Below, in pieces: positions 1 through 64,000 of a stretch of DNA of 64,000 bases. The notes under the pieces were generated by a model, which saw only the letters and a list, made by a program, of their open reading frames with translations, was not told where the DNA came from and did no database searches. Position numbers and translations under genes: made by a program. The stretch's first letter is position 1. The number at the start of each line of letters is the position of its first letter. The DNA is taken from the NCBI GenBank assembly GCA_949126835.1, contig OX421500.1:22557667-22621666 (forward strand), given 5' to 3'. This DNA comes from Anisus vortex. Taxonomy: Eukaryota; Mollusca; Gastropoda; Planorbidae.

Positions 1-837
1 CTGCCCCATAATCTTTATAATACACGCAGAGGTGTAGTGTGTTGTTGTTGTGTTTTAGCACAATGTTGAAGAAGATACTTATTATTATTTTATTATCGAC
101 CAGAGGTTTTTAATGTAGTTATTGTAAACAAGTTCACGTATTAAATTATTCTTTAAATGTTCATCCAACGACTTGAATGCATTACTTCATAATGAATTAG
201 ACCCTAGGCCATAGACAAACCACAGAAAACCGTCCAGATAACAGTTCTTTTACTTTTATAAATTGGTGTGGCGTGCTGGTCTAAGATGCTGTCACCGAGC
301 CTGCAATTAGCGTATAGGCTATCAGTGCAGACTTAGTGGATAACTCAGCAGGTACACAGGGTGATGGGGAGGGGTGATTTAGGCAGGTTTTCTAGGTGGT
401 ATGTGGTCCCGAAGTGCAGATGATTCCTAGGTGATTCTAAGACAAATTTATATCCAGGTTTCGTTTTGGCTCGTTCATACGTAGGTTGAGTTAAACTGTT
501 GTGACCGTTGACTAATTGACACTGTCACTGGACGTCACACAAACAGGTATTCTATCAATCGATAAGCAAGGCGTATTGTAACAAAGAATATTTTATTCAC
601 GTGAAAGTCCGTATTCAATCATAAATGACGTGAGCACATAATTCATACAATCCAAATACAAGTGATAAAGAGTGTACATTTAATCATAGGCTTAAACTAT
701 ATGTAGTAGATAGTCCTAACAAGGACTCTACAACAGACTGTAGCACCGCGTGGTGCTGTTGGAGCTCGGGGCATCCAACCCTCGAGACTCCTTAAGCCAG
801 ACTGCCCTAAAACTAACTTACATTACATGTTAAACAA
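1..837. other. no gene seen
   Basis: AT-rich sequence downstream (on the minus strand) of the last visible amine oxidase exon. It should be intron of that gene or flanking DNA. I looked here for the topaquinone exon (an Asn-Tyr-Asp/Glu context followed by Tyr) on the minus strand and did not find it. No other coding or RNA signal was recognised. Confidence 0.5.
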
Positions 838-1260
838 CAAGTTAGGTTGCAACCCCCCCCCCACGTGATTGTAATGAGGGGGGAGGGGCAAGGGTAAGAT
901 TGACCCGTAGATAGCGTATCCGATTGGTCAACATGTCTCTTCAATTCAACATTTGATTGATTGGCATGTGAAAATAAGTACCAAACGGTAGTGGGGAGGG
1001 GCTGCTCGGGGGGAGGGGGGGGGAAGACGCGGCGGTAGGGAAACTTCGAAGGCCCTGTGTTGTTGGTCAGAGTTTCTCTCTTGTCCGTCGGGGTCCTGCA
1101 TCAAAGATTCCAAGTTCCCTATTCTCTGACCAGGAGAAGAACCGTCATTGAGATGTGAATTTCCTGTGATCTGGTCGAAGAGACTGTGGGGTGGGGGGTG
1201 GCTTAGCTTGGTTACGTCAGGTATGACCCTGGCCTTGTTCCGAAGGCGTGGGGCGGGGAG
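838..1260. other. G/C-skewed, G-run-rich stretch
   Basis: Local composition departs sharply from the AT-rich surroundings. There is a C10 run near 851, G runs near 878-895 and a dense cluster of four or more G runs of at least four at about 991-1024 on the plus strand. This fits the general G-quadruplex pattern. A 124-codon minus-strand reading frame crosses it but has no recognisable domain. Confidence 0.6.
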
Positions 1261-1940
1261 GGGGAGGAACACACACGTGCTACAACATTTATAATATACA
1301 TGAATGGGAACTAATATCAATGACTAATCGTATAACAATAAGTAATATAGGCCTACTGATAAACATGCAGAACGTATACAAATATGTAAATAAAATTCAA
1401 TGCAAAGCTAAATACTTTAATGTTAAATAATATAGGAGATAGAAAGGAATAACACATTCTTACTCCAATCAGACATTCAATAGTGGCACATAGTGTCAGT
1501 GGTTTGTACGTACATATGAGATGATTATAGTATCTTATAAGAGCGGATTACATTTAAAAACCTTTCTTAGTTCGTGTGGTGTTAATCTTGTCCAATACGC
1601 CACAATTGGATACATAAAAAATGTAAGGCTCTACTGTTTTTTACATCACCAAAACAACTAGGCCTATAGACATATGTAAAGCATAAACTGAAAAATTATA
1701 TTCATATGTTATATTCCAAACCATTGCAGTTAATTTACTTAACTCTTTCAATACGTTTAGCCATACTGTATGCTGGAACATTATGGCTCGGTTTGACTTT
1801 AAGTATAGAAAGAGTTAAGTCAGGCCGTTTTAGCCAAAATCATACAGACCCAGTTCAGACCCACTTCAGCAATGCTCATAAAATGTTAGTCTTAAAATAG
1901 AACATGATAGTGTAATATTGTAATGGGATAACCATATAGG

Positions 1941-2060
1941 CAGGGCCGTATTTAGGATAGTGGGGGCCTGTTCCAAAATTTATGTGGGGGGCCCCTTGTG
2001 GCCAAATATGTAAACGTACTCTTTACTAAATCAAAGTACGAAGCGAGTAGTAGAGGCATC
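1941..2060. repeat. possible DNA-transposon terminus
   Basis: The sequence starts CAGGGCCGTATTTAGG and continues into G-rich then C-rich text (GGGGGCC...GGGGGGCCCC). This looks like the ends of widespread hAT-type non-autonomous elements. No partner end or target duplication was located, so the assignment is weak. Confidence 0.2.
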
Positions 2061-2488
2061 TACTTAGTTTAGCTATCTAGCTATCGTTTTACAAAGCTAA
2101 ATTTCTTAATATCTCCTCGCACACAAACACGTGTAGCATACAACTTTAGTTATAACACTAACAACAGTTAGAAATAGTGCAAAACATATCAAGCCGGCTT
2201 TATGGATTTAAATATTACGTTTGATACTTATTGAATTATTTTATTTTTTACACTTTGTAATTGTAACTAATTATTGTGCGCACATTCTTTACCAAGACAA
2301 ACAAGTGACAATAAAAACTCGATACTCGACTGAGACAAATCGATTTCCAGTTAGGCCGATTTTAACATGATCTTGTTTTTCGTTGTGGCAAAGGTTACAT
2401 TTACGAACTTAATTAGATCAAATTGAGTACTTTCTGACCACAAGATTTTAACTCCGATATGTCTAAATTTCAAACGTCCCAAGGTTAC

Positions 2489-2646
2489 CTTAAAGTCAGA
2501 GCAGAATCCAACATTCCACCATAGAAAGAGCCTTCAAACTTTTCATAAGAAGAATGCCTTCTTAATGGAGCGCCACTGTTTTGTTCAAACAGACAGAAGG
2601 AAGAGTCATAGGATTGAGGTCCTTCTGTTAATTGGCCCCAGAATGT
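2489..2646 (-). CDS. amine oxidase exon 10
   Basis: Acceptor at 2648-2647 after a long pyrimidine-rich tract, chosen because it alone keeps phase 0 from exon 9. Donor TTTAAG|GTAACC. It encodes TFWGQLTEGPQSYDSSFCLF, the conserved disulphide Cys, then EQNSGAPLRRH and FEGSFYGGMLDSALTLR. The next exon (topaquinone) is not in the window. Confidence 0.9.
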
Positions 2647-5600
2647 CTTTTGAAAATAGAAATTAAAAGATAGACGTCTAGTTGTATGTTCCCAAAGCAC
2701 TGATTTCTTATCTTATATATTACATAGTTTAGTTGTATGTTCCCAAAGCACTAATTTCTTATCTAATATATTACAAAGTCTATTTGTATGTTCCCAAAGC
2801 TCTGATTTCTTCTTATATATTAAATAGTCTAGTTGTATGTTCCCAAAGCACTCATTTCTTATCTTATTTATTACATAGTCTAGTTGTATGTTCCCAGAGC
2901 ACTAATTTCTTATCTTACATATTACATAGTCTAGTTGTATGTTCCCAAAACTCTGATTTCTTATCTTATATATTACATAGTCTAATTGTATGTTCCCAAA
3001 ACACTGATTTCTTATCTTATATATTACATAGTCTAATTGTATGTTCCCAAAGCTCTGATTTCTTCTCATATATTAAATAGTCTAGTTGTATGTTCCCAAA
3101 GCACTGATTTCTCGTTTTATATGTTACACAGTCTGGTTGTATGTTCCCAAAGCACTGATTTCTTATTATATATATTAAATAGTCTAGTTGTATGTTCCCA
3201 AAGCTCTGATTTCTTATCTTATATATTACAGACGCTCCTTTTATGAAGTAGATTATGTATATAATCTGAGTCTAGTCCTGCTTCTTTTATAAGTGTTTTT
3301 AAGATTTAAGATTTTAAGTTTCCATGTAATGGACACTAAATGATAATCAATTTTAGATAAACTATTAAAATCTGGCGACACCTAACGCCCAATTCTGCAC
3401 ATAACAGATAAATACCTGGTTAACTAAAGTAGCATACTCCGGACAGTCGCCTCCTGGAATTAAAGACTTGGAATGAGTTCCCAACATAATTCCACTATCT
3501 GTATATGTCAAAACTTTCTGTAACAAGTAAAAGTACATTTTAACTATATAGGCTTAGCTAAAGATCCTTAGTAAAAGTGTAAATATTCTCTAAAAGCTAA
3601 TTCAGCTCATTCTTGTATATGTATATGTTAAACTTTTTACGTGTTTTTATATAAACAGTTTTCTTATTTAATTACACATTCGGAGGGCACTATGGCTGAG
3701 CGGCAGCGCGTTTGGCTGGCGTACCAAAGGTCCTGGGTTTGAATCCTGGTGAAGGCTAGGATTTTTATGAGTCTGATGGGTACCTGACTCTAATTGGGGT
3801 AAAGTAACGGCGACTGGGCGTTGTGTTGGACACACAATTCCCTAGTATGCCGTGGCCACAGAACCTGGTGACCGCTGCTTCAACGCCCTGTCATAGCATA
3901 CCACAACACAGCCCGACCAGCCTTCTAGACAGTTTTTTTAACGGCAGTTTTTCTAATTTATTGTATTAATGATGTGAATACATTTTTAGAACGTATGGTC
4001 CATGATGTTGTATCAATTTTTTTTTACGGCTTGGTGTAGAAAAATGTTGCACAATATCTGTACTATTTTCTTTTTAATTGTTAACGCTCGATTAAATTGT
4101 TAATGTTTCGGTTATGTCCATAAGATAGTCTCAATTGATCCCGCATGACAAGTGTATGTAGTATGTGGCTTGTGTAGTATGTGGTATATGTAGTATATGT
4201 TGTATTTGGTATATGTATTATGTGGTATATGTAGTATATGGTGTATGTAGTATGTGGTATATGAAGTACTTGGTATATGTCATCATCATCTGTCGTTTGG
4301 ATTCCTCATGAGACAAAGGACCCTTGCCAAAGCATGCCACTCTAGTATGTGATATACAAAGTATGTGGTATATGTAGTATGTGGTATATGTGGTGTATGT
4401 AGTGTGTGGTATATGCAACAGGTGGCATGTAATATTTGTTATATGTACTAATATAGTGGACACCAAGTATCATATGCAACTGACCACTATTGGGTTAAAA
4501 GCAGAGTAGTACACAGCAATATCAGCTAAACTTATTTCATAGGCAATTCTTTCCCCTTTGTATCGGACATCAAATACACCTGGACCGGTCAAGGCGGACA
4601 TGGCGAAGTTGAATGTCCAGTCTAAATATTTCACCTTGAGAGAGAAATAAAAACACTATTATAGACTATATAAAAACTTATCCTCTTAAAAACATATAGT
4701 CTAACAATAATTTCACCTATAGCAACTTTTTTTATGACTAGAATTAAACGATCTACCTTTCGGCCATGCACAGAATAGCGTTTACCATCAGGTTCAACTT
4801 GTACAGGTGGTCTTTGGGGTCGTTGTGGCTGGGGGGGACCACGTCGCTGTAAGCTTGAGAAAAGTCTCGCATTCTGCTCTGGTTTCTTTAGTCTTAATTT
4901 TGGAATTCTGTTTCAAATAACAAGTTACAAACAAAGCAAATATATTTTCTGAAATAGAATATAGTTATGAAGGTTTAACACTCTAATTTGAATATATCAA
5001 TGTTGCAAAAATATATATAATGTATCGAGCATGAAATTTTGTCAAATAAAACAAAATAATTTCTTTCTGTCAATTTATTCTAACCTGTTAGCATTGTATC
5101 CTAGCAAGAACTCTTCAATGTTGTCGTAAATATGTCCGGCGTACCAGACTTTACCGAAAGACCATTTTCCTGGATTAGATCCTGTTATATTACACTCCAC
5201 TGCAAAATCAACAGGATGTAGCACGCTATACTGAACTTTATAGTTCACAACCAACCAGATAAACCTAAACAATATATTATTTAATGTCAACATTTTTTAC
5301 AACAATTAAATGTTAGTAGTGTCAAAAAAAGCTGTTTATAGCTAAAATTTAATGTTTTGCTTCACAGTTATACTTCACATCATCAAACAAGATGGAAAAA
5401 TACATATATTATAGTTTATCTTTACATATTCTCACATTCCAAAGCTGGGCTTATACAGTTATGTATATCGTACAACCAGGTGGTGTCAAACTAAATCTCA
5501 AGGGGAGGGTGCCTATATTAACTCTAATTGTGCGGGCCGAACTGGATAAACTTTCATTGTGCAATGAAAAGCTACCATTTAAAAAATATGATGAACATAT

Positions 5601-8600
5601 TATGTTAAAACAGATACATATATATAAATGAATTATAAATTAGTTTTTCTTGACAACAAGTTCCTTCATGTTTGGTTCTGTGTTATTAAAATTCTCATGT
5701 TAGATTAAATATGTTCACAAGTGAGGCGGCTTCTATGCTATCACAGACGATAGCTGCTTCACACTTGATTGAACTCCAAGCTGCATGTAAACAAAAATAG
5801 AAAACAGGAAACAAACGAGTGAACCGTGCGGGCCCCTGGTGTCATACTTTGCCACCAGTTCCCTGGTATTCTGCAGCTCTTCAAATGTACGGATACAGTT
5901 CTCAATTATTTAAACAGTTTCATTTTTGCGTTTTCCTATCGACGCCTAAATTCTAAGAAATAAACATGAAAGAATGATCGTGTCTATATAAAATAATTTA
6001 TTTTGGTTGTAATTCTTGCACAGACCGGATATAACTGCACGATTGGCTAGATGTGCCTGACTAACTTTGAGTTTGATACATATGACGCTAATTAGTTTCA
6101 TTTGCTGGCCTTTGGACATCAGAATGCAAAATATTTTAGCTTACTTGCTTTTTATAAATTGAAAACTGTATGCCTAGGTCTATATGTAAGAAGTTTACAA
6201 CTCGATGGTCCTTGTTACACAGCTTTTATTACTATCATAATGACATTGTTTTCTATATAGCTTAATATACATTGGAACATGCATAATCTTTTGTTGTTGA
6301 TATAAACTATATGTGAACTGGTGACCAGTTTACGTTGTATTTTTGTTGTTTTTTTACTATACCAGCCTACGGTGTATGATTGTGTTTTTTTGCTATATTT
6401 TCCTTGTTAATTACTACATTCTGTACCAAAACTTATCCGTTTTGGGAAAATAACTTTGTTAACGATTATTGTTGGGGAAGATGGTTATTAGTAATTAGTA
6501 GGAAAGGTACTGTAGTTTGTATATATATATATAGTTTAGTTTAGTAGATTGTTTATATATTTAGAGGTCTTCGTTTTACTTATAATATGAAGCACACTTT
6601 TAACATTTTTTTTTAACTAATTATTTTTGAGCGCCTGGTCAAGTTCCTTGAATCTGATTGGCCGTGGTTAAATAATTAGGATTGGTCTGTATTTTAATCC
6701 TATTTGAATCGGATTGGTCAGTAATAGTTGTTGATTCGCCCTAGAGGGCTATTTAATTCCCTTCTGGTCAGGTTAAGCCTTCTTATTGTGTGTGGCCCAG
6801 CTTTGCATCTCTTTAGAGTCCCGTAAGTTTTGAGTTTATTTTATAGTTCTATGAATTTCATTGTTAAAATATGTACGATAGATTGTTGATTGTTATCTTA
6901 ATGTTAACAATTTGACAGGATGATTAGTTATTTTGTGGGATGGGTAAGATAATATGGGGATTTTCGAAGTACATTAAATAGACAGCGAACATACAAGGAG
7001 GTGGCTATTTTTAATGTAGTGTTTCCGCCGCATTGTGTAGAATATATTTATTATTGTTGACCTAATGTTTGCTTTTTATATTTATTCTTATTAATTAGGT
7101 CGGGTAAAACCTACCTTGTTGGTCTCTTGTTATATGTTGGTCTTTATGTACATATTATTTTCAAGTTAGATGTTAGAAATGGCTAGGTCTCTTGTATATA
7201 TTTAGTCTCTGGTTATATATTATTTTTAAGTTAGATGTTAGAAATTGCTAGGTCTCTTGTATATATTTTCTTAGTTAGATATTAGATAGTGTGTTAAGTG
7301 ATGAGAGGATTTGAGTTATGATTTGGTAGTATGTGAATTAGGAGTTGGTAGAGATGGTGCTTTATTTAGTTAGAAATGGCGTTGGTAGACGATGGATTTA
7401 TTTAGTTGTTGTTTATGTTGATGGTTAGGGCTTATATTTGAATAAACTTGTGTATTATGAAAAATTTATTTGTTCCCTTGATAGATACCTTGTTGTAGTG
7501 TGCGTGGTTTATGTTTGTTTATTTGTGGTTTCCTGTTCTGTGTTTAGCTTAGTGTAGTTTTAGTAGTTTAGTATAGTCTAGTATTTAGTATAGTTAGCTA
7601 GTAATTGTAGTTTTTAGTATTGGTTCATCCAGGTAGCTAATCCTACCTGCCTACCACAATATAGGTATGCACAGATATACCCGTCCCCTCCCCTTGTATA
7701 TAAATTAAATGTAAATATATGTACTTTAATTTAATTGTGTGTGTTATATAATTCAATAACACACACACTCACACACTAACCAACTTACACTCAGTCAATT
7801 CCCCCCCTTACATATAATATAAATGTATCAAGTAAAATATCTTATTTCATTAGACAGTAGGTTTTACTTGCGGTTGTTTACTCATACTTTTCCTTATTAG
7901 ATTTGGAAAAAGTAACGAAAAGTAGCAATGTTTCAGACAAATATAATTCATTAATGATGTTGAAGGGCTGTTAATTTTACTAGTGTGGATGTTTCTGTAG
8001 CAACTTACAATCAATTAGCTTAAATTGCCATTTCAACAGGCTATTGCGACTAATCAGTGCTAGTGAGAACTTCAGCAAACAGAGCGGAATATTTAAGCAA
8101 AATTGTATAATTGGCCAGTTTCTCAATATCTATTTGAAGACTCACCAATTTCGTCAGCAGAATTAGCGTATTACTACTGTCATATATATTGTTTTTCCAA
8201 GAATTGGAACACGCAATGTTTATTCTTCTTCCCCCTCTTTTTCTCATTAAACAGGATTTTGTGGGCGGGGCTTAGGCTTCCGATCGCCTGACGTTTAGTG
8301 GGAAGACAAATGATTCTACTTAATGTTGGGATTCTGTGTTGATCTCAAATTCTCAGGGTCTGGGAACGACTCATTATTTAATAGGGGAAGTTCCTATCGT
8401 TTTGTTATGAGTTTTGTAATGATACCATGATTTTCACCCCTACTGGTAATGGGTCTGTCCCTTGCACCACTCGGATGGTATTTAATGATTTGTTTTGTCT
8501 GAAAGACGCAGAGTTTCAAAATATGTTCATTTGAGAACGTTTGTGTTTGCACTATTTTATTCTAACTGTACATAATAGATATATTGTATATATTGAACAT

Positions 8601-11600
8601 ATCACCTGAATTAAACTATCAACAACAGTTACACTGAAGCTTCCTTGTCAAGTTACTATTCTATTGTGTTGTATACATTACTATAAGATTTATCTACTAC
8701 TCTAATGTCCAAGAAAGGAAATGTTGGAACACAAATACTGAGTTTGTGCCCAGGACTATAAGAAGAGTTCGTGTAATACTGAAACATGAATAATAATAAT
8801 TAAAGTCTCCCCTAGGACTAACGAGAATTATCAGCAAGATCTACACAGCTCTGGCCACAAGGGGATTGTGGACGTAACACTACATATTTCGTTGTCTGTC
8901 TGTATTCTGTAACTGTCGTCTGCGCATAGAACTGTCACCAACGGGATATGCGCAATATAAGCACCGTTATTATTATTTTATTATTATTTCATAAAGACTT
9001 ATCTCTTGACCACATGTACAGTTACACTCAATTGTATAGGCCTATAGCTTTTATATTTTGAAAGTTATTTTTAACGTTTCATGCTTTGGGTGGAAAGAAT
9101 TTAACTTTTACACATTAAAATGTGTTTTCGTTACAAAACTTACCTTTCATTTCTACCTCTATAACTTGTTGTAATTGGATAGATAGCGAAATCCAAGCAT
9201 TCAACAACTTGACTTTGGTCACATAGTGTGGCATTATAACTTTCCAAGAAAATGTTTCCCACCTGAATTCATAGTTAAATTTGTGATGGTCAACATTTCA
9301 TATGTTTGATATTAATTTCGCGGAATTTGAATGTATTGTTTTCTTAATAGAGGCCTACAACCTTTAACTAAATATGCCTACATTGAATCAATAGGCTAGT
9401 AAATAAATTATGAGATGAAAGAATCGCTTATTTAAATTCACCCCATCTCCGACACAAGATTTCAGCCACTAAATAATTCTCGTTAACTCAATTTAAAAAA
9501 GTTCTCTTCGTCTTTATATTATTAGGCCTATTATTGTGGAGACCCCTTTAGGACCGAGGAAAGAGTCCACAATTTAACTACATTTAAATTAAAAACATCA
9601 CAAACAAGAATTATAAACAGATGTCAGAGTTTCATTTTAGGTATTTAGTCCAGCCCTTCAGTGAAGATTTGAAAGCCGGCACAGAAGGGGCAGTGATGGA
9701 GGCCTGGTCCAAAGTGTTCCAAAGTCTAATGGCTGACGAAAAAAAAAAGAATATTTGTAGAAGTCGGTGCGTGCGTGTGGTACATTAATTTTGAGCTCAT
9801 GACCTCGGGTAGAGCGGGACAACTGTTGGGTGCGACCTAACTGTATGGACATTTCCACGTAGCGGATCATGATCTTGTACATAGTGGTGACCTTGTTTAC
9901 CGCTCTGCCGTGTTGTAGGGGCTCGAGTTGGAGTTTGGCCACCAAAGCAGAGGCGCTATGCATGAACTTACCTTCTTGTGTGTCTAGGCCTATGTATGAA
10001 CTTGCCTGCTTGTAGGCCTATTTCTAGACCAATGTATGAACTTGTCTGCATGTATGTCTAGACCAATGTATGAACTTGTCTGCTTGTATGTCTAGACCAA
10101 TGTATGAACTTGTCTGCTTGTATGTCTAGACCAATGTATGAACTTGTCTGCTTGTATGTCTAGACCAATGTATGAACTTGTCTGCTTGTATGTCTAGACC
10201 AATGTATGAACTTGTCTGCTTGTATGTCTAGACCAATGTATGAACTTGTATGCATGTATGTCTAGACCAATGTATGAACTTGTATGCATGTATGTCTAGA
10301 CCAATGTATGAACTTGTATGCATGTATGTCTAGACCAATGTATGAACTTGTCTGCTTGTATGTCTAGACCAATGTATGAACTTGTATGCATGTATGTCTA
10401 GACCAATGTATGTACTTGTCTGCTTGTATGTCTAGACCAATGTATGAACTTGTATGCATGTATGTCTAGACCAATGTATGAGCTTGTCTGCTTGTATGTC
10501 TAGACCAATGTATGAACTTGTATGCATGTATGTCTAGACCAATGTATGAACTTGTCTGCTTGTATGTCTAGACCAATGTATGAACTTGTATGCATGTATG
10601 TCTAGACCAATGTATGAACTTGTATGCTTGTATGTCTAGACCAATGTATGAACTTGTATGCATGTATGTCTAGACCAATGTATGAACTTGTCTGCTTGTA
10701 TGTCTAGACCAATGTATGAACTTGTATGCATGTATGTCTAGACCAATGTATGAACTTGTCTGCTTGTATGTCTAGACCAATGTATGAACTTGTATGCATG
10801 TATGTCTAGACCAATGTATGAACTTGTCTGCTTGTATGTCTAGACCAATGTATGAACTTGTATGCATGTATGTCTAGACCAATGTATGAACTTGTATGCA
10901 TGTATGTCTAGACCAATGTATGAACTTGTCTGCTTGTATGTCTAGACCAATGTATGAACTTGTATGCATGTATGTCTAGACCAATGTATGAACTTGTCTG
11001 CTTGTATGTCTAGACCAATGTATGAACTTGTATGCATGTATGTCTAGACCAATGTATGAATTTGTATGCTTGTATGTCTAGACCAATGTATGAACTTGTA
11101 TGCATGTATGTCTAGACCAATGTATGAACTTGTATGCATGTATGTCTAGACCAATGTATGAGCTTGTCTGCTTGTATGTCTAGACCAATTTCAGAAAATA
11201 CCGGACACCTTCCCATCCTTCCCCTCTTGGCTATTCCACACATGGGTTAATTTGGTATATTATAATAAATGTCCTGTTTTTTTTAATATATTTTTAAGCC
11301 TATTTTAAACCGGACATTCTGCTGAAACATCGGACGTCCGGTACAAAACTGTGCACATGGCAATCCTACTTGTACTGCGCACAATTATGGAAATGTAAAA
11401 ACAAATGCATTTCATAATATTAGCTAAATAAAATTAATTGCAGTGGTACCTCATGTCACAAACGATTCAGGTAACGAACAGTTACATCAATTTGAAAAAC
11501 AATTGTCTCAGGTAACGAGCAGTGTCTCGATTTAGGAACGAAGGCGAGAGACAGATGGGAAGGTTTAACGTTGGACAGAACCAATCTCTTACACTACAAA

Positions 11601-14600
11601 CAAAGCCATGGCAGTATTGCTTGGCGCCAATTAATAGCCTAGCTTTGCATGTGTGCCCAACCTCGATTTATTGACTTACTACACACCCAGAAATATATTT
11701 CTTAGCAGTGGCATTGGTTCGAAGAACGGTAGTTGGGTGACAGGGAGCATAAACGTGTAGTAGAACAATGAGTAGTTAGTAGATCTATAACTAGGTAGTA
11801 GAACAATGAGTATGACTAGATCTATGTATTAGAACTATGAGTATGTTGAACTATAATAAGGTGGTAAAACTATGACTAAGTAATAGAACTATGATAAGTT
11901 AGTAGAACTATGACTATGCAGTAGAATTATAACTAAGTAGTAGAGCTATGACAAGGTAGAAGAACTATGACTATGTAATAGAACTATGACTAAGTAGTTA
12001 AACTATGACAAAGGTGGTAAAACTATGACTAAGTAGTAGAATTATGACTAGGTAGTAGAACTATGACTAGGTAGTAGAACTATGACTAAGTAGTAGAACT
12101 ATGACTAGGTAGTAGAACTATGACTAGGTAGTAGAACTATGACTAGGTAATAGAACTATGACTAGGTAGTAGAACTATGACTAGGTAGTAGAACTATGAC
12201 TAAGTAGTAGAACTATGACAAGGTAGTAGAACTATGACTAGGTAGTAGAACTATGACTAGGTAATAGAACTATGACTAGGTAGTAGAACTATGACTAGGT
12301 AGTAGAACTATGACTAGGTAGTAGAACTATGACTAAATAGTAGAACTATGACAAGGTAGAAGAACTATGACTAGGTAGTAGAACTATGACTAGGTAGTAG
12401 AACTATGACTAGGTAGTAGAACTATGACTAGGTAGTAGAACTATGACTAGGTAATATAACTATGACTAAGTAGTTGAACTATGACAAGGTGGTAAAACTA
12501 TGACTAAGTAGTAGAACTATGGCTAGGTAGTAGAACTATGACTAAGTAGTAGAACTATGACTAGGTAGTAGAACTATGACTAGGTAGTAGAACTATGACT
12601 AGGTAATAGAACTATGACTAAGTAGTAGAACTATGACTAAGTAGTAAAACTATGACTAGGTAGTAGAACTAAGACTATTTTATGACTGGATAAAGAAACA
12701 AACTGTAAACTAAGTATTCTTGTTTGGCTAGTTTTTTTTACCTTTTGATTCAATGGAATCCACAAATTTATGGCTACAAATGTCAATTCTAATACGCCGA
12801 ACGGCCTGTAATTGTGGAAATGTATATTAATTGATTTTTTAATCTTTTAGAAGACATTTTAAAACATAAATTACTTACAAGAAAATACTTTAAACAAAAG
12901 CACACACACACTAAATCATATGAAACCTATATAAACTTAAAAAGATATTTGCATATGGATAGATAGATTGATCGATCGATAGGTGGGTAGGTGGGTATGT
13001 AGGTAGGTGGGTAGGAAGTTAGGTAGGTATGTAAATAAATAGATAGATAGAAGATAGATATATGCCGTAAATAGATATGTGCGATCCTACGCATTCAGTC
13101 TATGCTCTTTCACCCACAAAGTACGCATACGTAGGCCTACGTATTAAATCACTTGCCCATATCCAATCACCACATCCCTGTACATAATAAGCCTAGATAG
13201 AGGGCCCTTAAAGGCTTTATAGGTAATATTATTTATCAAAGAAACATTGTATACAACCTTAATGCGAATTCCACTGGATTCCTACGATTTGGTTGCTGAA
13301 GCAGCTCGCAACCTCTTACATAGGGCAGTGGGCCACAGATATACTCCTGTACAATACTAGGATTCAAATCTCCTCGAAATATCATAACTCTAGCCTGTCT
13401 AGGTGGCTGTTGACCTGGCGGAACAATCAAATTTACATGAATGACTAGTCTGGACGCTTTCTACATCGATTATAAAATTGGTACATAAAGGCTAGAGGAC
13501 TTGAACTGTTGACAGTCGCTCGTGTCGTAGGTTTATATATATATATGCGTATTTTGTCTTAAAACCCAATTAAAGCTTGGGGAATTGTAGTTAAATTTAG
13601 ATACTACCTGTTGGAAGGATTGTATTTGAAGACATTTGCAACGGCTTTATGTAGAATATAAAGCATGCTGGTAATTATTGCCTATCATTAAAAAGCCCAT
13701 TCCTTCACTATTGTGATAATGGGATTGTGTGGCCAGGATGATGCATTGTTGCGCGTCCTCACACTCTATTACCACCACACAATGGCTGTGTAACTTATTA
13801 GATTGAACTTGACAATTTCGCTATAATGAAGTCCACCTCATGACAACTACATCGACATAAATTACAGAAAACCTAAAACAAGCTTTATATTTTTTTTTTA
13901 AATATACAAATAGATAAATAATTCTAGATGCATACCTCTTCCATCCAGATAATATAATGTGTCATATTTTGGTGGTATATAAAGATCAGCCATATACACA
14001 TAGCTAGAGTTGATCTGAGCCATACTTGGTTTTACTGCACGTATATTTGGATCATTTTGTAGAAACGCCTCTAACTAAAACATAAGTAACGGTAAAAATT
14101 GTGTCTCAGAAATCTTTTTTTTTTTTTTTGGTTAGCTGAAACATTTTTTTTTTCATTTATAATGCAGGCGTTTTTATATTTGAATTGTAGCAAATAATAT
14201 GTGAGGTAAATGGTGTACGTCTTGTGGACACCTCCCTCAATTTCTGGACTCGATTTCTGGTTGCTTTGTTGCTTCATTAATACTAAACGAGTAGGCTACT
14301 ATGAAAATGATTTCTCACAATTGCATCCATGGAATGAAATCTTTACATACATTGAAAACTTAAATTATTAAACACAAAGAAAGGTACAATATAGATCTAG
14401 AGAGATTACTTTTTCAAGGATCTTTTAAAAACTAAATGCCTTTCATTATCTCTGTGATATTCAATTTGTATATTTACTTATGTCAATTCAATAGTACATT
14501 GGATTTTTACTATGTTAATTAACTTGCTCCTTTATTGTTTAAATAGCTTTTGTTTTTCGTGCTAATCGGAAATAATTGTAAAATATTGACATCTTAACAA

Positions 14601-15086
14601 TATATATGTGTATTAAATTTATTTAGCAACACACATAGCCACTAGCATATTGTAAACGAGAATGAATTAAATACTCAAGTCTTCTTAATTTCACTAGAAA
14701 TTGTTTGAGAATTTCTTCTCCTCCATCCAACCCTTCAATAAATTTGAAAATATGAAGACTATAAGTTTTGTATATTTTAAAATTGAAAATGCTAAAAATA
14801 AATCTAATAAATGTAAATTATGATCTAAATGTAGATTCGAATCAATTACCTGTCTCAGCTCAAATTTTGTCAAATCGTGAAACGGTCCTGGATTTTCAGG
14901 CTCTTGCAAGTTAATGAAGTTATTGTTAGGGTTGAGTGAGTCACAAGTTCTAGGAATACTTTTGTAGGAGTTGAAAAAGCTTTGGCTATAGTCAACGGGT
15001 TTATATTCCTTGGGTCCATAGTTTTGGGAACAAACTGTCACACTCTTCAAACACAGCAGGAAGACAAGAAAAAGTGAAAGTCCCAT
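2489..15086 (-). CDS. copper amine oxidase, 5' part (10 exons, 485 codons visible)
   Basis: Predicted secreted or membrane-anchored copper/topaquinone amine oxidase, which oxidatively deaminates primary amines to aldehyde, ammonia and H2O2. Ten minus-strand exons join in phase: 15086-14850, 14074-13936, 13414-13258, 12805-12742, 9262-9144, 5264-5085, 4907-4757, 4634-4485, 3517-3416, 2646-2489. The start ATG at 15086 (context ACC ATG G) opens a signal peptide (residues 1-21). Next come an N2-type domain (about 65-160), an N3-type domain (about 190-290, with LHPVDFAV and the FGKVWYAG block) and the beginning of the catalytic domain from about 340. The latter includes GERIAYEISLADIAVYYSA, TYTDSGIMLG and CLFEQNSGAPLRRH. 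Asp406 in TYTDSG aligns with the catalytic base of the family. Cys424 and Cys451 match the conserved disulphide. An NQT glycosylation site is at 432. The topaquinone tyrosine and the three copper histidines lie outside the window, so activity cannot be judged. No frame break is seen. Family members are about 700-760 residues. Confidence 0.93.
2676..3232. repeat. 51-bp tandem repeat, about 11 copies
   Basis: The period is 51 bases (for example GTTGTATG at 2681 and 2732), with a few 49-bp units. The unit contains TTGTATGTTCCCAAAGCAC and TTTCTTATCTTATATATTAC. Because 51 is a multiple of three, the plus strand shows spurious open frames. The array fills the intron between amine oxidase exons 9 and 10 and stops about 30 bases from the exon 10 acceptor. 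Confidence 0.95.
3416..3517 (-). CDS. amine oxidase exon 9 (catalytic base)
   Basis: Acceptor TGTTACAG, donor CAG|GTATTT. It encodes KVLTYTDSGIMLGTHSK and GGDCPEYATL. The Asp of TDSG is the expected catalytic base. Exactly 34 codons. Confidence 0.92.
3680..3930 (+). mobile_element. tRNA-derived SINE
   Basis: RNA polymerase III internal promoter: A box TGGCTGAGCGG at 3693-3703 and B box GGTTTGAATCC at 3736-3746. A body (TGATGGGTACC, GGGCGTTGTGTTGGACACAC, CCGCTGCTTCAACGCCC) recurs at four other places in the window. Spacing of the two boxes is tRNA-like. The copy sits in intron 8 of the amine oxidase gene, opposite in strand. Confidence 0.85.
4150..4460. repeat. degenerate GTAGTATGTGGTATAT repeat
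   Basis: Irregular tandem runs built from TATGTGGTATATGTAGTATG-like units with a unique interruption at about 4280-4345. The unit length drifts, so it is cryptically simple sequence rather than a clean minisatellite. It lies in an amine oxidase intron next to exon 8. Confidence 0.8.
4485..4634 (-). CDS. amine oxidase exon 8
   Basis: Acceptor TCTCAAG, donor GTG|GTCAGT. It encodes VKYLDWTFNFAMSALTGPGV, then FDVRYKGERIAYEISLADIA, among the most diagnostic motifs of the family. Exactly 50 codons, phase 0 at both ends. Confidence 0.93.
4757..4907 (-). CDS. amine oxidase exon 7
   Basis: Acceptor GAAACAG, donor AAAG|GTAGAT. It encodes a basic, proline-rich linker ending QRPPVQVEPDGKRYSVHGRK. This matches the segment that precedes the catalytic domain in invertebrate amine oxidases. 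Ends in phase 0. Confidence 0.9.
5085..5264 (-). CDS. amine oxidase exon 6
   Basis: Acceptor TTGTTTAG, donor AACAG|GTTAGA. It encodes FIWLVVNYKVQYSVLHPVDF, then KWSFGKVWYAG and EEFLLGYNANR, the core of the N3 domain. Phase 2 in and out. Confidence 0.92.
5300..6600. other. amine oxidase intron sequence, nothing recognised
   Basis: AT-rich intron 5 sequence upstream (minus strand) of exon 6. No repeat family, RNA gene or coding exon was recognised. Confidence 0.4.
6640..7450 (+). promoter_or_regulatory. promoter-like block with downstream polyA signal
   Basis: Three GATTGG elements (inverted CCAAT) lie within about 60 bases (near 6656, 6682, 6713). A TATTTAA box follows near 6750, and then CCC|GTAAGT near 6823 that looks like a first-exon splice donor. 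AATAAA occurs near 7440. No coding potential is seen between them, only T-rich sequence. It could be a degenerate LTR, a non-coding transcript unit or chance. Oriented opposite to the amine oxidase gene whose intron holds it. Confidence 0.2.
7160..7275. repeat. imperfect duplication, about 60 bp
   Basis: Two neighbouring copies of a segment containing AAGTTAGATGTTAGAAA and GCTAGGTCTCTTGTATATAT. This is a local duplication in T-rich intron sequence. Confidence 0.6.
8178..8879 (+). mobile_element. solo LTR of the Gmr1-like gypsy family
   Basis: A 702-bp sequence beginning TGTCATATATATTG and ending GTAACA, flanked by a 4-bp duplication CTAC (8174-8177 and 8880-8883). It is closely similar along its length to the two LTRs of the element at 33090-48726. 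It retains the roughly 180 bases that the 5' LTR there has lost. No internal retrotransposon sequence accompanies it, so it fits LTR-LTR recombination. It lies in amine oxidase intron 5. Confidence 0.93.
8920..8992 (+). repeat. SINE/LINE-type 3' tail
   Basis: GGGATATGCGCAATATAAGC followed by repeated ATT. The combination of a GCGCnATATAA motif and an ATT-rich tail is typical of 3' ends of retroposons in invertebrates. The 5' part is not recognisable. Confidence 0.45.
9144..9262 (-). CDS. amine oxidase exon 5
   Basis: Acceptor AATTCAG, donor AAAG|GTAAGT. It encodes VGNIFLESYNATLCDQ and later ECLDFAIYPITTSYRGRNER, the entry to the N3 domain with an N-glycosylation sequon (NAT). Phase 0 in, phase 2 out. 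Confidence 0.88.
9658..9963 (-). pseudogene. non-LTR retrotransposon ORF2 C-terminal relic
   Basis: The minus-strand frame carries the pattern found at the end of many CR1/jockey-type reverse transcriptases. That pattern is LQLEPLQHGRAVNKVTTMYK, STRGHELK, then RTDFYKYSFFFRQPLDFG in place of the usual SFFPRTIxxWN block. No reverse transcriptase catalytic motif is present. It is a short 5'-truncated copy in amine oxidase intron 4, directly bordering the 34-bp minisatellite. Confidence 0.65.
9972..11190. repeat. 34-bp minisatellite, about 35 copies
   Basis: The unit contains TGTCTAGACCAATGTATGAA followed by one of two short forms, CTTGTCTGCTTGTA (A) or CTTGTATGCATGTA (B). The left part is mostly A repeats, then a B run. 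Most of the rest alternates A-B as a 68-bp dimer with occasional hybrids. It lies in intron 4 of the amine oxidase gene. Confidence 0.97.
11740..12678. repeat. 19-bp minisatellite, about 50 copies
   Basis: The unit is TAGTAGAACTATGACTAGG, with common AAG and AAT variants at the junction. It degenerates toward the left end. It ends about 65 bases from amine oxidase exon 4. Confidence 0.97.
12742..12805 (-). CDS. amine oxidase exon 4 (64-nt exon)
   Basis: This small exon was needed to reconcile exon 3 (phase 2) with exon 5 (phase 0). Acceptor ATTACAG, donor AAAAG|GTAAAA. It encodes (R)PFGVLELTFVAINLWIPLNQK, which fits the linker between the N2 and N3 domains in both length and the leading RPF. 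It lies about 65 bases from the end of a 19-bp minisatellite. Confidence 0.8.
12955..13070. repeat. GATA/GGTA simple repeats
   Basis: Runs of GATAGATAGAT, GGTGGGTAGGTGGGTA and GATAGATAGA in one block. Microsatellite between amine oxidase exons 3 and 4. Confidence 0.9.
13258..13414 (-). CDS. amine oxidase exon 3
   Basis: Acceptor CCGCCAG, donor AAG|GTTGTA (a weak donor; two alternative GTs 3' of it share the same phase). It encodes RQARVMIFRGDLNPSIVQEY, then ICGPLPYV, the conserved end of the N2 domain. Ends in phase 2. Confidence 0.88.
13936..14074 (-). CDS. amine oxidase exon 2
   Basis: Acceptor TTTTAG, donor GAG|GTATGC. It encodes LEAFLQNDPNIRAV...VYMADLYIPPK, the N2 domain core, and ends in phase 1 (a single G), which exon 3 completes to Gly. 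Confidence 0.9.
14850..15086 (-). CDS. amine oxidase exon 1 (signal peptide)
   Basis: Residues 1-79. A hydrophobic leader MGLSLFLVFLLCLKSVTVCS follows the third in-frame Met, chosen because it starts the signal peptide and has a good start context. It ends in FHDLTKFELRQ, the usual start of the N2 domain. Donor CAG|GTAATT, phase 0. Confidence 0.88.
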
Positions 15087-15733
15087 GGTTTTCTGGAAAG
15101 CAATATGTTGAAACATTTCAATTAAATTGTATATTTCAATCTTCAGATATTGATTAAATGGGTCGTTATATAAACTCAATTTATTTTATTTAATTATATT
15201 GAATACACCACACAGATTAGAAAAAAATCAATATTTTAATATAATTAATGCTTTTAACATTTAAAATTGTTTTCAAGATGTTAATACGTATATTATGTTA
15301 AGTTCCATGATTACGGCCATATATTTTCGCATTGCAAATATTATTTTGTGTAATGTTTGGTTACGGAACAATTAAATATTAAAAAACCAACACATCAGAA
15401 GCACTATATTAATGTCAATACCTTTCCATCAAAGCTTGTTGTCTTGAATGGTAGCAGGTAGCTTGTACCAGTAATTTATCATGTCTCACTTCGCCTCCGG
15501 CAGAAAAGGTTGTGGTCTTTTGATGACTTTAAAAAGAGCTTAGAAGAACAATAAACTCTGGGACATACGAGAAATTGTTGAACGTTCTTACAACGTTTAG
15601 ATAATTAGATAACTCATTGTAAGAAACAATGTAGCCGAAACATTGAGGATAAAAACAGAATGGATTTTAAATTTCATTTCATAATTACTTCTATAATCTC
15701 CAAACGAAAAGATTATATTGATAATGGACAGGC

Positions 15734-15742
15734 TTAGGTAGG

Positions 15743-15807
<65 letters not shown>

Positions 15808-16170
15808 CTTTTCTTTCTGCTCGTCTTCGTTCGGCCCTGGAGATCCTGTTATTTTCTGATAACTGAGCTCCTGACGACACGACATTGCGCCACCTGCTTC
15901 TATCGGTCGCCAGTTCTTCCCATCTATATGGGTTTACGTCAAGTGCTTTCAAGGTTGCTTTCAAACTTTCTTTGAGTCTATTTTTTTGGGCCGCCGGTTC
16001 TACTTTTCCCGTGTGCTAGCTCGCCAAATAGGAGCTTTTTTGGCAGTCTGTGGTCCGGCATTCAAATTAGATGGCCAGCCCATCGCGCTTGGGATTTCAT
16101 AAGCTGAGTCTGGATGCTGGACGTGCCTGCTCTGAGAAGCACTTCTGTGTCAGGGACCTCATCTTGCAAC
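15734..16170 (-). pseudogene. non-LTR retrotransposon ORF2 C-terminal relic
   Basis: Broken minus-strand frames read PKKLLFGELAHGKSRTGGPK and then LKALDVNPYRWEELATDRSRW. This is the characteristic tail found after the reverse transcriptase of several LINE clades (PKxLLYGEL..GKR..GRP, then WE.LA.DR..WR). Stop codons and a frame change separate the two pieces. A GA microsatellite invades its 3' side. Confidence 0.7.
15746..15807. repeat. (GA)n microsatellite
   Basis: An uninterrupted run of about 31 GA dinucleotides. Confidence 0.98.
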
Positions 16171-16401
16171 GTATTTTAGATTACCCATAAACTGTAGATA
16201 TCACTACTTTCTAAAATTGTGTAAACATTTATATCTGTTCTATGTTACTTAATAGCTAGTATGGGTGATGTTAGTGTAGCTCGAATTGTAGACTATACAA
16301 AAAAACAAATAAGAATGGAAACGCTTCATTAAACAAAATTTTTGATTGAAATTTTCCCTTGAGATAATTGTGTGTGAAAAACAACAAACACACAGATCAC
16401 A

Positions 16402-17302
16402 GTACGTGACGTTTTGGCGCTGCCATTTAGGCGCGGGACGTTTTGGCGCGAGCCGTTTTGGCGCGGGACGTTTTGGCGCGAGGAAATAATTGAGGAAAAC
16501 ATTTGTTTGTTTTTTTGTTGTATAATAAATGAAACTCATAAAAAATAATAATAATTTAAACGATGTACTTTAATGCATTTATAGGACTATTCAACTTGTC
16601 AAATTTTTTTTTATATATGCATAAAGACTTATGCATCTATTTATGGGCATACAATGCATATCTATCTATTCATCTATTTATATATATGTCGTCTTAATAA
16701 GGAAGTAGTTTGTTGTTGTTTTTTATTCAACCCCTATAACATTAGGCTTATATGCGAAAATTACTTGTGCTAGTCTTTCAACAAAATTATAATAAATACA
16801 CATGTTCATGATGTAACTCAGTGGCCACACCTTTCAAAAAACTTGACTGTTATAAAATAGTTGGGAGTGATTAAAACCAGGGTCAGTCGTAGACAAGATG
16901 GTCAGATATTTAATGATAACAATGGATGTTTTATAATACTGGGTGGGTATTAAAAAGATAAAAATAATCTTTTTTTGATTTGGAATGGTCAATGAGGAGT
17001 GGTCATCGCGTCCCGCCATCAACGTTCGTACAAATCAGATATTAAAATTTAATAATCCAATATATAAATTGTTTTAATATGTTTTTTACTTACTATTTGT
17101 TTCATTTATTATACAAAAAATATTGTTTTCCTCAAATGAAGTTATTAAGTGAATTTGATTAAATCATGTAATGTGTTTTAGTCCATCGCGCCAAATTGTC
17201 CTGCGCCAAAACGGCTGCGCCAAAACGTCCGTCGCGCCAAACCAAAACGGTCGCCCCAAAACGGTCGCGTCAAAACGGCTGCGCCCAAACGTCCTGCTTC
17301 GC
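16402..17302. mobile_element. MITE-like element with TTTTGGCGC-rich inverted ends
   Basis: The left end (16402-16485) consists of repeated CGTTTTGGCGCGRG units. The right end (17180-17302) consists of the inverse, GCGCCAAAACG units. The interior is AT-rich without coding capacity. TTTGGCGC occurs exactly at 16413, 16442, 16457 and 16472. Its reverse complement occurs at 17188, 17203, 17217 and 17234. A target duplication was not resolved, so the outer limits are approximate. Confidence 0.7.
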
Positions 17303-17309
17303 ACAGATC

Positions 17310-17680
17310 AGTATTAAAATTAGAGTTTACTATTCAAGATGGAACTATGAGATATAATCTAACACACAGAGTTTGAAGAATGTAAGCTTATAGTAAATGT
17401 CATAGTTCTAAATGTAGGTTGTTGCTGAAAATGATAAATACATACATTGTTTTGCTCCAGGCTAGTCAAAATGTTGTTTCAAATATTTAGCCGTAGCCGT
17501 TGGCTTGACGCCTGTCATAATTTAAATACAAGTTGATATTACTTTACACTTAAACAATGAAAATATGTAAAGCTCATGTCAGAGGCTTGTAGTGTACACC
17601 TTTCTATTCAATTGTTTATATTATTTTTATAGTAATAAATGTGATCATAAGAACAGCACAGTAATGTAGATAGGCCTACT
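17310..17680. other. AT-rich, nothing recognised
   Basis: No coding, RNA or repeat signal recognised between the inverted-repeat element and the 55-bp array. Confidence 0.4.
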
Positions 17681-17684
17681 TTAG

Positions 17685-17965
17685 TTTAGACCACGGATGC
17701 TCAGGTCATAAGAGTAGCACTGGACAGAGAACTATTTGATTTGGACCACGGATGCTCAGGTCATAAGAGTAGCACTGGACAGAGAACTATTTGATTTGGA
17801 CCACGGATGCTCAGGTCATAAGAGTAGCACTGGACAGAGAACTATTTGATTTGGATCACGGATGCTCAGGTCATAAGAGTAGCACTGGACAGAGAACTAT
17901 TTGATTTGGACGCCCGATAGCTCAGCTCTTAATGGTAGCACTGGATACAGGTATCACTTGAAGTG
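17685..17965 (+). repeat. 55-bp tandem repeat with tRNA-like head, 4 copies plus one divergent
   Basis: The unit holds CACGGATGCTCAGGTCATAA and GAGTAGCACTGGACAGAG. The last, divergent copy (from about 17910) reads GCCCGATAGCTCAGCTC then TTAATGGTAGCACTGGA. This resembles the 5' part of a tRNA, A box included (TAGCTCAG...GGTAGCAC). The array appears to be an amplified tRNA or SINE head without a B box. Confidence 0.85.
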
Positions 17966-18329
17966 AGAATGTCAGTTGCTGAACATATTTTCAAAATAAG
18001 CGCTATGGTGTCCCGAAGAACCGCAACGTTTTTAAAAAGTTACCAAAAAATATTGCAGAACCTTTCATATTTTTTTAATGGTAAAACGCGATTTTAAATT
18101 TAATTATAAATGTAAAAATATAATATTTGTATGGTGCTTTTTTTTTATCTATTTTATAATCTCTGGACAGTGAAATGTTTGATTATCCTTCTTTTAAGCG
18201 ATTTCTGAATAATAAATTTATCTAGTCTAGCTTACGGCCATAAAAGCAAGACGTGAAATTAAAAATACCTGACCTCCCCCTCCCCCTCCCTTTTACGTGT
18301 TCTCTATACACTTCTGTGCTGTAGTAAAT

Positions 18330-18553
18330 CTCTCTATATATATATCTAAACATCACACAATGTATGTGTCTATATATATATCTAAACATCACACAATGTA
18401 TGTGTCTATATATATATCTAAACATCACACAATGTATGTGTCTATATATATATCTAAACATCACACAATGTATGTGTCTATATATATATCTAAACATCAC
18501 ACAATGTATGTGTCTATATATATATCTAAACATCACACAATGTATGTGTCTTG
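18330..18553. repeat. 36-bp tandem repeat, about 6 copies
   Basis: The unit is CTATATATATATCTAAACAT plus CACACAATGTATGTGT. It is nearly identical from copy to copy, so it is recent. A period of 36 keeps all frames open on both strands; the resulting frames are artefacts. Confidence 0.97.
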
Positions 18554-18589
18554 TGAAGTTTTTATGAAAAGTAGTTTGATGAAATGATT

Positions 18590-19110
18590 ACTATCTTAAC
18601 TCTGAACCATATACACGCTGTGTGAATGATCTGGTTCTCGACCATGGGCATATTGTCTACAGCGGGTATACCATTCAATAGGTTTTAGGCAGGCAATATT
18701 TATATTTGTAAGTCCGCTTTCTGCAATCGCAATAATAATAAAGATCCGTTATATTGCATAAGTGTCTCATTTGGCACCTATTCAGTGCGCTTTCTTTAAA
18801 CAACTCAGTTGCAGATGTTATTATAACGTTATGCACAGCCGTGTGACATTTGTGTCATTCACCGCGCTGGCCAAGCCATTGGGACACACCAAAGGGACAC
18901 ACAATCTGGACAGTTACGTAAATGTATGTCGACAAAAACAACAAAAATGGGGGAACGTACGACGGGTGATAATAATAAATGTGTATGAAGTCCGTGTGGT
19001 TAAAATCAGTAAAACCATTGACCTATATTCATTTAAATAAAAGTGTTTAAAAGTAAATCGTGGATTTAAAATCTCGACGTAGACTCGCTGAGGAACGACT
19101 GAAACTTAAG
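18590..19110. other. no gene recognised
   Basis: Moderately AT-rich sequence between two tandem arrays. A 92-codon plus-strand frame (18762-19040) has no recognisable motif, and I do not call it. Confidence 0.4.
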
Positions 19111-20535
19111 TGTGTCTACTGTAGATGTGTTTGTGAATCCTATAGATGTGTATAACTTATGATTTCTGTGATTACTGCAGATGTGAACGTGATTTCTGTA
19201 GATATGTATGCAATTACTGCAGATGTGAATGTGATTTCTGTAGATATGTATTTAATTACTGCAGATGTGAATGTGATTTCTGTAGATATGTATGTAATTA
19301 CTGCAGATGTGAATGTGATTTCTGTAGATATGTATGTAATTACTGCAGATGTGAATGTGATTTCTGTAGAAATGTATGTAATTACGGCAGATGTGAACCT
19401 GATTTCTGTAGATTTGTATGTAATTACTGCAGATGTGAACGTAATTTCTGTAGATATGTATTTAATTACTGCAGATGTGAACGTGATTTCTGTAGAAATG
19501 TATTTAATTACTGCAGATGTGAATGTGATTTCTGTAGATATGTATGTAATTACTGCAGATGTGAATGTGATTTCTGTAGATATGTATGTAATTACTGCAG
19601 ATGTGAATGTGATTTCTGTAGAAATGTATGTAATTACGGCAGATGTGAACCTGATTTCTGTAGATATGTATGTAATTTCTGCAGATGTGAATGTGATTTC
19701 TGTAGATATGTATGTAATTACTGCAGATGTGAATGTGATTTCTGTAGAAATGTATGTAATTACGGCAGATGTGAACCTGATTTCTGTAGATTTGTATGTA
19801 ATTACTGCAGATGTGAACGTAATTTCTGTAGATATGTATTTAATTACTGCAGATGTGAACGTGATTTCTGTAGATATGTATTTAATTACTGCAGATGTGA
19901 ACGTGATTTCTGTAGATATGTATGTAATTACTGCAGATGTGAATGTGATTTCTGTAGATATGTATGTAATTACTGCAGATGTGAATGTGATTTCTGTAGA
20001 TATGTATTTAATTACTGCAGATGTGAACGTGATTTCTGTAGATATGTATTTAATTACTGCAGATGTGAAAGTGATTTCTGTAGATATGTATGTAATTAAT
20101 GCAGATGTGAATGTGATTTCTGTAGATACGTATTTAATTACTGCAGATGTGAATGTGATTTCTGTAGATATGTATGTAATTACTGCAGATGTGAACCTGA
20201 TTTCTGTAGATTTGTATTTAATTACTGCAGATGTGAATGTGATTACTGCAGATGTGAATGTGTTTACTGTAGATGTGTATGTAATTACTGCAGATGTGAA
20301 TGTGATTACTGTACATATGTATGTGATTACTGAAGATGTGAATGTGATTTCTGTACATATGTATGTGATTACTGTAGATGTGAATGTGATTTCTGTACAT
20401 ATGTATGTGATTACTGTAGATGTGAATGTGATTTCTGTACATATGTATGTGATTACTGTAGATGTGAATGTGATTTATGTACATATGTATGTGATTACTG
20501 TAGATGTGTATGTAATTCTTGTAGATTCGTTTTGT
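19110..20535. repeat. 42-bp tandem repeat (dimer of a 21-bp unit), about 33 copies
   Basis: The unit is ATTACTGCAGATGTGAATGT G followed by ATTTCTGTAGATATGTATGT A. The two 21-mers are diverged copies of each other. Toward the right edge (20230-20520) it degrades into a simpler 21/42-bp mixture with ACATATG variants. Variants recur in blocks, so higher-order duplication is evident. Confidence 0.97.
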
Positions 20536-20538
20536 TAG
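19159..20538 (+). CDS. possible 14-residue-repeat protein (459 codons) or minisatellite artefact
   Basis: The plus-strand frame across the 42-bp array is open for 459 codons and repeats ITADVNVISVDMYV, an alternating hydrophobic/polar pattern. Copy-to-copy differences in this frame are silent or mild (ACT/ACG, AAT/AAC, Val/Leu, Asp/Glu, Met/Leu). The overlapping Cys-rich frame (19146-20099, CNYCRCECDFCRYV repeat) suffers harsher changes (Cys to Gly or Arg). The stop TAG at 20536 is followed by AATAAA at 20545. Against a gene: no signal peptide, poor start context, start within the array, and an exact multiple-of-three period that keeps frames open by default. Confidence 0.2.
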   Translation: MISVITADVNVISVDMYAITADVNVISVDMYLITADVNVISVDMYVITADVNVISVDMYVITADVNVISVEMYVITADVNLISVDLYVITADVNVISVDMYLITADVNVISVEMYLITADVNVISVDMYVITADVNVISVDMYVITADVNVISVEMYVITADVNLISVDMYVISADVNVISVDMYVITADVNVISVEMYVITADVNLISVDLYVITADVNVISVDMYLITADVNVISVDMYLITADVNVISVDMYVITADVNVISVDMYVITADVNVISVDMYLITADVNVISVDMYLITADVKVISVDMYVINADVNVISVDTYLITADVNVISVDMYVITADVNLISVDLYLITADVNVITADVNVFTVDVYVITADVNVITVHMYVITEDVNVISVHMYVITVDVNVISVHMYVITVDVNVISVHMYVITVDVNVIYVHMYVITVDVYVILVDSFC

Positions 20539-20684
20539 CCTTGCAATAAAGCCTACTTGGGTGTGTAGAATTTGTATCTGAAGTATAATTCTGTAAAAAA
20601 AAATTAAGAAACATGATAGTTCCGGTAGTTAGTCGTTTATTTGTGAAACTGTTTGACTGCAGTAAAGTAAAAAAAAAAAGGTAA

Positions 20685-20890
20685 AGTGATCCTGTCAGAC
20701 CAATAGGATTCGAAGGGTCGTTGAAGCAGCATTCACTAGTTACTGTGGCACAAGCACAACGTTGAAGCAGCATTCACTAGTTTCTGTGGCACAAGCACAA
20801 ATGCCAAGTCGCATTTAGACTCAGGGACACCCATAAGACCCGGGGGAGGGGGGGGGGGGACCTAGCCTTCGTCAGGATTAGAACCCAGTA
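20685..20890 (-). mobile_element. SINE remnants, same family as at 3680
   Basis: Reverse-oriented pieces: GTTGAAGCAGCATTCACTAG (twice, 20721 and 20762, a local duplication), CTGTGGCACAAGCACAA, ACTCAGGGACACCC. These match the complement of the SINE body (GCTGCTTCAACG, TGGCCACAG). No intact A or B box remains. Confidence 0.6.
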
Positions 20891-20898
20891 AGTTCGGT

Positions 20899-20988
20899 CA
20901 GTGTGCTCCTGTTTATGTGCATTAGTGTCAGTGTGCTCCTGTTTATGTGAATTAGTGTCAGTGTGCTCCTGTTTATGTGAATTAGTGT
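20899..20988. repeat. 30-bp tandem repeat, 3 copies
   Basis: Three copies of CAGTGTGCTCCTGTTTATGT plus GNATTAGTGT; only one base differs between copies. Confidence 0.97.
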
Positions 20989-21089
20989 CAATTTTGATTT
21001 ATCAGACACGTGACATATAAATAGATATATACATATTTGTATATATCTAGGCCTATTTATATATGGATATACATGCCTATATAAAGGGA

Positions 21090-21134
21090 TATATAGTTAG
21101 ATAGATAAATAGATAGATAGATAGATAGATAGAA
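21090..21134. repeat. (GATA)n microsatellite
   Basis: GATAGATAAATAGATAGATA-type run. Confidence 0.95.
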
Positions 21135-21379
21135 TGCTATATAAGAATAGAGTAAATATAAAATGTTCTATGCTAGATACAAATTAATGTAAATATCAAA
21201 ATAACAAATCAACAATGATAACATTATGCACACGTTAGAACTGCACATCTTATTGAATTCCAAATAGACGCGCGCTATTAGAAGCATATGTTAAAGTAAT
21301 GTCTAAGACAAAATATATGTTTATCGTTGGTGCATGAAAGAAAAATTTTCGCTCAGTACATAATTAAGGCAGGTACCAC

Positions 21380-21882
21380 TGTAGCGTACTTAGCAATATT
21401 GGTAAACTATTCGTATATAGAATAAATTGACATAAAATTAGCGTACTTACTTAGTAATATTGGTAAACTATTTGTATATAGAATAAATTGACATCAAATT
21501 AGCGTAGGCCTACTTACTTAGCAATATTGGTACACTATTTGTATATATAATAAATTGACATCAAATTAGCGTAGTTACTTAGCAATATTGGTACACTATT
21601 TGTATATATAATAAATTGACATCAAATTAGCGTACTTACTTAGCAATATTGGTACACTATTTGTATATATAATAAATTGACATCAAATTAGCGTACTTAC
21701 TTAGCAATATTGGTACACTATTTGTATTTAGAATAAATTGACATCAAATTAGCGTAGGCCTACTTACTTAGCAATATTGGTACACTATTTGTGTATATTA
21801 TTATAATAAATTGACATAAAATTAGCGTAGTTACTTAGCAATATTGGTACACTATTTGTATATAGAATTAATTGACATCAAA
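21380..21882. repeat. 57-66-bp tandem repeat, about 8 copies
   Basis: The unit contains TTAGCAATATTGGTACACTA, TTTGTATATA and AAATTGACATCAAATTAGCG. Some copies carry an extra GGCCTAC after GCGTA, giving two length classes. Confidence 0.95.
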
Positions 21883-22002
21883 TATGAATGAATGTGAAAA
21901 TATGGATGAGAAAAGACGCCTATGCTTATGGTCACGTTTAACCTAGGAAGATATAGTCCTATAATATAATATACTAGTCTATATAGTCAGTAATATCGGG
22001 GT

Positions 22003-22021
22003 GACCGATCTAAGATCGGTC
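22003..22021 (-). other. Helitron-like 3' terminal hairpin (copy 1)
   Basis: Perfect 9-bp stem GACCGATCT / AGATCGGTC with a 1-base spacer, about 10 bases from the element end. Conserved in copy 2 at 24530-24548 with a different spacer base. Confidence 0.85.
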
Positions 22022-22974
22022 TGAATAGTCTGAATAGTCAGAAATTAATAATAGAAATGTTAAGCATTATCATACTAATACTAATATTGTTAGAATGTAT
22101 GAGGCATTTTTTTAACATCAAAGATCTTTAAAACAATAGAGAAATTGTAAAAATAAAATACATGTAAATAATTTACTTTTTACTGGAAGGGGGGGGGCAT
22201 TTTTAATCAGGTGTAGGCCTATAAATGTATTTTGTAGTCATGTCTTCTTTTCCATTACAATATATTTTTCTACAATATATTTTAATCTGCTTTAAAGGCT
22301 TTCAAAAGAACAATTATTATTTAGTGATATTATTTAATAAATGATTGTTGATAAGCTGTTATTAATTGAACAAAAATCCCTCTCCAGTGAGATTCCTTAT
22401 GACTAATCAAGATTGCATGTCATACTTATCAATGACTTTATAAAGGTCATCAATGTGGCCAGTAAATTGAACGACTATATCATATAGTGTAGAATAGTGT
22501 ATCAAGGGATTGTTCACGAATAAACATGCATTGTAATGTGAAGTTTAGACAAATTATAAAAACATTAATTATAATAAAAAGAAAGTCAAATTTAAATAAA
22601 GCAGCCACGAATAAGAAGCTGCATATTTACATATCAATTGTACAGACAGGCTTCAACAATATGTGAATATAAAGTGAATACAAATTAAACCATATACAGA
22701 ATATATATAGTTTGATGTACGTCAATAACATAAATACATTATAATAGTAGTATGTACTTTTAAAATTAATAATCATGATTTCATGATTGAATGGATATTT
22801 AAGTCGCTCGGTGACGGCGTCACCGGAATCTAAGAAGTAAATATTATGTACGTATTGTGGACTTTCAAATTCACCCTTAACATTTGTCTTGGATGTACTG
22901 CAATATCCATCTTATAGTAGACTTGTCCTGCTGCTATGAAGCTGTAGACTCCGTGACTATTGATTGTCCGATCG

Positions 22975-23900
22975 TCATCTACCTTTAGCGAAGCCAGTGT
23001 GAAACATTAATTTAAGTTCCACATACTCTTGAGGAATTCTTCTGCGAGCAAATGACGTTTTAAAAAAGAGGCAGGCCAACTCATTTGGAAACACTGATGG
23101 CTCTATGTTTACTTGACCAGATAAACAGCAGTCACCATAAGAGTCGCGGTTGATTCTGTTCAACACCCGTTCTTCGGAAAAATGAAAAGCATGACTGTGA
23201 ATACATGCTATGTTAAAAGGTCCGAAACTTGTGTAGTATTGTCTGAATTGGTTGCGCAAATGTAGATTGGCAATAGATTTTGTTTCATAAGTAATTGTTG
23301 CTTACATTACGGCGACGTTGCTCTTCCAAGCGTTGTTCAGGTTGATCAATGGTCTCTATCCATAGTCCTTGAATGGCTTTATGTCGCTTGAGTTGCAACC
23401 TTTCTTTTCGTTTATGTAGTGTTTCATTTTTTGCTCTGCCTTGCTACGTCTCAGAGTGTCTAATGGTCTTATCTCTTACATCTGCAGTTTCCTTATCTAG
23501 TTGTTTTGTCCTTCGCTTTCTATTTTCTTTCAATCGTCTTTCTCGTTCTTTTGCAATTTCCTCCTCTTTGATAATCCAATCTCGTTTCTGTCTTATCTAT
23601 AGCTTACTTTTCTAGTTGCTGTAATCTACAAATGTGTTTATTATTTAATTGTTGATCGCGTGTTTCTGCTATTTCTTTGTTAATAAATTCTAATATTATT
23701 CCCATGCACCTGTGTTTGGCTTCTCTGTCTGGCTTTATAGTTGTATCTACTGAATTATTTATATATGAAGACATGCAAAAATACTTTTAAAAATAATGTC
23801 TGCTTCTGCACTATCATAAGTCTCTGCCTTTCTCTTTTTCTAGTTTAAAATGGTTGTTTTTTTTCGACCGCCAGGCATTTTCATAAAGTTGTAAATGTTA
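22975..23900 (-). pseudogene. Helitron N-terminal protein relic
   Basis: The minus strand reads a basic, Arg/Lys/Glu-rich segment (for example KERERRLKENRKRRTKQLDK at about 23570-23500, and later PEQRLEEQRRRN). A frame change leads to 23259-22975 with AFHFSEERVLN, CCLSGQVNI and PNELACLF. The latter resembles the Helitron N-terminal block in which a CC..GKV motif precedes P.L..LF. Several stops and frame changes interrupt it. No Rep (HUH) or helicase motifs were found. Confidence 0.55.
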
Positions 23901-24519
23901 TAACTTTAAAGACTAGACTATAAAATACTTACCATCACAACTATGCAATTAACGATATATATTTTGATGTATTCCACAGCTTTAATAGTACCCTAATTGT
24001 TTAATGTATTGGTAAGAGCCTAATCAACATGGACTCTTCAAACATATAAACTATCAAACTGTATCTTACCTTTTCTTTAAATTGATGACACATTTTCACG
24101 CTGATTATATTTAATTGCGTGGCGAATCGGAAAATGGTAACGATTTAAATGCTTTAAAACGGGAATTACCGAAACGCTGACATTAAATAAAAGTCGTCTC
24201 GACTATGACGTCAAAAGAGTTGTATTGAACGTGATCGCGCTAGATGGGGAATCCATTGACATTTTTTGTTTCTTTTAGCTTAATTTAAAAGCTATTTTTA
24301 GAAATGGTCAGTGGTTTTTCCAAAAATTGAGGGTCAAGCAGAGGTTCAAAAGAAATAAGGTTGATCTAAAACGCATTTTCTAACCAGAATACATCAATTG
24401 GACAATTTTCGCGAAAATCGTAAGGCACGTTTTCGAGAACGCTGACACAAACACACAAACAAACAAGCAAACAAACCCACAAATATACCCCCAATTTTTT
24501 ATCGTTTAATATTATTAGA

Positions 24520-26631
24520 ATATCGGGGTGACCGATCTGAGATCGGTCTGTATAGTCTGAAATTAATAATAGAAATGTCGTGCATTATCATACTAATACT
24601 AATATTGTTAGAATATATGATGCATTTAATTTCTTTAACATCAAAGATCTTTAAAACAATAGAGAAATTGTAAAAATAAAATACATGTATATAATTTACT
24701 ATTTACAGGGGGGGGCATATTTAATCAGGTGTAGGCCTACAACATTTATTTTGTAGTCATGTCTTCTTTTCCATTACAATATCTTTTGCTACAATATATT
24801 TTAATCTGCTTAAAAGGCTTTCAAAAGAACAATTATTATTTAGTGATATCATTTAATAAATGCCGGTTGATAAGCTGTTATTAATTGAAAAAAAAATCCA
24901 TCTCCAATGAGATTTCTTACAACTAATCAAGATTGCATGTCATACTTATCAATGACTTTATAACGGTCATCAAAGTAGCCAGTAAATTGAACGACTATAT
25001 CATATAATGTAGGTTAGTGTATCAAGGGGATTGTTCACAAATAAACATGCATTGTAATGTGAAGCTTAGACAAATTATAAAAACATTAATTATAATAAAA
25101 TGTAAGTCAAATTTAAATAAAGCAGCCACGAATAAGAAGCTGCATAGTTGCATATCAATTGTTCAGACAGGCTTCAACAATATGGGAAATGTGAGAATAT
25201 TAAGTGAATAAAAATTAAACCATATACAGAATATATAGTTTGATGTACGTCAACATCATAAATACATTATAATAGTAGTATGTACTCTTTAAAATAAATT
25301 AATAATCATGATTTCATGATTGAGTGGATAAGCCTATTTAAGTCGCTCTGTGACGGCGTCACCGGAATCTAAGAAGTACATCTGTAAGTATTGTGGACTT
25401 TCAAATTCACCCTTAACATTTTGTCTTGGCTGTACTGCAATATCCATCTTATAGTAGACTTGTCCTGCTGCTATGAAGCTGTAGACTCCGTGACTATTGA
25501 TTGTCCGATCGTCATCTACCTTCTGTGAAGCCAGTGCGAAACAGGAATTTAAGTTCCTGATCCTCTTGTAGAATTATTCTGCGAGCAAATGACGTTTTAA
25601 AAAGCGGTTTTGTCCTTCGCTTTGTTTTTTTCCAATCGTCTTTCTCATTCTTTTGCAGTTTCCTCCTCTAGTTGTTTTGTCATACACTTTCTTTGATAAT
25701 CCAATCTCATTTCTGTCTTATCTATAGCTTAATTTTCTAGTTGCTGTAATCTACAAATCTGTTTATTCTTTAATTGTTGATCGCGTGTTTCTGCTATTTC
25801 TTTGTTAATAAATATTGAAATTATTCCCATGCACCTGAGCTTGGCTGCTCTGTCTGGCCTTATAGTTGTATCTACTGAATCATTTATTTCTGAAGACATG
25901 CACGAAATAATTAAAAAAATAGTCTACTTCTGCACTATCATCAGTCCGTGCCTTTCTCTTTTTCTAGTTTAAAATAGGATTATTCTTTTTTCGTCCGCCA
26001 GGCATTTTCATAAAGTTGTAAATGTTATAACTTTAAAGACTGTATAAAATACTTACCATCACAACTATGCAATTAACGATATTATATATTTTAATGTATT
26101 CCACAGCTTTAATAGTACCCTAATTGTTTAATGTATTAGTAAGAGCCTAATCAACATGGACTCTTTGAAACATATAAACTATCAAACTATATCTTTCCTT
26201 TTTTTTTAAATTGATGACACATTTTCACGCTGATTATATTTAATTGCGTGGCGAATCGGAAAATGGTAACGATTTAAATGCTTTAAAACGGGAATTACCG
26301 AAACGCGGATGCTAAATAAAAGTCGTCTTGGCTATGACGTCAAAAGAGTTGTATTGAACGTGATCGCGCTAGATGGGGAATCCAATGACATGCTTTTTTT
26401 TTCCTTTGGCCCAATTTAAAAGCTATTTTTAGAAACAGTCAGTGGTTTTTCCAAAAATTGAGGGTCAAGCAGAGGTTCAAAAGAAATGATATTGATCAAA
26501 ATAGCATTTTCTCACCAGAATACATCAATTGGACAGTTTTCGCGAAAATCGTTTTGGCCCGTTTTCGAGAACGCTGACACAAACACACAAACAAATATAC
26601 CCCCAATTTTTTCTCGTTTAATATTATTAGA
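24520..26631 (-). mobile_element. Helitron-like element, copy 2 of a head-to-tail pair
   Basis: Same termini as copy 1: minus-strand start TCTAATAATATTAAACG at 26631, hairpin at 24530-24548, end ATAT at 24520. Relative to copy 1 it lacks an internal block corresponding to about 23060-23500, which includes most of the coding relic. The outer junction on the minus strand is ...ATA|TCTAAT, consistent with an A|T target. Both copies share the left-arm, coding-relic and right-arm order. Confidence 0.75.
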
Positions 26632-28236
26632 TATATTAAAGACCAAGTGAAGAACTTTTCATCAAAATTTAGTTAAAAGTTTATTGCGTTAGTAAACAGG
26701 GCCGAATGCTAATAAAAATCATTTATACAAAATATTAAACATAATTTTCAAGTAATTAGACCTAGTTAAATATTAGCACTTAAATGTGTGCACAAAAATT
26801 CCAAATCTAGTAGCCATTTGAGATGGCAACAAATGGAAGTGACGTCAGATAGGGGAATTCGAATAGGAAAAATGAATATGTTTACGTGTTTTGAATCTCT
26901 TTCCATGTGTTTGAATATTTGCCCGGTCATATTTTTATTAATAGTGGATTATTTGTGGCCCTTCAACAAATAACTTTTTTTAAGTTCTAATTTTAGGGTT
27001 GGATTTTATTATAGATCTAGGGTTTACTGTTCGTTTTTTATCCTTTAGTGTTTAAAGTTCGATTTAGGGCTATGGACAAGTCTTAACGTGTATGCATGCA
27101 TAAAAGGTCACGTGCAAAAACATTTCCGTTCTTTTTCGATCATTTTATTCGAAACAATGTATGTGTGCTACTTTACTGGTTGTACTTAAATTTGTTGGGG
27201 ATTAAAATTTATTTCATTTCCAATAGATGTTTACAAAGCAAAACAATGTATTGTGAAAGTCAGAAGGGAATAATCACCTTTTTAAAATATCAAACTTATT
27301 GCTTAATGCAAAAGAATTTTTGTTATTCGTTTTTATGAATTTACGCATTTTGTTTTTCAATAACCAAGAAAACGCAACTCTTGACTCATTTATTTTGTAA
27401 ACAAATAAAAATTTAACGTCACGCGACTAACACTTGAGTATTAATGATCGCCTGTTCACTTTTGACGTTAAAAACGGATTCCTCATAACTAATATTGTAT
27501 CCTTTGTATAATTCTAAAAGACTAGAACTTGCCGTCAAGGTTGAAATCAATTGTCAAACACCAGCAAAAGCATGCTTTTTTTGTTATTAGTTTAAAAATA
27601 GAACAGGAAGTTCACGAACATTCGGGTTCAAAAGTTCACGCCTCATTAAAACTTGTCCATCTTTTTTACATACAGTGTTCGTTTGTTTAAGTTAAGGGTT
27701 CGATTTTTTAGTGTTATGGTGTGAGGTTTGCGTAAAATTGTCTCAGCGAACTGTGTTGACCCTAGTTGTAAAATCATATATACTTTAATCTCAATGAACA
27801 AATTACTAACACTGTATTAATCTATTACATTTCAATCTTCTAAATTTTAGGTACACAGTCTAGTTTATATATGGAAATACTAGGAAAACGTTTGATAGGT
27901 TAAAAAATCATTTGTGAGTCGAGTGAGTTCTGTTTAATTATTAAGTTTTCGCTGAGTAAAATCAACCTTTTTAAAAACAACCAAAACAAAATGTGCATTG
28001 CAATTTAAAGCTAAAGACTCTGACATGGGCTAAGCGGGATCTTAGCTAGGGATGATACACGTGTTTAGTATTGCATGCCATAAAGTCAAACGATATTCCC
28101 AAAGTCAGCATTTTTTCTTACAGCATGTATGTTAGTATATCACTAATAGTTGTGTGTTTTGATTTTTGTCTAATCTATATTATAGGTCTATATGTACACA
28201 TTCAACTATTGGAACCAAAGCTCTGAGCTACTAAGA
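26632..28236. other. upstream region of the lectin-EGF gene, no gene recognised
   Basis: AT-rich sequence between the Helitron pair and the next gene. Small open frames at 26788-26973 and 27096-27338 show no recognisable motifs. A promoter for the downstream gene is expected here, but no convincing TATA or initiator could be singled out. Confidence 0.4.
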
Positions 28237-29706
28237 ATGACACAGAACAATTTACTATTGTCAGAATTCATTATTTTCCTGGCAATTTTATTTTTCCATA
28301 CACGCGTGAACAGCCAATATGAAAACCGTTTTGTGTGCCGAATGATCTATTTCAAAAGTAAAGTGGTCGACTACAACTGGTTTGCAGCAGCGGATTATTG
28401 TGTCAGCATGGGTGCAACTCTAGCTAGCATTGACACACAGGAGAGTCATCGTTTTTTTCTTACCAGCACAAGATCAACGGCTACTAGTAATGGTGTAATT
28501 TGGCTTGGGGCAAGCGGCTACGGGGCGGACCTGAAGTGGCTAAACGAGTGGTACGTTAGCGAAGGCTTTATGAACTGGGCGGCCGGACACCCGTTAAAAG
28601 ATCAGAAATTGATGTGCATTGCTTATAACGAAACAATAAAGAAGTGGATCACCACAGAATGCTATCAGGGTTCCGGTGCAGCTTATTGTGAGAAATGTCT
28701 CGAGCCCACGTGCGCAATGTCTAACTGTTCGTTACTCTGTATTTGCCATCACTACATGTCTTGCGTTACAAGTGCTACTTCTTGCTCTAGTGGCTGCCAA
28801 TTAGCACACCTCAGTAGAATAACCAGCATTAGTTGCAATAGTAACAGGTATGGGCGTAAATGCGACCTGCAGTGTTTCTGCAAAAATGGGATCCCCTGTG
28901 ACAACACTGTAGGGCTTTGCAACGAAGGCTGTCACTTAGGGTGGCTAGGTATACGGTGTGACACGACCTCCTGTCCCAAAAACAGGTGGGGACCTAATTG
29001 TGCTTTAAGCTGCTACTGCAAAAACGATGCACAATGCAACAAAGCTACCGGGCGGTGCATGAGTGGGTGTGCCGCAGGAGTAAGTGGCATGTCCTGTAAC
29101 AAAAGCCAAGAATGCCCACCCTACAGATGGAGTGATGACTGCTCCAAGGTATGTAGCTGTGGGGGAGATGGCTACTGCAACACAGTGACGGGAGTTTGCT
29201 TAGATCATCTTAAAGAATGCAAATTGGAATTTCAAGGACCAGCATGCAATATGACTGCTTCTACAATGTGTTCTCTCAACAGTTGGGGTGATCAATGCGA
29301 TCGCTCTTGTTTTTGTGAAGGTGACAGTCCATGCTACAGAAAGAACGGTGTTTGTGAAAATGGATGCACTGAAGGTGTCACCGGCTTGTCTTGTAATGAA
29401 AGCAAAGGCGATTGCCCCCTAAATCGATGGGGGCCGAATTGTGAATACGCCTGCCATTGTGCTGAAAGTAGAATGTGTCATAAAACCTCCGGGGTCTGTC
29501 TGACACACAACAAAATATGTGACCTGGACTGGCAAGGACAAAGTTGCAACAAGACGGCTTGTCCGCTATATTTTTTTGGGCCGAATTGTTTGGAAGCGTG
29601 TAATTGTGCTAACGGAAATCAGTGCCCCATCAAACTGGGCATTTGTCCTGATAACCAATGCTCGACAGGCTGGAGCGGTACGTATTGCGACCAGATGAAG
29701 TGTTAA
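28237..29706 (+). CDS. secreted C-type lectin domain plus EGF-like repeats protein
   Basis: An intact 489-codon single-exon gene. The start at 28237 is preferred over 28192 because it places a signal peptide (residues 1-26, hydrophobic FIIFLAILFF, cleavage after VNS) at the terminus; an in-frame TAG lies at 28183. Residues 30-152 form a C-type lectin-like domain: WLGASG at 89, Cys55-Cys151 and Cys127-Cys142 in canonical positions. The calcium/sugar motifs (EPN or QPD, and WND) are absent (WAAGHPLKD; KWITTEC), so calcium-dependent sugar binding is doubtful. Residues 154-489 hold about six MEGF/laminin-type EGF units (YG.KC...C.C.....C....G.C..GC..G..G..C, with RWGPNC repeats). It ends at QMKC with no transmembrane segment, so it is probably secreted. 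Several NxS/T sequons are present. A role in recognition or adhesion is inferred from the domains. A single exon is unusual for this architecture. Confidence 0.9.
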   Translation: MTQNNLLLSEFIIFLAILFFHTRVNSQYENRFVCRMIYFKSKVVDYNWFAAADYCVSMGATLASIDTQESHRFFLTSTRSTATSNGVIWLGASGYGADLKWLNEWYVSEGFMNWAAGHPLKDQKLMCIAYNETIKKWITTECYQGSGAAYCEKCLEPTCAMSNCSLLCICHHYMSCVTSATSCSSGCQLAHLSRITSISCNSNRYGRKCDLQCFCKNGIPCDNTVGLCNEGCHLGWLGIRCDTTSCPKNRWGPNCALSCYCKNDAQCNKATGRCMSGCAAGVSGMSCNKSQECPPYRWSDDCSKVCSCGGDGYCNTVTGVCLDHLKECKLEFQGPACNMTASTMCSLNSWGDQCDRSCFCEGDSPCYRKNGVCENGCTEGVTGLSCNESKGDCPLNRWGPNCEYACHCAESRMCHKTSGVCLTHNKICDLDWQGQSCNKTACPLYFFGPNCLEACNCANGNQCPIKLGICPDNQCSTGWSGTYCDQMKC

Positions 29707-29848
29707 GCCTTTTAATTTGGCCAAGGTGGCAGTTCAAAGAAAGTTAGTACATTGACAAAATGACATTTAAGACTGTTGTAAAAGCTTCTCGATGTGTTTA
29801 AAATTATTGCGGCAATCTGGTCCAATAGTGATAGCCTATAATATAACT

Positions 29849-29854
29849 AATAAA
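29849..29854 (+). terminator. polyadenylation signal AATAAA
   Basis: AATAAA 143 bases after the lectin-EGF stop codon, at a plausible distance for a short 3' UTR. Confidence 0.5.
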
Positions 29855-29859
29855 GAAAT

Positions 29860-30535
29860 TTACTGTTCCTTCTCGGCCTACTGTTACAACTGCAACAAAT
29901 ATAATTGCAAAACTATACCAATATCACTGCAACCAAAACTGGAACCGCCACAAATAATACTATTGAGCGATTGCAATCACGTGACAAAAAGTGCGTGCTG
30001 TTTGTTTACTTTGTCTAGTGGTGATAAATGGCAGCCGTATTACAATAGCCGTAAGAAGGTTTTATTTTAAATGTGATCCTTTCAACAATATAATGTGAAA
30101 CATATATAAAACACTGTCAAGCGATGTAAATTAACATTTAAAGCTAAAATTTAAACCATTAAAAATCAATGGAAAAGGTTCCGTAAGTGCCGAATATTTA
30201 ATTGAAGATCTCGATTGTCGAAAGTTAGCTTATCTTAACTTACTAGGCCTATTAAAAAGTAAAGCCAAATGTACAATGTTTCAAAAGAGCTATTGAAAAA
30301 CTATAAAAAGCCTAAAATCTTGTTTATTTCGTGGACGGACTACTAAGGACTAGTATCACAATAAAATATCAAGATTTATGGTAACTAATTCTTTATATGT
30401 TGGGTTTGAATTCACATGGTGAGGAACAATGTTTATTTCTCATTAATGCCATTATCGCCAAGATGGCTGCTATTTACACAAGTACGTCACTAAAAAACCT
30501 AAGCCACGCTTAACTGCAATCGCTCTATTACTTAT
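29860..30535. other. no gene recognised
   Basis: AT-rich stretch between the lectin-EGF gene and the satellite. A 92-codon frame overlapping the presumed 3' UTR shows no motif. Confidence 0.4.
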
Positions 30536-30539
30536 ATCA

Positions 30540-33085
30540 AGACTACTTTATATCACAACTACTACTACATACCACAATATCACAACTACAATCACAATAT
30601 CACAACTACTACTACATACCACAACTACCACTACATACCACAATATCACAACTGCTACTACATACCACAACTACCACTACATACCACAATATCACAACTA
30701 CTACTACATACCACAACTACTACTACATATCACAACTACTACTACATATCACAACTACTACTACATATCACAACTACTACTACATACCACAACTACCACT
30801 ACATACCACAATATCACAACTACTACTACATACAACAACTACTACTACATACCACAACTACTACTACATATAACAACTACTACTACATACCACAACTACT
30901 ACTACATATAAGAACTACTACTACATACCACAACTACTACTACATACCTCAACTATTGCTACATACCTCAACTACTACTACATACCACAACTATTGCTAC
31001 ATACCACAACTACTACTACATATAACAACTACTACTACATACCACAACTATTGCTACATACCATAACTACTACTACATATAACAACTACTACTACATATA
31101 ACATCTACTACTATATACCACAACTATTGCTACATACCACAACTACTACTACATACCACAACTACTACTACATATAACAACTACTACTACATACCACAAC
31201 TATTGCTACATAACACAACTACTACTACATACCACAACTACTACTACATACCACAACTACTACTACATACAACAACTATTGCTACATACCACAACTACTA
31301 CTACATACCACAACTACTACTACATATAACAACTACAATTACATATAATAACTACTACTACATACCACAACTACTACTACATATAACAACTACTACTACA
31401 TACCACAACTATTGCTACATACCACAACTACTACTACATATAACAACTACTACTACATATAAAAACTACTACTACATATAACAACTACTACTACATATAA
31501 CAACTACTACTACATATAACAACTACTACTACATACCACAACTACTACTACATATAACAACTACTACTACATACCACAACTATTGCTACATAACACAACT
31601 ACTACTACATATAATAACTACTACTACATATAACAACTACAACTACATATAACAACTACTACTACATATAACAACTACTACTACATATAACAACTACTAC
31701 TACATATAACAACTACTACTATATACACCAACTACTACTACATACCACAACTACTACTACATATAACATCTACTACTACATATAACAACTACTACTACAT
31801 ATAATAACTACTACTACATATAACAACTACTACTACATATAACAACTACTACTACATATAACAACTACTACTACATATAACAACTACTACTACATATAAC
31901 AACTACTACTATATACCACAACTACTACTACATAAAACAACTACTACTACATACCACAACTATTGCTACATACCACAACTACTACTACATATAACAACTA
32001 CTACTACATATAACAACTACTACTACATATAATAACTACTACTACATATAACAACTACTACTACATATAACAACTACTACTACATATAACAACTACTACT
32101 ACATATAACAACTACTACTACATATAACAACTACTACTACATATCACAACTACCACTACATATCATAACTACTACTACATATCACAACTACTACTACTAC
32201 ATACAAAAACTACTACACACCACAACTGCTACTACATTCCACAACTACTAGTACATATCACGTCAACCACTACATATCAAAACTACTACTACATATAACA
32301 ACTACTATTACATATCACAACTACTACTACATACCACAACTACTACTACTACATACCACAACTACTACATACCACAACTGCTACTACATACCACAACTAC
32401 TACTACATACCACAACTACTACTACATATAACAACTACTACTACATATAACAACTACTACTACATATAACAACTACTACTACATATAACAACTACTATTA
32501 CATATCACAACTACTACTACATACCACAACTACTACATACCACAACTGCTACTACATACCACAACTACTACTACATACCACAACTACTATTACATACAAC
32601 AACTACTACTACATACCACAACTACTATTACATACAACAACTACTACTACATACCACAACTACTGCTACATACCACAACTACTACATACCACAACTGCTA
32701 CTACATACCACAACTACTACTACATACCACAACTACTATTACATACAACAACTACTACTACATACCACAACTACTATTACATACAACAACTACTACTACA
32801 TACCACAACTACTATTACATACCACAACTACTACTACATACCACAACTACTATTACATACCACAGCTACTACTACATATCACAACTACTACTACATACCA
32901 CAACTACTATTACATACCACAACTACTACTACATACCACAACTACTGCTACATACCACAACTACTACTATATTCCACAACTACTACTACATACCACAACT
33001 ACTACTACATACCATAACTACTACTACATACCACAACTACTCTATACATATCACAACAACTACTACATACCACAAAAAATACTAT
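30540..33085. repeat. 19-bp satellite, left block
   Basis: Monomers of the TACTACTACATACCACAAC type, with TATAA-carrying (CATATAACAAC) and TATTGCTACATACC variants prominent. About 130 monomers. The plus strand is almost free of G. A 19-bp period makes a 57-bp, 19-residue pseudo-repeat in all three plus frames, so the long open frames are artefacts. Confidence 0.97.
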
Positions 33086-33089
33086 ATAC
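33086..33089. other. target-site duplication ATAC, left copy
   Basis: ATAC immediately before the 5' LTR; the same four bases follow the 3' LTR at 48727-48730. Confidence 0.8.
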
Positions 33090-33614
33090 TGTCATGTATA
33101 TTGTCTTTTCCAGAATTGGAGCCAGTAATGTTTATTCTTTTCCCCCCTCTCTCTTTTCTCACTACACACGATTTTGTGGGCGGGGCTTAGGCTTTCCGAT
33201 TGCCTGACGTTTAGTACGAAGACAAAAGATTCTAGGTAATGTTGGGATTCTGTGTTGACCCCAAATTCTCAGTGTGTCTGGGAACGTCTCATTATGTCTG
33301 CATAGGGAAGTTCCTATTGTTTTTTTTATGAGTTTAGTAATGATACCATGATTTTCACCCCTCCTAGTAATAGGTCTATCCCTTGTACCACTTGAATAGT
33401 ATTTAATGATTTGTTCGTCTGGAAGATGGAGCGTTTCAAAATATGTTCCTTTGAGGACGCTTGTGTTTGCACTATTTTATTCTAACTGTACATAATACAT
33501 ATATTGTATAATACTGAAACATAAATAATAATAACTAAAGTCTCCCCTAGGACTAACGAGAATTATCAGCAAGATCTTCACAGCTCTGGCCACAAGGGGA
33601 CTGTGGATGTAACA
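33090..33614 (+). repeat. 5' LTR (with internal deletion)
   Basis: Begins TGTCATGTATATTG, ends GATGTAACA. Compared with the solo LTR (702 bp) and the 3' LTR (709 bp when rejoined) it lacks about 180 bases between ATATTGTATA and ATACTGAAAC. The deletion starts in a short TGTATA direct-repeat context. Confidence 0.93.
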
Positions 33615-33619
33615 AAATT

Positions 33620-33637
33620 TGGTGGTCTCGCCCGGTA
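33620..33637 (+). promoter_or_regulatory. candidate primer binding site
   Basis: TGGTGGTCTCGCCCGG starts five bases after the 5' LTR and begins with the TGG expected to pair with a tRNA CCA end. I could not name the tRNA. Confidence 0.5.
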
Positions 33638-34091
33638 TAGTTGAGTTTTACTTTTCCTGACCTAGGATCAATAAAATTTGTTTTTCTCGTCTGGAATATT
33701 TCAGTTCTACTTTTCCTGACCTGGGATTGGAACACATTTTTTGGCTTGTACCGGAAAATTTGAGTTCTATTTTTCGGGACCTAGGACTAGAAATATTTTG
33801 TGACATTAGTAGTACTTAGAGCGGCATATTTGTGTTTCGTTTTCTAGGACTAATGAGGTTTGCAAACTAGTCAACAAACTAGTTTCGTTTTCTAGGACTG
33901 TGAAACTATTCTTTTTCAAAAGAGGAAAGAACTTGGTTTGCGTATTTATTCCTTTGGGAGTTTGAAGATTCCACGAAGTGTGTAATATTATATTGTGCAA
34001 ATTTCTGGACAAATCGTAAGTTGGAACTTTTATCTATTTTACCATACAATATATATTACTCTACTATCACAAATAATACGAACGCTATACT

Positions 34092-35642
34092 ATGGCTTCG
34101 AATATATCAAGTGAGGAACTTAACGCCATGTCATTTGCTGAACTAAAAGAATTAGCTGAGTCCTTTGGGATTGAGGCAGGACAGGCAAGACCAAATCGTA
34201 ATCGTTTGATCAAAAAAAATATGACATGTTTGAACGGGCAGAATGCCATGAACACTGGTAACGTGGTTGAAGTGGGCCAGAACGATATCAATGAAGGTAA
34301 TGTAACTCCCAGTGGGGGTGAGGTAAGAAGTGCCCATGGAGACGAGGCACAAAATATGTCATCTAGATCATCATACAATGATGAAGATGAAGGGTTGAGT
34401 AAAAATCTAAAATTCCAATTAGCTATGAAGAAAATGGAATTAGAAAGTATGGAAAGGAGAGAATTGGAAAGAATTAGGATAGAAACTGAAAGTAGAGAAA
34501 GGATAGAGATGTCACGCATGAACAGACCTGACCATCGTAGGGACAGTAATGGTATGGATATTAGCGCAATGAAGCAACACTTGCCTATATTCAGAGAAGA
34601 AGATGTTCAAGACTTCTTTTTGCTTTTTGAGAGGATAGCTGTAGATTATCAGTTCCCTAATGATAAGATGGCCTTATTGTTAAGATCAACTCTCAACAAA
34701 GGAAAAGCATTGGACGTAGTGTTGAGTTTAACACCCGAGGAAATAAATGACTATGAAGAGATCAAAGATAGGGTGTTAAAAAGTTATTCCCTGACACCAG
34801 AAAAATATAGAAAGCTATTTAGAGACAGAAAGAAGGCATATGATCAAACTCATGTAGACTTTTTGAGACAAAAGGAGAAAATGCTAGAACAGTGGCTAAG
34901 GTCACAGAATGTAAAAGAGTTTGATAAACTCAAGAACCTAATATTGTTTGAGGAATTCAATGATTGTATTCGAGTGGATATTAAAACTCACATCTCAGAC
35001 CGAGGGGTTGAAGATGTGCATGAAGCTGCTAGATTGGCAGATAACTATGCCATAATTCACGCCAGCATAAAGCCATATTATGCTGAAAAACCCAAAGTGC
35101 ACAAACCAGAGCCCAAGGAGGCTAGTAAACCAAAAATGACAAGTGAAAACAATAATAAGAACAGTAGTGTAAATGATAATAGTAACTTTGTTCATTTCAG
35201 GAAGCAGACAGATGTAAATAAAGCAAAGGTGGTATGTTTCAACTGCAAGAAAGAGGGCCACATGAAGAAAGATTGTTGGATCCTTACCAAGAAGCAAGGT
35301 GCTATTCTACACTGTGCCAGAGTGCAGAAAGACAGCAAGCAGACAGAAGAAGTGTGCAACACAGGGTCAAGAAACTCAAAAGAAATGCGGCCGACATCGC
35401 CCATAGTCGTGGAGTCGATGGTCTTTGAGAACAGCCAATCTAAGTTAAAAGAGAATAGCTGTACTCAATCTATTATGCTTTCAGAAGGCCGTGAGGAACA
35501 GATGGTTCCTGAAGTCCCGGAAAAGACGACCTATCCGATTTTCGACCCTTTGTCTACGAGGGGACAGTGTCGACAGAAGTCGATGTACTCAGCAAGAAGA
35601 AAATACAGATATTACGTGACACGGGTTCTGCTGTCAGCGTGA
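34092..35642 (+). CDS. gag: gag polyprotein of the Gmr1-like element
   Basis: A 516-codon open frame starting ATGGCTTCG after a 0.45-kb leader. Residues about 95-145 are charged, coiled-coil-like (EL.RIRIETESRERIEMSR). Residues about 155-345 form a retroviral-type capsid (PIFREEDVQDFFLLFERIA and the later LRSQNVKEFDKLKNLILFEE), the region related in the literature to vertebrate SCAN domains. A CCHC zinc knuckle CFNCKKEGHMKKDC spans residues 382-395. The last roughly 40 codons overlap the protease frame; pol lies in the -1 frame, whose last upstream stop is TGA at 35492. A -1 frameshift, programmed or mutational, between 35495 and 35642 would be needed to enter pol. Confidence 0.9.
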   Translation: MASNISSEELNAMSFAELKELAESFGIEAGQARPNRNRLIKKNMTCLNGQNAMNTGNVVEVGQNDINEGNVTPSGGEVRSAHGDEAQNMSSRSSYNDEDEGLSKNLKFQLAMKKMELESMERRELERIRIETESRERIEMSRMNRPDHRRDSNGMDISAMKQHLPIFREEDVQDFFLLFERIAVDYQFPNDKMALLLRSTLNKGKALDVVLSLTPEEINDYEEIKDRVLKSYSLTPEKYRKLFRDRKKAYDQTHVDFLRQKEKMLEQWLRSQNVKEFDKLKNLILFEEFNDCIRVDIKTHISDRGVEDVHEAARLADNYAIIHASIKPYYAEKPKVHKPEPKEASKPKMTSENNNKNSSVNDNSNFVHFRKQTDVNKAKVVCFNCKKEGHMKKDCWILTKKQGAILHCARVQKDSKQTEEVCNTGSRNSKEMRPTSPIVVESMVFENSQSKLKENSCTQSIMLSEGREEQMVPEVPEKTTYPIFDPLSTRGQCRQKSMYSARRKYRYYVTRVLLSA

Positions 35643-36256
35643 TTCTGGAGGGCAGAGTGCCGTTAACAGATGCCACCAGTACCGGTGAGTCTGTTGTGCT
35701 CAGAGGTGCTAGTATGGAGGCTGTGGAAGCTCCACTGCACAGAATAAAACTCGAGTCGGAGATGTTTACAGGTAACATTGTAGTGGAAGTGTGGCGCGCA
35801 CTACCCGTCAAAGGCGTTTCCATGATATTAGGAAATGACATTATGGGCGGCAGAGTCACTGTCGAGCCCATGGTTAAAGTGTTGGAGACGAAGATGGCGG
35901 AGGACACAAACCTACGTCCTGCCAATGAACGCCCAACATGTGCACTGACAAAAGCAATGCAGAAAAAGAAGTCGGTAAAGACTCCTGCTACGCCGTGTAG
36001 TGCAACGAAAGATGTGTTTGTCTGTTCTGAAGAAACACATGCGAATGAAACAGTGATAACAGAAACATCTGACATCGATTTAAGTGCTACGTTCTTTGCT
36101 GAACTAACAACTGGTGATGCAACAGAGAACGATAACGTTTTGTCACCAAAGCAGAAATTGGTGAAAGAACAATTGAATGACGAAGTAATAATGCAACTCA
36201 GAATGAAAGCTGTTGATGAAAGACTGCAGATGCAATGGCGGAATGTTTCTACATGA
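35495..36256 (+). CDS. pol: pol: aspartic protease region
   Basis: Open in the frame -1 to gag. LRDTGSAVSVILEG near 35610 is the protease active-site signature (DTG). The segment ends after a non-conserved, Thr/Lys-rich spacer. A frame change at about 36225-36240 separates it from integrase. Confidence 0.82.
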
Positions 36257-37587
36257 AAGATGAAGTGTTGATGAGAAAGTCGAAACCGCTCAACTCGGGT
36301 ACAAACGAGTGGGACAGTATTCACCAGATTGTAATACCTAAGTGCTATCGTCAAGATATACTGCGTATGGCACATGATCTTCCTTTCGCTGGTCACATGG
36401 GAGTCCGAAAAACGCACCACCGTATCCTCCCCTACTTCTACTGGCCAGGACTGAGAAGAGATGTCGAACAATACTGCAAGACTTGCCACGTATGCCAAAT
36501 GGTAGGACGACCTAACCAACGAATTCCTGTCGCTCCACTCCAGCCGATACCAGCGTTCGACGAACCATTCAGTCATATACTCATTGATTGCGTGGGCCCG
36601 TTGCAGAAAACAAAAGCCGGTTTCCAATACCTGCTCACGTTCATGTGTTCATCCACTCGCTTCCCGGAAGCCATTCCGTTGCGGAACATAACAACAGTGA
36701 AGGTGGTAGACGCCCTGACAAATTTCTTTATACGTAATGGCCTACCGAAGACAGTACAGTCCGACCAGGGGACTAACTTTACTTCGAACATTTTCAAACA
36801 AGTCATGGAACAATTAGGGATAAGCCATAGGCTATCAAGTGCCTATCATCCTGAGAGCCAGGGAGCTCTGGAAAGGTTTTATCAGACATTAAAATCGATG
36901 CTTAAAAAGTACTGTTATGAAAACGAGAAAGACTGGAATAAGGGTGTGCCTTATGTACTGTTCGCTGCAAGGGAGGCCACGCAGGAATCCCCGGGGTTTA
37001 GCCCAATCGAACTTGTGTATGGACACTCAGTCAGAGGTCCGTTGAAACTTCTACATGAAACTTGGCTAACGGACAGTGAACCGATTGGACTTTTGTCATA
37101 TGTAGATAAATTTAAAAATAGGCTTTATCATGCTTTTAACCATGTAAAGATTCATTTTCCACAGATGCAGAAGCGTATGAGATAGAACTATGACCGGAAA
37201 GCTACAGCTAGAACTTTTGCACCAGGTGACAAAGTTCTTGTGTTTCTACCTTTGCAAAATCAGCCTTTAAGTGCAAAGTTTAGTAGACCCTATGAGATAG
37301 AGTCAAAGCTTAGCGAGGTCAATTATTTGATAAAGACTCCTGACCGGAGACAAAAGCAGAGGGTATGTCATATTAATTTGCTTAAGCCCTATGTTACCAG
37401 GGAAAAGGGTAAACCAAGGGAGGCCCCCATGATTTCATTAGCTAGAGTCCCGACGGACTTATCTAGGATAGATCATAAGTTTGCAGAAAGCAAACTTAAT
37501 AATACAGAAGCCCTTAAGAGCTTAAATACAAAGCTAGACCATCTTCCGGTAGAAGATAAGGAAAAGATTATTGAGCTGGTACATTAA
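36235..37587 (+). pseudogene. pol: pol: integrase (one internal stop)
   Basis: The zinc-binding HHCC module includes GHMGVRKTHHRI, FYWPGLRRDVEQYC and KTCHVCQ. The catalytic core has the D,D-35-E residues in LIDCVGPL, QSDQGTNF and SQGALERFYQTLK. An in-frame TAG at 37183-37185 interrupts just before the C-terminal module (FAPGDKVLVFLP, then RVCHINLLKPY). A second in-frame stop TAA at 37585-37587 separates it from reverse transcriptase, with no frame change. Its position 5' of reverse transcriptase is the key structural oddity. Confidence 0.92.
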
Positions 37588-38237
37588 TATAAGTCACTGT
37601 TTACAGATGTTCCCAGGAGGACACATCTAATAGAACACGATGTAGTATTAACTGAGGGTACCAGGCCAATTAAACAGCATCCCATCAGACTTGAACATAT
37701 TAGAGCAGAGGTGAAGTATATGTTAGAAAATGACATAGTGGAAGAATGTGATAGCGAATGGTCTTCACCCTGTGTGTTGGTACCAAAAGCCGACTACACA
37801 CTGCGGTTTTGTACAGACTTTAGGAAATTAAATAATTTGACAAAGACTGACTCGTATTACATTCCTCGTATTGATGACCTCATTGATAAGATAGGTGACG
37901 CGACGTATGTGACAAAAATCGATCTTCTCTCCGCGTACTTTCAGATTCCTTTGACGCCACGGGCACAGGCAGTATCCGCCTTTGTGACACCTGACGGACT
38001 TTACAGGTATAAGGTCATGCCCTTCAGACTCCGTAATGCACCTGCGACGTTTCAAAGGCTTATAAACACCCTCACTCGCGGTATCTTCCAGTGTAATGCC
38101 TACCTCGACGACATAGTGGTGTATAGTACAGATTTCAAGACACATGTCAGTCAACTACGACACTTGTTTGAACGACTGAATGACGCCAATTTGACAATAA
38201 ACCTGGACATGCCACTATCGAGTATCTTGGACATGTA
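37588..38237 (+). pseudogene. pol: pol: reverse transcriptase
   Basis: Same frame as integrase. Motifs: SPCVLVPKADYTLRFCTDFR, KIDLLSAYFQIPL, VMPFRLRNAPATFQRLI and the catalytic YLDDIVVYS. The thumb is damaged: a short deletion with a frame change near 38205 removes the usual KCEF motif, and the frame resumes in EYLGHVVGGGKV. Confidence 0.92.
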
Positions 38238-38893
38238 GTGGGTGGTGGAAAGGTTAAACAAGTAAATGCTAAAATAGAAGCTATTCAGAATGTCCCAGTG
38301 CCACAGACAAGGAAACAGCTCCGTAGTTACCTGGGCAAGGCCGAGTATTATCGTAAATTTTGCCAGGACTTCTCTATGGTAGCTTGCCCCTTAACTGGCC
38401 TGCTAAAGAAGAACAATCGCTTTGTTTGGACTGACAAGTGCCAAAGGGCGTTTGATGAGTTGAAGTTAAGATTATCCAGGGCACCTATTTTGGTGACCCC
38501 GCGTTTTGATAGACCCTTTAAAATTGCAGTAGACGCTGCGATACTGGAATGGGAGCGGTGCTGACTCAGCAGGATGACCACGGAGAGGAGCACCCGGTGT
38601 GCGACCACTCACATAAATTCAATATCCATGAACGTAATTATAATACATGAGAGAAGGAACTTTTAGGCTTGATCCTAGCGTTAAAACAGTTTTATTTCCA
38701 TGTAAACAGCTCTGGGTACCCGACAGAAATACTGACCGACCACAACCCTCTGACTTTTCTCTCCAGGGTCAAGCAAAACCAGAGGCTTGTTAGATGGAGC
38801 TTATTCCTCCAAGCCTATGACTTAAACATAAAACACCTGAGGGGTAGGGACAACGTCACAGCTGATACTCTATCTCGGGTGCTACATGATTGA
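38238..38893 (+). pseudogene. pol: pol: RNase H
   Basis: The connection domain (RSYLGKAEYYRKFCQDFS, RFVWTDKCQRAFDELK) is followed by RNase H with FKIAVDA. A frame change near 38545 disrupts the usual LGMGAVL, and HERNYNT is followed by an in-frame TGA before EKELLGLILALKQF. DHNPLTFL and DTLSR complete it. No chromodomain or env frame follows. Confidence 0.9.
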
Positions 38894-40102
38894 CTGATTA
38901 ACCCAATGCTTCTTTTTCAGATCATCTCACTTGTTCATTAAGAATGTGTCATGAAAACCTATAACCTATCATTCGTTTGAATTTTTATTATGGAATACCT
39001 ATAGAATACTTGTATCAGACAGAAGTCAAGTCTTATGAAAGTATTAGTCATTTTTAATAATCATGTATTATATGCTGAGATATTTTAAATTCATTTGATT
39101 AATTTTATAATGGAAAAGAAATTCCATTTAAATTTTAATGCATTATGCAATAAATATATATGTATGTATTTACTTGATATGGATTGATAAAAATAATTGT
39201 CATTGCATACAATTAAGTGGGGAAACTTTGAGCTAATTGATTTGTTATCTTATTTTAAAAGTAAGTAATAATATGTCTAATTTTTATCTTAGAAAGAGAT
39301 GTAATAGCAATTGGTATAAATTAATAGATAATATTGGAAATCTATTGCTAAATTATTATATATTTGTAATAGAATGGGAAAAACTAGTGGATACTATCAC
39401 TATGTTGTATATTCCATATATCCGGGAATGGAGAGAAACAAAAGTACCTAAAGGTGTGCACTCTTCCAACCCTGAACAATCTTTTATATTAAACTATTAA
39501 ATTTGCCAAAAACGCATAATGGTAGATTACATTTTAATATTTAGATTACTGTAGTAATTGTAACTGGAGCGTATTTTCTCCTCATATTTGAGAAAAGGGG
39601 AAATAATCATCACCTTAAGTATGAACCCTGTTAATGTCAAGTTGATACTGTAATTTAAAGGGGAAGTAACCTATAGTTTGATTCGAGTGACGTATTACTT
39701 ATCTTTTAGTTTGTATATTAGAAGTAAACTGTTGAAAATTGCCAGAGTTTGAGCAATGTTATATTTGTTTAAATAGATTAAAACTTTTTGCAAATTTTGG
39801 GTGGAAATCCACACAACTGTACATAGTTAAAATAAGAATGACTAGAATATTTTGGAATTATTTGTACTTGTTGAGACATTAGTTAATTTTAATGTTAACG
39901 GGGAAATATTTGTCCATCACGTTATAATTACCATTAAGTAATTACACTTTTTATAATTTAATTATGCCACTGAGCCATGTTTTGCTTAAATTGTCTTATG
40001 ATCTTCCATTGATTGATGGTTGTTAAAACGATAGTGTTAAGTACGAAAAATGTACCATGTTGGGTATTACTTTGGTAATTATGGTACATTATTTCTTTCA
40101 TT
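38894..40102. other. retrotransposon 3' untranslated region
   Basis: AT-rich sequence between the pol stop and the polypurine tract. I looked for an envelope gene and saw none; an 87-codon frame at 39237-39500 has no signal peptide or membrane segment pattern. Confidence 0.7.
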
Positions 40103-40113
40103 GGGTGGGGGCG
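40103..40113 (+). promoter_or_regulatory. polypurine tract
   Basis: GGGTGGGGGCG directly before the 3' LTR, the expected plus-strand primer site, though not a pure purine run. Confidence 0.7.
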
Positions 40114-40621
40114 TGTCATGTATATTGTTTTTCCAAGAATTCGAACTCGCAATGTTTATTCTTTTCCCCCCTCTCTCTTTTCTCACTACACACGATTTTG
40201 TGGGCGGGGCTTAGGCTTTCCGATTGCCTGACGTTTAGTACGAAGACAAAAGATTCTAGGTAATGTTGGGATTCTGTGTTGACCCCAAATTCTCAGAGTG
40301 TCTGGGAACGTCTCATTATGTCTGCATAGGGAAGTTCCTATCGTTTTTGTTATGAGTTTAGTAATGATCCCATGATTTTCACCCCTCCTAGTAATAGGTC
40401 TATCCCTTGCACCACTTGAATAGTATTTAATGATTTGTTTGTCTGGAAGACGGAGAGTTTCAAAATATGTTCCTTTGAAACGCTTGTGTTTGCACTATTT
40501 TATTCTAACTGTTTATAATACATATATTGTATATATTGAACATATCACCTGAATTAAACTATCAACATCATTTACACTGAAGCTTCCTCGTCAAGTTACT
40601 ATTCTATTGTGTTGTCTACAA
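40114..40621 (+). repeat. 3' LTR, first part
   Basis: Begins TGTCATGTATATTG and matches the 5' and solo LTRs up to TTGTGTTGTCTACAA. It continues after the Helitron at 48526, exactly where the solo LTR reads on. Confidence 0.95.
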
Positions 40622-41057
40622 TCTATATAATAATAGCCCAAAGAAATGTATCTGTCATTCTGGAACGCTTAGCGACTTGGTTTCGAGAGTACAGACAGAT
40701 GACGCAATTGTCTGTTCTACGCATTCACCACTAGCGTGAAACCATTTTTTGTTTTGTTTTGTGTCGCAAGTGCGAAAATTAAGCACTAAATGACATCAGC
40801 ACTGAAACCACCGACCGTTTACGTCATTTTATGAAGTGCAAATAAAGATCCGGAATTTTACTTAATAAACAAAAGTAAGGTCATATATATCGAGTTGTTT
40901 GGTTGGTATAAACAAGTTCGGCCTAACCTGAATCACTTCTGGATCCCATAAATTATTAATCAAGTTTAAAGTTTGTATTTTGGGTATAGATATATCTATA
41001 TCATATCATATATATATATTATACTTGCGTTAAATCAAGTAAATATCACAAGATTTA

Positions 41058-41314
41058 ATGGATACACGTGATTATGGTGATGATGATCAGTCAGCACGCA
41101 GGCGCCGCTTAGCCATAGAGAGGAAGGAGAGATGGAAGGCTCGCCAAAGTCAAGAATTGCTGGAAAAAGTTGAAATAGAAGAAGCGAAATCAAAACGCCG
41201 AAAACTTCTATTAGAAACCCCACTACAGTCTCAAGCACGTCGAATGGCAAATGCCGAATGTCAAAATAAGAGGCGAGAATCTGAAACCTCCGATGAAACA
41301 AAAGCACGTCGAAT
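41058..41314 (+). pseudogene. Helitron N-terminal protein, first part
   Basis: ATG at 41058. It encodes a basic, Arg/Glu-rich segment that ends in a 22-residue repeat (RRMANAECQNKRRE, SETSDETKA). It is interrupted at 41314 by the TIR element. The frame continues unchanged at 46394 because the insert plus one AT copy is 5079 bases, a multiple of three. Confidence 0.8.
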
Positions 41315-41984
41315 GGGGACTATGCAGAAGTATTTTCCGGTCACGTGATGAGGATTAGATAGATTGATAAACATGGAAGTGCTCATTCATTTTACTGTAG
41401 CTGGATGCTCACATTTTGACTTAAAATCAAGACGCAGTGAAGTTAAAATATGTTTTCATCTATTTTCGCTGATAGATACAAGCTTCTTAAATGCATGTCA
41501 AAAGACGACGCCAATATTTTGTTGCAAAACAACCTAATATTATGTTCCTAAAACATCGAATAAAATGACTTCCGTGTTTTAAATTTTCACTGCCTTCAAT
41601 GGTTAACCACGGTAAGTCCATACAATATACAACGGCATAGAGTTTTTTGCTTAAGTCTTCAAACTTTTTTTATCTATAATTATATACGCCTAATACTCAA
41701 TTCATTAATTATAAATATCGTTTCACATTTTTAGTAGCTCGTAGCTTAGCAGAGCTAAAGCCTAAAGCGGCCTAGCCAAAATATTATAAGTATAATAATA
41801 ATAACTACTTAAACTTTAAACCTAGCCTAATAATTTAATAAACTAATAAAATAAGTAAATAAACCGACTAACAAGAAGAATATGGTAATATAGACAAATA
41901 TAGTTAATTTTTAGATGATAATAATAAAGAATATTGTTGCATGTAGGCCGATCATTCTATGCCTGCATATAATAATAATAATAT

Positions 41985-42310
41985 TTGTATAGCGCTGCCA
42001 ACAAACATAATGTAAGCTCAGAGCGCGTTTAACATACAACTAAGAATACGGATATTACCCTAGCCCAGGTGACAGAGCTAAATTGATGATTAAAAAAAGA
42101 CAAAACAAATAAATGTAGCATTAACCGACCCAACCCATAAATAAGACAGTAAGTTTCTAAAGCATGTTAAATGTTATCTAAGGTAAATATTGAAATAATG
42201 AGTTTTTAAGTTCTGTTTGAAAGTAACAGTAGAGCTTGTTCGCCTCAGTTGAATGGGAAGTTGATTCCACACCTTCGGACCGGATACTGAGAAGGCTCTA
42301 AGGCCAACGG
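41985..42310. repeat. dispersed repeat fragment
   Basis: AATAATAATAATATTTGTAT followed by AGCGCTGCCAAC, AGCTCAGAGCGCG, and later GGGAAGTTGATTCCACACCT. This order (ATT-rich start, GCGCT motif, the GGGAAGTTGATTCC block) resembles a repeat I associate with many marine invertebrate genomes. It has no coding capacity. Confidence 0.4.
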
Positions 42311-42314
42311 TATA

Positions 42315-42340
42315 TAGGCTATTATAATTATAATAGCCTA
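42315..42340. repeat. 26-bp perfect palindrome
   Basis: TAGGCTATTATAA joined to its exact reverse complement. Confidence 0.95.
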
Positions 42341-44024
42341 CTCACTACTCTACAGTCTACTAGTCCTATGCTTTTTAATTTTAATACATAGGCCTATATT
42401 AAAATTATATTCTCTATGATAGGCCCTATGCCTATATGCCATGCAAATCATATGCCCTACAGTGTAGGCATATTACTTTGTTATTGATTGGCTATTTAAA
42501 TATTTCAAATCATTTTTATAATAGTTAAGACTACTAAATATAGTCCAGTAGGCATATAATATCTTAAGTTAATAAGCTCTATTAGAATAGCCATAAATAA
42601 TTAGCCTAATTATAATAGTCTAATTCCAATTATTTTTTTTTCAGTAATTTAGTATAATACTTTATAACAATTGAACACTTCTAAGAAGTGATTTACACCA
42701 TGACCAAAGTCATTAATTTAATTAGTATTAGCCTCATTGTCCCTAAAACCGGATAAGCATATAAATAAGTATGTATGTAGGCATAGGCCTACTCTTTTAC
42801 TTGTAAATTAATAATTGAGCAGTATTTTTGCATTTAATGTGTAATTTATTATTAGTAATATTAGCTTGCATTAATTGGGTAGGCCTATAATATAGGATGG
42901 ATGAGGGGGGGGGGGGGGGGGGATTGGGTTGAAGCTACAATATAATCTGATAGTCTAGGCCTACAACCCCTACAATATAATCTGATAGTCTAGGCCTATG
43001 TTGTCTGTGGATCATCATCAATAGAAATAGGACTGATTATAGTGAATGGTAGTGAATCTATTTATAACTATAAAAGCTATTTATTTATAAATAATTATAA
43101 ATTCTCTGTATATCTTTAAATTTAACACATTGGTACATGGTATAGTCATCATTTTTGTTTACTTATTTCAGATAGTCATCAACTGGAGCAGCTCCAATTG
43201 TATTCTCTCACATATACCACTTAATACCCATATACCAGCAGGCCTACAAAAAAAGACATCTTATGAATTTTGGTAATTTTTTAAATTTTAAATATATAAT
43301 TTATAAATTATAATGATTACCGATACAGTGTTGTGTTATCTGAATTGTATTTAGTTGAAATTATTACTATAATAGTATTATATAAAATTATTCACATACA
43401 GTAGCTCAATGTATGGATATTTTTATATTTTTTAGCACACTTAAATTGTACTGTATTAATATGTTGGAAACTGTGTACTGGTAGTAAATAGTAGTGGGTA
43501 TAAGAGTAACTGAAAAGTTATGATGTAAATAAATACATGTTAAAAAAAAATATCTTATTATTATTATTTTCATATGTAGATTGAATGTGTCAACTACTGG
43601 AATTGAATGTTATTGTGGATCATCAGATGCAAAGTGATGTCAGCAGCAAGTCATGGCAAAAAGAATTGTATCAGTAATTGACACTGCTAAATGAGATTAA
43701 AATAAGTCAACTTATTGTTCACAATATCACATTGGAGTTTTCAATTCGCTTACTGTCTGTTAAAGGAGAATTTCTGTTTTGATTGGTTAAATGACATGAC
43801 GTTAAATATTTTGAAAATAGGAAAACTATCTGACATCATCCATGAATGTTTTAATTTATTGCAAAAAAAAATAATAATAAAAAAAATATATATTATTAGC
43901 ATTCTTTTTATAATTTATAGTATTTTATTTTATATTAATATTAAACCATGTTGAATATCATGCCAGAATATGAAGGCCTATGGTAAAAATAATTGAAAAT
44001 GCATTAGTATTGGTAATTTGTAAA

Positions 44025-44280
44025 TATTATATAAAAATGAAAAACAAGTCTACCAAATAATAATATTTATTATTTAACATTTCATGTTTGTGTGACGTTT
44101 AAATTTGTGTCGTAGGTCATGCGGGCAATCTCATTATAACTGCTTGAGTAGTTAGAGTGTATGTAAACATAACTTTTATCCGGTTCGGAGGACCGGGCAC
44201 ATACCGGCTAGTATTATATAAAAATGAAAAACAAGTCTACCAAATAATAATATTTATTATTTAACATTTCATGTTTGTGT
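44025..44280. repeat. 69-bp direct repeats flanking 118 bp
   Basis: 44025-44093 and 44212-44280 appear identical (start TATTATATAAAAATG, end ATGTTTGTGT). They enclose a less AT-rich segment with TCCGGTTCGGAGGACCGG, an imperfect inverted repeat. Confidence 0.9.
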
Positions 44281-44469
44281 TTATTGTAGTGTAGATTGTC
44301 AGAGTAGGCACAAGGTAATATTTATGTCATGTAGAATTGTTTAATTCTTAGCATTAGCAAATAGGGTGCCCTTATTTTGGTGGACATAAGTTTTGGTGCA
44401 TGCTGTGCCCTGAATAACAGTCTTTAAACTCATGTTTTGGTGCATGATGTGCCCTGAATGTTTTGGTGC

Positions 44470-44790
44470 AGACATGGGGCCAGGTGGCAGACAGCACGTT
44501 CTGCTCGCATTCCGAAGGTTCTGAGTTAGAGTTTTTGTGAAGGCTAGAATTTATTATCTGGTCTGAAGGATGTCCCTGAGTCTATCCAGCTCTGATGGGT
44601 ACCAGTAGATGACTTTACTGTGGGTATATTAAAGGTGCCTGGGAATTGTGTTGGCCACACATTCCCAAGTATGCTGTGGCCACCAAAAGTGATGACAGCT
44701 GCTTCACAGGCTCCATGGATCAATTCGATCAGATGGGATACTTTAATTTGTTGTAGACTGATGTCATGCATGAATGTGGTCTATGGGTGC
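44470..44790 (+). mobile_element. SINE copy, degenerate
   Basis: The body matches the SINE at 3680: GTGAAGGCTAGAATTT, TGATGGGTACC, GGGAATTGTGTTGGCCACAC and ACAGCTGCTTCACAG. The A box (GGCCAGGTGGCAGACAGC) and B box are decayed. It lies inside the 5.08-kb transposon. Confidence 0.75.
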
Positions 44791-44829
44791 CTTCCACTGC
44801 ATCAATAAGTCCTAATATGGGCTTGCAAC

Positions 44830-46300
44830 AAGTTGACTTCATTCCTCATTCACATTCTGCTTCAACTTCATTGACCTAATATCAAAGGAGAAAAGAAATT
44901 AACATTTCATCAAATATATATTGTCAGGCAATTTTTTTTTACTTCAATACCAGTACAATTAAACGTTAAAATATTTTATGTTAATTTTTAATACCCTGTA
45001 ACACAGAAATGCATGTCCTTTAGTTTACTTAGGTATTGAGAGAATGAAATTAGGCCTACATTTCAATCATTAAACTGTTTATTCTATTAGATATGCTACA
45101 GACTACTAGCTCAACAAGCATCAATATTTACATTGGTCGACCTATATTTAATACTTTTACTTTATCTGCCCCAGTCCTGCATGTTTTAATTTACTTATAA
45201 TGATCGAGTTGTGAGATTAATCAAAACAGTATTGCAAATTGCATCATATATAGTATGGTCATAGTATAGTAATATAATAGCCAACTACTTAGGCCTACTA
45301 CACTATAATTATATAAAAGCACAAGCATGCAAATTGACAAATATAAGCTTATTAGCCCTTTATCTAATCTCAATGACAATTACTGAATCAGTTAGGCCAA
45401 GGTCTAAAATGGCCTCAATTAATATAGGGCCTATATATTATATTATGTCTAATATGTAGGCTATATTATGTGAAACAAGGTAGGCTAACCCCGATCCTAA
45501 TTATAAATCATCATACATCATAGGTCATAGGCCTACTTGATAGTAGTTAGTAGCCTAAATGATAAATGAATTTTAATAAAATAATTCAAATAATTTTAAA
45601 ATAGAAGTATCACTTAGGCCTATTATTAATTATTATATTAAAATAATATCAGTTAAAAGAAGAGAACAGCCAGCCAACATATTACTAATGGAATGGCTAG
45701 GACAGTTTACTAATATTAATACTGATATTAGGCTAGCCCATTCTAAGTCTAAGCCTATGCCCTAAATGCCGATTATTATTAGGCCTATGAGTATGACTCT
45801 ATGACTATGAGTACTATGACTACACTATGACTACACTATGAGTTCTATGAGCCTATATAGGACATAAACATAGTCATAGGCTACGACTATGACATGATAT
45901 TTGACGTTGCTTAAGAATGGGACAAGGTAAAAGTGGAAGACAATAAAAAAAAAGAACACCTACCTTTCGTGAATCGTCAATTATACTGCTCACATTATAT
46001 GCAGACCATTTCTTGATTGCTACTTCCAATCATTCATGAATAGTAAGCCTAAACTGTCGTAAACCAGAAAATCTCTCATAACACTCATAAGTCATAACTC
46101 ATAACATGTAAACATGACTCGACTAGTCTAGTTAATAAGTAGTTTAAAATTAATGTATATCAGCAAGTACGCTTTAAACAAAGCCTGGTCCTTATTTATT
46201 ACTTGTACATGAGTCACTATCACAAGCCTGTGTGGTGATTTAGACACCACAATAATCTAGAATGTCTTAAAATGATATTTTTACGAATCATTTCTCTCTA
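44830..46300. other. AT-rich interior of the 5.08-kb transposon
   Basis: Low-complexity TA- and CTATGA-rich text with repeated AGGCCTA words. No coding signal seen. Confidence 0.5.
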
Positions 46301-46393
46301 TTCCAAGATGTGTAAAACGCCATGTTTTTTCTTAGTCTAAGCCGCATCACGTGACCAAACATCTATCTCTAAGGACTTGTGCATAGTCCCCAT

Positions 46394-47055
46394 TGCAGAT
46401 GCCGAACGTCAAAATAAGAGGCGAGAATCTGAAACTTCCGATGAAACAAAAGCACGTCGAATTGCAAATGCCGAATGTCAACATAAGAGGCGAGAATCGG
46501 AAACGCCCGAGGAAATAAAAGCACGAAAAACTGCAGTTGCCAAATGTCAGCGTTTAGCACAAGTGCAACTAAACCATCAGATTCAAAAAGATGCTATTCA
46601 CTTCAGAGAGAACTGCGTTGTTGCACACAATTTCGGTCCAATGACGGAAATCTGCCAATTCTGTCAATCAAAAAACTTCAAGGCTGAGCTACCATCTGAC
46701 AAAAAATTCACCAGTTGTTGCCGCAAAGGAAAAGTTAAGCTGCCCAAACCCAAGGTTGAAAACGATGTCGAGCTGGCTTTAATATCCCGAGTTTCTTCGC
46801 CGACTTCTGACTGACACAACTGATCCAGATAGTAGACATTTTCGCGAGAACATAAGATCGTACAACAACGCAGTGTCATTCGCTTCAATGGGTGCCAAAA
46901 TCATCCACGTGCAAGGAAGAAGTCCATACGTTTTCAAGATACATGGTCAGACGTACCACAAGACGTCTCATCTTCAGCCATTAACACCACAGGCACCACA
47001 ATATGCCCAACTCTACGTACTGGACAGTACTCAAGCCACTAATAAATATTTAAAT
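46394..47055 (+). pseudogene. Helitron N-terminal protein, second part
   Basis: Continues the frame of 41058-41314 with further 22-residue RRESET repeats. A zinc-binding segment follows (EICQFCQSKNFKAE and TSCCRKGKVKLP). The frame stops at 46814, and one frame change restores HFRENIRSYNNAVSFASMGA, YVFKIHGQTYH and PQYAQLYVLD. These blocks are the standard N-terminal region of Helitron proteins preceding Rep. It ends at 47055, and nothing of Rep or helicase follows. Confidence 0.82.
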
Positions 47056-47378
47056 TAGAAAGAGTAATATAAACGTTTCTTAACTGTCTTTAGAATTATC
47101 AACTTATATTATCCTTATCCCCACTTCTTTCCCTACATAGAACAAAAATTGATTTTTAAAAAAGCGGGTTTATGGGATGAAAAGTACAGATATTTAAAAC
47201 ATTTATAAAAGAAATACAACAGTTTAGGAACTGTAACTTGATATGAAATTGAATATTGCTTTTTGTGGACAAATTTTAGCCTATATATTAGTCTATCTTC
47301 ACGCTCCCCCCACCCACCCACCAACACACCAATTTCCCTATGGCTATAATGTCTGGCCTCACACGAGTTGTGGTAAAA

Positions 47379-47555
47379 TATCCCCTTTAGACCAATTTGA
47401 TCCATAGGGAACATGAAGCAGTGTTCACAAGTTTCTGTGGCCACAATACCCAGCCCCCTTTATTTGTTTCTAACGAATGGCAGGTACCCATCAGAGCTTG
47501 GTAGGCTCAGAGACACTTTTTAGAGCCAGGAACAAACCCTACCCTAGGCCTATAT
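47379..47555 (-). mobile_element. SINE copy, reverse orientation
   Basis: Complement of the SINE body: AAGCAGTGTTCACAAGTTTC, TGTGGCCACA, GGTACCCATCAGAGCT and CTCAGAGACAC. Inside the Helitron. Confidence 0.7.
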
Positions 47556-47657
47556 CAGGTAGGCCTACGTCAGGCGAACGCTTGAATTCATAAACAGTTG
47601 TGATAATGTCTGGTATCAAACTAATTGTGATAAATATGATAACAATTATTTCTAAAA

Positions 47658-47862
47658 AAGTATCCCGTCGGACCAAAATGATCCAGAGGGCCGGTGAAGC
47701 AGCGTTCACCAGTTTCTGTGGGCACGGTATACTAGGTGATTGTGTGGCAGGCACTATGCTCAGCCGCCTTTACTTTACCCCAACTAAGGTCAGAACTGGG
47801 TAGACTCAGGGACACCCGCCAGACCCGGGAAAAAATCCTAGCCTGCACCAGAATTCGAAAAG
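47658..47862 (-). mobile_element. SINE copy, reverse orientation
   Basis: GTATCCCGTCGGACCAAAAT, GTGAAGCAGCGTTCACCAGT, ACTCAGGGACACCC and CGGGAAAAAATCCTAGCCT. It includes the 3' end of the family, but the promoter boxes are degraded. Inside the Helitron. Confidence 0.75.
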
Positions 47863-48525
47863 TAATCATTATGCTTATGAGAAATCTCAATTCATACATT
47901 GTCTTTGCAACGGCTGTTGATTCATTGCAAAGGAAATACATCGCAATTTGGACACTTCAGAAATCTTCTCAGAATGCAATAGCTAAAAGCCTTTAAATCC
48001 AAATTTATCAACTTGGTTCGTCAACATTACCCTATTATCTATGACTTCAGCCATTGCCAATAATTCTGGCTTTTGTGATAGCTATTATCAAATTTTAATA
48101 ACAGACATGTCGAAGTTTTCATCTATGTCTATAGTCAACGTTTATCACTTTTTAAGGTAAAAATGTCCCAAACATGTAGAAAATAAACACTCAACAGACA
48201 ACTAGACCCTATTCATGGGGAACAAGAAATTGCTTTTTAGGACAAGTTTTATCTGAATTTATTACACTGAAAAAAGACAGTTAAAGCAAACTATGTTTAT
48301 ATTTTATTTATCTCAGTAATTCTATAACAATTTCAATATCATCAATTAAAATCGTCATTTCTTAAATTTAAATTTAAAACCATGACTTAGGGCTACTTTA
48401 CTTCCAGCTCCTGTTTCCCGACTTTTGAAAAAGCATACCAAATATATAAACACAATTCTAAAAATAATAAAAACACATAAAACTAAATTCTTTACCCCCG
48501 TGGTTTCCCCGCGGGCTATTTCTAG

Positions 48526-48726
48526 TACTATAATATTTATCTACTACTCTAACGTCAAGGAAAGGAACTGTTAGAACACAAATCCTGAGTTTGTGCCCAG
48601 GACTATAAGAAGAGTTCGTGTAATACTGAAACATAAATAATAATAACTAAAGTCTACCCTAGGACTAACGAGAATTATCAGCAAGATCTACACAGCTCTG
48701 ACCACAAGGGGATTGTGGATGTAACA
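48526..48726 (+). repeat. 3' LTR, second part
   Basis: Resumes at TACTATAATATTTATCTACT and ends GGATGTAACA, matching the solo LTR 3' portion. Followed by ATAC (48727-48730), the right target duplication. Confidence 0.95.
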
Positions 48727-51700
48727 ATACAATAAATACTACTACATGCCACAAGTACTACTACATATCACAACTACTACTACATACCTGAACTACTACT
48801 ACATATCACAACTACTACTACATATCACAACTACTACTATATATCACAACCACTACTACTACATACAAAAACTACTACAAACCACAACTGCTACTACATA
48901 CCACAACTGCTACTACATATCACAACTGCTACTACATATCACAACTACTACTACATATCACAACTACTAATACATACCACAACTGCTACTACATACCACA
49001 ACTACTACTACATACCACAACTACTACTACATACCACAACTACTACTACAGACAACAACTACTACTACATATCACAACTACTACTACATATCACAACTAC
49101 TACTACATACTACAACTACTACATACCACAACTACTACTACATATCACATCTACTACTACATACCACAACTACTACTACATACCACAACTGCTACTACAT
49201 ACCACAACTACTACTACATATCACATCTACTACTACATACCACAGCTACTACTACATATCACATCTACTACTACATACCACAGCTACTACTACATACAAC
49301 AACTACTACATATCACAACTGCTACTACATATCACAACTACTACTACATATCACAACTACTAATACATACCACAACTGCTACTACATACCACAACTACTA
49401 CTACATACCACAACTACTACTACATACCACAACTACTACTACAGACAACAACTACTACTACATATCACAACTACTACTACATATCACAACTACTACTACA
49501 TACTACAACTACTACATACCACAACTACTACTACATATCACATCTACTACTACATACCACAACTACTACTACATACCACAACTGCTACTACATACCACAA
49601 CTACTACTACATATCACATCTACTACTACATACCACAGCTACTACTACATACAACAACTACTACATACCACAACTACTACTACATATCACATCTACTACT
49701 ACATACCACAACTACTACTACATAGCACAACTACTACTACATATAACTACTAATACTACATATCACAACTAATACTACATACCACTACTACTACTACATA
49801 TCACATCTACTACTACATACCACAACTACTAATACATATCACAACTTCTACTACATATCACAACTACTACTACATATCACAACTACTACTACATATCACA
49901 ACTACTACTACATATCACAACTACTACTACATATCACATCTACTACTACATACCACAGCTACTACTACATACAACAACTACTACATACCACAACTACTAC
50001 TACATATCACATCTACTACTACATACCACAACTACTACTACATATAACTACTACTACTACATATCACAACTACTAATACATATCACAACTTCTACTACAT
50101 ATCACAACTACTACTACATACCACAACTACTACTACATATCACATCTACTACTACATACCACAACTACTACTACATATAACAACTACTACTTAATATCAC
50201 AACTACTACTACATAGCACAACTACTACTACATATAACTACTACTACTACATATCACAACTACTAATACATATCACAACTTCTACTACATATCACAACTA
50301 CTACTACATACCACAACTACTAATACATATCACATCTACTACTACATACCACAACTACTACTACATATAACAACTACTACTTAATATCACAACTACTACT
50401 ACATAGCACAACTACTACTACATATAACTACTACTACTACATATCACAACTACTAATACATATCACAACTTCTATTACATATCACAACTACTACTACATA
50501 TCACAACTACTACTACATATCACAACTACTACTACATATCACAACTACTACTACATATCACAACTACTACTACATATAACAACTACTACTACATATCACA
50601 ACTACTACTACAAACCACAACTACTACTACATATAACAACTACTACTACATATCACAACTACTACTACATACCACAACTACTAATACATATAACAACTAC
50701 TACTACATATCACAACTACTACTACATATAACAACTACTACTACATATCACCACTACTACTACATATCACAACTACTACTACATATCACAACTACTACTA
50801 CATATTACAACTACTACTACATACCACAACTACTACTACATATCACAACTACTACTACATATCACAACTACTACAACATACAACAACTAGTACATATCAC
50901 AACTACTACTACATACCACAACTACTACTACATATCACAACTACTACTACATACCACAACTACTACTACATATAACAACTACTACTACATATCACAACTA
51001 CTTCTACATACAACTACTACTACATATAACAACTACTTCTACATATAACAACTACTACTACATATCACAACTATTACTACATATCACAACTACTTCTACA
51101 TATCACAACTACTACTACATATCACAACTACTACTACATATCACAACTACTACTACATATCACAACTACTACTACATATAACAACTACTTCTACATATCA
51201 CAACTACTACTACATATCACAACTTCTACTACATATCACAACTACTTCTACATATAACAACTACTACTACATATCACAACTACTACTACATATCACAACT
51301 ACTACTACATATCACAACTACTACTACATATAACAACTACTACTACATATCACAACTACTACTACATATCACAACTACTACTACATATAACAACTACTAC
51401 TACATATCACAACTACTACTACATATCACAACTACTACTACATATCACAACTACTACTACATATCACAACTACTACTACATATCACAACTACTACTACAT
51501 ACTACAACTACTACATACCACAACTACTACTACATATCACATCTACTACTACATACCACAACTACTACTACATACCACAACTGCTACTACATACCACAAC
51601 TACTACTACATATCACATCTACTACTACATACCACAACTACTACTACATACAACAACTACTACATACCACAACTACTACTACATATCACATTTACTACTA

Positions 51701-54700
51701 CATACCACAACTACTACTACATATAACAACTACTACTTAATATCACAACTACTACTACATAGCACAACTACTACTACATATAACTATACTACTACATATC
51801 ACAACTACTAATGCATATCACAACTTCTACTGCATATCACAACTACTACTACATATCACAACTACTACTACATATCACAACTACTACTACATATCACAAC
51901 TACTACTACATATCACAACTACTACTACATATCACAACTACTACTACATATCACAACTACTACTACATATCACAACTACTACTACATATCACAACTACTA
52001 CTACATATCACAACTAATACTACATATCACAACTACTACTACATATCACAACTACTACTACATATCACAACTACTACTTCATATCACAACTACTACTACA
52101 TATCACAACTACTACTACATATCACAACTACTACTACATATAACAACTACTTCTACATATCACAACTACTACTACATATCACAACTACTACTACATATCA
52201 CAACTACTACTACATATCACAACTACTACTACATATCACAACTACTACTACATATCACAACTACTATTACATATCACAACTACTACTACATATCACAACT
52301 ACTGCTACATATCACAACTACTACTACATATCACAACTACTACTACATATCACAACTACTACTACATATCACAACTACTACTACATATCACAACTACTAC
52401 TACATATCACAACTACTACTACATATCACAACTACTACTACATATCACAACTACTACTACATAGCACAACTACTACTACATATAACAACTACTTCTACAT
52501 ATCACAACTACTACTACATATCACAACTACTACTACATATCACAACTACTACTACATATCACAACTACTACTACATATCACAACTACTACTACATATCAC
52601 AACTACTACTACATATAACAACTACTACTACATATCACAACTACTACTACATATCACAACTACTACTACATATCACAACTACTACTACATATCACAACTA
52701 CTAATACATATCACAACTTCTATTACATATCACAACTACTACTACATATCACAACTACTACTACATATCACAACTACTACTACATATCACAACTACTACT
52801 ACATATCACAACTACTACTACATATAACAACTACTACTACATATCACAACTACTACTACAAACCACAACTACTACTACATATAACAACTACTACTACATA
52901 TCACAACTACTACTACATATCACATCTACTACTACATACCACAGCTACTACTACATACAACAACTACTACATACCACAACTACTACTACATATCACATCT
53001 ACTACTACATACCACAACTACTACTACATATAACTACTACTACTACATATCACAACTACTAATACATATCACAACTTCTACTACATATCACAACTACTAC
53101 TACATACCACAACTACTACTACATATCACATCTACTACTACATACCACAACTACTACTACATATAACAACTACTACTACATATCACAACTACTACTACAT
53201 ACCACAACTACTACTACATATAACAACTACTACTACATATCACAACTACTTCTACATACAACTACTACTATATATAACAACTACTTCTACATATAACAAC
53301 TACTACTACATATCACAACTATTACTACATATCACAACTACTTCTACATATCACAACTACTACTACATATCACAACTACTACTACATATCACAACTACTA
53401 CTACATATCACAACTACTACTACATATAACAACTACTTCTACATATCACAACTTCTACTACATATCACAACTACTTCTACATATAACAACTACTACTACA
53501 TATCACAACTACTACTACATATCACAACTACTACTACATATCACAACTACTACTACATATAACAACTACTACTACATATCACAACTACTACTACATATCA
53601 CAACTACTACTACATATAACAACTACTACTACATATCACAACTACTACTACATATCACAACTACTACTACATATCACAACTACTACTACATATCACAACT
53701 ACTACTACATATCACAACTACTACTACATACTACAACTACTACATACCACAACTACTACTACATATCACATCTACTACTACATACCACAACTACTACTAC
53801 ATACCACAACTGCTACTACATACCACAACTACTACTACATATCACATCTACTACTACATACCACAACTACTACTACATACAACAACTACTACATACCACA
53901 ACTACTACTACATATCACATTTACTACTACATACCACAACTACTACTACATATAACAACTACTACTTAATATCACAACTACTACTACATAGCACAACTAC
54001 TACTACATATAACTATACTACTACATATCACAACTACTAATGCATATCACAACTTCTACTGCATATCACAACTACTACTACATATCACAACTACTACTAC
54101 ATATCACAACTACTACTACATATCACAACTACTACTACATATCACAACTACTACTACATATCACAACTACTACTACATATCACAACTACTACTACATATC
54201 ACAACTACTACTACATATCACAACTACTACTACATATCACAACTACTACTACATATCACAACTACTACTACATATCACAACTACTACTACATATCACAAC
54301 TACTACTACATATCACAACTACTACTACATATCACAACTACTACTACATATAACAACTACTACTACATATCACAACTACTACTACATATCACAACTACTA
54401 CTACATATCACAACTACTACTACATATCACAACTACTACTACATATCACAACTACTACTACATACTACAACTACTACATACCACAACTACTACTACATAT
54501 CACATCTACTACTACATACCACAACTACTACTACATACCACAACTGCTACTACATACCACAACTACTACTACATATCACATCTACTACTACATACCACAA
54601 CTACTACTACATACAACAACTACTACATACCACAACTACTACTACATATCACATTTACTACTACATACCACAACTACTACTACATATAACAACTACTACT

Positions 54701-56615
54701 TAATATCACAACTACTACTACATAGCACAACTACTACTACATATAACTATACTACTACATATCACAACTACTAATGCATATCACAACTTCTACTGCATAT
54801 CACAACTACTACTACATATCACAACTACTACTACATATCACAACTACTACTACATATCACAACTACTACTACATATCACAACTACTACTACATATCACAA
54901 CTACTACTACATATCACAACTACTACTACATATCACAACTACTACTACATATCACAACTACTACTACAAATCACAACTACTACTACATATCACAACTACT
55001 ACTACATATCACAACTACTACTACATATCACAACTACTACTACATATCACAACTACTACTACATATCACAACTACTACTACATATCACAACTACTACTAC
55101 ATATAGCAACTACTACTACATATAACAACTACTTCTACATATCACAACTACTACTACATATCACAACTACTACTACATATCACAACTACTACTACATATC
55201 ACAACTACTACTACATATCACAACTACTACTACATATCACAACTACTACTACATATCACAACTACTACTACATATCACAACTACTACTACATATCACAAC
55301 TACTACTACATATCACAACTACTACTACATATCACAACTACTACTACATATCACAACTACTACTACATATCACAACTACTACTACATATCACAACTACTA
55401 CTACATATCACAACTACTACTACATATCACAACTACTACTACATATCACAACTACTACTACATATCACAACTACTACTACATATCACAACTACTACTACA
55501 TACCACAACTACTACTACATATCACAACTACTACTACATATCACAACTACTACAACATACAACAACTAGTACATATCACAACTACTACTACATACCACAA
55601 CTACTACTACATATCACAACTACTACTACATACCACAACTACTACTACATATAACAACTACTACTACATATCACAACTACTACTACATATCACAACTACT
55701 ACTACATATCACAACTACTACTACATATCACAACTACTACTACATATCACAACTACTACTACATATCACAACTACTACTACATATCACAACTACTACTAC
55801 ATATCACAACTACTACTACATATCACAACTACTACTACATATCACAACTACTACTACATATCACAACTACTACTACATATCACAACTACTACTACATATC
55901 ACAACTACTACTACATATCACAACTACTACTACATATCACAACTACTACTACATATCACAACTACTACTACATACCACAACTACTACTACATATCACAAC
56001 TACTACTACATATCACAACTACTACAACATACAACAACTAGTACATATCACAACTACTACTACATACCACAACTACTACTACATATCACAACTACTACTA
56101 CATACCACAACTACTACTACATATAACAACTACTACTACATATCACAACTACTACTACATATCACAACTACTACTACATATCACAACTACTACTACATAT
56201 CACAACTACTACTACATATAACAACTACTTCTACATATCACTACTACTACTACATATCACAACTACTACTACATATCACAACTACTACTACATATCACAA
56301 CTACTACTACATATAACAACTACTACTACATATCACAACTACTACTACATATCACAACTACTACTACATATAACAACTACTACTACATATCACAACTACT
56401 ACTACATATCACAACTACTACTACATATCACAACTACTACTACATATAACAACTACTACTACATATCACAACTACTACTACATATCACAACTACTACTAC
56501 ATATAACAACTACTACTACATATCACAACTACTACTACATATCACAACTACTACTACATATCACAACTACTACTACATATCACAACTACTACTACATACC
56601 ACATCTACTACTATA
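48727..56615. repeat. 19-bp satellite, right block, with higher-order repeats
   Basis: About 415 monomers, mostly TACTACTACATATCACAAC. G is almost absent from the plus strand. Higher-order structure: a marked block (ACTACAACTACTACATACC through CTTCTACTGCATATC) recurs at about 51502, 53731 and 54465, giving offsets of 2229 and 734 bases. Another marker (CTACAACATACAACAACTAG) recurs at 50871, 55550 and 56022. A roughly 393-bp duplication lies at 49109/49502. The array resumes directly after the retrotransposon. Confidence 0.97.
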
Positions 56616-57103
56616 CTTTCTTTTAATATAGATCTATATAATTATATTGTTTTATTATACTTAATTAGGGCCTACTATATTTAATATGAGTTCGATTAAA
56701 ATTCCAATTTAATGTGGTGATGGTAGGGCCTAAACTTCAAAAATATAACATTATATTTATATTAGTTACGCCTTTATTTATTTATTTCTTTTAGGTTGTC
56801 CAAAGAGATAATCTTCGAAAGGATAAGGGTTAGGCCTAATGGATAAAAAAAAAAAGCATTTAAATTTAAAGGATTCATTTAAAACCTATTTTTATGGGCT
56901 ATTTTATTATTTAATTAATATATAGCTCAGTGACCATATTGACATACTTTTTTATCCTAAAGCCTAAAGTGCATTTCCGTTTCAGTATCCCAAGTGCCCA
57001 CTGGCGTCACAATCACAATAAAACCATTTACATATATTATAGATTATATATTAATTCGACAAAATATTGTTTTTGTAGATCTATTAAACTAATATTTTTA
57101 GGT
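56616..57103. other. no gene recognised
   Basis: AT-rich sequence right of the satellite, ending at a possible splice acceptor before 57104. Confidence 0.4.
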
Positions 57104-57117
57104 TGCACTTATTTAAA

Positions 57118-57322
57118 ATGCGAGGAGGAAGACGGAGACCATACCGGGGTAGAGCAAACTACAGGCAAGTGGAGTCTCAGTCTAAGCCACCCATTGAAGT
57201 AGAAGATCTAGATCTAGAATCTAGTCAATCACAATCTAGACTAGATCATGTTGATGTTGGCATGAATTCTCAATTTAACGAAACTGACGATGCACAAGAC
57301 ACTGACGATCGATGGCAACAAG
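57118..57322 (+). CDS. candidate first coding exon of an unknown gene
   Basis: Acceptor-like TATTTTTAG at 57101, ATG at 57118, donor-like CAACAAG|GTGATT at 57322. The frame encodes a basic start (MRGGRRRPYRGRANYRQ) followed by an acidic, Ser/Gln/Asp-rich stretch. No known domain. No continuing exon was found within reach, and the DNA transposon follows. It may equally be a chance frame. Confidence 0.22.
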
Positions 57323-57659
57323 GTGATTATAAAAGTGTTTCTTTTTAAATTATATTTGTAAGGTTTTTTTTTAGGAATTATAGCCTATAGACTAGCCTAT
57401 AGAGTCACTATAGACTATAGGCATATAGTCATATAGGCTATCATTATCATAGGATAGGCCCTATACCTATACTGGCCTATACTTTTACCAACTTGCTAAA
57501 TAAAATAAACGATGGAATGCATTTGCAGGGTAGCTTATTAGGCTAGGCCTATATCATCCTATATTCTATATCATATGACCCTATGACTATGACTATGTGT
57601 AAGTGGTTGTGAGTTGGTGTGAAGTTGTAAGAAATGGTTTGTTCAATGGCAATGGGCAG

Positions 57660-60600
57660 TAGGGCGTCCCAAAAAAATGAAGTTTTGAAATGTTGATGTC
57701 TCACCCCACAGAATATGTCTGTATGGTAACAGTAGTTAACCTGCAAAATTTCAGCTCATTTGGACAATTTTTAGAGGTCCCCCAAGAGTTTTTAAGTTCC
57801 AGATTTTGGTGTAAAATCATTCGCGGTCAAATCTAATACAGCGTTAATGTTGCATTATATGCGAAACTGATATATTAAGTAACAAATTGATGCTTAGTAT
57901 TGTTTATAATATTAAATGAAACAAAATATATAAATCTTGAATGGTTTATATTTTTAAATTTGAAATTTAAGTAAAAAATTATGAAAAACAAAGTTTTATT
58001 CATTTTGTCAAGTTAATTCTTGAAAGAATGTCAATCTGCTTGAAAAATAATAATAAGCAATGCAATTAAGCATTCCTAATATTTATCTTGTACTTTGTAC
58101 AGTAGGGTAGACAAAAATGTAAAAAAGTTCTTCAAATTTAAATTTTAACCAGCTGTTCACGATTACACTCTGCCAAATTTTTCCGATGTTTGTCAACCAC
58201 TTGGAGCAAAAATTGTTTTTGTTCTTCGTCCTTGGTGATACTGTCATTGAAATTTTGTATCAATGCTACACCTCGCTCTGCAGAGTCATTGATACAAGCC
58301 AGATTCTTTACAAAATCTGCTGCAACTTTTTAAGATGGTGTATTCTGACCATGCTTCAACAGGAACATCTAGAAAACTGGCATCAATGTTGGATGTTTCA
58401 AAAAATGTGGTAGAAGCACGCAAATCAACAACACTTTTTGGTAGTGTTTTTATGAGATGCGGTCCACGTTCTGATTGCATTGTCCGAACAAGGCCAGTTG
58501 TTTTTTTTGTCCGACAAAAGGGTTGAAAATAACGCAAACGTCGACAGTTCCGGGCTCAAGTACCACGAGTGACGCACCATCATTTTCAATCCAGTCGATC
58601 GAAGAACAGCATCATCATATTCGTATAAACGCTGTATCAACAAGATATCATTCACAGGTGCATCTGCGGTGAGCCTGCACAAAAACCATGATTGAAGATA
58701 AACACCTATGGTAAATCGATTAAAGCGCTGAATACCTTGTGATTCTCGAGCTGTTAACTGAAAGATGGTTTCGTTGCCTGCAAATAGTTTGATTTTCAAT
58801 GCATAGATTGCTTTCGCCATCCACCTTGCCCTATGTAGGGCACCAGGTCTGCGAATGCTGACATCAACCTCCAACCCAACCATTTGTGCAGCAAGCAGAA
58901 GAAATTCCAAATAATCATCAAGTGAATGACTGAGCTCAAGTTGACATTTGATAAATTCTTTAATCGAATCGGACACGATTATCAAAGGGGCGGATCTGGC
59001 TTTGGGTGTGTGGTTTAATGTTGGCCATTTTTCTCGAAACCTCTTAAAAAACAAAATCTCTGGTCCAGTGGATGGTCCAAGACAAACATTGAATGCATCG
59101 GAAAGGAGTACTTCCAACATGTGATGACGGCATGCCATCCATAATAGATTACGTCCCAGGGCTACTTCTAACAGAGTGCAAGCTCCATTGAGTCTTCCAG
59201 TATTGGAAGCCGTAGTGTCGAAGCACATGCCCATGACCATAGATTCGCACTTCCACGATTTGATATGTTCATATACTGCATCAGCAGCTGCCCGTCCCGA
59301 CCCTGACCCGGATGCTAACTTGGGAACACCAAGAAGCTTTGTAGTGCCATCGACAAGTGATGAGAGCAGGACAGGTAATCGATCGACGTTGTTGGTAACC
59401 TCTCCGGTAACATCGGGCAATAGCTTACCATCCCAATGAACAATTGATTTTGAGGGAATATAGTCTTCTTTTCTACGTGCTGCAGCTTGTTGACGACGAA
59501 GCTTGCGATGAAGATGCATTGTGCTCTTGGAAAATACTGTGTCAGATGTCGGAACACCAGCTTCGTTAAATGCGGATGCAAGTATCATTGTAAATTTTTT
59601 AATGCTGGTGTTCGTTCTGTCCAGCACTGCAGCAACTTTTGGCGATATGATGCTTCGTCTGCGATGTCCTGTTGCAGAATTTGTTTTGCTTGAGGATGCT
59701 GATTGGATGACAAATTCTTCATCAGGTTCTGCATCGTCACTGGAATCACGACAAATGGATGATGTCATTGAATGTGTGTCTATGTCTACTGCTGACTCTA
59801 CACTTGAACCTGATGGTAACCCATGGTGACGGAACTGTGATGTAGCATCTTTTGCTGCATCACCAACATCCCTGATAAATTGTTTCTGACGCTCAGCAAC
59901 TCGTTTTTCTTTAGCAGCAAGCTTTTTGTCCACAGATCCAATTGATCCTGTTCTTGATTCTCGTTGCAACTTCAGAAACTGCCTGTCTTCATCATTTTTT
60001 ATCAGCTGTTCAGAGTTGGCATGGCTAATGTCAAAAAGATTACTCAACTTCTCGGTGTATTCTTTTTGGTTCATTTGATCAGTTGAGTTGTTACGCTTAC
60101 GGTGCTTCATCAAACGAACTTGTTCTGCATACAGATCTTTGATCTTCTGTAGGATGTGCTGCTTTTGTCATACAGGCGGTCGTGATTTCACCCAGAAGGA
60201 CAACAGTTGATCATGTACTTGCTGTGCAGCTGTATTGATGTTTAGCTTCTGTTGACGGTGATAATATACACAATTTTTCATGACATCGAGGCCCGAAGGG
60301 AGGCGAGCACCTGATATAGTTTCTTTTGGAAAACTGATAAGCCAGATGTTATTATTGCTTCTCGTTATTTTAGATTTAGCAGCTGCCACAGCCATACCGT
60401 AAGAAAATAATATACATCACATTGATTTTATATTAGGTAATAATCACAGCTTGTTAAGTAGTTTTATAGCACAAGTTTTGCACATTAGGTATTTTATATG
60501 TTTTCTCGCATTTATTACATTTTCTAATTAAGAATCACACAATTTCAACTCTAGTTAATGGTAGCAATGAGGTAAATATAAGTATATTTAAACTTCATTT

Positions 60601-60829
60601 TTTTTCATATATGGCATGCAAAAATTGCAAGTTATGTGAGCCACGATTCGTCTGGATTTTTATGTTGGCCTAATACTGGAATTTTAAAAGCTCTTGGAGG
60701 ACCTCTAAATGTTGTTCAAATGAGCTACAACTTCACCAATTCACTCATTGTACCCAAGAGACACATTTCAGGGGCTGAGACACCAAAGATTTAAAAAAAT
60801 AAATTTTCGTGCATTTCTGGGACGCCCTA
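57660..60829 (-). mobile_element. DNA transposon with 8-bp target duplication, hAT-like
   Basis: Termini TAGGGCGTCCCA at both ends, inverted, flanked by ATGGGCAG (57652-57659) and ATGGGTAG (60830-60837): 8 bp with one mismatch, and T at position 2 and A at 7 as in hAT targets. The inverted similarity extends about 150 bp in patches (AGCTCATTTG, TTTAGAGGTCC.CCAAGAG). The 3170-bp element encodes one transposase relic on the minus strand. Confidence 0.85.
58138..60395 (-). pseudogene. transposase with DTTASN and CRHH motifs, damaged
   Basis: ATG at 60395. In-frame TGA at 60168-60170. The frame is then open to about 58510. A frame change at a T8 run near 58500 leads to GPHLIKTLPKSVVDLRAST, and a second change near 58335 leads to ACINDSAERGVALIQNF and DEEQKQFLLQVVDKHRK, ending at TAA 58138. 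In total about 750 codons. In 60395-based numbering, candidate RNase H-fold residues are the Asp of VHWDGK (322) and the Asp of CFDTTASNTG (393); CRHHMLE (422-428) follows, and an acidic residue near ESQGIQRF could complete the site. I remember similar proteins as uncharacterised families in arthropods and cnidarians. The class is not certain. Confidence 0.75.
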
Positions 60830-60837
60830 ATGGGTAG

Positions 60838-62028
60838 CCTACATATTAGTAGTATCCAGGAAGTGTGTGTTTGACGTCATGTTATAATTATGTTTACTTG
60901 GTGCCTATGTGAGGCTATGTGGGAATGAAAGAAGGCAGTCTGAGTCTACCAGTGTTAGGTAGAGGTTGTCCTATGTTGGACTGAGTTTGAGAGGTGAGTA
61001 ATGGTATTGGTATAGGCTCGAAAAATGAAGTTGGCTGTTGGATGTTGGTCGTCGTTGGTAATTCTAAATATTAAATTATAATTAAAGTTATTGCCCAAGA
61101 GACACATCATTGTTGTACCCTCAAGTATTCAAGTTGTGTTTTGTGTTACAAGATTCCTGTGACACTAAGATTATTAAGGCTATGATCATACTTTACTATA
61201 ATTATGATGACAATGATAATGAAGTAGACTGTAGACTATTTGTAAACAGTAAACACCTTGACGTTAGTCCTAGTGACGCCTTAGAGTCACTTAGTCTAAT
61301 TAATTTTATTTAAAGTAGGCTAGGGCCCTATATATAAATATATATTAAATATATAATATAGCACTAAAATAGATAGGCCCTATAATATTTATAAAATGAA
61401 AGTTTCAAAATAAATAGGGGCCTAAATGTTTTTTTTTGCTATGGCTATAGACTATAGTCTATACTCTCTACCAATAGAAATTAGAAAGATAGTATTGAAG
61501 AAACATTCCATGTATTAAAAATAGATTATAAAGGTTAGGGCCTATGCTTTTTTTTTAATGATGAAATCTAAGTAACAAAGGTAAAGAAGGAAAGCTGAGA
61601 CTGACTTATTAGGCTACTTATTAATATTAGTTATTAGGCTTTTATTGGTGTTGAAATTATTTGACCTAAACCTATTAACTGATTAACTACTGTGGGCCAC
61701 TGGCAGCGGCAAAGCGATTTGTTCATTCTGTACCGCAAGCCCCTGACAGCACCAAGTTTTTTTTGCTGTGCTTAAAAGCTACATTTTTGCATTATTTCTT
61801 AAAATTTTCTTTCAAAATTTGTAGTTATCAACAGGAAGTTTATTTACAAACCTGTTTTTAATTTCAAAACGTAAACATACTTAGTTTCTGTGCTAAATTT
61901 TGGTAAAAATAAGTGGGGAAAAAAAGATTTTCTTCCAGTTATCTGAAAATTGTTCAATTGCTAACATGATCTTGTTTGTTGTGTAAATATCACTCAATTA
62001 ATGTGATCTTGAATTTAATATTTTCATT
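60838..62028. other. no gene recognised
   Basis: AT-rich sequence with frequent CTATAG/GGCCTA words. A 67-codon frame at 61110-61313 has no recognisable motif. Confidence 0.4.
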
Positions 62029-62403
62029 TTTGTATAAATTCGTATAATTTGTATAAATTCGTATAATTTGTATAAATTCGTATAATTTGTATAAATTCGT
62101 ATAATTTGTATAAATTCGTATAATTTGTATAAATTCGTATAATTTGTATAAATTCGTATAATTTGTATAAATTCGTATAATTTGTATAAATTCGTATAAT
62201 TTGTATAAATTCGTATAATTTGTATAAATTCGTATAATTTGTATAAATTCGTATAATTTGTATAAATTCGTATAATTTGTATAAATTCGTATAATTTGTA
62301 TAAATTCGTATAATTTGTATAAATTTGTATAATTTGTATAAATTCGTATAATTTGTATAAATTCGTATAATTTGTATAAATTCGTATAATTTGTATAAAT
62401 TCA
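62029..62403. repeat. 19-bp tandem repeat, about 20 copies
   Basis: The unit TTCGTATAATTTGTATAAA is almost perfectly conserved, with one T/C variant copy near 62324. The period of 19 is read from successive CG positions. The reverse-strand frame it opens is an artefact. Confidence 0.97.
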
Positions 62404-62849
62404 TTTAGGGGAAAAAAGAAATATGAGGTAAAGTGTCTCTTGTTTTTTCTGTCTAATTTTGATCACATTTTAACAACAAATTAAGTAACTTTTGATTTTA
62501 TTTCCTTTAAAGCTAAATTAATTTCCCTACAAAATGGTATAATTTGTTTTAAAATCTATCAATGGATTAGAGAACAACACACACATATGTACACACACCC
62601 GCCTGCAAAAAAAAGCTACACCAATTTTTATTCAGCCACAGCCTGTTTTCTTTACTGCTTTCAATTCAATAGTTAATCAGTTAACCTAACAGATTATTTA
62701 ATGATTATTATGTTTAAAATTTACGCATTCATATTTTTAAATATAATGTAGGCCGACAATTTTGGTAAGTTAAAATGTTTCTCTACAAAACAGAAACGTG
62801 TTGAGTGCACCCAACGTTACCTGTCATTTAGCCTATTATTTTACTGCTA

Positions 62850-64000
62850 ACAGGGTTCGTACAGCTCCTGGAAACTCCTTGAAACTCCTGGAAAACAAAA
62901 AGTTGTGTTCCAGGACCTTAAAACTCCTGGAAAAACTGCATTTAGTCCTGGGAAAATACTAAAAACTCCTAATTTTTTTTAGAGAGATTAATAATTAATA
63001 AAAAAAAATGTAATCTTTGCTCTTAGATTGTACTTTCACTTTTCCAGAAAGCCCTATTGGAGTTAACCCTCTTTACCACTTTTTATTTCTGCGCGCAAAC
63101 GTTGATGACACCAGTGATGCCACTCCATGGTTCTTTTTTTTTTTTTTTACTAGATCTTGTTTTTTTTAAAATCAAAACTTGGGATGTAGGCAGATCTGCC
63201 AAGTTTCAAACTTCAAAATTAGTAGTGATCCACCCCAAAATTAGTATTTTGACCCCCAAATTAGTATTCCTTAGACACTCAAATTAGTAGTTAATTAGTA
63301 GTAATATTTGTAAGCATTTTTTACACGACATCACGGTGTATTTATTGCACTCATATCCATTTCAAAGAAGCTTCATAAAGTATACACTATTTACAAAGAG
63401 GCCTACAACTATAATTTACTATAGACTACATACACTATTTAACAACACATATGTTTTTTAAGCAATTACTTAGTCAAGACTGACTTTAGTCTATCAAGTA
63501 GCTCCTGTGGCCTGAGGTGTATAGTTTTGATCAAGTGCACCAGTTGACTTGCTTTTTATAACAAGCATAGCCTCTAATAAATGACTTTGTAGATAAGGAG
63601 GTTGACCAAACATCTTTTTAATTTTTTTATCAATGATCAATGATAAAATGTTAGTAGGCCTGCTGCTAGTTCTCTCCCAAAGAAAATTGGAGCCTATGTT
63701 TTTTAATTTGTAAAGCATAAAAATAATAATATAGTTTAAACTTTCGTTTTAAGGCAAAGCGTAGGGCTATAGTACTATAGTTTTGTAGTCGGACCTTGTT
63801 TTTAGTATAAAATATGAAAAATTCGTGGTACTTGGCAGATCTGGATGTAGGCTATATAAGTCCTGTAATGTCGTAAAACAAAAAAAAAGCTGTATAGCGA
63901 GGTGTCTGTTTTTTTAAAGAGCTCAGCTTGGCTTTTCAAACAATTTACACCTGAAAAACTTCTGGAACACTCCTGGAAAACTCCTGGAATTCGAGGCAAT
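62850..64000. mobile_element. hAT-type repeat end, continues past the window
   Basis: Begins CAGGGTTCGTACAGCTCCTG and carries several CTCCTGGAAA / CTCCTTGAAA words. The same words reappear at 63950-63990. The CAGGGTTCG start and the CCTTGAAA/CCTGGAAA words resemble a widespread non-autonomous hAT-like family. The opposite end is outside the window. Confidence 0.4.
63191..63843. mobile_element. 653-bp hAT-like non-autonomous element
   Basis: Inverted termini CAGATCTGCCAAGT at both ends, flanked by a perfect 8-bp duplication GATGTAGG (63183-63190 and 63844-63851). The interior is AT-rich with repeated AAATTAGTA words near the left end and no transposase. It is inserted within the repeat that starts at 62850. 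Confidence 0.88.

What the first reader, a model, noticed from the sequence alone, without database searches (positions are those of the whole stretch)
30540..56615. Four-level nested insertion stack resolvable to the base
A 19-bp satellite is split by a gypsy element (ATAC duplication). Its 3' LTR is split by a Helitron (A|T target, exact healing against the solo LTR). The Helitron ORF is split by a 5.08-kb inverted-repeat transposon (AT duplication, frame restored on removal). That element contains a SINE-like copy. The order of events can therefore be read directly, with a clean pre-insertion reference for several levels.
Basis: seen in the sequence. Interest (0 to 1): 0.8.

Follow-up and report, generated by a model that had tools for sequence, protein, structure and literature searches.

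The report
Nested transposons inside an animal satellite
A stretch of simple repeat in an animal genome was interrupted by a virus-like jumping gene, which was itself interrupted by a second and that by a third; the cuts are unusually clean, but such nesting is common and only part of the order of events can be read from it.

Summary
The anatomy is real. A 19-bp satellite is split by an LTR element (33090-48726, ATAC duplication). Its 3' LTR is split by a Helitron (40622-48525, A|T target). The Helitron's reading frame is split by a 5,077-bp inverted-repeat element (41315-46391, AT duplication) that contains a diverged SINE-like copy. Three register tests support the three main junctions: the 19-bp satellite phase, the solo LTR at 8178-8879 (own CTAC duplication), and a 69-bp tandem repeat in the Helitron frame.

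The parts can be named more exactly. The LTR element is Gmr1-like gypsy (SCAN domain in gag, integrase before reverse transcriptase). The Helitron is a deletion derivative keeping only the N-terminal region of its protein. The inner element has ISL2EU marks (GG ends, AT duplicated within AATT) but no detected transposase.

The chronology is over-claimed. Nesting shows what inserted into what, not that each insertion happened here: the inner element may have ridden in with the Helitron, and the SINE with the inner element. The 5' LTR cannot serve as a control, because it lacks about 185 bp holding the Helitron site. All parts are known kinds, and nested-insertion dating is a standard method. 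The genome could not be searched for second copies.

The parts
30542..33075 (+). left part of the 19-bp satellite array
   Evidence: TRF
48737..56613 (+). right part of the 19-bp satellite array, with long near-identical internal duplications (among others at lags 2229, 734 and 472 bp)
   Evidence: TRF; lag analysis
33086..33089 (+). target duplication ATAC, left copy
48727..48730 (+). target duplication ATAC, right copy
   Evidence: satellite register kept with one copy
33090..33614 (+). 5' LTR (525 bp), lacking about 185 bp that include the site homologous to the Helitron insertion
   Evidence: alignment to solo LTR
34077..35642 (+). gag open frame with SCAN domain and CCHC zinc knuckle
   Evidence: Pfam SCAN E 4.6e-9, zf-CCHC E 1.5e-5
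35513..36256 (+). protease-like frame
   Evidence: Pfam RVP E 0.0051, below the curated cut-off
36220..37587 (+). integrase (H2C2, rve; C-terminal domain in the next open piece, after a stop at 37183-37185)
   Evidence: Pfam; frames
37588..38238 (+). reverse transcriptase frame, downstream of integrase
   Evidence: Pfam RVT_1 E 1.3e-24; 4ol8 E 1e-40 and Ty3-G 7q5b E 7.2e-40 among solved structures
38184..38893 (+). RNase H pieces in broken frames
   Evidence: Pfam RT_RNaseH_2 and RT_RNaseH
40114..40621 (+). 3' LTR, left part
48526..48726 (+). 3' LTR, right part
40622..48525 (+). Helitron, TC...hairpin...CTAG, between A and T
41043..41312 (+). Helitron frame, first piece (69-bp / 23-residue repeats begin here); no Pfam match, not compared with Helraiser
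46395..46811 (+). Helitron frame, second piece; matches Helraiser residues 32-152
   Evidence: E 5.5e-8
46783..47058 (+). Helitron frame, third piece after a frame break; matches Helraiser residues 162-250
   Evidence: E 2.7e-23
48497..48515 (+). Helitron 3' hairpin (7-bp stem, 5-nt loop); the last 10 nt of the element, CTAG included, follow it
41315..46391 (.). 5,077-bp inverted-repeat element, ISL2EU-like ends, no transposase detected; AT copies at 41313-41314 and 46392-46393
44480..44744 (+). diverged SINE-like copy inside the inverted-repeat element (edges approximate)
47657..47859 (-). SINE-like copy in the Helitron itself
47375..47545 (-). second SINE-like stretch in the Helitron itself; the BLAST match covers 47375-47444 only (78.6%), the rest is by alignment
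8178..8879 (+). solo LTR of the same family, own target duplication CTAC; unfilled reference for the Helitron site (8678|8679)

Best explanation
A stack of ordinary transposition events. A Gmr1-like gypsy retrotransposon integrated into a 19-bp satellite (4-bp duplication). A rolling-circle Helitron, reduced to the N-terminal part of its protein, inserted between A and T in the 3' LTR. A non-autonomous ISL2EU-like cut-and-paste element inserted at an AATT in the Helitron's 69-bp repeat, with AT duplicated. That element holds a diverged, probably tRNA-type SINE copy. Shown: the junctions, the duplications and what sits in what. Inferred: the transposition mechanisms, from the families' known biology. 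Left open: whether the two innermost events happened here or were carried in.
For: Junctions and duplications. Register tests on three levels. Gag SCAN and integrase-before-RT order; one relative with SCAN upstream of integrase (P0067) and one with integrase upstream of RT (P0088), of four looked at. Helraiser matches and 3' hairpin. ISL2EU marks as described in PMC4482050 (passages): AT duplication in A|AT|T, TIR usually beginning GG.
Against: No second copy of the Helitron or of the inner element was seen: with up to 3 mismatches their end motifs occur in the window only at these ends, apart from one weak chance-level match. No transposase domain was found in the 16 frames of 50 aa or more inside the inner element; shorter remnants are not excluded. 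Four joins tie in the LTR scan, and the solo LTR has T, not A, left of the site. The 5' LTR lacks the control site. The gag frame found no homologue at E 0.001 in the large protein search, and the protease match is below its cut-off.
Confidence: 0.9

Rival explanations
1. The Helitron arrived already loaded: the ISL2EU-like element (with or without its SINE copy) was inside the Helitron when it moved into this LTR, so that inner event is older than the Helitron's insertion here. This is a sub-case that the best explanation leaves open.
For: Nesting alone cannot tell the two apart; Helitrons copy whatever lies between their ends (general knowledge). The Helitron carries two other SINE-like stretches.
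Against: None direct; a 7.9-kb load is larger than a 2.8-kb one.
Confidence: 0.25
2. Assembly artefact: 40.6-48.5 kb was misjoined.
For: Flanking satellite arrays are a typical place for assembly errors (general knowledge); no reads were available.
Against: The outer and inner edges carry family-specific termini and target patterns, and three unrelated registers close. A misjoin is not expected to produce these.
Confidence: 0.03
3. The Helitron was already in the LTR of the parent gypsy copy and was copied into both LTRs; the 5' copy was later lost with the missing block of about 185 bp.
For: The 5' LTR lacks a region that contains the site.
Against: It needs an LTR enlarged by 2.8 or 7.9 kb to be reverse transcribed, and a deletion that removes all of the Helitron without trace. 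The solo LTR of the family has no Helitron.
Confidence: 0.04

Closest known systems
Nested transposons used for relative dating (TinT; transposon interruption analysis; PMC3014933 and PMC2517846, passages seen)
   Same: Element-in-element insertions; in TinT they are read as a relative order.
   Different: Those methods count many insertions; this is one locus, with base-level references for three levels. Carriage of a passenger by a Helitron or DNA transposon weakens the order here.
Gmr1 clade of Ty3/gypsy (PMC8220671 passages; PMC3424704 passages; PMC4131045 passages)
   Same: Integrase upstream of RT; SCAN-type gag.
   Different: Frames broken; interrupted by a Helitron.
Helitron / Helraiser (7lcc; PMC6544945 passages)
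   Same: TC and CTRR ends, 3' hairpin, A|T target, N-terminal protein homology.
   Different: Endonuclease and helicase region absent; interrupted.
ISL2EU group of PHIS transposons (PMC4482050 passages)
   Same: AT duplication in AATT, ends beginning GG, about 5 kb.
   Different: No transposase or YqaJ frame detected; a single copy seen.

Membership tests
Gmr1-like Ty3/gypsy | RT of Ty3/gypsy type | tested here: met
   best solved structures 4ol8 (E 1e-40; listed only as RT/RNase H, Ty3 by my recall) and Ty3-G Gag-Pol 7q5b (E 7.2e-40)
Gmr1-like Ty3/gypsy | integrase upstream of RT | tested here: met
   integrase 36220-37587, RT 37588-38238
Gmr1-like Ty3/gypsy | SCAN-type gag | tested here: met
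   SCAN E 4.6e-9, 36.4 bits against cut-off 27
Gmr1-like Ty3/gypsy | position in RT/integrase tree | not tested
Helitron | 5' TC, 3' CTRR preceded by hairpin | tested here: met
Helitron | insertion between A and T without duplication | tested here: met
   A 40621, T 48526, gapless against the solo LTR; four tied joins, resolved by the termini; the solo LTR itself reads T|T
Helitron | Rep (HUH) and helicase domains (autonomous copies) | tested here: not met
   the homologous frame stops at Helraiser residue 250 of 1,496 and only 1,467 bp remain to the 3' end; 5 of the open frames there show no Pfam domain above cut-off; so a non-autonomous Helitron
ISL2EU | AT target duplication within A|AT|T | tested here: met
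   definition from PMC4482050 passages
ISL2EU | TIR beginning GG | tested here: met
   GGGGACTATGCA at both ends, 16 of the first 17 bp equal
ISL2EU | DDE transposase with THAP, and YqaJ protein (autonomous copies) | tested here: not met
   16 of 16 frames of 50 aa or more inside the element scanned with Pfam, none of these domains; best match DUF4017 E 0.0024, below cut-off. Filed as ISL2EU-like by its ends only
tRNA-derived SINE | tRNA-related head with pol III B box | tested here: inconclusive
   copy at 3.7 kb has a B-box-like match with 1 mismatch in the head; the copy in the stack has none there (recalled motif); ARAGORN and Rfam find nothing
tRNA-derived SINE | flanking target duplication | tested here: not met
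   no flank repeat above chance for the copy in the stack

The most novel reading that the evidence does not exclude
The 7.9-kb Helitron moved as a composite: a rolling-circle element mobilised a whole ISL2EU-like transposon together with its SINE copy, so the stack records one transposition of three nested elements and not three successive local insertions.
Probability: 0.2. Interest if true: 0.4.

Novelty: new member of a known kind. Interest (0 to 1): 0.25.

Why it matters
It is a clean teaching case: three insertion levels with internal unfilled-site references that need no second genome. It also shows the limit of such stratigraphy, since elements that carry passengers do not record when the passenger came. 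It adds a Gmr1-like element with a SCAN gag whose best-scoring relatives with an organism name, in the integrase search, are bivalve proteins.

Tried and rejected
Searching the window's own genome for second copies was the decisive test. The genome search was never reachable, so no paralogous or allelic empty site outside the window was examined. IMG/VR scans for the Helitron end, the Helitron protein and the integrase gave no relatives, as expected for animal DNA. A 55-residue frame at 42174-42341 (-) looks to me like the C-terminus of a LINE protein (recalled); Pfam and the protein search found nothing, so I do not claim it. The gag frame found no homologue at E 0.001. Pfam gave no match above its cut-offs for the Helitron pieces. 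I considered LTR-based dating: 5' against 3' LTR gives K2P 0.0453 over 524 sites, but I have no species-specific rate, and 15 against 6 private changes (two-sided binomial 0.078) may hint at unequal evolution or conversion, so I give no age. The first satellite phase test was noisy near the junction (left phases 15 in 5 of 6 windows, 14 in the last; right 14 in 6 of 6), so I repeated it as an offset scan. The MetaSINE paper is not held.
Full report
Observation. The window is animal-type DNA rich in repeats. TRF finds a 19-bp array at 30542-33075 and again at 48737-56613. Between them lies an LTR element. Its 5' LTR is 33090-33614 and its 3' LTR is in two parts, 40114-40621 and 48526-48726, with ATAC on both outer sides. 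A solo LTR of the same family is at 8178-8879, with its own duplication CTAC.

Three register tests. (1) Satellite: joining the flanks with one ATAC keeps the 19-bp period. Of 51 offsets tried, 0 and +19 score best (0.614 of 83 comparisons), -19 next (0.542), then 0.446; keeping both ATAC copies (offset -4) gives 0.253. The monomers next to the junction are degenerate, so an earlier phase test was noisy there. (2) LTR: the two halves of the 3' LTR align to the solo LTR without a gap at the junction, which corresponds to solo 8678|8679. Among 2,116 possible joins, the proposed one ties for best with three neighbours, so the alignment fixes the site to four positions and the TC/CTAG termini fix it to the base. 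The solo LTR reads T|T where this copy reads A|T. (3) Helitron frame: the protein has 69-bp (23-residue) repeats. Skipping 5,079 bp puts consecutive repeats in register at 94% identity; of 80 lengths tried, the next best gives 42%. This is stronger than 'frame restored', because the neighbouring repeat units are themselves unfilled copies of the site.

The LTR element. Gag has a SCAN domain (E 4.6e-9) and a zinc knuckle. A protease match is below Pfam's cut-off. Integrase (36220-37587) precedes reverse transcriptase (37588-38238) and RNase H. The best solved structures for the RT are 4ol8 (E 1e-40; Ty3 by my recall) and Ty3-G Gag-Pol (E 7.2e-40). Integrase before RT in a gypsy element is the mark of the Gmr1 clade (PMC8220671, passages). 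SCAN domains are derived from Gmr1-like gag (PMC3424704, passages), and over half of frog Gmr elements carry them (PMC4131045, passages). The integrase search found 1,456 proteins and listed 120. I looked at four: one has SCAN upstream of integrase and one has integrase upstream of RT. Five of the 120 listed bear an organism name: Mytilus coruscus and Solemya velum (bivalves, the two best-scoring of them) and three fish. A mollusc or similar animal is therefore plausible but not shown. The gag frame itself found no homologue at E 0.001. The frames are broken by stops and shifts; I describe them and mended nothing.

The Helitron. It starts with TC at 40622 and ends with CTAG at 48525. A 7-bp hairpin is followed by the last 10 nt of the element, and the element sits between A and T. 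These are marks listed in PMC6544945 (passages). Two open pieces match the bat Helitron protein Helraiser, residues 32-152 and 162-250 of 1,496, in two frames; the first piece was not compared. After the last piece only 1,467 bp remain, too little for the endonuclease and helicase region. So it is a non-autonomous deletion derivative quite apart from the inner insertion. It holds two further SINE-like stretches on the minus strand, one supported by BLAST over about 200 bp and one over 70 bp.

The inner element. Its ends are GGGGACTATGCA(G/C)AAGT, 16 of 17 bp equal. The unfilled site is CGAATTGC, with AT duplicated. The ISL2EU group is described as having AT duplications in A|AT|T, ends usually beginning GG and a mean autonomous length near 4.8 kb (PMC4482050, passages). 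All 16 frames of 50 aa or more that lie inside it (listed) were scanned with Pfam, and none shows the expected domains; the best match is DUF4017 at E 0.0024, below its cut-off. I file it as ISL2EU-like by its ends only. The SINE-like copy inside is about 70-77% identical to two other copies in the window; its edges and duplication are not resolved.

Order of events. Gypsy into satellite is as firm as sequence alone can make it. Helitron into this LTR after integration is very probable, but the usual proof is unavailable: the 5' LTR lacks a block of about 185 bp (solo 8589-8773) that contains the homologous site. For the inner element and the SINE copy, nesting shows what went into what, not where or when. 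A Helitron or a cut-and-paste element moves with its contents (general knowledge). LTR divergence is K2P 0.0453 between the two LTRs, and 0.0864 and 0.1134 to the solo LTR. Without a rate this is no date.

Later history. The right satellite half has long near-identical internal duplications (up to 1,155 bp at lag 2229; others at lags such as 734 and 472), while the longest in the left half is 258 bp. The left half is also only a third as long, so it offers less room for them. Part of the array seems to have kept amplifying on one side. That this began after the gypsy insertion is possible but not shown.

Verdict. This is a real and clean example of a known kind. Dating by nested insertions is standard (PMC3014933 and PMC2517846, passages). 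I did not see this locus or this stack in the listings of eight paper searches, which were by topic, not by sequence, and cover only the held open-licence library. Interest is modest.

Noticed in passing
57660-60829 (TSD 57652-57659 / 60830-60837): A 3,170-bp element with ends TAGGGCGTCCCA and a 7-of-8 matching flank duplication ATGGG(C/T)AG, holding a 580-aa minus-strand frame (58425-60167) with no Pfam family and no NCBIfam or solved-structure match better than chance level. Ends and duplication fit hAT transposons (recalled pattern); the protein is unassigned.
   Followed up: partly
48737-56613: Right satellite half has near-identical blocks at lags 2229, 734, 472 and others (up to 1,155 bp at >=97% in 200-bp windows); the longest in the shorter left half is 258 bp.
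   Followed up: partly
33090-33614: The 5' LTR lacks a block of about 185 bp that both other LTRs have, with 2 bp (TA) of microhomology at the edges by eye.
   Followed up: partly
21992-26636: Two direct duplications of about 1 kb: 21992-23066 with 24519-25603 (90%) and 23503-24523 with 25607-26636 (88%).
   Followed up: no
16408-16482 and 17188-17297: Inverted clusters of a GACGTTTTGGCGCG-type unit about 0.7 kb apart.
   Followed up: no
44025-44093 and 44212-44280: Exact 69-bp direct repeat inside the inner element, 187 bp apart.
   Followed up: no
42174-42341 (-): 55-residue frame that resembles a LINE protein C-terminus (recalled); no match in Pfam or in the protein search.
   Followed up: partly
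28186-29706: 506-aa open frame with a weak EGF-like match (Pfam EGF_STAB1-2, E 1.5e-5, 25.7 bits against a cut-off of 27).
   Followed up: no
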